Part shown: positions 1-36,129 of the stretch, piece by piece
How the letters are laid out: the number at the start of each line of letters is the position of its first letter
Position numbering within the stretch: the stretch's first letter is position 1
Program-made: the position numbers and the translations under genes
The notes under the pieces: model-generated
Seen by the model: only the letters and a program-made list of their open reading frames with translations
Told to the model about the DNA's origin: nothing
The model's database searches: none
Source: a virus
Virus record (IMG/VR): IMGVR_UViG_3300020183_000237
Span: 1-36,129 of that record
Length of the DNA stretch: 36,129 nt
Reading direction: 5' to 3' (one strand)

Positions 1-338
1 GCGTGATCGTGAACACACGTCAGGATTGAACGGGCCGACCGGATCTGGAAAATTGTCCTAGAAGCGTTTTGATCCGGCTCTGTGTCAGTGTAACGGCATT
101 GGCTGGCGATGGGCGGTGTCGGACGCCCGATCAACCCATTTCACAAACTATGCCCTAGAAGCCCCCACAAGGCCCCCGAAATACCCTTCAGGTACATCCA
201 CAGCCAACACGCATTTCACACGCCTTCCTGGGGCTGCTAGCGCCCTGTGAGACGCTTGCCACGCATCCATCACCATTGCACTTCACCAAATCCGGCTACC
301 AGGAACGTTACCACAGCCACAATACCCCATTTCAAAAT

Positions 339-353
339 GTCGCAAAATACGAC
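339..353. repeat. GTCGCAAAATACGAC quasi-palindrome
   Basis: This 15-bp site is almost identical to GTCGCAAAATGCGAC at 29662-29676, and both are followed by GTTTT. It shares the GTCGCA...GAC arms of the repeats at 616-690 and 29705-29770, so it is probably another binding site for the same protein. Confidence 0.6.
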
Positions 354-615
354 GTTTTCAATTTTGACCGTTTTCGTCAAATCCGTTGCAATAACTGGAA
401 AAACATCAAAATCCAAACGACCGAAACCGACAAATAATAGTCTGGAGAGATATGAAAGAGTCTGAAAACCATGTTACTAGTGTCTAAGCTTTATCAATGA
501 ACTGTTCTAGTAGCTAGTTACTAGTATTACTTAGTATAATGAACAGTATATTTATAATATAATATATACTATTTCTTTCTTTGTCCACTTTCTTTCTTTG
601 CTTGCTTGAAAATGG

Positions 616-690
616 ACGTTGTATTTTGCGACGTTCGATGCACTAAAATGCGACATGCACGTCGTATTATGCAACGTTGCAAAATGCGAC
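616..690. repeat. Palindromic repeat cluster A (iteron-like)
   Basis: Positions 661-690 form a 30-bp near-perfect palindrome centred on AACGTT with outer arms GTCG...CGAC. It has the same design as 29741-29770. Related half-sites lie at 618-629 (GTTGTATTTTGC) and 645-654 (AAAATGCGAC). The cluster lies directly downstream of the AT-rich tract. Likely roles are binding sites for the replication initiator, or operators. Confidence 0.7.
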
Positions 691-782
691 AAAATTGACC
701 CCGTTTGGGATTATATCACCTCAAAAAAAAATACTGTTGGGAGTAAAAATAAAAAGGAATATTTTAAAAAATAAAAAAAAAA

Positions 783-1058
783 TTACATGGGTTGCAATGG
801 TTGGTAATTACGAATCCGGCTACGATTATTTGTATGGTTGACCTTGATAATTGGTTCAATGCCGTTTTGGTTGCACCATTTAACGAAACGGAGAGCGTCT
901 ACATCCTCTTCGAGATACACCCATCCGTTGTTTTCATACGAAAACTGGGTGAATGCTGAGCGCCAATGTGGGCCGCACAGTTCCATCAAGAACTGTTTGC
1001 TGACTTTTACCCACGCATGACCGGGGTCGGCATAGCCACGAAATGTTCTACTTTTCAT
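783..1058 (-). CDS. Hypothetical protein, 91 aa
   Basis: Last gene of the long minus-strand block. The N-terminal half contains DPGHAWVKVSKQFL and a later VYLEEDVDALRF segment, a pattern I associate with small conserved proteins of cyanobacteria and their phages, with no known function. It starts with ATG inside the end of the preceding gene (11-nt overlap ATGAAAAGTAG), so translation is probably coupled. There is no signal peptide or membrane segment. Confidence 0.7.
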   Translation of the reverse strand: MKSRTFRGYADPGHAWVKVSKQFLMELCGPHWRSAFTQFSYENNGWVYLEEDVDALRFVKWCNQNGIEPIIKVNHTNNRSRIRNYQPLQPM

Positions 1059-1200
1059 TGTTTTGTTGAAAGAATAATTTGCGGCGTTCCTTCAGCCAAT
1101 CCTCGTACTGTTGCGTAGTTGCAAATAGTTCGCGGAACTGTGATGGTGCTTCGGGAACTTCGTCTGAGTGCATTGGCCGGCTCCATACTTCATAATTCAT
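1048..1200 (-). CDS. Hypothetical protein, 50 aa
   Basis: The open frame is longer upstream, but ATG at 1200 overlaps the stop of the preceding gene as ATGA, the common coupled arrangement here, so I chose that start. The product is polar, ends in a basic KERRKLFFQQNNEK-like tail and has no recognisable domain. Confidence 0.55.
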   Translation of the reverse strand: MNYEVWSRPMHSDEVPEAPSQFRELFATTQQYEDWLKERRKLFFQQNNEK

Positions 1201-1499
1201 GACAGTCGCCCCTGTAAGCGATCCCAGGTTTTTTGTTCTTTGGTCGTCGGACGCATCAAGCAATATGCCTGATGGTCAATGACTGCGGAGCCATCGCTTT
1301 CGTAATGGCCCTCAACTTCGTTGATCCAAATGCCACGACAATTATTCTCGGCATCAAAGACGCCAATCAGGTCTTCGTCATCTTCCATCGCCAAGCGAAC
1401 GTGAAACAATAAGTCACGCAGCGTAGCGGCTTGATAAGACCCCTTGGTGCAATCCCAATAAGGGCCGTTGTCTTTGGATGTGCGGATGGTAGTAATCAT
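1197..1499 (-). CDS. Hypothetical protein, 100 aa
   Basis: The start is taken at ATG 1499 (MITTIRTSKD), overlapping the stop of the 64-aa gene upstream by 4 nt; the longer frame to 1544 would cut into that gene. The sequence is acidic in the middle (AMEDDEDLIGVFDAENNC) with no transmembrane segment. The four genes from 1690 to 783 look like one small operon read leftwards. I do not recognise a family. Confidence 0.6.
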   Translation of the reverse strand: MITTIRTSKDNGPYWDCTKGSYQAATLRDLLFHVRLAMEDDEDLIGVFDAENNCRGIWINEVEGHYESDGSAVIDHQAYCLMRPTTKEQKTWDRLQGRLS

Positions 1500-1690
1500 T
1501 TTTTGAATTGCGAGTACTTTTCTGCCCAGGCAATCATAGCCCAATCACTGCAGCAATTGTAGGTTTGGCGCCCAAGAATCCTTGGGCAGACAATGATCCA
1601 GTCGTAATTATACGTCGGATCCCTGTAAGCCCAACCGCCGACTAAGGCGATGGTTTTGATGGCTTGTTCAACAGGCGTTGGCTTGGCCAT
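1496..1690 (-). CDS. Hypothetical protein, 64 aa
   Basis: First gene of a four-gene leftward group whose members overlap by 4, 4 and 11 nt. It starts at ATG 1690 (MAKPTPVEQ) next to a 190-bp divergent intergenic region. It is rich in aromatic residues (GGWAYRDPTYNYDWIIV) and has two adjacent cysteines. I assign no function. Confidence 0.6.
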   Translation of the reverse strand: MAKPTPVEQAIKTIALVGGWAYRDPTYNYDWIIVCPRILGRQTYNCCSDWAMIAWAEKYSQFKK

Positions 1691-1763
1691 GGAGCAGTGT
1701 ATCGGTTCCTGCTATGCAAATTTACGAAATAGACAGCAACCCGTCAAGCCAATTGTCACGAAA

Positions 1764-1811
1764 CCGTAACAAAAGACCGTTATGCCGGGACATTGTTTCA
1801 TTTTGTTACGG
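1764..1811. promoter_or_regulatory. Inverted repeat in divergent intergenic region
   Basis: CCGTAACAAAA at 1764-1774 is repeated as its exact reverse complement TTTTGTTACGG at 1801-1811, with a 26-nt spacer. It sits between the minus gene starting at 1690 and the plus gene starting at 1881, so it could be an operator for both, or an RNA stem-loop. No T-run follows either arm, which argues against a terminator. Confidence 0.45.
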
Positions 1812-1880
1812 AAAGCCGTAGTCTCATTGGACTCGCATATCTGCTTAATTATGGTTTGTGCGTTGGTCATTTTAAAACCA

Positions 1881-2213
1881 ATGAAAAACCTACGAATCAC
1901 ACCTGCTCGCAAACGCTTCCTTGAGGCCTTTGACCAATACACCAACAAAGGCACTAATCCACACACGCTTGATAACGCCTGGAAAGAACTGGGCGTCCAA
2001 CCACGAACCATAAACTTCTGCAAACGCAACGGCTTGTTGGCTAAGTCTGGCTTGCCACATACTTATGTGGTAGCGATGGAGATCCGTCGCATGCTGAATT
2101 TGGCATTGCCACCCAAGCCCTTACGGAAAAAGCCCGTACAACCGCAGAAGGAGACTGTTGATGTGACCGTTCGTCGCCGAACCCGTAGACGTTCCTCCTC
2201 GGTGGCTGTATGA
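1881..2213 (+). CDS. Basic HTH-like hypothetical protein, 110 aa
   Basis: The start is taken at ATG 1881 (MKNLRITPARKRF); the frame is open further upstream but that part overlaps the divergent promoter region. Residues about 15-55 (FLEAFDQYTNKGT...AWKELGVQPRTINFCKRNGL) resemble a helix-turn-helix, and the C-terminus is strongly basic (RRRTRRRSSS). A nucleic-acid-binding role is likely. It is one of six short plus-strand genes at 1.9-4.5 kb set into a minus-strand region. Confidence 0.6.
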   Translation: MKNLRITPARKRFLEAFDQYTNKGTNPHTLDNAWKELGVQPRTINFCKRNGLLAKSGLPHTYVVAMEIRRMLNLALPPKPLRKKPVQPQKETVDVTVRRRTRRRSSSVAV

Positions 2214-2284
2214 TGTAACGGAAACGGCTCTCAGCGTGGTTCCAGGCACCATGGGGCCTTTGTTTCTATTTATTACATAACATC

Positions 2285-2503
2285 ATGGAACAAGAATTTG
2301 CGGCAGCTATTGCCGAAATCAACCTAGAATACATTGATTCCTTGAAGGCAATGGCAGACATGCTAGATGCCATGGCAGATCTGCTGTCTATTAATTACAA
2401 GGATGCCACTACTGCATTATTTGTAGTCGATCGAATGCGTCAAACGTCGGCCAAGACCAAGCGCGTTATTGTTCAGCACACCGCAGGTATTCCGATTTCC
2501 TAA
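2285..2503 (+). CDS. Hypothetical alpha-helical protein, 72 aa
   Basis: Starts at ATG 2285 about 70 bp after the previous gene. The sequence is Ala-, Met- and Asp-rich and largely helical (SLKAMADMLDAMADLL), with no cysteine or membrane segment. The family is unknown. It could be a small structural or scaffold component by its place among short plus-strand genes, but nothing proves that. Confidence 0.55.
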   Translation: MEQEFAAAIAEINLEYIDSLKAMADMLDAMADLLSINYKDATTALFVVDRMRQTSAKTKRVIVQHTAGIPIS

Positions 2504-2563
2504 TTGGTATACTGCATTGGTGAATCACCGATAGCCTAGGTTCGTGACTTCGACTGGCGTCAA

Positions 2564-2779
2564 ATGGAAACAGAGGTCACTCAATTTAACCTTAGTGTTG
2601 ATGGTCTTTCGACTGATCAATTGGTTACGCAGTCGGAATGCCAAAAAATGATTGATGCGGCAATTCGCCGTCACAATCGTAATGCAGGCATCATCAGCAT
2701 GCTGGTGGGCTGGCTGGTCTTTGGCATCTTTGCCGATGGCTTGCTGCGCGTGGCCGGCAAGATCCCTGCATTGTTTTAA
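2564..2779 (+). CDS. Small single-pass membrane protein, 71 aa
   Basis: A polar N-terminal half (about 42 residues) is followed by one hydrophobic segment, GIISMLVGWLVFGIFADGLL, and a short tail. This fits a tail-anchored or holin-accessory type of membrane protein. A CCTAGG sequence lies at 2535-2540, 23 nt before the start, resembling the motif upstream of the next genes but less well spaced. Confidence 0.55.
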   Translation: METEVTQFNLSVDGLSTDQLVTQSECQKMIDAAIRRHNRNAGIISMLVGWLVFGIFADGLLRVAGKIPALF

Positions 2780-2782
2780 GGG

Positions 2783-2800
2783 TGGAACCCTAGGGAAATG
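2783..2800 (+). promoter_or_regulatory. CCTAGGG-centred start-proximal motif, copy 1
   Basis: TGGAACCCTAGGGAAATG lies with CCCTAGGG at 2788-2795, 15 nt before the ATG at 2811. The same core occurs at the same distance before the genes at 3401 and 4313 (plus strand) and 35190 (minus strand). A late-promoter element with a very short leader is the best guess. Confidence 0.5.
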
Positions 2801-2810
2801 TTGCGCGGCA

Positions 2811-3086
2811 ATGGCAATCAATTATCGGGGTGAAAAATTTGCTGGGTATAACAAGCCCAAACGTACTCCAAATCACCCAAAAAAAAGCCATGCTGTTTTG
2901 GTGAAAGATGGCGACAAAACCAAGTTGGTTCGCTTTGGCCAGCAGGGTGTGTCGGGTTCACCTATGCGGTCTGGCGAATCAGCAGTCGCCAAGGCCCGTA
3001 GAGCCTCTTTCAAGGCTCGTCATGCTAAGAACATTGCAAAGGGCAAAACATCGGCGGCCTACTGGGCTGACCGCGTAAAGTGGTGA
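2811..3086 (+). CDS. Conserved basic phage protein, 91 aa
   Basis: The frame is open upstream, but I chose ATG 2811 (MAINYRGEKF): the preceding sequence is the 2564-2779 gene in another frame, and the CCTAGGG motif sits 15 nt before this ATG. The C-terminal half (KARRASFKARHAKNIAKGKTSAAYWADRVKW, positions about 60-91) resembles a motif I associate with tailed-phage proteins (SFRARHNC or FKARHAKNI type) of unproven, possibly virion-related function. It is very basic and contains no cysteine. Confidence 0.75.
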   Translation: MAINYRGEKFAGYNKPKRTPNHPKKSHAVLVKDGDKTKLVRFGQQGVSGSPMRSGESAVAKARRASFKARHAKNIAKGKTSAAYWADRVKW

Positions 3087-3341
3087 CTATTCTGCGTTAC
3101 GGCTAAGCGAGATTAAAGTCGTCAATAATCCCATCAGTACAGTGATGGCCCGAGTATCCGAATCCATGCATCCCATAGGTTCAGGATTGATCTTATCACC
3201 TTGTTCAGTGCCCACATATTTTGCATACCATGGCCACACGGTGGGCAGCACATAAAAGCGGCATGCAGCCCATTGTGATGTTGCAACGACAGCGATAACA
3301 GCAGACAGGCTAATAACTGATCGCCAAAGCCACTTTGGCAT
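3087..3341 (-). CDS. Two-pass membrane protein, possible holin
   Basis: Convergent with the plus gene ending at 3086. I chose ATG 3341 (MPKWLWRS); a GTG at 3371 in the same frame is an alternative. Hydrophobic segments lie near the N-terminus (VISLSAVIAVVATSQW) and the C-terminus (AITVLMGLLTTLISL), separated by a polar loop containing one cysteine. Size and topology would fit a holin or a spanin-like accessory, but the sequence is not diagnostic. Confidence 0.5.
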   Translation of the reverse strand: MPKWLWRSVISLSAVIAVVATSQWAACRFYVLPTVWPWYAKYVGTEQGDKINPEPMGCMDSDTRAITVLMGLLTTLISLSRNAE

Positions 3342-3371
3342 AGCAATCGCGCAATCAAAATAGTATCCCAC

Positions 3372-3388
3372 TGGAACCCTAGGGAATA
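3372..3388 (+). promoter_or_regulatory. CCTAGGG-centred start-proximal motif, copy 2
   Basis: TGGAACCCTAGGGAATA has its CCCTAGGG core at 3377-3384, 16 nt before the ATG at 3401. Over the first 15 bases it is identical to copy 1 at 2783. Confidence 0.5.
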
Positions 3389-3400
3389 GCGTTATTGATC

Positions 3401-3553
3401 ATGGCTAAACGTCCTGGACTTTGGGCAAACATTAATGCCAAGCGGAAGCGCATTGCGGCAGGCAGTGGAGAGAAAATGCGGAAGCCGGGCAGTAAAGGAG
3501 CTCCAACCGCAAAAGCATTAAAGGAATCGCAACCAAAGAAAAAAAAGCGTTAA
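3401..3553 (+). CDS. Small lysine-rich conserved phage protein, 50 aa
   Basis: Begins MAKRPGLWANINAKRKRI and contains GSGEKMRKPGSKGAPTAKA, a highly conserved pattern in very small proteins of many tailed phages ("GLWANIHAKRKRIKAGSGEKMRKPGSKGAPT" type). It ends in a poly-lysine tail. The function is not established; charge suggests DNA or nucleic-acid contact, possibly inside the virion. The CCTAGGG motif precedes it by 16 nt. Its last 4 nt overlap the end of the convergent minus gene. Confidence 0.8.
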   Translation: MAKRPGLWANINAKRKRIAAGSGEKMRKPGSKGAPTAKALKESQPKKKKR

Positions 3554-3780
3554 TATATCGATTCCTTGGCTGAGTTACGATACAGAGGACATCCTTCGGT
3601 ATCATGTATCCATGTTTTTAATTCGTGGCAGTAAAGCCTGAGTTGCTCAGCTTTTTCAATGTGCCACGGATCTTTTGATATAAAATATTCCCGAGTGTGA
3701 TTATCAATTGCTTTCAACAATTGATGTATTACCGGATTCCACGGTTCCCTGATGGGCGTATTCCATTCCCTACGGGACAT
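3550..3780 (-). CDS. Hypothetical protein, 76 aa
   Basis: I chose ATG 3780 (MSRREWNTPIREPWNPVIHQLL), preceded by GGTGG as a plausible ribosome site; a GTG nine bases upstream is an alternative. The protein is rich in His, Trp and Tyr with two cysteines and no membrane segment. I recall similar short SRREWNTPxREPWNP proteins from cyanobacterial phages, function unknown. It lies 32 bp downstream of the cysteine-cluster gene and is probably co-transcribed with it. Confidence 0.6.
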   Translation of the reverse strand: MSRREWNTPIREPWNPVIHQLLKAIDNHTREYFISKDPWHIEKAEQLRLYCHELKTWIHDTEGCPLYRNSAKESIY

Positions 3781-3812
3781 GACGACCACCAGGGGATAAT
3801 AAAGTTTGCCGA

Positions 3813-4253
3813 TTAACGTTCAACGCACTCTTCAAATTCATCGGTGCCATATGCATGGTAACCACCGTTGACTTGAATGACCATCGGCATACCAGTGCGT
3901 TGATGATGTTGGAATAACCAATTTAATGCTTCGGAGGTAATCTTTTTATCTGTTTCACAAATGTCCCAATAATCATTCTGAACGCCTTCTTTATTCAACC
4001 AATTGCGGAACGTAATAATTGCATTGCTTAAAGTAGGTTTCATCCAACCGGGAACAATGCCGTTTATCAGCCACTCACAATTATAGTCTTGGCAAGGCAA
4101 CTCGGGTCGCTGATCATAGATTGAACACCCCTTACAGTCCAGAAAATGGCACGGCCGCCCAGGGAAAAATTGCTTATTGTAAGCCTGACCCGGCAACCAC
4201 CCTTGACAACAAGCAGTGCAATCGCCGCACTGGCGAGTCATTTTAAGTTCCAT
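3813..4253 (-). CDS. YkgJ-like cysteine-cluster protein
   Basis: The N-terminus has the CxxCxxCC motif (CGDCTACC) followed by further cysteines (PCHFLDCKGCSIYDQRPELPC, DYNCEW). This matches the YkgJ/CxxCxxCC family, thought to bind zinc or an iron-sulfur cluster, with no proven reaction. I chose ATG 4253 (MELKMTRQ); ATG 4262 in frame is possible. A perfect TATAAT lies on the minus strand at 4274-4279, which would place transcription start about 14 nt before ATG 4253. The C-terminal half is acidic and lacks cysteine until the final EECVER. It is presumably cytoplasmic, since no signal peptide is present. Confidence 0.75.
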   Translation of the reverse strand: MELKMTRQCGDCTACCQGWLPGQAYNKQFFPGRPCHFLDCKGCSIYDQRPELPCQDYNCEWLINGIVPGWMKPTLSNAIITFRNWLNKEGVQNDYWDICETDKKITSEALNWLFQHHQRTGMPMVIQVNGGYHAYGTDEFEECVER

Positions 4254-4273
4254 GGGAGGCATTGCAGCAATTC

Positions 4274-4279
4274 ATTATA
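4274..4279 (-). promoter_or_regulatory. TATAAT -10 box for the cysteine-cluster gene
   Basis: The minus strand reads GTCGGTATAATGAATTGC here, a perfect housekeeping -10 hexamer 20 nt before ATG 4253. I see no clear TTGACA at the -35 position. It overlaps the divergent plus-strand CCTAGGG motif region at 4283-4300. Confidence 0.4.
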
Positions 4280-4282
4280 CCG

Positions 4283-4300
4283 ACAGGCAACCTAGGGAAA
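4283..4300 (+). promoter_or_regulatory. CCTAGGG-centred start-proximal motif, copy 3
   Basis: ACAGGCAACCTAGGGAAA places CCTAGGG at 4291-4297, 15 nt before ATG 4313. It continues as CGTTGCG, matching the TGTTGCG that follows copy 1 at the same offset. Confidence 0.5.
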
Positions 4301-4312
4301 CGTTGCGAATCC

Positions 4313-4450
4313 ATGAAGAATCAAAGTAAGACCAAAAAAATGACGACAGCTCAGAAATACGCTTCATTAAAACGTCAAACCGAAAGGGCTGGCATGACGG
4401 TTTCCGAAAAGAAAGGTAAATTGGTGATTTCTCGCAAAAAGAAAAAATAA
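4313..4450 (+). CDS. Small lysine-rich protein, 45 aa
   Basis: Starts at ATG 4313 (MKNQSKTKKM) 15 nt after the CCTAGGG motif. About one third of the residues are Lys or Arg, and it ends ISRKKKK. It is probably nucleic-acid-binding. Together with the genes at 2811 and 3401 it forms a trio of small basic proteins, each with its own copy of the motif. A hairpin terminator follows immediately. Confidence 0.6.
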   Translation: MKNQSKTKKMTTAQKYASLKRQTERAGMTVSEKKGKLVISRKKKK

Positions 4451-4480
4451 AAGCGACCCCGTTCCCGGAGCCGCTTTATT
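4449..4480. terminator. Bidirectional hairpin terminator between convergent genes
   Basis: AAAGCG at 4450-4455 pairs with CGCTTT at 4472-4477, with a GC-rich inner stem around GACCCC/CCGGAG and A- or T-rich flanks on both sides. It lies between the plus gene ending at 4450 and the minus gene ending at 4547, so it can serve both. Confidence 0.65.
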
Positions 4481-4546
4481 TGGGCCTTTGTGGTTTTTTT
4501 GATTTGCCTTAGGCGCGCTGATGCCTGACGGCTTTTATCGTTGCGT

Positions 4547-4687
4547 CTAGGCCCTTCTGATGGCCTCTCCCATCGCTTTAGTAATGGCATTTGCCTTCTC
4601 CTGTGCCAGCTTCCAGCGCAAGTACGGAAAATTTCCGATCTTTTGCTGTTTTTTGAGTTGTGCTTGAATCAGAGCGAGTGTAGTCAT
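4547..4687 (-). CDS. Hypothetical protein, 46 aa
   Basis: The start is fixed by a strong ribosome site: GGAGGAACC directly before ATG 4687 (MTTLALIQ). The product is a basic, helical, Gln/Lys/Ala-rich protein (ALIQAQLKKQQKIGN). It overlaps the stop of the DUF4278-like gene by 4 nt. The family is unknown. Confidence 0.6.
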   Translation of the reverse strand: MTTLALIQAQLKKQQKIGNFPYLRWKLAQEKANAITKAMGEAIRRA

Positions 4688-4872
4688 GGTTCCTCCAGCA
4701 ACGGAATTGTAGCAGATGCTACGACTTTGCTGGTTTGACACGGACGGTAATCCCGTCCGCGATACATGAGATGCCGCGAGGCGTCATGGTGGATCTTGTT
4801 CCACCATTGCTCATACTCTTTTTTGGGCACGTCAGTGTCATATTTGACACCGCGATATGTCGCAATCGACAT
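4684..4872 (-). CDS. DUF4278-like protein, 62 aa
   Basis: The N-terminus MSIATYRGVKYD plus a second YRGRDYR near residue 39 is the pattern of DUF4278, a small family found mainly in cyanobacteria and their phages, of unknown function. AAGGAGAT lies 6 nt before ATG 4872, an excellent ribosome site. It is followed by a 4-nt overlap with the 46-aa gene. This gene is one of the better host clues in the window. Confidence 0.7.
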   Translation of the reverse strand: MSIATYRGVKYDTDVPKKEYEQWWNKIHHDASRHLMYRGRDYRPCQTSKVVASATIPLLEEP

Positions 4873-5032
4873 AACAGAATCTCCTTAACGAGGGTTAAAG
4901 AGCGTTCCTTCAGTCGGCGTTTGCGTACTTGTTTTCTCGATAAATAAATTTTATCTTGAATCCAAGTATGAACGATCCGTTCCGCGTCGGCTTACTTCCG
5001 TTCGCTATTCGGACATAGCGAATGAACGTACC
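4873..5032. other. Intergenic spacer with stem-loop
   Basis: No ATG-started gene is convincing. TTCGCTA at about 5002-5008 and TAGCGAA at about 5017-5023 form a perfect 7-bp stem just downstream of the stop of the next minus gene (5033). No T-run follows on the minus strand, so it is more likely an mRNA-stabilising or processing hairpin than a terminator. A non-ATG minus-strand frame (ERIVHTWIQDKIYLSRKQ) is open here but has no start codon. Confidence 0.35.
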
Positions 5033-5239
5033 TTATTTTGCCATAAATTCCTGTTCGAAAGTGTTCTGGTCCAAACTATTTTGCGCAATTTTATGCTCTG
5101 CAAGCACTTTTTTGGCCTTTTGTAGCATGATTTGCAAAAAATCTTGTTCAGTCCAGTCGTTAAGGACACATTCAACTGGGTCGCTTGGGTCCCAGGAGAT
5201 CTCAAATCCATATTCAGTATCTATTACTTCAATTGTCAT
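5033..5239 (-). CDS. Small WDPxDPV protein, paralogue 1, 68 aa
   Basis: The sequence MTIEVIDTEYGFEISWDPSDP...CVLNDWTEQDFLQIMLQKAKK aligns throughout its first half with the 51-aa product of 23288-23443 (FEWDPEDPVACIFNDWAEQDWIEAIM). Identical features are WDPxDPV, a following cysteine, NDW and EQD. It carries an extra 20-residue helical C-terminal tail. It is acidic and has no known domain. Confidence 0.65.
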   Translation of the reverse strand: MTIEVIDTEYGFEISWDPSDPVECVLNDWTEQDFLQIMLQKAKKVLAEHKIAQNSLDQNTFEQEFMAK

Positions 5240-5370
5240 TTTAGTTTACTGCAACAAAATAACTTGTATTCATCATAACCTGAAGGCTCGCAGCAAACGA
5301 CATCGCATCCCTTTTAATTATCAAACACTTCGAAATGGGGTGGCTTGACCTCTTTCTGGGATGATTTGAT

Positions 5371-5445
5371 TTATGCTGGAACAAGAAGATACAGGCATCC
5401 CAGACCAAAGCCCGTAACAAGTCCCCAGGCATACATACTTCTCAT
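5371..5445 (-). CDS. Possible 24-aa membrane micropeptide
   Basis: ATG 5445 opens MRSMYAWGLVTGFGLGCLYL and ends LVPA, one hydrophobic helix. AAGGTAGGAC lies upstream as a plausible ribosome site. The gap between the flanking genes (5240-5499) is otherwise empty except for a second weak 20-codon frame ending at 5241. It could be chance. Confidence 0.25.
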   Translation of the reverse strand: MRSMYAWGLVTGFGLGCLYLLVPA

Positions 5446-5499
5446 GACACATTGTCCTACCTTGGCCTGTAGCAAAGTAATCAATGACTTAGAAAACCA

Positions 5500-5733
5500 T
5501 TAGGCCAGATCCCAAACTTTAGAAATGATTTCAATATCACAAGCTAGTCGACCTGCCGTACCTGTAAATTGAAAGAAACGGCCGCCACCGACAGATAACT
5601 GAGCGTAAGGACTATCAACGAAATCATTTAACTGAAATGCAGCCTGGATAAGACACCATTTGCGGCGACGAAATAGTATCAAATGATACTCATGACCAAA
5701 GTCTTCGTTGTGCTTTAGTTCAAAAAGCCTCAC
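5500..5733 (-). CDS. Hypothetical protein, 77 aa
   Basis: I chose the GTG at 5733, which overlaps the stop of the upstream gene as GTGAGGCTTTTTGA (14 nt), the same overlap length seen at four other junctions nearby; the frame is open to 5769. The sequence is a mixed basic/aromatic protein with LFRRRKWCLIQAAFQLNDF and a glycine-rich GGGRFFQFTGTAGR segment. The family is unknown. Confidence 0.5.
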   Translation of the reverse strand: MRLFELKHNEDFGHEYHLILFRRRKWCLIQAAFQLNDFVDSPYAQLSVGGGRFFQFTGTAGRLACDIEIISKVWDLA

Positions 5734-6127
5734 CACGCGAATAGCGACAGTACTCCATAAGTTTACCACTCCTGAAATGTAATTTCATCCTGGGCCAATC
5801 TTCCCATTCACCCTTCCATTCAGCAGGATACACTTCAATATACTTTGTGATTGGATACGGTTGGTACTTGCCATGCACACCAGTAGGAATCCACTCATAA
5901 TTTAAAAATCTCCTTTCGGCATTATACTTGGGATGGCCCTTTTCGAATATCTCCATTGTATGACATCCCATATAAGTCGGATACCATAATTGACCACTGG
6001 GATCTAACCAATAGTGAGTCATTGTGCCACCTATTCCATATTCTTCAATGTCTTTTGTTTGACATTGAACGTCAGTAAATTCTTCTCCAAGCTCGTAAGA
6101 AGACCGGAAATAATCAAACATACTCAT
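5720..6127 (-). CDS. Hypothetical protein, 135 aa
   Basis: Begins MSMFDYFRSSYELGEEFTDV and continues CQTKDIEEYGIGGTMTHYWLDP. I associate the arrangement "MFDY...LGE.FT..CQTKDIE..G" with small phage proteins of unknown function. It is rich in Trp and Tyr (EVYPAEWKGEWEDWP) and soluble. It starts within the upstream gene by a 14-nt overlap, ATGAGTATGTTTGA. Confidence 0.7.
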   Translation of the reverse strand: MSMFDYFRSSYELGEEFTDVQCQTKDIEEYGIGGTMTHYWLDPSGQLWYPTYMGCHTMEIFEKGHPKYNAERRFLNYEWIPTGVHGKYQPYPITKYIEVYPAEWKGEWEDWPRMKLHFRSGKLMEYCRYSRGEAF

Positions 6128-6425
6128 CGTTCAAACCCTCTAGAAGGTCGTCGACATTATCAAAGGGTACTAGTTCTACCTCGCCTGCATCAACGCGGTC
6201 TATAAGTTCTCGCAAACTCTCTAGAAAGGCTTTTGGATACACATTATCTTCGCCAAGTAGCTGCCAAAACCAGCCAACACACTCTTCATAGGGATCATCG
6301 CTACTGAGCAGTGCATACCCCTCGTAATTATCAGTCATCAGATCCCTCCACGTATAAAAGGCAGACCGAATGGTTCGCCAACCTGTTGGGATACAATGTC
6401 GCGTCAGGTACTCAAGCTGGTTCAT
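6114..6425 (-). CDS. Hypothetical acidic protein, 103 aa
   Basis: I chose ATG 6425 (MNQLEYLTRHC), giving the 14-nt overlap ATGAACCAGCTTGA with the upstream gene; ATG 6434 is possible. The C-terminus is strongly acidic (ELIDRVDAGEVELVPFDNVDDLLEGLNDEYV). No domain is recognised. It is part of a tightly packed run of small genes from 8.7 to 5.5 kb. Confidence 0.6.
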   Translation of the reverse strand: MNQLEYLTRHCIPTGWRTIRSAFYTWRDLMTDNYEGYALLSSDDPYEECVGWFWQLLGEDNVYPKAFLESLRELIDRVDAGEVELVPFDNVDDLLEGLNDEYV

Positions 6426-6777
6426 GGCTATCATTATCCATACTACTACAGTTTACGCTTTCGTAAATCTTTTTACGTTCCTGTTCAGCCCTGAACTCTT
6501 CTGAAACTTTGTCAAGTTCGTATTCCTCGACAAGTTTATTCATCATTTCCGTGTCTCTCCATTCATTAAATGTCAATGCACATGCAGCCTTCATAATAGA
6601 AAATTCGCTGTAACCGATCGCGGACAATACTTTGGCAAATACGTTCATCAATTGATGCGTTGACATGTCGCTTGGATCTAGTTCGACATGAAGCTTGAAG
6701 TCGCATGCAGAATCCTCAATTTCACTAATTTGATTGCCTTTAGTGCTATAAGTAATTACCAGCTTGTCGTTGTGCAT
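6412..6777 (-). CDS. Hypothetical protein, 121 aa
   Basis: Starts at ATG 6777, two bases after the stop of the upstream gene. The protein is acidic, with a long charged helix near residues 80-108 (EYELDKVSEEFRAEQERKK). It has no membrane segment, and I know no family. Confidence 0.65.
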   Translation of the reverse strand: MHNDKLVITYSTKGNQISEIEDSACDFKLHVELDPSDMSTHQLMNVFAKVLSAIGYSEFSIMKAACALTFNEWRDTEMMNKLVEEYELDKVSEEFRAEQERKKIYESVNCSSMDNDSHEPA

Positions 6778-6779
6778 GG

Positions 6780-6998
6780 TTAAATGCTCTCCAGTTCTGT
6801 AGCGATGTCAAGTAGATCGTTTGCCTCAACAATATTGCCACACCCAGGGCAAAATTCTTCCGGGACTGGAGAAAAACCAAGTTCATTCACAACAGCACGC
6901 AAAGCCGCCGCCAGGGCGTGGCTAGTGTTTGACTCAAGTGCCGCATCATCCCAATAAGCATTGAGGATAGTTTGCATTGCATGTGAAAGGTCAATCAT
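6780..6998 (-). CDS. Picocyanobacterial-type small protein, 72 aa
   Basis: I chose ATG 6998 (MIDLSHAMQTILNAYW), which overlaps the upstream stop as ATGATTGA. The core HAMQTILNAYWD...ALAAALRAVVNELG resembles short proteins common in marine and freshwater Synechococcus and Prochlorococcus and their phages. A CPGCG motif near the C-terminus may bind metal. The function is unknown. Confidence 0.65.
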   Translation of the reverse strand: MIDLSHAMQTILNAYWDDAALESNTSHALAAALRAVVNELGFSPVPEEFCPGCGNIVEANDLLDIATELESI

Positions 6999-7320
6999 CG
7001 GGCAGTGCTTCCAGTGCGCGACGGACAACAGAAAAGTCCCATGAGCCGCACGCATCTTGATTAGTCTCGACGACATTTAGCAGCGCAATGGCCTGCTCCT
7101 TCAAACTCGGCTGCGGGCGGCGGTCTTGGCGGAGTAGATCGCCCCAATCCGCAAAGGATTGTACCCAACTACAGCACGCTTCCAGTTCTTGGTCAGCGCC
7201 CCAGCGGGCGGCGCACGTAGCGACATCCGCTACCCATTGATCGGGAGACACTCCCACGGCCTTAAGGAACCACTGCTGCATTAGCTCCGGCGGCGGGTCA
7301 ATCGGGTGTTGTTCAATCAT
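6991..7320 (-). CDS. Picocyanobacterial-type conserved protein, 109 aa
   Basis: I chose ATG 7320 (MIEQHPIDPPPELMQQW). The combination PPPELMQQW, RWGADQELEACCSWV and a C-terminal RRPQPSLKEQAIALL...VRRALEALPDD is a pattern I know from hypothetical proteins in picocyanobacteria and cyanophages. No function is established. Its overlaps with both neighbours have the identical sequence ATGATTGA, suggesting coupled translation of this pair and of the membrane protein upstream. Confidence 0.75.
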   Translation of the reverse strand: MIEQHPIDPPPELMQQWFLKAVGVSPDQWVADVATCAARWGADQELEACCSWVQSFADWGDLLRQDRRPQPSLKEQAIALLNVVETNQDACGSWDFSVVRRALEALPDD

Positions 7321-7507
7321 TTTTGATACCATTCAAAACCAAAAGAACTCCAACCAAAAGTAAAGCAACAAAAATAGACATCCAGGTCGGAACTAATACC
7401 CAGACCCATGGCCAATTAATATAACCAGTTAGCTTCAAACCAATAAACATTAGTTGAAGCAACCCTAAAAATCCTGGTGAATTACTATTAGAAGTTGATT
7501 GAGTCAT
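7313..7507 (-). CDS. Small two-pass membrane protein (TM_Fragile-X-F-like)
   Basis: Starts at ATG 7507, sharing a base with the preceding stop (TAATG). Two hydrophobic segments (about residues 10-30 and 40-60) surround GLKLTGYINWPWVWVLVPTW. That layout matches the phage "transmembrane Fragile-X-F" family (LKLTGxIxWxWWWVLxPxW), of unknown function, common in tailed phages. Confidence 0.7.
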   Translation of the reverse strand: MTQSTSNSNSPGFLGLLQLMFIGLKLTGYINWPWVWVLVPTWMSIFVALLLVGVLLVLNGIKND

Positions 7508-7734
7508 TATTTTAGTGAAAACAAAAGGGCATCTTGATATAATATATTGCATATTTCATTGCGCCCTTCTCGGTAGTCATCCCACAACCCTTCGGGATCG
7601 TATACGGCAATAGGTCTTAGTTCAAAACTTAAGTAATTAAACACGCTTGCCATTGCTTCATAATCATTATAATCCGCATCTCGATGCGCCTGAAAAATAT
7701 CAACGCAACGATCAATCAAAGGATCGCGAGTCAT
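7507..7734 (-). CDS. Hypothetical acidic protein, 75 aa
   Basis: Soluble, rich in Asp and Tyr (HRDADYNDYEAMASVFNYL). Overlaps the upstream gene by 4 nt (ATGA) and touches the downstream gene. No domain is recognised. Confidence 0.6.
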   Translation of the reverse strand: MTRDPLIDRCVDIFQAHRDADYNDYEAMASVFNYLSFELRPIAVYDPEGLWDDYREGRNEICNILYQDALLFSLK

Positions 7735-7946
7735 TGGCTTTGCTGAATAATTTCTTGAAAGCTTTCCAAAATTGCGCTATTACCGAAACCGGCACCCAGC
7801 ATAAAATGATAAAAGTTATAAACCACCTGGCTGCATTGAGGCACATTAGTTTTTGAAATGAACTCGGAGTCTTCAGTTTTACAAATGAAAGTGTAACGTT
7901 CGATTGGCTCAAAACGATTGCACACAGCATTTTCAAATGGGTCCAT
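7731..7946 (-). CDS. Hypothetical protein, 71 aa
   Basis: Starts at ATG 7946 with a 14-nt overlap (ATGGACCCATTTGA) into the end of the 53-aa gene upstream. It is soluble with three cysteines and a helical C-terminus (AILESFQEIIQQSQ). An alternative frame over the same DNA is basic and hydrophobic and looks less protein-like. Family unknown. Confidence 0.6.
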   Translation of the reverse strand: MDPFENAVCNRFEPIERYTFICKTEDSEFISKTNVPQCSQVVYNFYHFMLGAGFGNSAILESFQEIIQQSQ

Positions 7947-8094
7947 CTTTTTGGGAAAAATCCTCTTTTAGTAAGGTTTGAACAAATAATTTAGTAAAAC
8001 GTTCTAGCTTGTCAGGGTGGACAGCCGGTAAATAATCTTTAATGGCGCGACGGATTGAGTCCATCTCATTCCACTCGGAATCAGTTAGCGTCAT
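7933..8094 (-). CDS. Hypothetical protein, 53 aa
   Basis: ATG 8094 gives MTLTDSEWNEMDSIRRAIKD and continues through YLPAVHPDKLERFTKLFVQTLL to a TGA at 7933. It overlaps both neighbours by exactly 14 nt (ATGACGCTAACTGA upstream, ATGGACCCATTTGA downstream), and these overlaps are the main reason to believe it. It is a mainly helical, soluble protein with no known family. Confidence 0.6.
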   Translation of the reverse strand: MTLTDSEWNEMDSIRRAIKDYLPAVHPDKLERFTKLFVQTLLKEDFSQKDGPI

Positions 8095-8290
8095 CTTCCG
8101 CCACCAATTTTTCGAGACGTGTTTTAATGACTTCTGATATCATGCTATCAAATTGTTCATTACTTGCCTTGATTGCATGTTCAGCCATTTTGTAAAATTC
8201 AAATGGAACGATAGGCATCGGCACAACTGGGCACCAGATCTTCCACATTTCTGTGGCGATCTCAGTTCGGAGTTGGCCATAAGATTTCAT
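8081..8290 (-). CDS. Hypothetical protein, 69 aa
   Basis: Starts at ATG 8290 with a 4-nt overlap with the previous gene. It contains a proline-rich segment (CPVVPMPIVPFEF) followed by an amphipathic helix (FDSMISEVIKTRLEKLVAEDD). It ends inside the next gene with the 14-nt overlap. No function is assigned. Confidence 0.6.
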   Translation of the reverse strand: MKSYGQLRTEIATEMWKIWCPVVPMPIVPFEFYKMAEHAIKASNEQFDSMISEVIKTRLEKLVAEDDAN

Positions 8291-8487
8291 TGTGCCTCCC
8301 TTAGGACTTGCAGGACGTGTTCAATTGACTTGCCAACAACTGCCGCCTCACGATGCTGGCCTTCGCGAGCAAGGGCTGCCATTGCAGGCTTTTTGTTCTT
8401 CAAGGTATAGATGAGCTGGCTCTCTAGGATGGCGAGATGCTCACTCAACTTTTGCTCGTTGGCAGCTTCGGTGATGTTGTTGGTCAT
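8287..8487 (-). CDS. Hypothetical helical protein, 66 aa
   Basis: I chose ATG 8487 (MTNNITEAANEQKL); ATG 8499 is also in frame. Either start lies inside the 3' end of the AbrB-like gene. The protein is highly helical, with a basic middle (YTLKNKKPAMAALAREGQHREAA) and no membrane segment. Its tight overlap with an AbrB-type regulator raises, but does not prove, a toxin/antitoxin-like pairing. Confidence 0.55.
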   Translation of the reverse strand: MTNNITEAANEQKLSEHLAILESQLIYTLKNKKPAMAALAREGQHREAAVVGKSIEHVLQVLREAQ

Positions 8488-8662
8488 GGTCGGTTCCATC
8501 GGGGGCAAGAGGTTTCAGGAGCCATGCTCCGTTCCCCTTGTCGCTCCACTCTAGTACGGTGCCAGCTTTCCAACCAGTCATTTGTAAGATTTCTTCAGGA
8601 ATATGCAGTAAACATTCCTCGCCAATTTGCTCAATACGAACAACCCATGACTGTTGCAACAT
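8441..8662 (-). CDS. SpoVT/AbrB-fold DNA-binding protein
   Basis: Residues about 5-52 (VRIEQIGEECLLHIPEEIL...GWKAGTVLEWSDKGNGAWLLKPL) match the swapped-hairpin AbrB/MazE fold: a beta-strand, "LxIPxEIL..xGW.xG..LEW.", then two more strands. Such proteins bind DNA as dimers and act as regulators or antitoxins; phages often carry single copies. The 20-residue C-terminal tail is His- and Gln-rich and overlaps the next gene, so the true end of the fold is near residue 54. It starts at ATG 8662 inside the nuclease-like gene. Confidence 0.75.
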   Translation of the reverse strand: MLQQSWVVRIEQIGEECLLHIPEEILQMTGWKAGTVLEWSDKGNGAWLLKPLAPDGTDHDQQHHRSCQRAKVE

Positions 8663-9146
8663 GATCTTTTAGGCTCTCGGGTGATTTTAGCAGAGATTTA
8701 TCTATGGAATATGCGGGTCGCCCCTTGACATATTCTTTGATTTGTCCCTGCGACATGGCATCACGTCCGCTGATCCATCCCTGAATTAAAATCACTTGTT
8801 TTTGTATTGTTACCAAAACAAAATTTTTAGTTGGGTCATCATCCAGTTGCACCAACAAATCCCAACCATGGTTTGGTCGGCATTTTACATCAATATCAAA
8901 AGGAAGATCCCTAGAATTTTTAATTGGTTCTTTTTCTAGGAACAAATGATCCTCTAAGTCAAGGTATATCGCGACAGCGATTTCACCAGCGGTGCCAAAC
9001 AAATGATGCCCCAAAGCCTTTGTGCCGCCTACGGCAGCACGATTGCGACCCTTTCGTCCCTGTTCTTCATTTTGGCTTTGGCGACGGGTAGCCTCATCCC
9101 AAGCCAGTACCTTGTGGGCGTCGGAAAGTTTGATTTCGACCGCCAT
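8631..9146 (-). CDS. Putative PD-(D/E)XK-fold nuclease-like protein
   Basis: I chose ATG 9146 (MAVEIKLSDAHKVL): the frame further upstream runs through a terminator hairpin. A GTAGEIAVAIYLDL segment supplies a possible conserved Glu, followed by DLPFDIDVKCRPNHGWDLLVQ, which resembles the D...(D/E)xK core strand of the PD-(D/E)XK superfamily (here D-I-D-V-K). Later, NFVLVTIQKQVILIQGWISGRDA resembles the "GW..g.da" strand of similar phage proteins. Nuclease activity is inferred from the fold pattern only. The start codon lies 4 nt after an intrinsic terminator, with no room for a ribosome site. Confidence 0.55.
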   Translation of the reverse strand: MAVEIKLSDAHKVLAWDEATRRQSQNEEQGRKGRNRAAVGGTKALGHHLFGTAGEIAVAIYLDLEDHLFLEKEPIKNSRDLPFDIDVKCRPNHGWDLLVQLDDDPTKNFVLVTIQKQVILIQGWISGRDAMSQGQIKEYVKGRPAYSIDKSLLKSPESLKDHVATVMGCSY

Positions 9147-9150
9147 GCAC

Positions 9151-9184
9151 AAAAAAAATAGACCCCACATTGTATCGGGGTCTA
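9151..9184 (-). terminator. Intrinsic terminator after rlpA-like gene
   Basis: Read on the minus strand, an 8-bp stem (TAGACCCC/GGGGTCTA, arms 9177-9184 and 9159-9166) with a 10-nt loop is followed by eight T residues (9158-9151). The next gene's ATG is at 9146. Confidence 0.85.
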
Positions 9185-9206
9185 TAGATAAGCTGAAAAT
9201 TAAATT

Positions 9207-9584
9207 TTAATTAATAATTGAATAACACACCTTGGCAACGCCCTGGGATGCCGGTGCCAATTTAATGAATGCGCCATAGTTCAAGTCCAAGTTCCGGCCA
9301 GCGATGTATGGCCCACGGTCGTTGACGCGAACAATCACCGATTGACCATTGGCTGGGTTCGTGACTCGTAATTTTGTGCCAAATGGAAGTGATCGATGAG
9401 CCGTGGTGGCCGAGTTCTTTTTTAACCTTTCTCCGCTTGCGGTAATGCCAGATTCAAAGCCATCTCCATGACCATAGTAACTAGCGTATGTGCATTTAGG
9501 AAAGATTGCATAGGCTGGCTGTGCGGCAAATGCCGAAAGTGCAAAAGCGCCTGCGGCAAAAGCCAGGAAGTTGAGATTACGCAA
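9207..9584 (-). CDS. RlpA-like double-psi beta-barrel protein, secreted
   Basis: The N-terminus is a signal peptide (hydrophobic LAFAAGAFALSAFA, then AQPAYA as the probable cleavage site near residue 26). The rest is an RlpA/DPBB domain: ASYYGHGDG...TASGERLKKNSATTAHRSLPFGTKLRVTN, then VRVNDRGPYIAGRNLDLNYGAF. In bacteria RlpA proteins are outer-membrane or septal lytic transglycosylases acting on denuded glycan; the TAHRSLPFG and VNDRGP motifs that line the active cleft are intact. In a phage it may help peptidoglycan passage or lysis, or it may be captured from a host. It ends 23 bp before a strong terminator. Confidence 0.8.
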   Translation of the reverse strand: MRNLNFLAFAAGAFALSAFAAQPAYAIFPKCTYASYYGHGDGFESGITASGERLKKNSATTAHRSLPFGTKLRVTNPANGQSVIVRVNDRGPYIAGRNLDLNYGAFIKLAPASQGVAKVCYSIIN

Positions 9585-9716
9585 TGGTTTTCACAGAATT
9601 CAACAACGCTAGAAGCCTCACGAGCGTTACGTCCAGAAATGATTGGTCACGAGGCTGCCAGAAAATCTGACTTAGAATAGTCTACCCTATGTTTTGCTTT
9701 ATGGAAACGATAATTA

Positions 9717-9914
9717 TTAATTAAGAAATCTTATTGACTTAGTAAGTTTTGCAAATCGATCGATAAGCGCACGCCTTCTTGAGCGTGGAAACCCTTCGAC
9801 ACTAGGCGGCCATTGACATTCAGAAGTCCACCAAGGTTTTGGCTGTTTATTTCTGACGGCAATTTGCAACTTTAATTTATCAAAAATAACGAAAAACATT
9901 ATCTTTTTTGTCAT
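9717..9914 (-). CDS. Hypothetical basic protein, 65 aa
   Basis: Starts at ATG 9914 (MTKKIMFFVIFDKLKLQ) after the 172-aa gene. Trp- and Arg-rich in the second half (KPWWTSECQWPPSVEGFPRSRRRALIDRF). Not recognised. The 130 bp between it and the rlpA-like gene hold nothing I can identify. Confidence 0.45.
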   Translation of the reverse strand: MTKKIMFFVIFDKLKLQIAVRNKQPKPWWTSECQWPPSVEGFPRSRRRALIDRFAKLTKSIRFLN

Positions 9915-9928
9915 GATTTCAGCACACG

Positions 9929-10447
9929 CTAAGATGCAATAGAATGAATCTCGTCGAAAATGTTATTACTTTCTAGATTGCTCGCCTCAATCTGAAAGAT
10001 GTCACGGCTTGGCTTTAGCAACATTGTTGTTGCGTAGTCACGTCCAACAATGATTCGGTCATCTCCGCGTCCTAAATAATATTGATCTTCTTTTTTATCT
10101 TTAAAAATGCGGACGCCATCAGGTAGCATCCACCAGTTGGCAGCTTCATCCAAGATTCCATTCAAGCGCTCAATTGTTGTTTTTTTAGGAAATCCTCTCT
10201 CGTCAAACACTGTACCAACAGAGACCCGTATTGACATAAAAATAGAATCCATAATAATCACACTAAAGATTTCGTCGTGGTGTAAATAAACTTTAAAAGC
10301 TTTAATCCTAGGTCCGGCAATGCATGACGCGCAGGTATTGCCTTCGACTTTATAGAAGCCGTCAACAGTTTTGTGATTCAAGCAACGAGCTAGTGAATCG
10401 CAGGCAAACTGCGTCAGTGGGCGGTTGGATCTGGATTTGTGTTTCAC
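9929..10447 (-). CDS. Conserved hypothetical phage protein, 172 aa
   Basis: Starts at ATG 10447 (MKHKSRSNRPLTQFACDSLA). Recognisable blocks are FACDSLARCL, IFMSIRVSVG, KKTTIERLNGILDEA, GVRIFKDKKEDQYYLGRGDDRIIVGRDY and a final acidic helix. I recall proteins with the same "TT.ERLNG.L" and "YLG.GD....GRDY" blocks from cyanobacterial and other phages, function unknown. There are four cysteines near the N-terminus, no membrane segment and no catalytic motif I can name. Confidence 0.65.
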   Translation of the reverse strand: MKHKSRSNRPLTQFACDSLARCLNHKTVDGFYKVEGNTCASCIAGPRIKAFKVYLHHDEIFSVIIMDSIFMSIRVSVGTVFDERGFPKKTTIERLNGILDEAANWWMLPDGVRIFKDKKEDQYYLGRGDDRIIVGRDYATTMLLKPSRDIFQIEASNLESNNIFDEIHSIAS

Positions 10448-10524
10448 GGGTGCTCCCGCGCTGGTCCCTGGAATTGTAGGACATATTCCAAGCCATAACG
10501 GTCAAGTTACAATTCTTAACGGTA

Positions 10525-10863
10525 TTACCAAATATCGCCTTTCAGTCTTAAGACAGGAACATAATCTGGCCCACTAATGCGCTGGCTAAAAGTTTCGTTA
10601 AATTGTGCGTAATAATTTCTTGCTTCTAGATACATTTCGGCAATTTTAATCAACCTCAATTCATCACTCAGTCCAACACTTTCTTGCCAGTCTTCTTCCC
10701 TTCGGACAGCCAACCTTAAGTCAATAAGCAGTTTACGCAAGGCCGCTTCTGACAACTCATCAAGTGGCTTTACTAATTCCTGAATTTTGACCGGCGAAAA
10801 GTTTTCGGGATCAAACTCACCAATAAATAAAGGACTGGTAACCATTGTTGATAGCCAACTCAA
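10525..10863 (-). CDS. Hypothetical protein, 112 aa
   Basis: Starts at ATG 10863 with a 4-nt overlap with the previous gene. It is mostly helical and acidic (PVKIQELVKPLDELSEAALRKLLIDLRLAVRREEDW) with a basic C-terminal strand. No family recognised. Confidence 0.6.
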   Translation of the reverse strand: MSWLSTMVTSPLFIGEFDPENFSPVKIQELVKPLDELSEAALRKLLIDLRLAVRREEDWQESVGLSDELRLIKIAEMYLEARNYYAQFNETFSQRISGPDYVPVLRLKGDIW

Positions 10864-11123
10864 GAGTCAACACTACTGTTCCTATGTTTTGATTTTATGA
10901 GATTCAATTTCTTCATTGCGTCAATTGTTTCATGGTAACCAGGACTTTCCAGATTCCGAGCACTTAAGATCTCGGTCCAGAATGTATCACTTAATGAGTT
11001 CCCTCTTTTGGCATTTCCGGGAATGCCTTTGCTGTTGGCTTTACTGTGATCCACCACTGCTTCTCGGCTGAGGTCAGTCGCTGATAATACAAAGTAAGGA
11101 CTTGAGACCATTGATTGCCCCAT
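10860..11123 (-). CDS. Hypothetical protein, up to 87 aa, start uncertain
   Basis: The frame runs from 11123, with ATG codons MGQSMVSSPYF, and overlaps the end of the 119-aa gene by 133 bp, an unusually long overlap for this phage. The C-terminal part (ETIDAMKKLNLIKSKHRN) abuts the next gene by 4 nt, which supports a real gene with a start further in, perhaps at a non-ATG codon. Confidence 0.4.
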   Translation of the reverse strand: MGQSMVSSPYFVLSATDLSREAVVDHSKANSKGIPGNAKRGNSLSDTFWTEILSARNLESPGYHETIDAMKKLNLIKSKHRNSSVDS

Positions 11124-11350
11124 TGGTCAACACCGATCACAGAATAACTCGGGCATCGCGACGCGGCAATGTCTGGCACAAATCTTTTACCAACACGATT
11201 CCACGATGGTTGCTTGCCCTTCCATTGCAGACTGCAGCAGGGCCAGGGCAGCTCGTCGCGGTCAAACAGGCGGCAACAAGGCGCCTCAATCCGATAGGCA
11301 AAACTTTGCCCAGGCGATCGAAGCCACTTTCCATTTTCAACAGGATGCAT
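10991..11350 (-). CDS. Hypothetical protein, 119 aa
   Basis: Starts at ATG 11350, overlapping the previous stop by one base. It contains a cysteine-rich stretch (PCCRLFDRDELPWPCCSLQW) that could bind metal, then VIGVDQWGNQWSQVLTLYYQR. The function is unknown. A plus-strand frame of 137 aa over the same region has a low-complexity basic composition and is probably a shadow. Confidence 0.55.
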   Translation of the reverse strand: MHPVENGKWLRSPGQSFAYRIEAPCCRLFDRDELPWPCCSLQWKGKQPSWNRVGKRFVPDIAASRCPSYSVIGVDQWGNQWSQVLTLYYQRLTSAEKQWWITVKPTAKAFPEMPKEGTH

Positions 11351-11556
11351 CAGGTGCTAGACAGCGCACGCAGATCAATTACTTTGCCTTCGATCATCGC
11401 CGTGCAATTTAGCAACACTGCTTCAAATTCCTGTGAAGCAATAATTAAGGATGGCACGTCCTCAAAGGCAAGTTCTATGATATTCTGGCCAAAGCAACCT
11501 TTTTCAATAAACTGAAAAGCATACTCAGGGTTGAATTCAAAACGAGCGATGATCAT
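11350..11556 (-). CDS. Hypothetical acidic protein, 68 aa
   Basis: Starts at ATG 11556 (MIIARFEFNPEYAFQF), 63 bp after the portal gene. Mixed alpha/beta and soluble with two cysteines. No known family. Confidence 0.55.
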   Translation of the reverse strand: MIIARFEFNPEYAFQFIEKGCFGQNIIELAFEDVPSLIIASQEFEAVLLNCTAMIEGKVIDLRALSST

Positions 11557-11619
11557 GATGTACTCGCGTCAGTCCAGTTTAATGGAAATAATGTGCTTGA
11601 ATTTGCAGAAACAATAAAT

Positions 11620-13173
11620 TTATTGAGTCCTTTGAGCTGCGGCCTGCTCTTGCTGAGGGCTGGTTGAATCGATCTCAGGGACCAGGGCAACTTCAGGTGT
11701 CGACGGTTGCTGAAATTCTTGTTGTGGCTGCTCTGCCTCTTCCTTGGAAATACGTTTAATCTCTTCATTCACGGCCAAATCGGGATCAAGAATTCCGCCG
11801 CGTTGCAATTCATCAAGGACGGTTTGACGGCTCAAAAGCCCCGTTGAATATAGATTCACAAGCTGAGCAATGCCGCTAGGATCAAGAGGGCGATTGATTA
11901 GCGAATCGTTAATGCTGATTCCAGACTCTCTAGAAATTGAGTCAAATTCACCGGAGTAAACCGCCCATAGCTTCATAATGTTGTTGAATGCTGAAACCTT
12001 ATTGCGAATTAACGTACCCACTTGAGAAGCAACCTGAGCAGCTCGTAGCGATGCTTCCGTAGCGGTTTTAATATTGGCGCCGTACAGGAAATTAAGTCCA
12101 GAACGGTCCATCAACATTTCAAGATGCGTGATTTCAGCTTGATGGCGCTCAAGGGATTTGCCACTTGGCTCAGCAAAGTTGAAATCACCACCTTCGCCCG
12201 GCAAGTCCACCGCAGTATTGGGACCAAGAATTAAGGTAGAAGGACGGCCATCGGGGCCTACGGGAGCACCCTTACGCACTGGTACAGGCATTGCACACTT
12301 GTGAAGCAATTCCTGAAGGTCTGAACGCATTTGGAAATGCTGAATGCTTAATTCAGCAAGCCCATTCATGGGAAGTTCACCTTGAGCAAATCGAGTCGTA
12401 TTGGCACCATACCAGATCAAAGGTACTACCGGTAAACTTGTCTCAATCCTGTCTACTAAAACTTGCGACCAAGCCATATCGCGTCGTTCCAAACGTAATA
12501 CTTCCACTAAACCCGGTCGCAGAACATAATAGAAGGGTTCAAGAGTGGTGCCATATCCAGATTCGTTTGCAATGCAACGCAATTGCCGGACCGTTGCATG
12601 ACGGACGATCTCTCGTCCATTCTGATATTCAATAGACCAGTTAATTACATCTTTCCTCTCAACCAAAATTAAATAAGGTGTTCTGCCATCATTTTGCTCG
12701 TCAAAAAAGTTACTAGCACCATTCTCGGGCATCATGTCAACCATGATGTATACACCGCCATCACGCAGCGCCCTTTCGTCGCACTGGTTCCAAAAACTTT
12801 GGATGCTGGAACCTTGAAGGTCAATATTTCTTTCAGCAGACTGAAAGCTCGGCGGCACGCTAATTAACTGAAAGCGATTAAGCAATCCAGCGTAGGCGCG
12901 AATTGCGTCACGATAAATCGGAGTATAAGTCGAACGATGAAGTCGTTCCTGGTAAGCGTTTTGAGGCTCTGCAGGTTCCCTGTGTAAATATTTTGGTTTT
13001 GCTTCGCCTCGACCACCGGTATCGAGCAGACTCCAGCAATCAAGGGCTAATTCAAGGCCCGGCAAAGCCGCCACCAGTTCAGGGCGATGGTACGAAACCA
13101 GCGCGGGGTCAGTGGTGGGATGGGGAATTTGCATTGCTGGCATCGCGCCCAAAGATTGGAGCCCTTGCCTCAC
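11620..13173 (-). CDS. Portal-like protein (DUF4055 family)
   Basis: The portal is the dodecameric ring at one head vertex through which terminase pumps DNA. The opening ALVSYHRPELVAALPGLELALDCW, the YLHREPAEPQNAYQERLHRST block and DAIRAYAGLLNRF are typical of DUF4055 portal-type proteins. The middle contains PVVPLIWYGANTTRF and LAELSIQHFQMRSDLQELLHKCAMPVPV. After it comes a helix-rich stem region (KTATEASLRAAQVASQVGTLIRNKVSAFNNIMKLWAVYSGEF). Length of about 500 aa fits the family. The C-terminal 45 residues are Gln/Pro/Glu-rich and look disordered. The frame opens at GTG 13173; ATG 13143 (MPAMQIPHPTT) is an equally good start. It is separated from terminase by more than 8 kb. Confidence 0.75.
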   Translation of the reverse strand: MRQGLQSLGAMPAMQIPHPTTDPALVSYHRPELVAALPGLELALDCWSLLDTGGRGEAKPKYLHREPAEPQNAYQERLHRSTYTPIYRDAIRAYAGLLNRFQLISVPPSFQSAERNIDLQGSSIQSFWNQCDERALRDGGVYIMVDMMPENGASNFFDEQNDGRTPYLILVERKDVINWSIEYQNGREIVRHATVRQLRCIANESGYGTTLEPFYYVLRPGLVEVLRLERRDMAWSQVLVDRIETSLPVVPLIWYGANTTRFAQGELPMNGLAELSIQHFQMRSDLQELLHKCAMPVPVRKGAPVGPDGRPSTLILGPNTAVDLPGEGGDFNFAEPSGKSLERHQAEITHLEMLMDRSGLNFLYGANIKTATEASLRAAQVASQVGTLIRNKVSAFNNIMKLWAVYSGEFDSISRESGISINDSLINRPLDPSGIAQLVNLYSTGLLSRQTVLDELQRGGILDPDLAVNEEIKRISKEEAEQPQQEFQQPSTPEVALVPEIDSTSPQQEQAAAQRTQ

Positions 13174-13190
13174 GCACTTACTGGGCTTTT

Positions 13191-14045
13191 TTAGTTTGCC
13201 GGAATGCTATTTAATGCATTCAATTCCAGTATACGCTTTAATGGAATTGCTGCAACTTGTGGAACAACTGAATTCCCTAGTTGCTTAAGTCGGTATACCC
13301 GATTGGATAACCCATCATCTCCTCGACGAAGGACGGGTTTAGAAACGTAGGAATGCCAATCGGCACTGAGGGGTGTGATTCCTTCAGCACTCCACAGAGT
13401 TCCTGGCGCTCCGCTTGGTGGATGCTGCTCTTGGATCCCTTCGGACCCACGTCCTTGCAGATCGAGGCAACTGGTGTCGGCAGAAGGACTCCTAATAATG
13501 GTGTTCCGCCCTGAGCATATGGTGTTCTGCGATTCGTTGAATCGTTTGCAACTGGTGTGGGCAATAATCCATACCCTGTTGCGTTTATGGCAGGCTCCCA
13601 GATCGCTTGCTGGTACAACTGCCCATTCCGCATCATACCCTGCTTGGGCAATTTGGAACAAGACTTCCTGGAATGTTTTCCCGTTTTTGTGAGATAATAA
13701 ATTCGCAACGTTCTCAAGCAAGATATATCTAGGTCGAATTTCCCTAGCCAACCGCATGACTTCATAAAATAGACTTGAGCGTTGTCCGTCAAGTCCAAGT
13801 TGCTTTCCTGCAATGGATAAGTCTTGCCAGGGAAATCCGGCAGTGATGACATCGCAACTATCTTTTCCCAGGAATAGTGTAGCTATATCTGACCATATTT
13901 CAATATTTGGCCAATGTTTTCTAAGTACATGTTGGCAATTTTTATCGATCTCGCAAAATCCAATTGTTTCATAGCCACCAACCAACTTTTCGGCCGCGTA
14001 TGAAAAGCCACCAATGCCCGAGAACAAATCAAGCAGCTTCAACAT
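13191..14045 (-). CDS. Cytosine-5 DNA methyltransferase homologue, catalytic Cys replaced by Trp
   Basis: C5-methyltransferases transfer a methyl group from SAM to cytosine through a cysteine that attacks C6. This 284-aa protein has motif I (residues 6-13, LDLFSGIGG) for SAM, the motif VI ENV triad (111-113), motif VIII (HKRNRVWIIAH) and motif X (QLGNSVVPQVA). Motif IV reads GFPWQDLSIAG: the invariant Pro-Cys is Pro-Trp (residue 73, codon TGG at 13827-13829), one base from TGC. With no nucleophile it should not methylate, though it could still bind DNA. I chose ATG 14045, overlapping dCTP deaminase by 17 nt; TTG 14051 is possible. No cognate restriction endonuclease is seen. Confidence 0.85.
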   Translation of the reverse strand: MLKLLDLFSGIGGFSYAAEKLVGGYETIGFCEIDKNCQHVLRKHWPNIEIWSDIATLFLGKDSCDVITAGFPWQDLSIAGKQLGLDGQRSSLFYEVMRLAREIRPRYILLENVANLLSHKNGKTFQEVLFQIAQAGYDAEWAVVPASDLGACHKRNRVWIIAHTSCKRFNESQNTICSGRNTIIRSPSADTSCLDLQGRGSEGIQEQHPPSGAPGTLWSAEGITPLSADWHSYVSKPVLRRGDDGLSNRVYRLKQLGNSVVPQVAAIPLKRILELNALNSIPAN

Positions 14046-14574
14046 TGCCAAATAAGGAAACTTTACTAGACATAACAGTTAGATCACCTTGATAATGACC
14101 CGTGGCAGCATAAGACTTTCCGGGGAAATTATTCAATTTTGCAAAACGAAGTTGGCCAATCAACATTCCAGTCTGCAATGGTAACTTATGTCGCTGATTA
14201 AGATTGTGGATCTCCAATGTGACACGGCCACAAAAACCAGGATCGATATATCCTGCTAGGGCATGATTGTATCCCTCTCGTCCTCTTGAACTTTTTAACT
14301 GAAAAATGCTTTCGCAATCATTTGGTACGCGAATAACTTCTTGCGTCACCGCCAAAATAAATTCATTTGGTTCCAACCAATAAACATTATCAATATTTAC
14401 TTTCTGCCAATGGCAGCGTTGTTCTTCAGGACCAATTGCAAGTCCCTCAACCAAAATCTCATCGCCTAATTTGACATCATAAGATGCTGGGTTCAATTGT
14501 TCCAAGTTGAATGGCTCAATCATGTGCAGAGAGTTTGCATATAATTCAATTTCATGATCAACAAGAGTCGCCAT
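14029..14574 (-). CDS. dcd: dCTP deaminase (Dcd family)
   Basis: Converts dCTP to dUTP (or, in bifunctional forms, directly to dUMP), feeding dUMP to thymidylate synthase. The trimeric-fold signature is complete: LNPASYDVKLGD near residues 27-38, IFQLKSSRGREG, then AGYIDPGFCGRVTLEIHN with the catalytic Glu, and LPLQTGMLIGQLRF. The start is ATG 14574 (MATLVDHEIELYA), giving 181 aa, the usual length; the frame opens further upstream but that part is not conserved-looking. It cooperates with ThyX (24093-24755) and ribonucleotide reductase, with the methyltransferase homologue overlapping its 3' end. Confidence 0.9.
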   Translation of the reverse strand: MATLVDHEIELYANSLHMIEPFNLEQLNPASYDVKLGDEILVEGLAIGPEEQRCHWQKVNIDNVYWLEPNEFILAVTQEVIRVPNDCESIFQLKSSRGREGYNHALAGYIDPGFCGRVTLEIHNLNQRHKLPLQTGMLIGQLRFAKLNNFPGKSYAATGHYQGDLTVMSSKVSLFGNVEAA

Positions 14575-14731
14575 AATCAGTGTTTTTAAAGGTTGTTTGT
14601 AATCCCAGGAACTTGCCCGACACGCAAGGTTTTCATTCAACCCAATTGGAATTCCGCCAACTGATCGATGCCATTCAAAAATCTATTGAGCAATTTAATT
14701 TCAGCATGGCAGAGTATGTTCTTGATAGTTT

Positions 14732-14968
14732 TTACTTATCGACATGAGGCTCTACATAGAAACCACTACCGGTTTCCACTTTCCGCATCCGGGCAAATGT
14801 GTCCCATGCTTCTTGGACAGCATCCAGTCGATGAGGATTCTCCTTGAGGCGCCACCAAGGCATGTTCATATAGGAAAGATATACCTCACGAAAATGGTTC
14901 AGCGCCCTTTGTAACTCAGGACTGTAATGGCTGAAGTCCCGCTTGCCTTCCTCGTGATAAGCTCGCAT
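14732..14968 (-). CDS. Hypothetical protein, 78 aa
   Basis: ATG 14968 follows the six T residues of the terminator behind ribonucleotide reductase without a gap, so it has no ribosome site. It is soluble and helical with several Trp, Tyr and Met (EVYLSYMNMPWWRLKENPHRLDAVQEAW). The family is unknown. The short 14575-14731 gap before dCTP deaminase contains no convincing gene. Confidence 0.55.
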   Translation of the reverse strand: MRAYHEEGKRDFSHYSPELQRALNHFREVYLSYMNMPWWRLKENPHRLDAVQEAWDTFARMRKVETGSGFYVEPHVDK

Positions 14969-14992
14969 AAAAAAGGGGGGCCGTGGCCCCCC
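14969..14992 (-). terminator. Intrinsic terminator after ribonucleotide reductase
   Basis: On the minus strand a GC stem (GGGGGGC/GCCCCCC, 14986-14992 with 14975-14981) with a 4-nt loop is followed by six T residues. It lies 12 bp after the reductase stop codon and directly before the next ATG. Confidence 0.85.
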
Positions 14993-15004
14993 AGTGTATC
15001 GACC

Positions 15005-18000
15005 CTAGATTTGCTTTCCCGCTTGATCATTGTCCTTTCCTACAGTCGATAAACACTTATCGGAATCACAGCCAGCAGCACCTTTTAGTTCATAAGATGC
15101 ATTGTCATATTGAGCCAATAAGTCAAGCAAGCTAGTATCTTTGCTTAAGGTAACCCTAGAGGCAGCTACACAACTCATCCAACGATCATAGGTTTCTTTG
15201 TCAATTGGTTCAAACGGCAAGCGAGGGAAGGTTTCGTTTGAATCAAAACGAGCTAATAACGCCGCAGAAATGTACCCATTATCCTGTTGAATAGTATCGT
15301 AAATTAATTTACTCAAAGACGGAATTTCGTTTTCTTGATATTCTATGGTTGCAGAGGTATTGTGATCAGTGTAATAATTCTGAACTTGCATATACAGCCC
15401 AAACTGTGCTTCCACTGGAAGCTTGCTCAGGTCATATTGATCGCAACCAGGCAGATCCGCCCAGGAGACTGCTGTCGGAATTTCTACTAGGACTTCTTGA
15501 ACTCGCGGGTCGTTAATGTCGTCGAGTAGGTTGCCTTGATCGTCTTTTGCACTTTGCGCTGGGATGACGGAATAACCATAATCGCGCAGAGCGCTAACCA
15601 AAGGATCATTAACCCCAAAAGTGATACGACGAATAAATCGTTGCGCCTTTGGCGGGTGCCAACCCGGCGAAGCACCGGTAAGCAAGGATTTTGACCCTGC
15701 CGGTTGTACCGTAGTAAATCGGTTTGGTAGCTTGAGACCATTTAAAGTACAGTAATCTTTGATACCCTGAATAGCGGCTCGACGCCACCGCTGCAGATAC
15801 TTTCGCTCTGCTTCCTTATACATTCTACCGGCTCTGCCTCTTGGGCGGCCATTCATCATCCAACCAAGCCACTCAGATCCGAAGGCATGAACAAAAAAGT
15901 CAAACATACCAGTAAAACTGACGCCAACGATAGGATCGTTTTCACGGCTATACTGCAAACGTTCTGGGATAAATTTATGCTGTAACAATGCTGCAACTTG
16001 AAGGCCGCCAGCGTAGAAGGCGTTATGTTGCAATTTTTTATCTTGTGGATTGATAGTATTGAGGTGGATTTCAGAAAGATTACAAAGATTATCTCGCATA
16101 ATGATTTCACCGCACTGTCCAACTAGATGCTGGCTCCCAAGAGTGAATGCATGCGTATTAGGCACGGTACAGCAATAAACCTTGTCAGCTTTATGCGAAA
16201 AATCAATCGAAACAATCTTATTTGACCTAGATTTAAGTTGATAACGAACGGTGCGATTAGCAAAAGATTTTAGCCGTTGAAAATTTACGTTTTGAGCAAG
16301 TTTGACTGAGCTTGCTTGACTGATAACCAGCCGATAAGTTGGCTTGACCACATAAATACCTCCGCGCATGCTCCCGAAGTCTTTAAGACCTCCGGCCCTA
16401 ACAGGCCCAATCTTGCTTTCGATTCCTAGTGTGCTAAATAAAACGACCAAGCCCTCAAGAAATTCACGGCTAATGCTAGTGATCGAATAACCAAATCCAT
16501 TGATACTGTCCTGGGCAGTGCCGTCAGCATCAAATAGACCAGCTATAAATTCATACTTACAATTGTTTGTCCAATTCAACACGTCAGTGGGGAATGTTTT
16601 CTTGTATGTACGCGCCCAGTCGTACATGTCTTCCTCCATGCTCGTCAGGCTTTTTAGGAATCCGGTAGCAGTAAGTCCAGTCTCAACGCCTACGGTAATG
16701 CCGCTTTGTACAGTCTTTTCAACTAAGCCAATTTCATGTTGAGATGCACACAGTTTTTTCACACAGATCTCTTTAGGCTTATAGATTCGGCACATTGCGC
16801 GTTTGTCTTTCGTTGAAGTTCCATCGCCAATCAAAAATCCTTTAAGGTAAGCACCATTGACTTCAACTGTGCCTTGGACCGGACCAGTCTTGGCCATCAT
16901 CAACTTATCATTAACCCTTAGGTCTTTAAGTTGCACCCTAGTGCCATCTTCAAGAATAAATTTATGATATCGAGTCGCGGAAATTTTCAGTCCACTGTGT
17001 AGGGTGATCGTGTAAATATCTTGGTCATGGGCGGTGACACGAAAATTGTCAATCTCCACCCATTTATTCCCGTCATGAATCTCAACAGTTTTACCAACAA
17101 GATCCTCAATGGGATAATACCCCCTGCGGGTCATCACAATTGTACCAGCGGCAAAGCAAGGGTTAAGTCCATAACGGTCCATTCGATGATTAATAATCCG
17201 GTTATTGGTCGGCTGGCCATCAAGGTGGGCTAGTTCAATCAGATAATCACGCGCCAGCTCGCGCCCCTTAGTCGCGTATAATTCAAGAAACTTTAATTTC
17301 TTTTCTAGAGAATTCAACAAGTCAGCGTTCGCTCTGGCAACGGCTTCAGGAACATACATGATCGCCCCTTCGCCAGACCAATATTGCTTGGTCACAGCAT
17401 TCTGAACCTCCCGTAGGGTCGGCTTATGATGGAAGCACCTCGTATGATTTGCCATTCTTAGTGCTTCTTTTACAGGATTAACGCTCCAATTGCCGTCTAT
17501 ATCTTGCTTGTAAAGGCCATCTTTTGCTTCTGTGGCAGCGGAATCGCCAGAACTAAACTGTCGCATGCCGGCACTACGACGAATGTTCCCAGCAACAACA
17601 GCGCTAGCAGCCTCGTCGATAATCAGACAGGTCTCTACCGAGTCGAGTTTGCGCCCTACGGCGGCCGTTAAGACCCCCGCAACGCGCTCTAGGGTGGTCT
17701 GTAGCCGGACAGGGTTAGCGGTGCCTCCAAAGCCCTTCAGGGGCTCTCCTGCTTGGCGCACTTGACTTAGATCCAACACTACTTCGGCGTCGATACACAA
17801 AGTATCATCGCCCTCGGCCTCTGCCGGCATTCCAACTGCTAATTCGATCAAGCCCTGGTAAGCCGAAGCCCAACCATGGCGAGAATCACCAATGGTTAAG
17901 TGGATAACTGGATTTTCATTATTGATACCAACCATTCGGATAGTGGTGTCAGGGCTGCCACCTACCATACCCGTATTTTGCACAACGTGAGTAATATGAA

Positions 18001-18403
18001 GCCCCCTGCGAATTTTGGGCAACTTTTCGATTGTTTCTTTCTCAAGAACAGCTCCAGTTCCAGTTCCCATCATTGCCAGCTCCATCAGAAGGCCAAACAT
18101 TGGCACTTCATCAAGATGCATAGAACAACAATTATAGAAACCAGGAAAGTTCTCAGCCCTTTTTGCCCATTCGGTTCCTGCTACCCACAGCGAACGCCCA
18201 CTTGGCAAGCAATGCTGTCGTTGGGCCATATCCATTGCCAATTGACGTTGCTCGTCAGAAAATTTACCAACATCAGCAATCGCATTAATTGTCCGCGTTA
18301 TTGCCTCTTCGTAATTTTCCCTGACGCCATCAGGCTTTCGGCGGGAATATGAACGATAGAAAACGGCCGGCGCAGAAGGCGCAGTAGAGCGAAATTCGGA
18401 CAT
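15005..18403 (-). CDS. nrdJ: Class II ribonucleotide reductase, monomeric RTPR type, with intein
   Basis: Uses adenosylcobalamin to reduce ribonucleoside triphosphates to deoxy forms. The 1132-aa product contains an intein at residues 416-763; the spliced enzyme would be 784 aa, near the normal length. N-terminal features are LPSGRSLWVAGT, FYNCCSMHLDE (first redox cysteine), MMGTGTG and FGGTANPVRL...AVVAGNIRRSAG. After splicing, NP joins CGEI, which carries the radical-forming cysteine and the neighbouring Glu; NLCNLSEI has the second redox cysteine, and the C-terminus has CDSDKC, the swinging dithiol pair. The start is ATG 18403. The glutaredoxin at 19117 may recycle it. A strong terminator follows. 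A B12-dependent enzyme ties it to a host that makes or imports cobalamin or pseudocobalamin. Confidence 0.93.
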   Translation of the reverse strand: MSEFRSTAPSAPAVFYRSYSRRKPDGVRENYEEAITRTINAIADVGKFSDEQRQLAMDMAQRQHCLPSGRSLWVAGTEWAKRAENFPGFYNCCSMHLDEVPMFGLLMELAMMGTGTGAVLEKETIEKLPKIRRGLHITHVVQNTGMVGGSPDTTIRMVGINNENPVIHLTIGDSRHGWASAYQGLIELAVGMPAEAEGDDTLCIDAEVVLDLSQVRQAGEPLKGFGGTANPVRLQTTLERVAGVLTAAVGRKLDSVETCLIIDEAASAVVAGNIRRSAGMRQFSSGDSAATEAKDGLYKQDIDGNWSVNPVKEALRMANHTRCFHHKPTLREVQNAVTKQYWSGEGAIMYVPEAVARANADLLNSLEKKLKFLELYATKGRELARDYLIELAHLDGQPTNNRIINHRMDRYGLNPCFAAGTIVMTRRGYYPIEDLVGKTVEIHDGNKWVEIDNFRVTAHDQDIYTITLHSGLKISATRYHKFILEDGTRVQLKDLRVNDKLMMAKTGPVQGTVEVNGAYLKGFLIGDGTSTKDKRAMCRIYKPKEICVKKLCASQHEIGLVEKTVQSGITVGVETGLTATGFLKSLTSMEEDMYDWARTYKKTFPTDVLNWTNNCKYEFIAGLFDADGTAQDSINGFGYSITSISREFLEGLVVLFSTLGIESKIGPVRAGGLKDFGSMRGGIYVVKPTYRLVISQASSVKLAQNVNFQRLKSFANRTVRYQLKSRSNKIVSIDFSHKADKVYCCTVPNTHAFTLGSQHLVGQCGEIIMRDNLCNLSEIHLNTINPQDKKLQHNAFYAGGLQVAALLQHKFIPERLQYSRENDPIVGVSFTGMFDFFVHAFGSEWLGWMMNGRPRGRAGRMYKEAERKYLQRWRRAAIQGIKDYCTLNGLKLPNRFTTVQPAGSKSLLTGASPGWHPPKAQRFIRRITFGVNDPLVSALRDYGYSVIPAQSAKDDQGNLLDDINDPRVQEVLVEIPTAVSWADLPGCDQYDLSKLPVEAQFGLYMQVQNYYTDHNTSATIEYQENEIPSLSKLIYDTIQQDNGYISAALLARFDSNETFPRLPFEPIDKETYDRWMSCVAASRVTLSKDTSLLDLLAQYDNASYELKGAAGCDSDKCLSTVGKDNDQAGKQI
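16115..17158 (-). mobile_element. Intein with LAGLIDADG homing endonuclease in nrdJ
   Basis: A 348-aa in-frame insertion begins at Cys416 (CFAAGTIVMTRRGYYPIEDL, block A) and has a block B TxxH (ISATRYHKF). Two LAGLIDADG-type motifs follow, LKGFLIGDGTS and FIAGLFDADGT. The end has block F (CCTVPNTHAFTL) and finishes LVGQ directly before the +1 Cys. Canonical inteins end HN; here the last residues are Gly-Gln. The +1 nucleophile is the reductase's own radical cysteine, so the enzyme cannot work unless the intein leaves precisely. Whether the endonuclease is active is not visible, but both acidic motif residues are present. Confidence 0.9.
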
Positions 18404-18435
18404 GGATTTTTTAAGTGCGAGTTTAGACTTCCTAG

Positions 18436-18741
18436 TTAATCAAGCAATTCCCTGCAATCTTGGCTATCCAAAAGATCGGAAAGTCCAGGGAACAACTGTG
18501 AACTTTCGCCAAGCGTTCGACGCATTGATGCATTAAACAACTCTGCGACGAGACTCAATTGATAGTGGCTTCTAGCGTTAGACAGCATCCTTTTACGAAT
18601 AGCGGTCCATTCTTCGATATGTTGCTTGTGTAGGTAAAACAAAAAAACCACCGCTTGTGCGTGGCCATTTTGCTCTAACAATCTACTAATGCAACTAATG
18701 CACCGAGTGATCAATAAGCGATCAACGCTGTTGTCAGCCAC
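18436..18741 (-). CDS. Hypothetical helical protein, 101 aa
   Basis: The frame opens further upstream at 18819 but would overlap all of the 44-aa gene; GTG 18741 gives the compact overlap GTGGCTGA with that gene's stop, so I prefer it. The protein is helical and basic with three cysteines (LLITRCISCISRLLEQNGHAQAVVFLFYLHKQHIEEW). It lies just before the reductase. Function unknown. Confidence 0.5.
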   Translation of the reverse strand: MADNSVDRLLITRCISCISRLLEQNGHAQAVVFLFYLHKQHIEEWTAIRKRMLSNARSHYQLSLVAELFNASMRRTLGESSQLFPGLSDLLDSQDCRELLD

Positions 18742-18868
18742 GGCCCTGGCCACGATAACGTTTCTTTCCCCTTCGAGGTTTAGAGCGCAACCCGGTGCCC
18801 TGAGCGGTCTTTTTGCCAATGCGTTCCATTGGCTTGTTGTTTCCAGAAATGGTTCTCTTGGTTGGCAT
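18734..18868 (-). CDS. Small Arg/Lys-rich protein, 44 aa
   Basis: ATG 18868 follows the stop of the membrane-protein gene by two bases (TGACCATG). The protein begins MPTKRTISGNNKPMERIG and ends RSKPRRGRKRYRGQGRG, a strongly basic tail, with no hydrophobic segment. It resembles the other very small basic phage proteins in this window (3401-3553, 35221-35406) in composition, and may contact DNA. Confidence 0.55.
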   Translation of the reverse strand: MPTKRTISGNNKPMERIGKKTAQGTGLRSKPRRGKKRYRGQGRG

Positions 18869-18870
18869 GG

Positions 18871-19104
18871 TCAATCGCGCTCCCAGAGCGGCGTAAAACG
18901 GAACGGCGGCAATGCCATTCCCAATCTAGCGAGATCTTTTTTAAGCGCTCTGTAAAGCAGGTAAGCCTTTATGAACATTACTGCATTTAAAAATACAAGC
19001 TTAGTCTTGACTGAGATAATTGCACTAAAGATTGCAGCATCTTGAGGAAACAGCACAACTAAGCAAAACAGATAACCCCAGATCAGCAACGCGGATGTCG
19101 TCAT
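18871..19104 (-). CDS. Small two-pass membrane protein, 77 aa
   Basis: Two hydrophobic segments: ALLIWGYLFCLVVLF near the N-terminus, and LVFLNAVMFIKAYLLY in the middle. A conserved-looking basic C-terminus (LARLGMALPPFRFTPLWERD) follows. Phages often carry such small membrane proteins of unknown role. ATG 19104 is close behind the glutaredoxin gene, so it belongs to the same transcript. Confidence 0.6.
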   Translation of the reverse strand: MTTSALLIWGYLFCLVVLFPQDAAIFSAIISVKTKLVFLNAVMFIKAYLLYRALKKDLARLGMALPPFRFTPLWERD

Positions 19105-19116
19105 GAAATAGTTTGC

Positions 19117-19329
19117 CTAGATACCGCGCTTCTGGACTAATCTCCTGAGTTCATTAAAACCTCCAATAAGTTCCATGTTTTCGCCCACGACTTTGTAAAT
19201 AGCAGGATAAGTTGGCCATTCATCGCACTCAAAAAAGCGATATTCAACTTTGCAGTTTAAGAAATCAAAAAGTGCTTGTGCCCGAGCGCACCAAGGGCAT
19301 TCTATTTTTGTGTACATAATAAAATCCAT
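19117..19329 (-). CDS. Glutaredoxin-like thiol oxidoreductase
   Basis: A 70-aa thioredoxin-fold protein with the active site CPWC (residues 10-13 of MDFIMYTKIECPWCARAQAL) and a C-terminal VVGENMELIGGFNEL block matching the glutathione-binding loop (the usual TVP is replaced by the VGENMELIGG region). The first cysteine is the nucleophile. The start is ATG 19329 with GGGAG 4 nt upstream; the frame opens earlier inside the primase gene. The likely job is reducing the phage ribonucleotide reductase, whose gene lies 700 bp downstream. Confidence 0.8.
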   Translation of the reverse strand: MDFIMYTKIECPWCARAQALFDFLNCKVEYRFFECDEWPTYPAIYKVVGENMELIGGFNELRRLVQKRGI

Positions 19330-19348
19330 TTGCTCCCATCCCTGAGTG

Positions 19349-20932
19349 TTAGCTTTCTTCATGGGTGGCAAATGTCTGTAAGCACATTATATCTTCAATA
19401 TGCCGTAGAACGCCCGGCGACTTATCCACATTAATTGTTGGCATGACAATTGGTCTTAATTGATTAATGTAATGAGGTTCTGCCACACTTAAAACTGCCA
19501 TCAAGTTTGCCGGATCAATATACATGCCAAAATTTTCTGCCTCAAATATTCTAGAATATAACCATCTAAGAGATGGCGTTTGAATTTTATCCATTAAAGG
19601 CCTGCAATAATCACGAAGTTCAGGTGCGTGAATATAAAGCCGTATTAATCTTTTCTCGGTCGATAATCTAGTTTGATGAGGCGATGGTTTCTGCCATTGC
19701 TTTGTAAATGAAACTTTGCACAGGTTGCTCATCCATTCACCAGCAAGCCTTGCAGCGCCTGCGTTTTCTGGCATCAATACTTGAGTCGCCTTGTCAACAT
19801 AATATTGACGCAAAGCCGGTGACTGAATACTTTCAATTAATTTGAGAATAGCTTGCTCAGCCTTGGCCACAAAGGCTGTGTCATTTCGATCAAGATTAGC
19901 TAGCCAGGAATCAATCTGCCAGTCGAGCCATGGTAATGCACTATTAATAACTTGGTAAAAGTCGTGATCAGTTGAGCGAAGACATTCGTCAGGATCCATG
20001 CCTTCAGGCAATTCCGCAATACTGATTGTGATTCTGCCTTGACAAGCGACTGGCCCAGCTATTTTAATAAACTGTTCAACCGCTTTCTTGCCACCATTAT
20101 CATTGTCATAACATACAATAAATCGCGAAGTCCTACGTGCTAATCTATTTATTATCTCAATGTCTGGTGCTGAAGTCCCTTGCATAGCAACAACATTTTT
20201 GATGCCATGCTGCCATAACGACATCACATCAAAATGACCCTCAACGAAAATGACGCTATCAGCTTCACGAATTGCTTCTAGTGCATGATATTCATTGAAT
20301 ACTAACTTTGATTTATCAAATAGTTCTGACGTACTAGAATTTTTGTATTTTGGCAACTGTTCAGCTTTTGTTGATCGACCAGTAAATCCAACAATTTGTC
20401 CCTTATGATTGCAAATTGGAACAGTAATTCTTTCAGCAAAAAAGCCGTCAACCGCATAGCCAATTCCAAAGTGTTTGGCAGTTGCGGGTTGAATATTTCG
20501 ATCAAGTAAAATTTGACGGATGCGTTCTGCTCTCGGATCTTTAAGAGCAGTCCGAAAATTTTCCTGCTGCTTATTGAGTTGATTTAAAGCTGAAAGATAT
20601 CTTGCACGTAATCTGGCAGCAAGTTGTGGATCTTCGTTTTCTCGTTCGACTTCGATTTTAAATCCATTAGCAATCCGCTCAATTGATTCGGTGAAGCTGA
20701 GCCCAAATTTTTGCTGGACAAAGGCAACCGAATCACTTCCCCCTTTGCAAACAAAACAAAAACAAAGGTTCTTGTCATCATTAATTGTCAGCGATGGATT
20801 TGTATCGTTGTGCCAAGGACATTTTGCAATGAACTCTCGGCCGACTCTTTTTAGCTTAACGCCTTGATTTTCAAGAACAGCAGAAATTGGAAGTTCACGG
20901 ACCGCTTCAATCGTTTTGATTTTGATCTTCAT
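19349..20932 (-). CDS. DnaG-type DNA primase
   Basis: Makes RNA primers at the replication fork with the DnaB-like helicase (30815-32596). The CHC2 zinc finger is at residues 38-62 (C38, H41, C59, C62). Then comes the catalytic core (GRITVPICNHKGQIVGFTGRS-like region, seen as ITVPICNHKGQIVGFTGR) and TOPRIM motifs VIFVEGHFDVMSLWQHG (conserved Glu) and FIVCYDNDNGGKKA (DxD). A C-terminal helical region (KRLIRLYIHAPELRDYC) resembles the helicase-interaction domain of bacterial DnaG. Length 527 aa is close to cellular DnaG, longer than many phage primases. The start is ATG 20932. Confidence 0.9.
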   Translation of the reverse strand: MKIKIKTIEAVRELPISAVLENQGVKLKRVGREFIAKCPWHNDTNPSLTINDDKNLCFCFVCKGGSDSVAFVQQKFGLSFTESIERIANGFKIEVERENEDPQLAARLRARYLSALNQLNKQQENFRTALKDPRAERIRQILLDRNIQPATAKHFGIGYAVDGFFAERITVPICNHKGQIVGFTGRSTKAEQLPKYKNSSTSELFDKSKLVFNEYHALEAIREADSVIFVEGHFDVMSLWQHGIKNVVAMQGTSAPDIEIINRLARRTSRFIVCYDNDNGGKKAVEQFIKIAGPVACQGRITISIAELPEGMDPDECLRSTDHDFYQVINSALPWLDWQIDSWLANLDRNDTAFVAKAEQAILKLIESIQSPALRQYYVDKATQVLMPENAGAARLAGEWMSNLCKVSFTKQWQKPSPHQTRLSTEKRLIRLYIHAPELRDYCRPLMDKIQTPSLRWLYSRIFEAENFGMYIDPANLMAVLSVAEPHYINQLRPIVMPTINVDKSPGVLRHIEDIMCLQTFATHEES

Positions 20933-21083
20933 ACTTTAAATCCGGTGGCTTTGGAGCTGTAGCAGCAGAATATATGATCGCCAATGACGCAACCAATGGC
21001 GTCATAGCAATCGTGTAAATAGCCATACGTCCAGCTAGGGGGTCAATCCAACCGGGTATTGGTCTCCTCGTGGGACAGTTCAA
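20907..21083 (-). CDS. Small membrane protein, 39-58 aa
   Basis: From ATG 21026 the product is MAIYTIAMTPLVASLAIIYS followed by AATAPKPPDLKYEDQNQND: one membrane helix then a proline/acid tail. An in-frame TTG at 21083 would add a RRPIPGWIDPLAGR segment that looks conserved, so I give the longer span. It overlaps the first 26 bases of the primase gene, suggesting coupled translation. Function unknown. Confidence 0.45.
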   Translation of the reverse strand: MNCPTRRPIPGWIDPLAGRMAIYTIAMTPLVASLAIIYSAATAPKPPDLKYEDQNQND

Positions 21084-21088
21084 GCTAT

Positions 21089-21760
21089 CTAAAAAAGACG
21101 GCCCTGTCCAGACTCATCCAGAATTTCTTCTGATTCCACGACTGCACACCCAGCATTCACGAGGATTTTGTTGACGTGCTTGGATGGAATTCTGTTAGAA
21201 GTTCCCTCTAGGTATAGAAGTATTGCATTTTTCTCATTCTCCTCTAGTTTGCAGATCAGTTCTGCAGCCTGTTCTTTGTATGCAATTGTAAAATCAATCT
21301 CGTCTGGCTCCAACGGCTCAGACGGCATTGCCTGGTCCTTGAGTTCAAGCGGCGGTCCCGAACATGCACTGCGAGTTTCCTTCCATTCATCAAGAGTAAT
21401 TTCGAGTTTACGAGCAATTTCAATATCGGAATCACCTTGGTATAAAAACTTGCGCCCCTTAATCCATCGCTCACGCATTTTATGCGACAAACGCATTGCA
21501 TAAGTTCTGTCGCGTACCCAGTGAAGCAATTCGCCGCGTATTGTTGGCGTAGCTAAACTTGAAAACTTGTATCCAGACTCAGGATCATATCGATAACTGG
21601 CCTTGCATAGGCCCTCAAAAGCAACTCCCTCCAAGATCCCATATTCAATCCCGGTAGTTCGTTGTATTCGCCAAGCCTCACGCCTTGCTAGATTTAAATT
21701 ATTTGTTGCCAACTTTTGCTGTTCCGGCGATAGTTGATACTTGGGAGATATTCTGGCCAT
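21089..21760 (-). CDS. Sigma-70-like protein with clear region 2 only
   Basis: Residues about 41-86 (GVAFEGLCKASYRYDPESGYKFSSLATPTIRGELLHWVRDR) match region 2 of type III/SigF-like sigma factors, including the "F.P..G.KFSS.A...IRG...H..RD" core that binds core polymerase and melts the -10. A DSDIEIARKLEITLDEWKETR segment resembles region 3/HTH. A classical region 4 HTH for the -35 is not evident. Located between primase and terminase. It could direct host polymerase to phage promoters. Confidence 0.7.
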   Translation of the reverse strand: MARISPKYQLSPEQQKLATNNLNLARREAWRIQRTTGIEYGILEGVAFEGLCKASYRYDPESGYKFSSLATPTIRGELLHWVRDRTYAMRLSHKMRERWIKGRKFLYQGDSDIEIARKLEITLDEWKETRSACSGPPLELKDQAMPSEPLEPDEIDFTIAYKEQAAELICKLEENEKNAILLYLEGTSNRIPSKHVNKILVNAGCAVVESEEILDESGQGRLF

Positions 21761-21775
21761 CTTTATATCTATTTA

Positions 21776-23284
21776 CTATATTTTATCGTTTAATATCCGA
21801 GTACCGCGCCCCCATGATACTTCAGTCATTTGCGGAGCAGTTCGTTGACTCATATAATTAACTGCCATTGTAAGAGCATCAACTTGGTCGTCATTCTTGC
21901 TGCCGGGAAATAAACTAAATTCATTAATAAATCCATCTAACCATGTCGCACTTGCTGGCAGAAAAATATTTCCGGCTTCGACCAATGGAACAATTGCCGC
22001 AGCCCTTGACTCTTTTGATTTTTCCGGCTTGTAACCAATAAGCCCCGGTACTTTTTGTGTCAACATTTGATATACGGCATGACCAGAAGCCGCAAGTTCA
22101 ATTACAGTCCCGTTCAATCCGTGCCGTTTGTACATGCGTGAAATCATAGCCATTGTTCCGATTACATCAAGTTTTTCTCGGGCCATGTCTAGCACATAAA
22201 AACGATTACCGGCTTGGCCGATAACCATTCCCACAACATAGTCGGAATTCTTGTTATTTGTAAATGTACAGTCCACAGATAACATAACACGCTGAAACTC
22301 CGGCATTGGCGTGTCATGTGCATAATATTGCCACCAGTTTGCATTAAACAGGTTGCCGCCTTCGGGCGCTGGGCGCTGCTGGTATAGTGAAGCAAAATCA
22401 CGGGTGCCGATCGCTTCACGTATTCTTTCTAGGTCGTCAATGTCATAACGTTGAGGACACAATGCAACACCAGCCTGCTCACGCCAGTCGGGCAAAATCT
22501 CGCAATGATCTGGTAGCAATGGCCTGTCATTGTTATCTTCTGAAATTGCAGGCAGGTCAAGTATTGTCCAATTTTCGCGTCCTTTTTCGGATACATTTAA
22601 CTCGGATTCTATTAATTGTCCTACTAAATCATTTTCGCTCCATCGTGTCTGCACAACAATTATTGCACCGACACCAGGCTCTAGCCGTGTGTACAGCGTA
22701 GAGGTGTACCAATCACGCAATTTCTCCATAAGACGATTTGATTCGGCGTCTTCTCTGTTCTTGACGGGATCATCGACAATTAGCAGGTGACCAGAACGGC
22801 CAGTGATCGCACCTCCAACACCCGCCGCCCACATGCCTCCACCACCCTGAGTTCCCCAATCATTGACCGCCTGCTTGTATTGATCTAAGGCACCACCAGC
22901 CTGGCGATACATTTCACGGGCATTACGAGAAAAACCTTCCGCCAGTTCTGCGCTATAGGAGGTGATACCAACGAAACGATCTGGATGAGCAAGCAAATAG
23001 GCTGCAGGCAAAAGCCGTGAAGCCAATAGACTCTTTCCATGGCGCGGCGGAATTTGGATGATTAATCTTTTACAATCCCCGTCAATGATGCGCTGAAACT
23101 GCCTAGTGAGTTCGGCGTGAACTTTATAAAATTTATAGTTGGGATATACTTCTTTTATGAATTTATGAAAAATAATTTTTTGACCGCCGTCACGTTGTTG
23201 CGTTTTAATCTGACGCAACTGTTTGACCATTTCTTGGTCAGAAGCTGCTTTACGCAAATAATCGCGGCCAAACTTTGCAGCCAT
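21776..23284 (-). CDS. terL: Terminase large subunit
   Basis: The ATP-driven motor and nuclease that packages phage DNA into heads. Walker A is at residues 79-86 (PPRHGKS), Walker B near 167-172 (HLLIVDDP), followed by a coupling segment VVQTRWSENDL. The nuclease domain shows its acidic residues in LSVDCTFTNN and in the C-terminal DDQVDALTMAVNYM, the typical D..D pair. Length 502 aa is normal. ATG 23284 begins MAAKFGRDYLRKAA, four bases after the stop of a 51-aa gene that separates it from the small subunit. Confidence 0.92.
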   Translation of the reverse strand: MAAKFGRDYLRKAASDQEMVKQLRQIKTQQRDGGQKIIFHKFIKEVYPNYKFYKVHAELTRQFQRIIDGDCKRLIIQIPPRHGKSLLASRLLPAAYLLAHPDRFVGITSYSAELAEGFSRNAREMYRQAGGALDQYKQAVNDWGTQGGGGMWAAGVGGAITGRSGHLLIVDDPVKNREDAESNRLMEKLRDWYTSTLYTRLEPGVGAIIVVQTRWSENDLVGQLIESELNVSEKGRENWTILDLPAISEDNNDRPLLPDHCEILPDWREQAGVALCPQRYDIDDLERIREAIGTRDFASLYQQRPAPEGGNLFNANWWQYYAHDTPMPEFQRVMLSVDCTFTNNKNSDYVVGMVIGQAGNRFYVLDMAREKLDVIGTMAMISRMYKRHGLNGTVIELAASGHAVYQMLTQKVPGLIGYKPEKSKESRAAAIVPLVEAGNIFLPASATWLDGFINEFSLFPGSKNDDQVDALTMAVNYMSQRTAPQMTEVSWGRGTRILNDKI

Positions 23285-23287
23285 TAA

Positions 23288-23443
23288 TTAGGATTTTTTA
23301 ATATTATACATAATGGCTTCAATCCAATCTTGTTCGGCCCAATCGTTAAAAATACAAGCAACAGGATCTTCTGGATCCCACTCAAAAGTAAAGGAACCAT
23401 CCTCGTTTTCAGTTACTTTTAAAATGTCGTTTTCGGAAGTCAT
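23288..23443 (-). CDS. Small WDPxDPV protein, paralogue 2, 51 aa
   Basis: ATG 23443 overlaps the TGA of the small terminase gene (ATGA). The sequence is MTSENDILKVTENEDGSFTF then EWDPEDPVACIFNDWAEQDWIEAI and a short basic end. It aligns with the 68-aa protein at 5033-5239 over the WDPxDPV...NDWxEQD core. It is strongly acidic, with one cysteine. Its position between both terminase subunits would fit a packaging accessory, but this is only positional. Confidence 0.7.
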   Translation of the reverse strand: MTSENDILKVTENEDGSFTFEWDPEDPVACIFNDWAEQDWIEAIMYNIKKS

Positions 23444-24075
23444 TCGTCTAGGGGGATATCGTAAGCATCAACATCGGTAACATCTTCGACGTTGACTTTT
23501 TCCATTTCGGCTTCAACTAATTCCATCATTTCATTAACACCCAACGCAGTAGCCCAAGATTGACGTGATTGCTCATTGATGTTTGCCGCTGCACGCAGTA
23601 AGCCAGAAACCAAAGCAAGCGGCACTTCCTCGTCATTTTGTTCTGCTTCAACAATTCGTTTTTGAAGTACGCGCAACAGGTCTTCAGAAACCTGCATCAT
23701 CATTTTAGCTTGAGTTTCAGAAGCTTCGCGGAATTCAATGATGGCTTCTTTATGTTTGTTCTTTTGCAGCTTGTCGGCTTCACGCCATACAATAGCCATT
23801 TGCTCCCTGTCAAATGCAGCGGCTCGTTTTTGCCAATTAAACTGCTCGGCCCATTTGGAAATTGTCCCAGTACTGTGTCCCGTGAGTTCACTGACATTCG
23901 CAAAAGTTCTTTCGCCCTGCATTCGCATGAAAGCTTGGAAACATGCGTATTGATCAGCGGATTCATGAATGCCAACCTCTCGGACCCTATAGCCTCGACG
24001 GAAACCATGAATCGGCCCCGGTTCACCCTTGGGCTTTTGTGCCTCAGGCCAGGATTTTGTATTGTCGTCTTCCAT
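23440..24075 (-). CDS. terS: Terminase small subunit
   Basis: Recognises the phage DNA and hands it to TerL. I chose ATG 24075 (MEDDNTKSWPEAQKPKGEPG), 211 aa; the frame continues upstream into ThyX but not plausibly. Residues about 45-85 (ACFQAFMRMQGERTFANVSELTGHSTGTISKWAEQFNWQKRAAAFDRE) are a helix-turn-helix of the terminase small subunit type, including "ISKW...F.W..RA.A.D". A long charged coiled coil follows (KHKEAIIEFREASETQAKMMMQVSEDLLRVL), then an acidic C-terminus ending in DDE-like residues. Adjacent to the large subunit. Confidence 0.82.
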   Translation of the reverse strand: MEDDNTKSWPEAQKPKGEPGPIHGFRRGYRVREVGIHESADQYACFQAFMRMQGERTFANVSELTGHSTGTISKWAEQFNWQKRAAAFDREQMAIVWREADKLQKNKHKEAIIEFREASETQAKMMMQVSEDLLRVLQKRIVEAEQNDEEVPLALVSGLLRAAANINEQSRQSWATALGVNEMMELVEAEMEKVNVEDVTDVDAYDIPLDE

Positions 24076-24092
24076 TGCGACTATTGTTCCAA

Positions 24093-24755
24093 TTACAGTT
24101 CCCACGGAGACTGAGGGCCCCCAAGAGCCTCGGCTATTGCCGGACATTCCTCCGACAAAATTGCCTTGCATGAAAGTGCAATCTTTTGATGCTCTAGTTG
24201 GGTGCCATTCTTTTCGCGTAATGCGATATAAGTAATCCAGCTCCGAATGGTTCCTGCCATGTAGAGACGGCTTTGTACACCCATTGGCAAAACTTCTCTG
24301 GCGCATTCTTTGGCTACTCCTTGTGCCAGCAAATCTTCGTATACTAATTTAGCGTGTTGATAAAGAGAGTCAATATCCACAATAAGATCTGTGATGACTT
24401 CATGAGGTAGGTCATCATGACTTGACTGTCGATTTTTGTCATCCTGACGGCGTAGATGAGGCCTGGGAATATCATCGTTTAACAGACTTGATTCTGCATA
24501 ACGCAAGGAAAATTCCTGAAACGAGAAGGAACGATGCCTCAAAATTTGAGGACTAACCGCTCTCGATGTATTAATTTCCAGCGTCATGCTGGCCATTTCA
24601 AATGGCGACAAATGTTTATGCTTCAACAAATACCGAATCAGTTTGGAGGCTGTGTCGTGATTGTCTTGGTTTGAAGGGTTACTGACGCGGGCGCAGTAGG
24701 AAACCAATTGTTCAGCGTCTGGCGTGATCGCAATCAGTTTGGCGCTATGCAGCAT
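24093..24755 (-). CDS. thyX: Flavin-dependent thymidylate synthase
   Basis: Makes dTMP from dUMP using FAD, NADPH and methylenetetrahydrofolate. The diagnostic ThyX motif RHRx7S is at residues 73-83 (RHRSFSFQEFS), with FSLRYAES following. The preceding block HKHLSPFEMASMTLEINTSRAV is the usual "H.S.fE.....f" folate/FAD region, and LPMGVQSRLYMAGTIRSWITYIALR contains the C-terminal arginines. 220 aa is a typical length. The cyanobacterial world commonly uses ThyX. Works downstream of dCTP deaminase. Confidence 0.93.
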   Translation of the reverse strand: MLHSAKLIAITPDAEQLVSYCARVSNPSNQDNHDTASKLIRYLLKHKHLSPFEMASMTLEINTSRAVSPQILRHRSFSFQEFSLRYAESSLLNDDIPRPHLRRQDDKNRQSSHDDLPHEVITDLIVDIDSLYQHAKLVYEDLLAQGVAKECAREVLPMGVQSRLYMAGTIRSWITYIALREKNGTQLEHQKIALSCKAILSEECPAIAEALGGPQSPWEL

Positions 24756-24788
24756 GTCCTTTAAATCTCTAGGACAGTCTAAAGGATT

Positions 24789-25640
24789 CTAGAATAAGGG
24801 AACAAAAGATTCCTCCTGGGCATCAACCGGAGAACTGTACCAAGAGGGAAAATAAAGCAAGTTACTTTGCACTTCCGGGCCCGGCCATTTCTTGGTTTTC
24901 AAGCATTCTTTAAGGACTTTACGTGCTTGTATAATCTGAGTAGTGCCCTCTGCCATCATCTCCTGCGAGACCTCAAAGATCCCTACAGACCATGGCTGGG
25001 CGCGTTCAATTGCCACAAAGATAAATCGGGCCGGCTTCTTGTAAGCAAGACGTGCTGCTTCCGCGTACCATGCGGCTTGGAAAACGTAATTCATGCCGCC
25101 AACCACCTTCTTTGTAAAAATATCAGGCTCAATGCTGTCGGTTGTCTTCAGATCTAAGACAAGCACTTCATCGCCAATGTCGACCAATCGATCCAAACGT
25201 GCCTTGCAGTCAATGCCGTCAGCACTCCAGTAAATGCTAAGTTCGTTAAATTTTCTATAATCGGATGCTAAACCGTTAAACCAATCAAGTTTTCGCAATG
25301 ATTCGGCCATTCCTAGGACACTATCCCAGGCCATGTCCTTATCGCTATTTGTTAAAATGGTTTTATCCTTGTTGGCGACTTTCCATTCTCGACCTTCCTT
25401 GGTCGTTAAAGATATATCGCTGGGCTTAAGGATGTACCTATTGGCAAATTCTTCATCACCCTCTAGCACTTTGCAGTGAAGGGCAGAACCCATATCCATA
25501 AAAACCGAGGTAGTAAACCTGCGACTTTTCGCTGCTCTGTAATGAGCAGGGCTTTTCAGGATATATTTCAAGGAACTTTGGTTTTCGCCCGGTTCCTTGC
25601 GATAAGCAGGATCGGGTTGCATGTAGCTGATTGCTACCAT
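24789..25640 (-). CDS. RecE-like (DUF3799) PD-(D/E)XK exonuclease
   Basis: A 5'-3' exonuclease that would resect DNA ends for the annealing protein. The N-terminus QSSLKYILKSPAHYRAAK and FMDMGSALHCKVLEGDEEF, then CKARLDRLVDIGDEVLVLDLKTT with the D...D-x-K core, then the YVFQAAWYAEAARLA helix (Q..A.Y) all fit the RecE C-terminal/DUF3799 family. Length 283 aa is normal. ATG 25640 is 16 bp after the RusA gene. It pairs functionally with the annealing protein at 28564 and SSB at 27202. Confidence 0.83.
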   Translation of the reverse strand: MVAISYMQPDPAYRKEPGENQSSLKYILKSPAHYRAAKSRRFTTSVFMDMGSALHCKVLEGDEEFANRYILKPSDISLTTKEGREWKVANKDKTILTNSDKDMAWDSVLGMAESLRKLDWFNGLASDYRKFNELSIYWSADGIDCKARLDRLVDIGDEVLVLDLKTTDSIEPDIFTKKVVGGMNYVFQAAWYAEAARLAYKKPARFIFVAIERAQPWSVGIFEVSQEMMAEGTTQIIQARKVLKECLKTKKWPGPEVQSNLLYFPSWYSSPVDAQEESFVPLF

Positions 25641-25655
25641 GTTTGACTTGCGATC

Positions 25656-26069
25656 CTACATTGTATCGTCGATCAGGCAAATATGAACAATCCACTTGGA
25701 GTCAGCCTTTTTTGCTTGATGCCATTCAATTGACAGACTGGGGATAACATTGACCCTATCATCTGTCCACAAGAGGTTGTGAGCACTGTCCATCAATGCT
25801 CCAGCGATATTATCGGTATCACCGCGCCCTTCACCGTAAACAATCAAATGCAGGTGCAACGGACCCATCAATGGTGGAGTAGTCCATTGTTCTTTTAATT
25901 GTTTTTTGATGGCATGCTGGGCTTCTTTGTAAGCGGCCGGCATATAAGTATGACCCGCTCTGGTCATCCTAGGTCGGGCCTTTGAGAATAAGGGATACTT
26001 TAATTCTAGGGTGTAGTCACTCGGGCGGCCGGTGACCCAAGAGCTGTACTGATAACCATTTTCTGTCAA
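25656..26069 (-). CDS. rusA: RusA-family Holliday junction resolvase
   Basis: Cuts four-way DNA junctions. The family's features are present: SKARPRMTRAGHTYMPAAY near residues 29-47, then GRGDTDNIAGALMDSAHNLLWTDDRVNVI, giving the conserved aspartates (D..DN and DD) of the active site. It ends KWIVHICLIDD. Length 137 aa is slightly longer than E. coli RusA. The start at ATG 26069 overlaps the upstream gene by 53 nt. Confidence 0.85.
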   Translation of the reverse strand: MTENGYQYSSWVTGRPSDYTLELKYPLFSKARPRMTRAGHTYMPAAYKEAQHAIKKQLKEQWTTPPLMGPLHLHLIVYGEGRGDTDNIAGALMDSAHNLLWTDDRVNVIPSLSIEWHQAKKADSKWIVHICLIDDTM

Positions 26070-26448
26070 TTTGAGTTGCCGGTTTCTTGTACGCCTCTAC
26101 ATTGTTCCGATAAATAGGTCCAAGGTCTTCGCCTTGCCACTCTTCGTTTACGAGTACTTCATCATAGATTGTCGAATTAGTACCGCACCTTTTCGTCTGT
26201 GCAATTTTAAGCAAGACTAAATAACCAATCAAATCATTAATCACATCTTCATCACAAGCTAGTAGACCAGCTCCTTTTTGAATGCGATTTAACTTGTCAT
26301 CAATCCTGACAAGTAGTTGTTCTACGGTGGAGGCTTGACTGAAAATACGGCATGGATTCAAAGCACTGTCTCCATACTTTTTATTTTTAGACAATAACAG
26401 TTGCTTGATTTCATCGCAAACTTTTGCAATTTCTAGTTGGCTATTCAT
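26017..26448 (-). CDS. Nucleotide-modification-associated protein (DUF1599/Nmad1-like)
   Basis: Begins MNSQLEIAKVCDEIKQLLL; the core NKKYGDSALNPCRIFSQAS, VEQLLVRIDDKLNRI and EDVINDLIGYLVLLKIA is the DUF1599 pattern, an all-alpha family related to MazG-type NTP pyrophosphohydrolases and named for its association with phage DNA-modification genes. The acidic residues of KYGD, D(D)KL and EDVINDL could bind metal. A C-terminal 45-residue extension is variable-looking. It overlaps its upstream neighbour by 4 nt (ATGA). Confidence 0.75.
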   Translation of the reverse strand: MNSQLEIAKVCDEIKQLLLSKNKKYGDSALNPCRIFSQASTVEQLLVRIDDKLNRIQKGAGLLACDEDVINDLIGYLVLLKIAQTKRCGTNSTIYDEVLVNEEWQGEDLGPIYRNNVEAYKKPATQIDRKWLSVQLLGHRPPE

Positions 26449-26699
26449 TGTTTTTCAGCCATGCGAATAGAACGTGCGTCGCGTACCGTGATCAATCGAC
26501 TGCCAACGGTAAGCATGACAACACAATGATTTTGAGAACTTTCAATAACATTGCCAGAACTCCAACCCGCACCCATGTATATTTGGACGCGAGTACCCTT
26601 TGTGAATCTGGGCAAAGGAAAAGAAGGCCTGCTTAGTCTTTCGGATTCTTTGTAGGCACTGGGTTTATATTTAACAGTACCATCTTTCAGGGTTCTCAT
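26445..26699 (-). CDS. Hypothetical protein, SH3/KOW-like, 84 aa
   Basis: ATG 26699 (MRTLKDGTVKYKPSAYKESERL) overlaps the previous stop by 4 nt. The C-terminal half (FTKGTRVQIYMGAGWSSGNVIESSQNHCVVML...LITVRDARSIR) is a run of short beta-strands like a small SH3/Tudor barrel, found in several phage proteins of unknown role. Confidence 0.65.
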   Translation of the reverse strand: MRTLKDGTVKYKPSAYKESERLSRPSFPLPRFTKGTRVQIYMGAGWSSGNVIESSQNHCVVMLTVGSRLITVRDARSIRMAEKQ

Positions 26700-27151
26700 A
26701 AGCAAGATTCTGGTAATCTTAATTTTTGCTGTTTGCTAAGTTCTGCCAGTAAATGCTGTGGCATCTTGGCGCCTAAAGAGGCTACCCAAGAAATTACCAA
26801 GGGCAAATTATTAGCCGTCAGAACCCATAGATCTGCATCTTCATTGTAACGAAGTGTTCCATGGGAAACCATCTCTCCTAAAACTTCGTCAATCAACTTC
26901 TCAAGTCGTGTGCCTTCACACCACTCTTCCTCAATTGGATCCCACCCTCCTACCTTTAAGTCCAACATGGAGCAGTGGGGACTAATGCTGGCAAGAACTT
27001 CTTCGTAGCGTACAGCTCCGCGATGCAACAGCGTAGCAATGACGTAAGGCTTTACCTGGGCAATAGTCAAAATTGGTTTCTCATCAATCAATGTTCCCAG
27101 CACGCTGTATGCCCAATCGGAATGACGCTGTGGCAGATCAGTATGTGACAT
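26696..27151 (-). CDS. Hypothetical protein, 151 aa, winged-helix-like
   Basis: I chose ATG 27151 (MSHTDLPQRHSDWAYSV) because an 8-bp hairpin lies between it and the SSB gene; the frame is open to 27205. The middle (IAQVKPYVIATLLHRGAVRYEEVLASISPHC, then LEKLIDEVLGEMVSHGTLRYNEDADLWVL) reads like a winged helix with "G.l.y.ed...W.l" as the wing. Probably DNA-binding or structural; not recognised as a named family. Confidence 0.55.
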   Translation of the reverse strand: MSHTDLPQRHSDWAYSVLGTLIDEKPILTIAQVKPYVIATLLHRGAVRYEEVLASISPHCSMLDLKVGGWDPIEEEWCEGTRLEKLIDEVLGEMVSHGTLRYNEDADLWVLTANNLPLVISWVASLGAKMPQHLLAELSKQQKLRLPESCL

Positions 27152-27165
27152 GAGATTTACTTTAT

Positions 27166-27192
27166 GGGCGGCAACACAAAAGTATGCCGCCC
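27166..27192 (-). promoter_or_regulatory. Stem-loop downstream of SSB
   Basis: GGGCGGCA (27166-27173) and TGCCGCCC (27185-27192) form a perfect 8-bp GC-rich stem with an 11-nt loop, 10 bp after the SSB stop codon and 15 bp before the next ATG. No T-run follows, so it may protect or process mRNA rather than stop transcription. Confidence 0.5.
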
Positions 27193-27201
27193 TTGTGATC
27201 G

Positions 27202-27552
27202 TCAAAATGGCATTTCCGACTTGTCGTCCGTAGGACGATATTCAAGGTAGGTCGGATTTGCATTACGAATATCAAGATAAACTTTACCTTGGTATTCGCG
27301 CTGAACAAGTTGGCCGGTTACGGCAATCTTGTCGCCACGCTTAATTCGCTCCGAAGCGATTTCGGCCTGCTTGCCACGCAATTGGCAGTTGTAAAACTGG
27401 CCAGTTTTTTCGTCGCCGGGTTTCACGTACACGTATGCACGATCCATTACCGTGAAGGTGGCAATTTGGTCACCACTGTCAAACGTTTTAACGCTGACGG
27501 GGGAAGTGCCTTCTTTGCACACAATAGTGCCTGCGATGCTAATGGTAGCCAT
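27202..27552 (-). CDS. ssb: Single-stranded DNA-binding protein
   Basis: An OB-fold protein of 116 aa coating ssDNA in replication and recombination. Strand pattern: ISIAGTIVCKEG, IATFTVMDRAYVYV, QFYNCQLRGKQAEIASERIKRGDKIAVTGQLVQREYQGKVYLDIR; the last block (GDKIAVTGQL....Y.GK.Y..I) is diagnostic. The tail is short but ends in DDKSEMPF, resembling the acidic hydrophobic DDxxPF tip by which SSB recruits partners. ATG 27552 is preceded by GGGAACCG. Confidence 0.88.
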   Translation of the reverse strand: MATISIAGTIVCKEGTSPVSVKTFDSGDQIATFTVMDRAYVYVKPGDEKTGQFYNCQLRGKQAEIASERIKRGDKIAVTGQLVQREYQGKVYLDIRNANPTYLEYRPTDDKSEMPF

Positions 27553-27569
27553 CGGTTCCCAGTATGGGT

Positions 27570-28445
27570 TTACAGTGCCAGCTTATCGGGGTTAGCAACC
27601 TTGCGTAGCCGCCGGATGGCATGATCACAACGTGAACGTATCAGCGAGATTGGAAGGCCCGTTACAGCGCTTATTTGTTTGTACTCCATGCCATGCACGA
27701 ACCGATGGCGCAACAGTCGAGCTGTGGATTCTAGTATGTCAGATTCTTTCAAGAATTGTTCAATTTCGCTAGAAAACAATCCTTGCTCTTGATTAAAAGT
27801 GTCGATACCGTTGTCACGGATGGTATCCGCTACATCAATATCTTCACCAATTAATCGATCCAGAGAATCAAAGTTGATGGCCATCAAAACTCTGTCAGTC
27901 ATTTCGCAAGCTTTTTCCTCGGAGAAGTTGCGACCGCCAGTAATTTTATGGTCTCTGTAATTAAAAGCGGCGCGAATTGAATCTTCAGGCACGTAAATTG
28001 GACTTATTTCAAGATAATTGTGCCGGCCTACATAGCAACGAATCCAATAGGATGCATAAGTTGAAAATTGATACCCTCGTTTGGGATCAAACTTCTCTGC
28101 AGCCTTTCTCAATCCAAGAACTCCTACCTGGAAATAATCAACGGTAGACTCATGTCCCCATTTCTTGTACGCCTGGGTACGCAAAAAACGACCAACAAGA
28201 TTGGCGACCAATAGAAGGTTATGTTCAACCAATTTGTTGATCAACTTAGTTCGCCGTGGATCGCCTTCGGGCAATTCTTGAATTTCGTTGCTAATTTTAG
28301 AAATCTGGCTTTTTGGCAATCTTGGCTTTTTGCCGGCTACATTGAGCCAGGTTGTGATTGGGTCAATCGTTTGATGCATTGTCGCCAGACGAAGAACGTA
28401 GACTGGCCGATGATGCCGCAAATCAAATGGTTTAGCAAGGGACAT
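27570..28445 (-). CDS. Sigma-70 family factor (regions 2 to 4)
   Basis: Residues about 70-140 (LVEHNLLLVANLVGRFLRTQAYKKWGHESTVDYFQVGVLGLRKAAEKFDP, then GYQFSTYASYWIRCYVGRH) are regions 2.1-2.4 of group 2/3 sigma factors, for core binding and -10 recognition. The C-terminus has a region 4-like HTH (MEYKQISAVTGLPISLIRSRCDHAIRRLRK). Unlike the protein at 21089-21760 both ends of the sigma fold are present. ATG 28445 lies in a 14-bp palindrome; ATG 28379 (MHQTIDPI) is an alternative start. It lies early in the minus-strand transcript, so it may switch promoters during infection. Confidence 0.85.
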   Translation of the reverse strand: MSLAKPFDLRHHRPVYVLRLATMHQTIDPITTWLNVAGKKPRLPKSQISKISNEIQELPEGDPRRTKLINKLVEHNLLLVANLVGRFLRTQAYKKWGHESTVDYFQVGVLGLRKAAEKFDPKRGYQFSTYASYWIRCYVGRHNYLEISPIYVPEDSIRAAFNYRDHKITGGRNFSEEKACEMTDRVLMAINFDSLDRLIGEDIDVADTIRDNGIDTFNQEQGLFSSEIEQFLKESDILESTARLLRHRFVHGMEYKQISAVTGLPISLIRSRCDHAIRRLRKVANPDKLAL

Positions 28446-28451
28446 GTCCCT
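28438..28451. promoter_or_regulatory. 14-bp perfect palindrome at the sigma gene start
   Basis: AGGGACATGTCCCT includes the ATG of the sigma gene. It lies in the short gap after a terminator. A protein bound here, or a hairpin hiding the start codon, could control the sigma factor. Confidence 0.35.
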
Positions 28452-28495
28452 AAGAAGATCTAAAGAAATTCTCGCGTATCAAGGATGATGCCAAA

Positions 28496-28524
28496 GAAAA
28501 AAGCCGCCAAAGAACTAGCGGCTT
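28496..28524 (-). terminator. Intrinsic terminator after annealing protein gene
   Basis: On the minus strand AAGCCGC (28524-28518) pairs with GCGGCTT (28507-28501) around a 10-nt loop, followed by T residues (28502-28497). It ends the transcript of the annealing-protein gene (stop at 28564) before the sigma gene, which would then need read-through or its own promoter. Confidence 0.8.
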
Positions 28525-28563
28525 CGTTCACACACTCCTCACGCACAAGTGAGCTAGAGGGAT

Positions 28564-29241
28564 CTACCAGGCTTCCACGCTCGCGGCTCCGAGAAAAGGG
28601 GCATTTTGCTCCTGTACCCAAACATCATTCTTGGATTCAAGAGTCTTAATGCCTTTCTCATAATTGCCATTGATAACGCCAATCAATTTGTCGGTTGCAT
28701 CCTTACACAGCCCCTTATCGAAAGCAGCGGTCTTAAAGTCCTGCTCAGTGGCCCCAGAAGCGGCCTTAGTGACCTTTCCGGCAACCGTCTTGGTAGCGTC
28801 CTTTTGAAGGGCCACAGGAGGCTGCGTATCGCCGTATCCGCTTTCGATTGGCATCTTGGCCCAAAGTTCAAATGCCAAACCGAAAAAGAAGCAGGCGGCA
28901 AGACAGGTGCCACGGCGCTGAGTGTCCGTGATGTCGCGAGCCGTGATTTTCTCATACGGAATCGCGAAGTTCCGGGTATCCATGATGGACTGTGGGACTG
29001 CTGGTGTTTCAGTGCCATCAGCATGAACGAACCGGATCATCAAATACCCGCCAACGGGAGCTTGGTGAACCAATGAACCGTTTGGGGCCGTCAGAGTCTC
29101 CGGCATCCAGCCAGGTGCATGCTGGCGAAGCAAATTTAAAGTCCTTGACCAATTGACATAACTAGCCTTGAAGTTGCCGGAACCAATGGTATCAACAAGA
29201 TCCTTGGTTACGATACCAGCCAAATTCGGGATGTCAGCCAT
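28564..29241 (-). CDS. Sak/DUF1071-like single-strand annealing protein
   Basis: Anneals complementary ssDNA for recombination. The block GGYLMIRFVHADGTETPAVPQS, then IMDTRNFAIPYEKITARDITDTQRRGTCLAACFFFGLAFELWAKMP (residues about 85-130), matches the DUF1071 (SSAP Sak-type) family: "PQ.IMD.RN..i....ItARDiTDt.RRg.c.a..f.fGLa.ELWAK". The N-terminal ~60 residues contain VDTIGSGNFKASYVNWSR. 225 aa is a normal length. The C-terminal third is charged and variable. It starts at ATG 29241 with an 8-nt overlap with the upstream gene. Partner nuclease at 24789. Confidence 0.75.
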   Translation of the reverse strand: MADIPNLAGIVTKDLVDTIGSGNFKASYVNWSRTLNLLRQHAPGWMPETLTAPNGSLVHQAPVGGYLMIRFVHADGTETPAVPQSIMDTRNFAIPYEKITARDITDTQRRGTCLAACFFFGLAFELWAKMPIESGYGDTQPPVALQKDATKTVAGKVTKAASGATEQDFKTAAFDKGLCKDATDKLIGVINGNYEKGIKTLESKNDVWVQEQNAPFLGAASVEAW

Positions 29242-29584
29242 TAGTAGATTTGCGTAATGCTTTCAGCAGTTTACGGGGTTTGGCAGCGTCAATCTGTTGT
29301 TGAAGCTGATCTTTATGTTGTTGTCGCCTTTTCTGTGCTTGCAAAACAGAGCGGCAACTTTGCCGGTGCATTTCAATCCACAAATCCAGCTCCCAGCGCT
29401 CGTAAATCCCGAGATCGCCGATGAGTTGCCATGCCCAATCCTCGGATTGGCGGCCTTCCAGAACAGCGCGGGCGATGGATTGCCCGATCTCCTGGAACGA
29501 CCGACGAGCCTGTGCCCGCTGCTCACGAGTGTACCGAGTTTTGCTCTTTGGTTCACCTGCTGTGCCGGTTTCCCTTTTGTCCAT
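29234..29584 (-). CDS. Hypothetical basic coiled-coil protein, 116 aa
   Basis: I chose ATG 29584 (MDKRETGTAGEPKSK); the frame extends upstream through the repeat cluster, which is not coding-like. Highly helical and basic, with QRAQARRSFQEIGQSIARAVLEGRQ and C-terminal QKRRQQHKDQLQQQIDAAK. It is the first gene of the leftward recombination/replication transcript. Unknown family; possibly an annealing-protein accessory. Confidence 0.55.
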   Translation of the reverse strand: MDKRETGTAGEPKSKTRYTREQRAQARRSFQEIGQSIARAVLEGRQSEDWAWQLIGDLGIYERWELDLWIEMHRQSCRSVLQAQKRRQQHKDQLQQQIDAAKPRKLLKALRKSTNG

Positions 29585-29661
29585 TTGCCGACTGCCGCGT
29601 AGCGCTTGCGCGTGGGTATGGTTCCAGTCTGATGTGGATATGAGGATCAATCTGACTAAGT

Positions 29662-29770
29662 GTCGCAAAATGCGACGTTTTTTGTTGTCTTTCACGACGT
29701 TGATGTCGCATGGTGCAACGTCCACGTCGCATGATGCAACGTCGCATTTTGCAACGTTGCAAAAAACGAC
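29662..29770. repeat. Palindromic repeat cluster B, upstream of the initiator gene
   Basis: Four related 15-bp units: GTCGCAAAATGCGAC (29662-29676), GTCGCATGGTGCAAC (29705-29719), GTCGCATGATGCAAC (29726-29740) and GTCGCATTTTGCAAC (29741-29755). The last is extended by GTTGCAAAAAACGAC (29756-29770) to a 30-bp palindrome like 661-690. The cluster lies between the divergent starts at 29584 (minus) and 29809 (plus), 39 bp upstream of the initiator-like gene. Strong candidates for iterons or operators of both transcripts. Confidence 0.8.
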
Positions 29771-29808
29771 ATCCTCGATACGCTGTCTGGGCTACCCCTC
29801 ACCCCTCC

Positions 29809-30810
29809 ATGACCGCAATCAGCGTCTCGTCTGAGAAGGGCTGGATTGTCAATTCCAATTTTGTCAAGGTGCCGGTCGAGATCCTGACCAGCAGCGAGTT
29901 GAGCGCCTCAGCAAAACTGCTTTGGATGATCCTTGCCAACCAATCCGATTTCCGTCCCATCCACAAAAGCCAGATCGACATCGCGATTGGCGTACATCGT
30001 GGGACTCGCTTGCGACTGTTCAAGGAACTGCGCGACCTAGGGCTCATTCATGGCCAAGAGCACCATGTGCTACTGACGGACCCAAGGCCGATCATGCGAA
30101 AACTTGCGAAAGAACATAAGCAGGCTCACCAGTTAATGGAAGAAACCATCTGCCGTGACACTTCGCCACCAGTGGTGCCCCAAGGATCCAAAGAGCCCAA
30201 GGAAAAGCCGGATTACTTTGCTATGGCTACAGACGCCTGGAATCTGTATAGGCCGGCCGAATACGGCAAGGTTCGCAAACTCAGTGCCGGCTTGTTACAG
30301 GCCCTTGACGCGCACCTCAAGGCCCTTAAGATCGAGCCGCATGATTACCAGCAATTCTTTTCAGTGATCAAGGCCGGAATCGAACGATCAAAGTTTTGGT
30401 CTCATGAAAATAGTTCAAAAACACTTCAGTCGATCATTGGCTTTGGAGCACCAACAAGTAAAAAATTTAATAATGTTTATACCTTATATAATGATGGCTT
30501 AGACGCTCCCGTTTCCAAGCCAATCGAAGAGCATCAACGGATTGAAAAAATTATTTTGCCACAAAATTGCAGAAAACTTATTGACGATTATGATGAAGCA
30601 CAGTATCATTATTACGAGTGTTATTTCAAACCTGACTGCGATACCGAATATGCAGCCAAGTTTTTGATTGAAAAGGAAGAGCAACTAAAAGCTGCAGGAC
30701 TTGATCCGGCAAACTTTAGGCTTATGCATCACAGCGCTGACATAGTGATATGGCCGACAGATACAATAACGCCAACTAAACCAAGAGAACAATTCTGGTC
30801 TTATCGTTAA
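29809..30810 (+). CDS. Winged-helix replication-initiator-like protein, 333 aa
   Basis: I chose ATG 29809 (MTAISVSSEKGWIVN); the frame extends upstream through the repeats, which are not coding-like. Residues about 18-80 (VKVPVEILTSSELSASAKLLWMILANQ...IDIAIGVHRGTRLRLFKELRDLGLIH) are a helix-turn-helix/winged helix like those in phage and plasmid initiators. The C-terminal 180 residues are mainly helical with DAWNLYRPAEYGKVRKLSAGLLQALDAHL, resembling DnaD/O-type loaders that recruit helicase. The next gene, 4 bp on, is the DnaB-like helicase. Repeat cluster B lies just upstream. The exact family is not certain. Confidence 0.7.
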   Translation: MTAISVSSEKGWIVNSNFVKVPVEILTSSELSASAKLLWMILANQSDFRPIHKSQIDIAIGVHRGTRLRLFKELRDLGLIHGQEHHVLLTDPRPIMRKLAKEHKQAHQLMEETICRDTSPPVVPQGSKEPKEKPDYFAMATDAWNLYRPAEYGKVRKLSAGLLQALDAHLKALKIEPHDYQQFFSVIKAGIERSKFWSHENSSKTLQSIIGFGAPTSKKFNNVYTLYNDGLDAPVSKPIEEHQRIEKIILPQNCRKLIDDYDEAQYHYYECYFKPDCDTEYAAKFLIEKEEQLKAAGLDPANFRLMHHSADIVIWPTDTITPTKPREQFWSYR

Positions 30811-30814
30811 AATA

Positions 30815-32596
30815 ATGACACAATTTCCTTACTATATTCAGAAAGCAGTTGACCTTGGTCTTTTGCTTACAGATGGTCATAAGATAATTGGATGCAATGA
30901 AAAAGCCGCTGAGAAAACCATTGGCGTTGCACGTATTGTTGACAAGCTGCAACCGACCAGTGTTCAGCAACGGGAAGATACGCTTGCCCAAGAGGCCATC
31001 GTTCTCTCGCGTGTTCTGGCCGCTCCCAGCAGCGTCGCCCGTGAACTTTGGGCCGAATTACGTACTGCGTTCGGTATGGGTCATGGACAATACGTTCCCT
31101 TGACCCTGTGGAGCGATGATTGTCTCAAATCAATTGGTCGCGAGATTGATTTAACTTTTATCGGTGAAAGAACCAATCAAACAATCAGCAAAGAAGCTTT
31201 AATTTCTAGTTATCGCAATCTTAGTGATTCGTCCCGCACTATATCAATCCTTGAATTCACACAGTCGATTGCAGAATTATCTGATCCTGACACAATTGAA
31301 GCATACGGTGATGCGGAATCAGAATGGGTTACTGCACTTGACATTCTTAAACAGGTTCGTGTCAGGGCTCTTTATCTAGAGACATTGCATATTGCAAAAC
31401 AAAATATCAAAGCCGATACTAAACTTGAAGAGGCTTTAGAATTTTTGCAGCAACGTGCCATGGAAGGTGTTGGCATGATGCGCGGCTCTATAGGCAATCA
31501 AGGTCAGGCTATCAACTTGCTGGATTCGATCATCGGTAACGTTGGTGGCAATCGACAAAATTGGGTTGACAAGCTTGCTGGAGTTGGCCAACAGCGTCGC
31601 CCAGCATCCACTGGTGTTTATGCATTTGACCTAGACATCGAAGGTGGGGTCAGCCATCCACAGGCTCATCAGGCGGCCGGCGGCAGACTCTTAACAATTG
31701 CCGCCAGAACAAGTGTTGGCAAAAGTTCATTTGGCTGTCAAGTCGCTGCGAACTTAGCGGCCAATGGAGTTACCGTTGGCTTTATTTCTGCCGAACTTAA
31801 TGCATCCAGCATTGAAGCACGAATAATTGCTTCATTAAGTCGTAAGCTGTTGCGTACTGGAAATTATCACTGGAAAGCGGTTTCTGAACGTATCGGTCAT
31901 GTTACTGTGGGCGAACTTGAAAGCCCAAATAATAATGACAAAGCACAACTCATAAATATCCTGGGAAACGTTGCTCAGGCCCTCGACACTACTGGTGGCA
32001 AGTTTTTGATTGAGTGCCCTTGGGGCGCTTGCGTTGATTCTGCCGTGAATTCAATGCGAGCCATGAAGGCAAAAAATCCTGACCTAAGAGCCGTCATACT
32101 AGACCATTTCCATGCGCTAGCTAGACATAAGAATTCATCGAATAATCAATCCACCATGCTGGAAGAGCGGGCCTACCGATTAATGACCGCAGCAAAAGAA
32201 CTTGACATAGATTTATTTGTATTGGCTCAAATGAACCAAGTGGGCCTTAAAATCGCCCAGAACGACTTTAAAAAAGAAAGAAATAGCCAACCCCCGGAGC
32301 TCGACCAAATACGCGGTACAGACGCTCTCAGCCATGTCTCACACGCTGTTTGGCTGATACGTAAACATCAAACAATTGACGGTGAACCGTCCGACCGAAA
32401 ACTTGAAATTTGGCATTCTAAAGTACGAGGCAGGCAAGCGTTTTGGGAGGGCGAACCACCAAACGAAGAAATTACTACCGTTCAAGGATTTGTTGAAATG
32501 TCACTTGTTCAACTGGATTATGCAACTTCCAGTATCAAAAGTGATGATACGATGCAGCATCGCGACATCGTTAAATCAAGAAGGAATCGGTTGTGA
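30815..32596 (+). CDS. DnaB-type replicative helicase
   Basis: Hexameric 5'-3' helicase that unwinds the fork. The N-terminal ~240 residues include a DnaB-N-like helical domain (QEAIVLSRVLAAPSSVARELW). The RecA-like C-terminal domain has Walker A GGRLLTIAARTSVGKSSF (residues about 290-305), VGFISAELNASSIEARII, Walker B RAVILDHFHAL (about 424-430) and DLFVLAQMNQVGLK, with a PPELDQIRGTDALSHVSHAVWLIRKH block carrying the sensor/arginine region. 593 aa is longer than cellular DnaB (about 470), mostly in the N-terminal part and linker. ATG 30815 lies 4 bp after the initiator gene. Confidence 0.88.
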   Translation: MTQFPYYIQKAVDLGLLLTDGHKIIGCNEKAAEKTIGVARIVDKLQPTSVQQREDTLAQEAIVLSRVLAAPSSVARELWAELRTAFGMGHGQYVPLTLWSDDCLKSIGREIDLTFIGERTNQTISKEALISSYRNLSDSSRTISILEFTQSIAELSDPDTIEAYGDAESEWVTALDILKQVRVRALYLETLHIAKQNIKADTKLEEALEFLQQRAMEGVGMMRGSIGNQGQAINLLDSIIGNVGGNRQNWVDKLAGVGQQRRPASTGVYAFDLDIEGGVSHPQAHQAAGGRLLTIAARTSVGKSSFGCQVAANLAANGVTVGFISAELNASSIEARIIASLSRKLLRTGNYHWKAVSERIGHVTVGELESPNNNDKAQLINILGNVAQALDTTGGKFLIECPWGACVDSAVNSMRAMKAKNPDLRAVILDHFHALARHKNSSNNQSTMLEERAYRLMTAAKELDIDLFVLAQMNQVGLKIAQNDFKKERNSQPPELDQIRGTDALSHVSHAVWLIRKHQTIDGEPSDRKLEIWHSKVRGRQAFWEGEPPNEEITTVQGFVEMSLVQLDYATSSIKSDDTMQHRDIVKSRRNRL

Positions 32597-33051
32597 ACAA
32601 TATACTGTTTGCTATTATTGCCCAATCCGGTGCAGCTTTAATTTGGTTTTTGCAAACCCTTAGCAGAGGAGCTGCTTTCGCAATAGGTGGTATTTCGGGT
32701 TCCTTGATTTGGCTGACAGCAAATGTCACCAAAATACTGCTTGTTTTAATCAATAAGCCCAAATACGAACACGCTTCTTGTGTCATCGATCAATCTACTT
32801 TAACTACAGAACTAGAAATTTTACAAGCGATTTCACGAGTCAAAGAAGATGCGATGAACCGCGCCTTGTGGACTAACGATCACTCCATCCAGTTGAATAA
32901 TTTAGGATCTAGACTATACAATGAATGCGACTGGAGCGAAGTTAATATTCATAAATATATGCGTGCTTTAGTCGAAAGTATTCCAGGTCTATCATACGCT
33001 GTCCCCGATAGCGAAGGTGACGACAATGACGATGGTATTCCTTTAAGTTAA
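32593..33051 (+). CDS. Membrane-anchored hypothetical protein, 152 aa
   Basis: Starts with GTG at 32593, overlapping the helicase stop as GTGA. Two hydrophobic segments (ILFAIIAQSGAALIWFL and IGGISGSLIWLTANVTKILLVLI) are followed by a soluble, helical, acidic C-terminal region ending DDNDDGIPLS. It could anchor a replication component to the membrane because of its coupling to the helicase, but this is inference. It overlaps the convergent minus gene by 4 nt. Confidence 0.6.
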   Translation: MNNILFAIIAQSGAALIWFLQTLSRGAAFAIGGISGSLIWLTANVTKILLVLINKPKYEHASCVIDQSTLTTELEILQAISRVKEDAMNRALWTNDHSIQLNNLGSRLYNECDWSEVNIHKYMRALVESIPGLSYAVPDSEGDDNDDGIPLS

Positions 33052-33266
33052 TTATTTTGAAATTTGCTTACCCAATCCAGTACACCTTGATGCCTGATGA
33101 ACATCCCGATGTTTGCACCCATGTAAAATAAGGGCCGGACATAGTACACAACCTCTCCATTGTCAGGTTTAATGTGCTGCGTCGGCGGAATTGCGATTCC
33201 AGTGCTGACAAGCCTAGAGCCATCAAACATGTACCCAGGAAGCCACGGCAATATGACTTGCTTCAT
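33048..33266 (-). CDS. Hypothetical protein, 72 aa
   Basis: Downstream of the endolysin with a 4-nt ATGA overlap. Beta-strand rich (VILPWLPGYMFDGSRLVSTGIAIPP, YYVRPLFYMGANIG) and soluble. May cooperate with the endolysin. Its stop is convergent with the plus-strand operon. Unknown family. Confidence 0.55.
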   Translation of the reverse strand: MKQVILPWLPGYMFDGSRLVSTGIAIPPTQHIKPDNGEVVYYVRPLFYMGANIGMFIRHQGVLDWVSKFQNN

Positions 33267-34399
33267 AGCTTCTTGAAGTTGTTTCCTTCAAATGACCAAT
33301 ACCAACCATCATGATCATTATTAATCAGCCAACGCTTTTCTAGGTTGGTGCGGGAATAACGTTGATTTTTTCCGTCAATTGGTCCATTTTTTGGATAGCC
33401 ACCATTAACCAGATCAAGTTCCCCGAAAGGATCGTGGACATCATAATACTTTGAATCATACCCAATTAAAGTAACGTAATGACCCCCTCCCGTGGGGCTA
33501 TTTAGGCTGCCACGATGCAAGATACCAATAGGTACGGGAATTCCCAAATCCAATAGTCGGATCACATCACTATTACGTCCATTCATCTTGAAAGAATTTT
33601 TGACACCAAGATGATCTAAAGCTTGCCTTTGTGCCGTTTGTGATACGGTATCTCCATACATAAAAACGAGTTCTAAATAATCATCGTCTCCTTCAATTAA
33701 ACCTGGATTAAGGTACTCCAGTACCATTGCAATCGCACTGGATTGACATGACCTTTCACCATGGCCAGTTTTGCTATCGCGCTGGTAGTAGTACGGTACA
33801 GTTAGTGGAAACTTTTCGCTTTTTGATTCGCTTTTGGCTCGATATAATTGACTAAATTTTTTCCGTTCCGATTCATCCAAACAGGATTCAGCATAATCCC
33901 AAGCTTTGTCTTGATGCGGTTCGGTCTTATAAAACGCAGCAGCCTTTTTAAATTGTATTAAATCAAGCTTTGGAACCGCCGGTGCTTGAATTGGAGCGGC
34001 ATTATTGGACATAATCTCAATTAATTTTTCCGCATACTTTGGATCGGTTGCATACTTTTCAGTCACAAGCATGCGAGCTGCATCGTTTCGATTTGCAGCA
34101 TTATTAACACCTTTATATGATTTATAATTTTTATACCATTTATCAACTAAATATTGAACACAATCTTTGGCACTTGCAAAATCTTGGAATTCGTCAACAA
34201 TAGTTATTTCTTTACCGTTAACAAATTCCTTTGTTTCTTTTTTGGTTCCTTGTCCCTTAATGCCAAAAAAATTATTCTTGCCAGATTGATAACGACCCCA
34301 GCCACTCTCAAGCGCATATTGGGCTGCAACCAATTCAGGATATTTAGCGCCAGCCTCTTTGGCCAGCAAGCATATCTCCATCCAATTTAATACAGACAT
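33263..34399 (-). CDS. Two-domain endolysin: glucosaminidase plus C39-like peptidase
   Basis: Degrades host peptidoglycan at lysis. Residues 1-135 are a mannosyl-glycoprotein endo-beta-N-acetylglucosaminidase-like domain (PF01832 type): AAQYALESGWGRYQSGKNNFFGIKG with Glu31 as the likely catalytic acid. Residues about 195-378 resemble peptidase C39-like proteins: a Cys near 218 (GERSCQSSAIAM), a His near 306 (GGGHYVTLIGYD) and an Asp near 322 (VHDPFGE), in the order Cys-His-Asp. A short linker joins them. No signal peptide, so export needs the holin. ATG 34399 is preceded by GGTATCCTAGCTGGCAAT, a relative of the CCTAGGG motif. Confidence 0.82.
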   Translation of the reverse strand: MSVLNWMEICLLAKEAGAKYPELVAAQYALESGWGRYQSGKNNFFGIKGQGTKKETKEFVNGKEITIVDEFQDFASAKDCVQYLVDKWYKNYKSYKGVNNAANRNDAARMLVTEKYATDPKYAEKLIEIMSNNAAPIQAPAVPKLDLIQFKKAAAFYKTEPHQDKAWDYAESCLDESERKKFSQLYRAKSESKSEKFPLTVPYYYQRDSKTGHGERSCQSSAIAMVLEYLNPGLIEGDDDYLELVFMYGDTVSQTAQRQALDHLGVKNSFKMNGRNSDVIRLLDLGIPVPIGILHRGSLNSPTGGGHYVTLIGYDSKYYDVHDPFGELDLVNGGYPKNGPIDGKNQRYSRTNLEKRWLINNDHDGWYWSFEGNNFKKL

Positions 34400-34429
34400 T
34401 TTGCCGACCTATTGCCAGCTAGGATACCA

Positions 34430-34702
34430 TTACTTAGATGACTCGATGCCCTCTGATGGTATAATACGCATATCAAAATTAGCACCCAAGATTGCAATTG
34501 CCACTGGCAGTACTAGGCTTAACGCTGCTACAGCTCCGAGTGCCCAGGAGGTACGTGTTTCAAGTTCACGCAGCCTAGTGAACACATTTGCTAGATCAGC
34601 AGAATACTCGGTCACGCGAGTGACTATGGCATCCATCTTGGCTTCAAGCGCACCAAGTTTATGATAGATATCAGCGTGAGATATTTGCTCGTCCGGGCCC
34701 AT
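34430..34702 (-). CDS. Holin or XhlA-like membrane protein, 90 aa
   Basis: N-terminal amphipathic/coiled-coil helix (ALEAKMDAIVTRVTEYSADLANVFTRLRELETRT), then one strong membrane segment (WALGAVAALSLVLPVAIAILGAN) and a short tail. This layout is typical of haemolysin XhlA and related lysis proteins, placed next to the endolysin. Probably acts in membrane permeabilisation. Confidence 0.65.
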   Translation of the reverse strand: MGPDEQISHADIYHKLGALEAKMDAIVTRVTEYSADLANVFTRLRELETRTSWALGAVAALSLVLPVAIAILGANFDMRIIPSEGIESSK

Positions 34703-34723
34703 CTCGGTTGATGTTTCTATCTA

Positions 34724-34990
34724 TCAGTCTTCCATTTTTTCAACCCACTCGGCAGTCAATCGCATTTCGCCGCCAAGTAACCGCGAATCGCCCGTTTGCA
34801 ATTCTTCATTGATCGGTTTTTCACTATAGATTGGTTCAATTTCTTTTTTAAATGAATCCAATTCCGCTTGCGCCATCATAACCTGATGGTTCAAACGGAT
34901 GTTCAAATCGTTGTAAAATTTTGTCTTATTGATTAAACGATTTAATTCGTCGCGTTGACTGCGTGTGGAAAATTTCCACACCCAACGCAC
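34724..34990 (-). CDS. Hypothetical protein, 88 aa
   Basis: The frame starts at a GTG at 34990 (MRWVWKFSTRSQRDEL). A basic N-terminus is followed by a helical NIRLNHQVMMAQAELDSFKKEIEPIY segment and an acidic end. No membrane segment, so not a holin itself; may be a spanin-like or regulatory lysis-region protein. Unknown. Confidence 0.5.
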   Translation of the reverse strand: MRWVWKFSTRSQRDELNRLINKTKFYNDLNIRLNHQVMMAQAELDSFKKEIEPIYSEKPINEELQTGDSRLLGGEMRLTAEWVEKMED

Positions 34991-35001
34991 ATCCGATGGG
35001 C

Positions 35002-35190
35002 TCAGGTCTTTGACAGTTTGGTAATAATACCAGCCAAAATTTCAATCACCCGATAAACCTTAGAGACCGCCTCGTCATCCTTGGGGGTAGGCGTTAGATT
35101 GACAATTGCTACTGCGGCAGCATGCACGGCAAGTAACGTGGCAATAATCTCGGGCCCATGGGCTAAAATGTAACCAAATAATGCCAGCAT
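35002..35190 (-). CDS. Putative small holin, 62 aa
   Basis: One hydrophobic N-terminal region (MLALFGYILAHGPEIIATLLAVHAAAVAIVNLTPTPKDDEAV) and an amphipathic C-terminus (VYRVIEILAGIITKLSKT), giving two possible short membrane helices around a TPTPKDDE turn. The pattern is common in phage lysis-region proteins and fits a class II holin. A CCTAGGG motif lies 16 nt before ATG 35190. Confidence 0.6.
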   Translation of the reverse strand: MLALFGYILAHGPEIIATLLAVHAAAVAIVNLTPTPKDDEAVSKVYRVIEILAGIITKLSKT

Positions 35191-35202
35191 ATTCTTTAGG
35201 CT

Positions 35203-35217
35203 TATGCCCTAGGATGC
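35203..35217 (-). promoter_or_regulatory. CCTAGGG-centred start-proximal motif, copy 4
   Basis: On the minus strand GGCATCCTAGGGCAT has its CCTAGGG at 35213-35207, 16 nt before ATG 35190. Same core and spacing as the three plus-strand copies at 2.8-4.3 kb. Confidence 0.45.
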
Positions 35218-35220
35218 CGA

Positions 35221-35406
35221 TTATTTCCTTTTGCCCAATTTACCTAGGGTCTGAGCAAGACGGGCGCGACGACCTGTCACGCCCTTTTTCTTGGCCGCTT
35301 CAGCCAATTTGCCCTTCGGGATATTTTTTCCCTTTTTAATACCCAAGGCTGCACGCAGAGCTCCAGGCTTTTTGATAGCTTGTTGAATAAACTTTTCGCC
35401 AGCCAT
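35221..35406 (-). CDS. Small basic conserved phage protein, 61 aa
   Basis: IKKPGALRAALGIKKGKNIPKGKLAEAAKKKGVTGRRARLAQTLGKLGKRK is a pattern common in short tailed-phage proteins ("KPGALR..LG.k.G..IP..kL..A....G..g.raR.A.tL.k."). Very basic; proposed here as nucleic-acid-binding or virion-associated, function unproven. ATG 35406 (MAGEKFIQQA). Confidence 0.75.
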   Translation of the reverse strand: MAGEKFIQQAIKKPGALRAALGIKKGKNIPKGKLAEAAKKKGVTGRRARLAQTLGKLGKRK

Positions 35407-35436
35407 GAACTCTAACTACTTTAAATAGTCTGCCAA

Positions 35437-35748
35437 TTAATTTGCCCAGGGGACGCCAGCAGCCTTGGTCGGGGCTCTTTTTTCGTCGAGTAGAGACTGT
35501 AAATTTTCTTCCAATTCGCTGACCTTTTCTTGAGTCAGTTTTTCCTTGAGCCAACCGATGACGAGTTCCTCCGTCAACGAATCAAATGGAATCAACTCAT
35601 TCTCGGGTCGCTCAAGGCCAATGCTGCCATATGCTCCCTGAGAATAGACCCCATCTTCAGCATCTGCCCGATAATGAACCATGTATACGTAACCGTCTTT
35701 AGTTTCACGTTCCAGTTGGTTAATTTTCCAAGTAAAGTTAGTTGACAT
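35437..35748 (-). CDS. DUF7936-like phage protein, 103 aa
   Basis: ATG 35748 gives MSTNFTWKINQLERETKDGY and then VYMVHYRADAEDGVYSQGAYGSIGLERP; SLTEELVIGWLKEKL; EENLQSLLDEKRAPTKAAGVPW. That is a beta-rich front half and helical back half found in several phages next to structural or tail genes, sometimes annotated DUF7936. The start follows a TTTCTAGG-containing leader. It is related to the shortened gene at 35876. Confidence 0.7.
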   Translation of the reverse strand: MSTNFTWKINQLERETKDGYVYMVHYRADAEDGVYSQGAYGSIGLERPENELIPFDSLTEELVIGWLKEKLTQEKVSELEENLQSLLDEKRAPTKAAGVPWAN

Positions 35749-35875
35749 GGGAAAAGTTATTGGCATGCATTGCAGTATACCTAGAAATATAAAATATTGT
35801 TCGGTTTTCCACTTTTAAATAATCAATTCAAACGATAGCCAAGAAATATGTCAACCGCAGCACCGTGTGAACAAA

Positions 35876-36019
35876 TTAACCAAAATTGCCAGCGGCAGAA
35901 GTGTTAGAACCTGTAATTGTATAATCTGTTACGTTGCTAATAGTGCAAGAGCACTCACGCTCAAGTTGCGCGATCTTACAGGTGAAGACTGTGGTGGGGG
36001 TTGGAGTTGATTTGGCCAT
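35876..36019 (-). CDS. Short paralogue of the DUF7936-like protein, 47 aa
   Basis: ATG 36019 opens MAKSTPTPTTVFTCKIAQLE and continues RECSCTISNVTDYTITGSNTS to a TAA at 35876. The first 22 residues resemble the start of the next gene (FTWKINQLERE versus FTCKIAQLERE), but the rest is a Cys/Ser/Thr/Asn/Gly-rich end. Either a duplicated and shortened gene, or a real small beta-hairpin protein. Confidence 0.5.
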   Translation of the reverse strand: MAKSTPTPTTVFTCKIAQLERECSCTISNVTDYTITGSNTSAAGNFG

Positions 36020-36129
36020 GATGCAGAGCCATTCTGTGTGAGTTTAGGTGCAATGGATTGGCGTGACTAGGACGGTTGCCCGTTCCAGGCGGTGTCAGGC
36101 ATGGTAGTGAAGGGGACTACGCGCTTTCA
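36020..36129. other. Right-end non-coding stretch
   Basis: Nothing recognisable in these 110 bases beyond the leader of the last minus gene. I see no terminal repeat shared with positions 1-200, so I cannot say whether the ends are genome ends. Confidence 0.4.

Follow-up and report, generated by a model that had tools for sequence, protein, structure and literature searches.

Organization of the palindromic arrays in the window

The window, here the whole 36,129-nt record IMGVR_UViG_3300020183_000237, is a fragment from a cyanobacterial virus, kin of the siphocyanophages S-CBS2 and S-CRES1-3. Toward its right end lie a predicted initiator gene and, 4 bp after its stop and with no gene between, a dnaB-like helicase gene. 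Two groups of a 15-bp palindrome, GTYGYANNNTRCRAC, are found about 29 kb apart, one directly ahead of the initiator (array 1) and the other close to the left end (array 2). The features are as follows (strand given where assigned):

1–14, + strand: GCGTGATCGTGAAC motif, the first bases of the record
159–176, + strand: C-rich element AAGCCCCCACAAGGCCCC
339–353: 15-bp unit of array 2, exact
547–568, + strand: TA-rich tract TATATTTATAATATAATATATA, candidate unwinding element
572–600, + strand: TTTCTTTCTTTGTCCACTTTCTTTCTTTG, with identical copies (29/29) in G006 and in contig L135 of G026
618–632: 15-bp unit of array 2, exact
640–654: degenerate unit of array 2, preserved in the right half alone (3 mismatches)
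661–675: 15-bp unit of array 2, exact
676–690: 15-bp unit of array 2, exact
711–810: the most AT-rich 100 bp of the record (78% AT), adjoining array 2
29662–29676: 15-bp unit of array 1, exact
29684–29698: degenerate unit of array 1, 2 mismatches, 21–22 bp from the neighboring units
29705–29719: 15-bp unit of array 1, exact
29726–29740: 15-bp unit of array 1, exact
29741–29755: 15-bp unit of array 1, exact
29756–29770: 15-bp unit of array 1, 1 mismatch
29779–29785, + strand: TACGCTG, a -10-like TAnnnTG box beginning 8 bp past the last unit
29809–30810, + strand: initiator, with a predicted winged-helix N-terminal domain, a long helix and a mostly helical C-terminal part
30815–32596, + strand: DnaB-like replicative helicase

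The sequence-only reading had described a 30-bp palindrome with half-sites at both loci, and all of its coordinates proved right. The "30-bp palindrome" consists of two 15-bp units placed end to end, left and right halves at array 2 being 661–675 and 676–690, and in inverted orientation 661–690 and 29741–29770 are identical at 28 of 30 positions (93%). Five of the six presumed half-sites turned out to be full units; only 645–654, within 640–654, is a true half-site. The expected proximity to replication genes also held, with 38 bp between the last unit of array 1 and the initiator ATG at 29809, and array 2 lies beside AT-rich DNA, namely the TA tract and the 78% AT stretch. The unit at 339–353 is covered by a 72-aa ORF (247–465), while ORFs of at least 60 aa are absent over 618–690. 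Scans of the window against Rfam and for tRNAs gave no matches.

There are eight exact copies of the unit in the record, all within 339–690 and 29662–29770 and none elsewhere in the window, compared with no matches for its reversed-control sequence; versions with two or three mismatches are dispersed across the record. The degenerate pattern GTCGCATTTTGCAAC, allowing up to 3 mismatches, matched 9 times against 1.97 expected, a number reached in 0 of 100 shuffles. This pattern was built from the very sites that it scores, which leaves room for chance or a low-level sequence bias, and therefore the independent test is provided by the relatives. There the layout repeats with other letters, so that chance can practically be dismissed. 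The exact double unit GTYGYANNNTRCRACGTYGYANNNTRCRAC was found in none of the contigs of viral_contigs.

Recurrence of the two-locus layout in relatives

Most relatives examined have a lineage-specific palindrome array ahead of the initiator-dnaB operon, the letters varying from virus to virus and matching within each virus. Similar units precede an initiator 85% identical to that of the window in IMGVR_3300010354_000278. With up to 2 mismatches, the S-CRES1 unit GTGGACANNNTGTCCAC is present 6 times ahead of the initiator and 7 times at a second locus, and the S-CRES3 unit TACCCANNNNNTGGGTA 3 and 4 times, respectively. Cyanophage PSS2, whose DnaB is 30% identical, has no such array before dnaB. 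A nucleotide search of phages with the initiator-dnaB stretch gave one short match.

Of 24 records scanned with PWMs trained on array 1, seven, among them the window, showed a second cluster of at least 3 units that exceeded the Markov null. Two more records remained uncounted: G006, which exceeded the null by one single site only (16.8 vs 16.5), and G014 (29.5 vs 25.3), whose unit is doubtful and falls within the initiator gene. By PWM and inspection together, a second array of the type of the record's own array 1 is present 24–34 kb upstream of dnaB in 11 of 20 testable records, that is, in the window and 10 of the 19 others, a count resting partly on inspection. The second array of G007 was missed by the first k-mer scan because few 8-mers recur in its array 1; it was found by eye and later by PWM. 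No second array was detected in 7 of the 20 (G002–G005, G008, G015 and S-CBS2), and the remaining two (G006 and G026) keep the conserved tract but lack palindromes. In 10 of the 11 two-array records, the best match of array 2 is array 1 of the same genome. The layout noticed in the window thus recurs, with lineage-specific palindrome letters.

Units proposed by the automatic finder were doubtful in G009, G010, G012, G014, G015, G017, G019 and S-CBS2. Units were set by hand for G017 and S-CBS2 in the Mantel and phasing analyses and for G012 in the comparison of its two arrays, and the others were left out of the Mantel and phasing analyses. The G016 pattern was too loose in the phasing analysis and added spurious matches.

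In all 11 records, array 2 has a TA-rich run no more than 80 bp away, against background rates of 0.4–7.4%. Other elements accompany the second array in a few genomes: GCGTGATCGTGAAC-like copies flank it, one in S-CRES1 and, in S-CRES3, two together with a related one, and AAGCCCCCACAAGGCCCC adjoins it in G012 and G013, with its first 17 bases also present in G016 at 1 mismatch; this element occurs away from loci of this kind as well. As an origin marker AAGCCCCYACAAGGCCCC was rejected, since a TA/palindrome locus adjoins it in 4 of 14 contigs (L139, L141, L144 and L145) and is absent in 9, one contig (L149) ending too early to judge. Three of seven TTTTCCACA boxes are found 1.2 kb or less from the second locus (one in G012, two in G013), and none is near that of the window.

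Position of array 2 relative to strand skew and transcripts

In the three circular genomes with a second array (S-CRES1, S-CRES3 and G013), the detrended GC-skew minimum is 1,307, 59 and 704 bp from array 2, respectively (Fisher P 2.4e-4). These minima emerge only after detrending, the raw ones being at record position 2176 in S-CRES1 and 71007 in S-CRES3. In G006, the GC-skew minimum is 7.3 kb from the tract and only the keto-skew minimum is near (463 bp). The cumulative skew of the window falls almost continuously from array 2 toward the right end, with a slope opposite to that of S-CRES3.

Six of the 11 array 2 loci share sequence with ORFs of at least 60 aa; the second locus of S-CRES1 holds two small annotated hypothetical genes, and that of S-CRES3 is between the 3' ends of the converging gp62 and gp63. 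The latter position bears on the idea that the sites serve a transcription regulator alone, as its operators, with array 2 governing another transcript. Phased palindromes next to a -10-like box at array 1 would suit such a regulator, as would the winged-helix fold, widespread among regulators. Downstream of array 1, the TAnnnTG box is present in 9 records out of 19 (missing in 10), and after array 2 in none of the 7 examined; G013, whose stretch was cut to 6 bases, is scored here as a miss. Together with the convergent gene ends in S-CRES3 and the closeness of array 2 to skew minima, this makes a purely regulatory role unlikely.

Of the 23 contigs that reach 20 kb or more upstream of dnaB, 7 start 29.9–31.0 kb upstream of it, and in four of those besides the window the starting point is just outside array 2. 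A physical DNA end, or a stretch that assembles poorly, would produce such starts, which would suit a role of array 2 in partition, packaging or termination, with the initiator or another protein binding there. S-CRES1 and S-CRES3 are deposited as circular, however, and the TA-rich tract and skew minimum suit an origin, so that a function of this kind seems unlikely.

Initiator family and its co-variation with the sites

The distance between sites correlated with the distance between initiator HTH parts (Mantel r 0.785, 18 records). Since the C-terminal part correlated almost equally (r 0.762), descent alone could account for much of this link. The site type thus appears to track the initiator sequence, with common descent explaining part of the relationship.

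Fold comparison of the initiator matched the N-part of primosomal DnaB (Z 11.2), the DnaD N-domain (Z 8.1) and RepA initiators (4ro3 and 4pt7, Z 7.7; 5kbj, Z 7.3; 4pta, Z 7.2). Foldseek gave E 0.14 for 5kbj and no match at E 0.001. Among 22 initiators, 6 matched the DnaD-like loader phrog_186, 5 replication initiation and 4 the O-like phrog_678, each label standing for a match to a single PHROG; the window's initiator matched only a DnaD-like PHROG (E 0.003). The Pfam scan of the 22 at E 0.01 returned 13 families, RepA_N not among them. The DnaB of the window has four PDB sequence matches, including 3bgw (E 8e-4), which is SPP1 gp40 according to PMC6316719.

Proposed function and comparison with known systems

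The sequence-only reading had proposed one protein binding its own promoter and a separate origin, and the comparison of relatives lends support to this. The most probable explanation, judged from sequence comparison, is that a single initiator, the 29809–30810 product, autoregulates its operon at array 1 and opens the origin at array 2. The 15-bp palindromes would be iterons, putative sites for the phage's own initiator. Array 1 (29662–29770) shares DNA with the upstream portion of the promoter presumed for initiator and dnaB, and the initiator would therefore control its own synthesis there. Array 2 (339–690), with the TA-rich tract and the conserved flanks, would constitute the replication origin, where initiator dimers, bound in helical phase, may open the TA tract and then load the DnaB helicase onto it.

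Iterons of phage lambda sit inside the O gene. The phrog_678 matches of 4 of the 22 initiators hint at a tie to lambda O and O-like initiators, but here the iterons are upstream of the initiator gene and at a remote locus. RepA_N initiators (pSK41/pTZ6162 RepA and PLE RepA) have, as described in PMC7145576, a DnaD-like winged-helix N-terminal domain, which the predicted domain here may resemble, and semi-palindromic iterons in direct repeat, as found here too. In contrast to those systems, these phages carry their own DnaB, many have two loci, and the RepA_N family was unmatched in the 22 members. DnaD-like helicase loaders are alike in the phrog_186 matches and the N-domain fold. PMC7145576 reports the DnaD N-domain as not DNA-binding, whereas here the site co-varies with the DnaD-N-like domain.

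The nearest parallel is SPP1, where, according to PMC6316719 and PMC3485210, one initiator (G38P) serves two distant repeat loci (oriL/oriR) with AT-rich unwinding elements, the initiator and a DnaB-type helicase share an operon and the genome has recombination genes; the likeness to G38P is one of locus layout and operon. The SPP1 oriL is inside gene 38, while array 1 is outside the gene, ahead of the initiator ATG; the SPP1 helicase works with a loader encoded separately by gene 39, while here dnaB directly follows the initiator; and the SPP1 sites are 12–13 kb apart, compared with about 23–33 kb here.

By analogy with oriL/oriR, array 1 might itself serve as an origin, with array 2 as a further origin or a fork barrier (or the reverse), theta replication from one being followed by stalling at the other and then by concatemer synthesis. 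Speaking for it, a TA-rich run also lies no more than 80 bp from array 1 in 8 of the 11 records with two arrays and in 11 of 22 overall. The block divergent from the initiator in S-CRES1 and S-CRES3 points the same way, being annotated with a Rad52-like recombinase, SSB, RusA and a Cas4/exonuclease-like gene, the protein kinds of the SPP1 model in PMC6316719 and PMC3485210. Array 1 of the window has no TA-rich run within 80 bp, however, and the detrended skew minimum is at array 2 in all three circular two-array genomes; we regard two active sites as possible, if doubtful.

Under the preferred explanation of autoregulation at array 1 and origin opening at array 2, the system points to a specific candidate origin, and a candidate initiator, in a group of phages infecting cyanobacteria. 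It would also form a natural series of paired changes, a DNA-binding domain altering together with its putative sites at two loci, and a testable case of a replicon shifting its origin specificity while keeping its function. No origin is marked in the feature tables examined among the deposited annotations of these relatives. Titles and the opening parts of abstracts yielded no literature on this initiator-site system in cyanophages, and the names S-CRES1 and S-CRES3 were absent from the papers found in one literature search; the term "replication origin" occurs once in PMC6157547, which concerns a freshwater cyanosiphovirus.

A more speculative and rather unlikely extension is that siphocyanophages have an SPP1-like two-site switch, with firing at the distal array, repression and fork block at the proximal one, and the recognition sequence rewritten jointly at both. 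G022 could then, equally tentatively, be a snapshot of such rewriting: all units of its array 1 are of the new type TTCGCGANTTTGTCC, and its array 2 combines three old-type units TGGACANNNTGTCC (one imperfect) with two of the new type (one imperfect).

Palindromic units in the window

The window record, classed as linear with 36,129 bases, has portal, terminase, DNA primase, sigma factor, dCTP deaminase and class II ribonucleotide reductase (RNR) among its gene products. Its DnaB is 46–50% identical to DnaB of the Synechococcus phages S-CRES1, S-CRES2, S-CRES3 and S-CBS2, and since these have genomes of 71–74 kb, the window probably holds roughly half of its phage's genome. The features discussed here are:

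159-176, C-rich element AAGCCCCYACAAGGCCCC
339-690, array 2, palindromic units
711-810, 100-bp stretch of highest AT content
15005-18403 (minus strand), class II RNR gene, 1132 aa, bearing an intein that contains a LAGLIDADG homing endonuclease (by Pfam, residues 451–755 for intein splicing and 616–706 for LAGLIDADG; the annotated RNR gene of S-CBS2 has 2301 bp)
29662-29770, array 1, palindromic units
29809-30810, putative initiator gene, 333 aa
30815-32596, dnaB

The palindromes that the sequence-only reading had placed at two loci are real, and exact units are confined to arrays 1 and 2. The 30-bp palindrome exists as well, but not as a single unit: it consists of two abutting 15-bp units, GTYGYANNNTRCRAC, each palindromic in itself. 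Eight exact copies and one adjoining one-mismatch copy lie within the two arrays; a search of the whole window found no exact copy outside them, and the reversed-unit control gave 0 matches. Units in array 1 are spaced by 22, 21, 21, 15 and 15 bp, that is, by two helical turns or abutting.

The probable initiator gene beside array 1

The predicted structure of the 29809–30810 product (mean pLDDT 86.4, pTM 0.44, 19-row alignment) has a winged-helix domain at residues ~20–90, a long helix at 92–115 and a mostly helical C-terminal part. In VIA-align 2 the top match was the N-terminal part of Geobacillus primosomal DnaB (Z 11.2 over 105 aligned residues), followed by 2d1h (Z 8.2) and the DnaD N-domain (Z 8.1). 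The PLE RepA 4ro3, 4pql and RepA 4pt7 (Z 7.7) and the Rep-DNA complex 5kbj (Z 7.3) fall below Z 8, where a match possibly reflects just a shared arrangement; 4ro3, 4pt7, 4pta and 5kbj are given as RepA structures in PMC7145576. Foldseek returned no match at E 0.001. Among 22 members of the initiator family, six matched phrog_186 (DnaD-like loader), five phrog_270 (replication initiation) and four phrog_678 (O-like), and Pfam gave general HTH families. Given the fold, these matches and the start of dnaB 4 bp after its stop, the product is therefore most likely an initiator/loader within a replication operon.

Array 1 in relatives

A DnaB profile search of IMG/VR gave 45 loci. Twenty-four records were read whole (the IMG/VR relatives G001–G020, drawn from these loci, S-CBS2, S-CRES1, S-CRES3 and the window); G021–G023 and G026 were added later, G021 and G022 chosen by length, G023 and G026 for an origin-like element already seen. 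Palindrome arrays precede the initiator in most of these relatives, but their letters differ. A unit was definable in 18 of the 24 records, including types beyond those tabulated; G009 and G010 showed no clear array before the initiator.

Array 1 units in relatives of the window
G002–G005: GTTGCANNNTGCAAC
G006: GCTGCANNNTGCAGC
S-CRES1: GTGGACANNNTGTCCAC
S-CRES3: TACCCANNNNNTGGGTA
S-CBS2: TGCCCANNNNNTGGGCA
G018: TCTCANNNNTGAGA
G013: CGATANCTNAGNTATCG

Among unit spacings below 60 bp (n = 76, some spurious G016 hits included), 63% were 20–24 bp and 17% 14–18 bp. In 9 of 19 records, against a chance of 0.042 for each, a TAnnnTG box begins 2–12 bp past the last unit, which would place that unit over the upstream promoter region; the box was not found there in the other 10, G002–G006 included.

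A second array far upstream of dnaB

Second clusters were sought with PWMs built from array 1 only, requiring at least three units and a score higher than any of eight Markov nulls. Seven of the 24 records, the window included, were counted as exceeding the null. G006 (a single site) and G014 (a doubtful unit) also beat it, yet were excluded.

PWM score of the second cluster against the null
S-CRES1: 160.8 vs 0 (own array 1, 146.6)
G018: 101.8 vs 0
G013: 98.9 vs 18.6 (own array 1, 85.7)
S-CRES3: 89.7 vs 17.5
G007: 75.7 vs 24.7
Window: 52.3 vs 23.2
G016: 45.1 vs 22.4

By inspection, a second array was also found in G012, G021, G022 and G023. Taking as testable the read records that are complete or extend 29.9 kb or more upstream of dnaB (n = 20, leaving out the L018 record, long enough at 31.9 kb), 11 carry it: the window, S-CRES1, S-CRES3, G007, G012, G013, G016, G018 and G021–G023. 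Two, G006 and G026, share a TA/TTTCTTTCTTTGTCCACTTTC tract with the window without a second array, and seven (G002–G005, G008, G015, S-CBS2) showed neither. G001 is the record closest to the window, but its 28.0 kb upstream of dnaB would not reach a locus at -30.2 kb.

The second array lies 24.5–33.6 kb upstream of dnaB, with a TA-rich run within 80 bp of its far side in 11 of 11 records (background 0.4–7.4%), G021 not being independent because it was located through its TA tract. The 100-bp stretch with the highest AT content in the window, and the top two in S-CRES1, lie within ~450 bp of array 2. In S-CRES3 the array sits between the 3' ends of gp62 and gp63, and in S-CRES1 the locus has two small annotated hypothetical genes. 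ORFs of at least 60 aa overlap the second array in 6 of 11 records (72 aa in the window); the longest, 222 aa in G018, reaches just its end.

In the circular genomes S-CRES3, S-CRES1 and G013 (G013 by its 123-base end repeat), array 2 is 59, 1307 and 704 bp, respectively, away from the minimum of the detrended GC skew (Fisher P 2.4e-4); the raw minima of S-CRES3 and S-CRES1 lie away from it. For circular G006, the keto-skew minimum falls 463 bp from the tract, but the GC minimum 7.3 kb from it. The S-CBS2 minimum, at record position 5477, would be ~32.7 kb upstream of dnaB if the linear record were closed, and no array was seen in that region. Skew in the window drops almost throughout from left to right; in S-CRES3 the slope between both loci is opposite.

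The simplest account is that one initiator binds the units both in its own promoter and at a distant origin. Of the cases known to us, G38P of SPP1 with oriL and oriR comes nearest: as described in PMC6316719 and PMC3485210, this protein binds repeats accompanied by AT-rich elements at both, and in the model oriR-bound G38P stalls forks and starts concatemer synthesis. Unlike in SPP1, no gene lies here between initiator and helicase, and the placement of array 1 differs. Array 1 may itself serve as an origin or as a fork barrier: a TA-rich run occurs there in 8 of 11 two-array records; array 1 of the window has none.

Correspondence of arrays and initiator

As for the account of one initiator serving both loci, array 2 best resembled array 1 of its own genome in 10 of 11 cases (11 x 11 comparison; means of 13.50 for own and 9.75 for other; permutation P at its floor of 5e-5), the exception being G007, matched slightly better by G021 of identical site type. 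This test is partly circular, because several second arrays were located by their likeness to array 1; those of G012, G021 and G023 were located via skew, TA tract or C-rich element. In G022 all array 1 units are TTCGCGANTTTGTCC, and array 2, ~24.5 kb upstream of dnaB, has three S-CRES1-like TGGACANNNTGTCC units and two of TTCGCGANTTTGTCC type, one imperfect per set, which looks like a change of recognition specificity caught midway.

Across 18 records with hand-set units, Mantel tests of unit distance against initiator distance gave r 0.785 for the HTH region (P 5e-5, the lowest value that 20,000 permutations allow), 0.798 for the entire winged helix and 0.762 for the C-terminal part. Controlling for the C-terminus left a partial correlation of 0.43 for the HTH, and the reverse control left 0.34 for the C-terminus; without four near-duplicates (n = 14), the values were 0.59 (HTH), 0.67 (winged helix) and 0.53 (C-terminal part). 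Judged from these comparisons, the site tracks the initiator, and its DNA-binding part somewhat more, but common descent accounts for much of this.

Contig starts and other elements

Of the 23 contigs that extend 20 kb or more upstream of dnaB, seven start 29.9–31.0 kb upstream, an interval picked post hoc: the window (position 1), G002, G016, G018, G021, G023 and G026. This start adjoins the second array, outside it, in the window, G016, G018, G021 and G023; in G026 it lies outside the tract, and G002 has no array. It may be a DNA end or a spot that assemblers cannot cross. The first 30 bases of G016 (IMGVR_UViG_3300000117_000054) are adapter-like, presumably Illumina adapter sequence.

The C-rich element occurs in 14 IMG/VR contigs (L139–L152), of which four are second-array loci, nine are not and one is too short; by eye, some of the nine resemble the terminase gene start of other phages. 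Another palindrome, TAGTACNNNTGTACTA-like, is repeated ~0.5–3.4 kb from the second array in S-CRES3, G012, G013 and G022. Finally, TTTTCCACA boxes, which we take to be cyanobacterial DnaA boxes, lie near the origin-like locus in contig L135 (three at ~7000–7035, by eye), G012 and G013.

Follow-up and report, generated by a model that had tools for sequence, protein, structure and literature searches.

A cyanophage-like contig with tryptophan at the catalytic cysteine position of a C5-cytosine methyltransferase homologue and a predicted second subunit in an overlapping reading frame

The window analysed here is the whole stretch of 36,129 nucleotides of the IMG/VR virus record IMGVR_UViG_3300020183_000237. 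The source virus appears cyanophage-like, the portal protein being 62-69% identical to those of cyanophages S-CBS2 and S-CRES1 to S-CRES3. On the minus strand, positions 13191..14045 hold an open reading frame (ORF) of 284 amino acids, termed alpha below. Profile matches place a dCTP-deaminase-like gene upstream (14029..14640, minus strand), which overlaps the start of alpha by 17 bases, and the portal protein gene (DUF4055; 11620..13173, minus strand) downstream. The closest relative found, IMGVR_UViG_3300010354_000278 (34,874 bases, referred to as G001), carries a methyltransferase 74% identical to that of the window, likewise flanked by the dCTP-deaminase-like and portal genes. Among 57 related contigs fetched with the portal, G001 is the only one with a methyltransferase match between these two genes, which directly adjoin each other in most of the others. 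Since a methyltransferase is rare at this site, we consider it an accessory gene of this sub-lineage. Elsewhere in the window, the ribonucleotide reductase gene (15005-18403) contains an intein at about 16114-17156 with a LAGLIDADG endonuclease (PF14528, PF14890); this intein is absent from G001, where the protein is 784 amino acids long versus 1132 in the window.

The first-pass annotation had recognised a C5-methyltransferase homologue here, and profile searches confirm it on the minus strand: alpha matches PF00145 (E=9.2e-47, 160.5 bits against a cut-off of 22), TIGR00675 (141.5 bits, above the cut-off of 100.65) and PHROG 363 (6e-68). Together with the structure model, these matches point to a catalytic domain comprising motifs I-VIII and X. 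In the translation and alignment, motif I (DLFSGIGG) lies at 14007..14030, motif VI (ENV) at 13707..13715, motif VIII (RNRVW) at 13569..13583 and motif X (QLGNSVVPQ) at 13257..13283, all on the minus strand. The predicted structure shows a confident catalytic fold over residues 1-168, with M.HhaI and M.HaeIII as its closest PDB matches. Residues 169-214 are predicted to be disordered (pLDDT <50), and the model has no folded recognition domain in the stretch between motifs VIII and X. All motifs other than motif IV had initially been described as intact; this holds for I, VI, VIII and X, which are in frame, but the target-recognition domain (TRD) and motif IX are absent from the alpha polypeptide and are found instead in the +1 frame, a second reading frame that the first-pass annotation had missed. 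As modelled, the alpha frame would cross the DNA of the recognition region without forming a domain and regain motif X at its end.

Motif IV of alpha reads ITAGFPWQDLSIAG (GFPWQD). The codon at 13827..13829 (minus strand) is TGG, and the resulting Trp73 aligns with the catalytic cysteine of GFPCQ in M.HhaI, as had been noted from the sequence. Alpha thus lacks the catalytic Pro-Cys of motif IV (GFPWQ), and while its sequence makes it a C5-cytosine methyltransferase homologue by descent, activity is not expected of it. The same base change turns residue 9 of the overlapping +1 ORF into glycine; among 85 relatives this residue is Ala in 64 and Val in 20, and Gly in the window only. At the Trp73 position, cysteine is present in all 47 other alpha sequences of our aligned set, and G001 has TGC (FPCQ) at this codon. 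A wider collection of 197 distinct homologous ORFs comprises 190 with Cys, four in which the site is not covered, and three with Trp, the latter being the window itself and two copies of one locus from a metagenome-assembled genome (MAG).

A search for homologues carrying FPWQ, which the first-pass annotation had proposed, yielded next to nothing. A degenerate FPWQ pattern, whose TGY version would recover 74 of 79 relatives, found 0 further contigs in IMG/VR. Applied to 84,980 GTDB species genomes, the pattern gave 13 stretches, with a single methyltransferase among them; both searches may have skipped the records closest to the window, and with them very close Trp-bearing strains. That methyltransferase, the only other one with FPWQ in these genomes, is a methyltransferase-HNH fusion with FPWQ in motif IV from a Sulfuriferula MAG (L193, JAAFGW010000249.1, 794-2884); it lies on a short contig and may equally be a null allele or an error. 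Other one-base replacements of the cysteine were not found in IMG/VR with two strict patterns, the TGY version of which would recover only 20 of 79 relatives, so that this negative is weak. The Trp is an isolated change and not a chance pattern. We also considered Cys152 in motif VIII as a substitute nucleophile; it is not a replacement, because G001 and Synechococcus phage S-H1 both carry Cys152 while keeping the motif IV cysteine.

The +1 ORF (13277..13852, minus strand) starts with ATG and is 191 amino acids long. On the basis of its substitution pattern, profile matches and relatives, we predict that it encodes a second subunit, beta, with the recognition domain and motif IX. It matches PHROG 1008 (‘DNA methyltransferase’) with E=4e-17, and neither Pfam nor NCBIfam profiles match it. 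Its order is LPTP repeats followed by LNPSFVEEMMGYPIGYT. The variable region, the putative TRD, occupies 13343..13570 (minus strand; GLLPTPVANDS...GVLLPTPVASICKD) and is supported by substitutions at +1 wobble positions and by the occurrence of the same repeats in the single-frame relatives described below. Motif IX, LNPSFVEEMMGYPIGYTDL, follows at 13286..13342 (minus strand), and its residues M180, G181 and P183 are invariant across 51 beta sequences. Folded alone, beta gave a poor model (pLDDT 57.5), a PDB search with which returned no match. By eye, no strong ribosome-binding site precedes the beta ATG.

Comparison of the window with G001 indicates which frame is under constraint. Over codons 166-230, the alpha frame has a dN of 0.42 and a dS of 0.21, with substitutions distributed as [37,10,9] over alpha positions 1, 2 and 3. 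Position 1 in alpha corresponds to the wobble position in the +1 frame, and codons 1-120 show a different pattern (p=1.7e-6). Frame 0 has a dN/dS (NG86) of 1.64 in codons 151-190, compared with 0.04 for +1 and 2.51 for +2; in codons 233-256, frame 0 (0.16) and +1 (0.04) are both conserved. The same skew recurs in independent close pairs, namely L095/L180 [10,2,0], L169/L227 [22,3,5] and L238/L241 [7,1,0]. In the window/G001 pair, the clear signature of selection on beta is confined to approximately the end of motif VIII through motif IX; the first 45 or so codons of beta have a dN/dS of 1.23 and no clear signature. Two other readings of these rates were rejected. Positive selection in the TRD, suggested by a frame-0 dN/dS of about 2 over codons 166-230, was set aside when the +1 frame was found to be conserved; the excess of amino acid changes in the alpha frame arises because it is the second frame that is conserved. 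Recent transfer of the methyltransferase between the two phages was suggested by a dS of 0.51 versus near-saturation elsewhere, but the low gene-wide value is due to the dual-coded part, since codons 1-64, without beta overlap, give a dS of 1.1.

The +1 ORF is widespread in the sub-family. Of the 107 relatives whose motifs IV and X share an ORF, 85 carry a +1 ORF whose terminal motif is (L/M)MG(F/Y)P, a fraction that applies to this sample, collected with a sub-family profile, and not to C5-methyltransferases at large. In these 85 relatives, the median open span of the +1 frame is 180 codons versus 97 after synonymous codon shuffling, and in about 87% of cases the ORF is longer than its synonymous shuffles. 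A fully open +1 frame is seen in 81%; the +2 frame is never open throughout. Two relatives, L096 (6370-7620, plus strand) and L133 (2018-3478, plus strand), carry motifs I-VIII, LPTP repeats, a motif IX of the form SP(A/I)FVEW(L/M)MG and motif X in one frame, and resemble the alpha/beta pair in fused form. With motif IX standing in frame with motifs IV and X, this single-frame order implies that the +1 ORF holds the recognition region and motif IX of a one-chain enzyme. A search for classical monomers found none with a strict motif IX pattern and three ORFs with a looser one; L096 and L133 proved to be the informative fused relatives.

Other arrangements were also encountered among the relatives. 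In L204 (2139-2949, plus strand), the first frame ends after motifs I-VIII and a second frame fuses the recognition region with motif X, which may represent an M.AquI-like split within the same family, or a frameshift. Mycobacterium phage Llama (L279, 1501-2260) has its methyltransferase split in the annotation between two adjacent genes, 74 and 75, in different frames. In many other phage records, the +1 ORF match falls within what is annotated as one methyltransferase gene. Relatives (L206, L274 and L236, for example) differ in how many L/WPTP-x-A repeats their beta variable region holds, and these repeats may be modular recognition units.

Among characterised enzymes, the layout most resembles that of M.EcoHK31I, a two-polypeptide C5-methyltransferase specific for YGGCCR. 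Its small subunit reportedly arises from an alternative frame within the large one (attributed to Lee et al. 1995). In M.EcoHK31I, the larger subunit has motifs I-VIII and X and the smaller one has motif IX, with the TRD predicted to lie in the large subunit; in M.AquI, motifs IX and X are both on the small subunit (PMC3404938). At the level of sequence, the window likewise has motifs I-VIII and X on its large polypeptide, with motif IV altered by the Trp, and the small polypeptide predicted from the overlapping frame holds motif IX. It differs from M.EcoHK31I in that the codon evidence and the predicted disorder of alpha residues 169-214 place the recognition region in the small subunit, in that the catalytic cysteine is Trp, and in that the locus is phage-borne, with a dCTP-deaminase-like gene and a portal gene and no restriction gene as neighbours. 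Since the placement of the M.EcoHK31I TRD is itself a prediction, we describe the window locus, compared here by description, as M.EcoHK31I-like in layout and do not claim membership. With M.AquI, it shares the separation of catalytic and recognition parts onto two polypeptides, but in M.AquI the small subunit carries motif X as well as motif IX, an arrangement that L204 resembles and the window does not. M.HhaI and M.HaeIII have the catalytic fold and motifs I-VIII in common with alpha, but are single chains with their own TRD and motif IX and an active-site cysteine. S-H1, whose enzyme (AZB50543.1) is 48% identical to alpha, also has the +1 ORF, but keeps the cysteine (FPCQ) and has different neighbours. 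A literature search for inactive phage C5-methyltransferases or phage alpha/beta overlaps found nothing directly relevant.

We put at roughly 0.78 the probability that the locus is a phage alpha/beta methyltransferase, catalytically dead as sequenced through either a recent substitution or a consensus error; the overlapping two-subunit part of this reading is, by itself, very probably correct. Phage methyltransferase genes usually serve to protect against host restriction, and the motif IV cysteine is the attacking nucleophile of C5-methyltransferases. In the mechanism we propose, alpha (13191-14045) would supply motifs I-VIII and X, for cofactor binding and catalysis, while beta, if expressed from the +1 frame of the same DNA, would supply the target-recognition region and motif IX. 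The two would assemble into one enzyme, in which beta would read the sequence and the alpha cysteine would attack the flipped cytosine; the resulting methylation would presumably protect phage DNA from restriction or serve regulation, the former being suggested by analogy. In this contig, Trp replaces the attacking cysteine and, given the known role of that residue, the complex should not methylate. The corresponding type of change exists in DNMT1, for which a C1226W construct is listed among point mutants (PMC10997609), in a passage that does not describe its activity.

How, then, did the Trp arise? In all likelihood it is either a recent null mutation or a consensus error, and not the mark of a novel type of enzyme, since the closest relative has an ordinary active site and the two frames are in all other respects intact. 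Derived differences between the window and G001 are balanced (26 versus 27 in alpha, 16 versus 12 in beta), the window-specific alpha changes at outgroup-conserved columns are mild apart from the Trp (I54, V144, H163), and neither frame shows decay. We give an even chance to a real, recent inactivating mutation in this individual phage or its lineage, the gene now decaying or being complemented by other copies in the population. In its favour, the Trp is a singleton one base from Cys, relatives have Cys, the gene otherwise shows no decay, and it looks dispensable, a methyltransferase being found at this site only in G001 among the portal-fetched contigs. The contig is clean: compared with G001, there are no broken genes, gene lengths agree apart from small start differences and the intein, and the near-invariant columns of the portal, dCTP-deaminase-like and ribonucleotide reductase proteins show two conservative changes in 350. 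On the contig sequence alone, however, such a mutation is not separable from an error. The proposal that a TGC to TGG change had killed the enzyme stands in so far as G001 has TGC and no other conserved site has changed radically, but a consensus error is equally hard to dismiss.

A consensus or assembly error, with the phage population having the normal Cys codon and an intact enzyme, is a serious if tentative possibility that falls short of even odds. It would account for a singleton one base away from a cysteine that nearly all relatives, including the whole aligned set, retain, and for the lack of other signs of decay; the unbroken genes and the few odd residues in the three other genes examined speak against it.

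It is highly improbable that the Trp form has been kept as a catalytically dead DNA-binding alpha/beta complex, acting as a site mask or regulator. The first-pass annotation had put forward such a masking protein, for which we found no positive support. Such a protein would need the second subunit to recognise DNA; both frames are intact, so that beta could still do so, and dead C5-methyltransferase homologues with other roles do exist, plant DRM3 being an example (PMC2965745). However, the Trp is a singleton, the searches turned up no lineage of Trp-bearing homologues that might reveal later selection, so that conservation following the change cannot be demonstrated, and the Trp side chain would be expected to fill the pocket of the flipped base, against tight specific binding. 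Were masking nonetheless to be true, a single base change would have altered both overlapping proteins (Cys to Trp in alpha, Ala to Gly in beta). Weakest of all, and very improbable, is that the +1 ORF merely reflects codon and amino-acid composition and the enzyme is one polypeptide in frame 0, which would suit the near-total lack of beta annotation in matching phage records, but is opposed by the excess over synonymous shuffles, by purifying selection between motifs VIII and IX in +1 and its absence there in frame 0, by fused relatives that contain exactly the +1 region, and by the PHROG 1008 match.

For the alpha/beta methyltransferase that we favour, the Trp alone is a minor curiosity and the hidden recognition half is the more useful result. 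The principle of an overlapping two-subunit methyltransferase is already known from M.EcoHK31I. But the phage ‘cytosine methyltransferases’ of a common class seem to conceal a second gene, which usually goes unannotated. If the visible frame alone were cloned or annotated, the enzyme would lack its recognition part, and comparisons of specificity based on that frame would rest on residues that are not under selection. The large natural set of dual-coded genes, with their fused and split relatives, would also lend itself to the study of how such overlaps originate.
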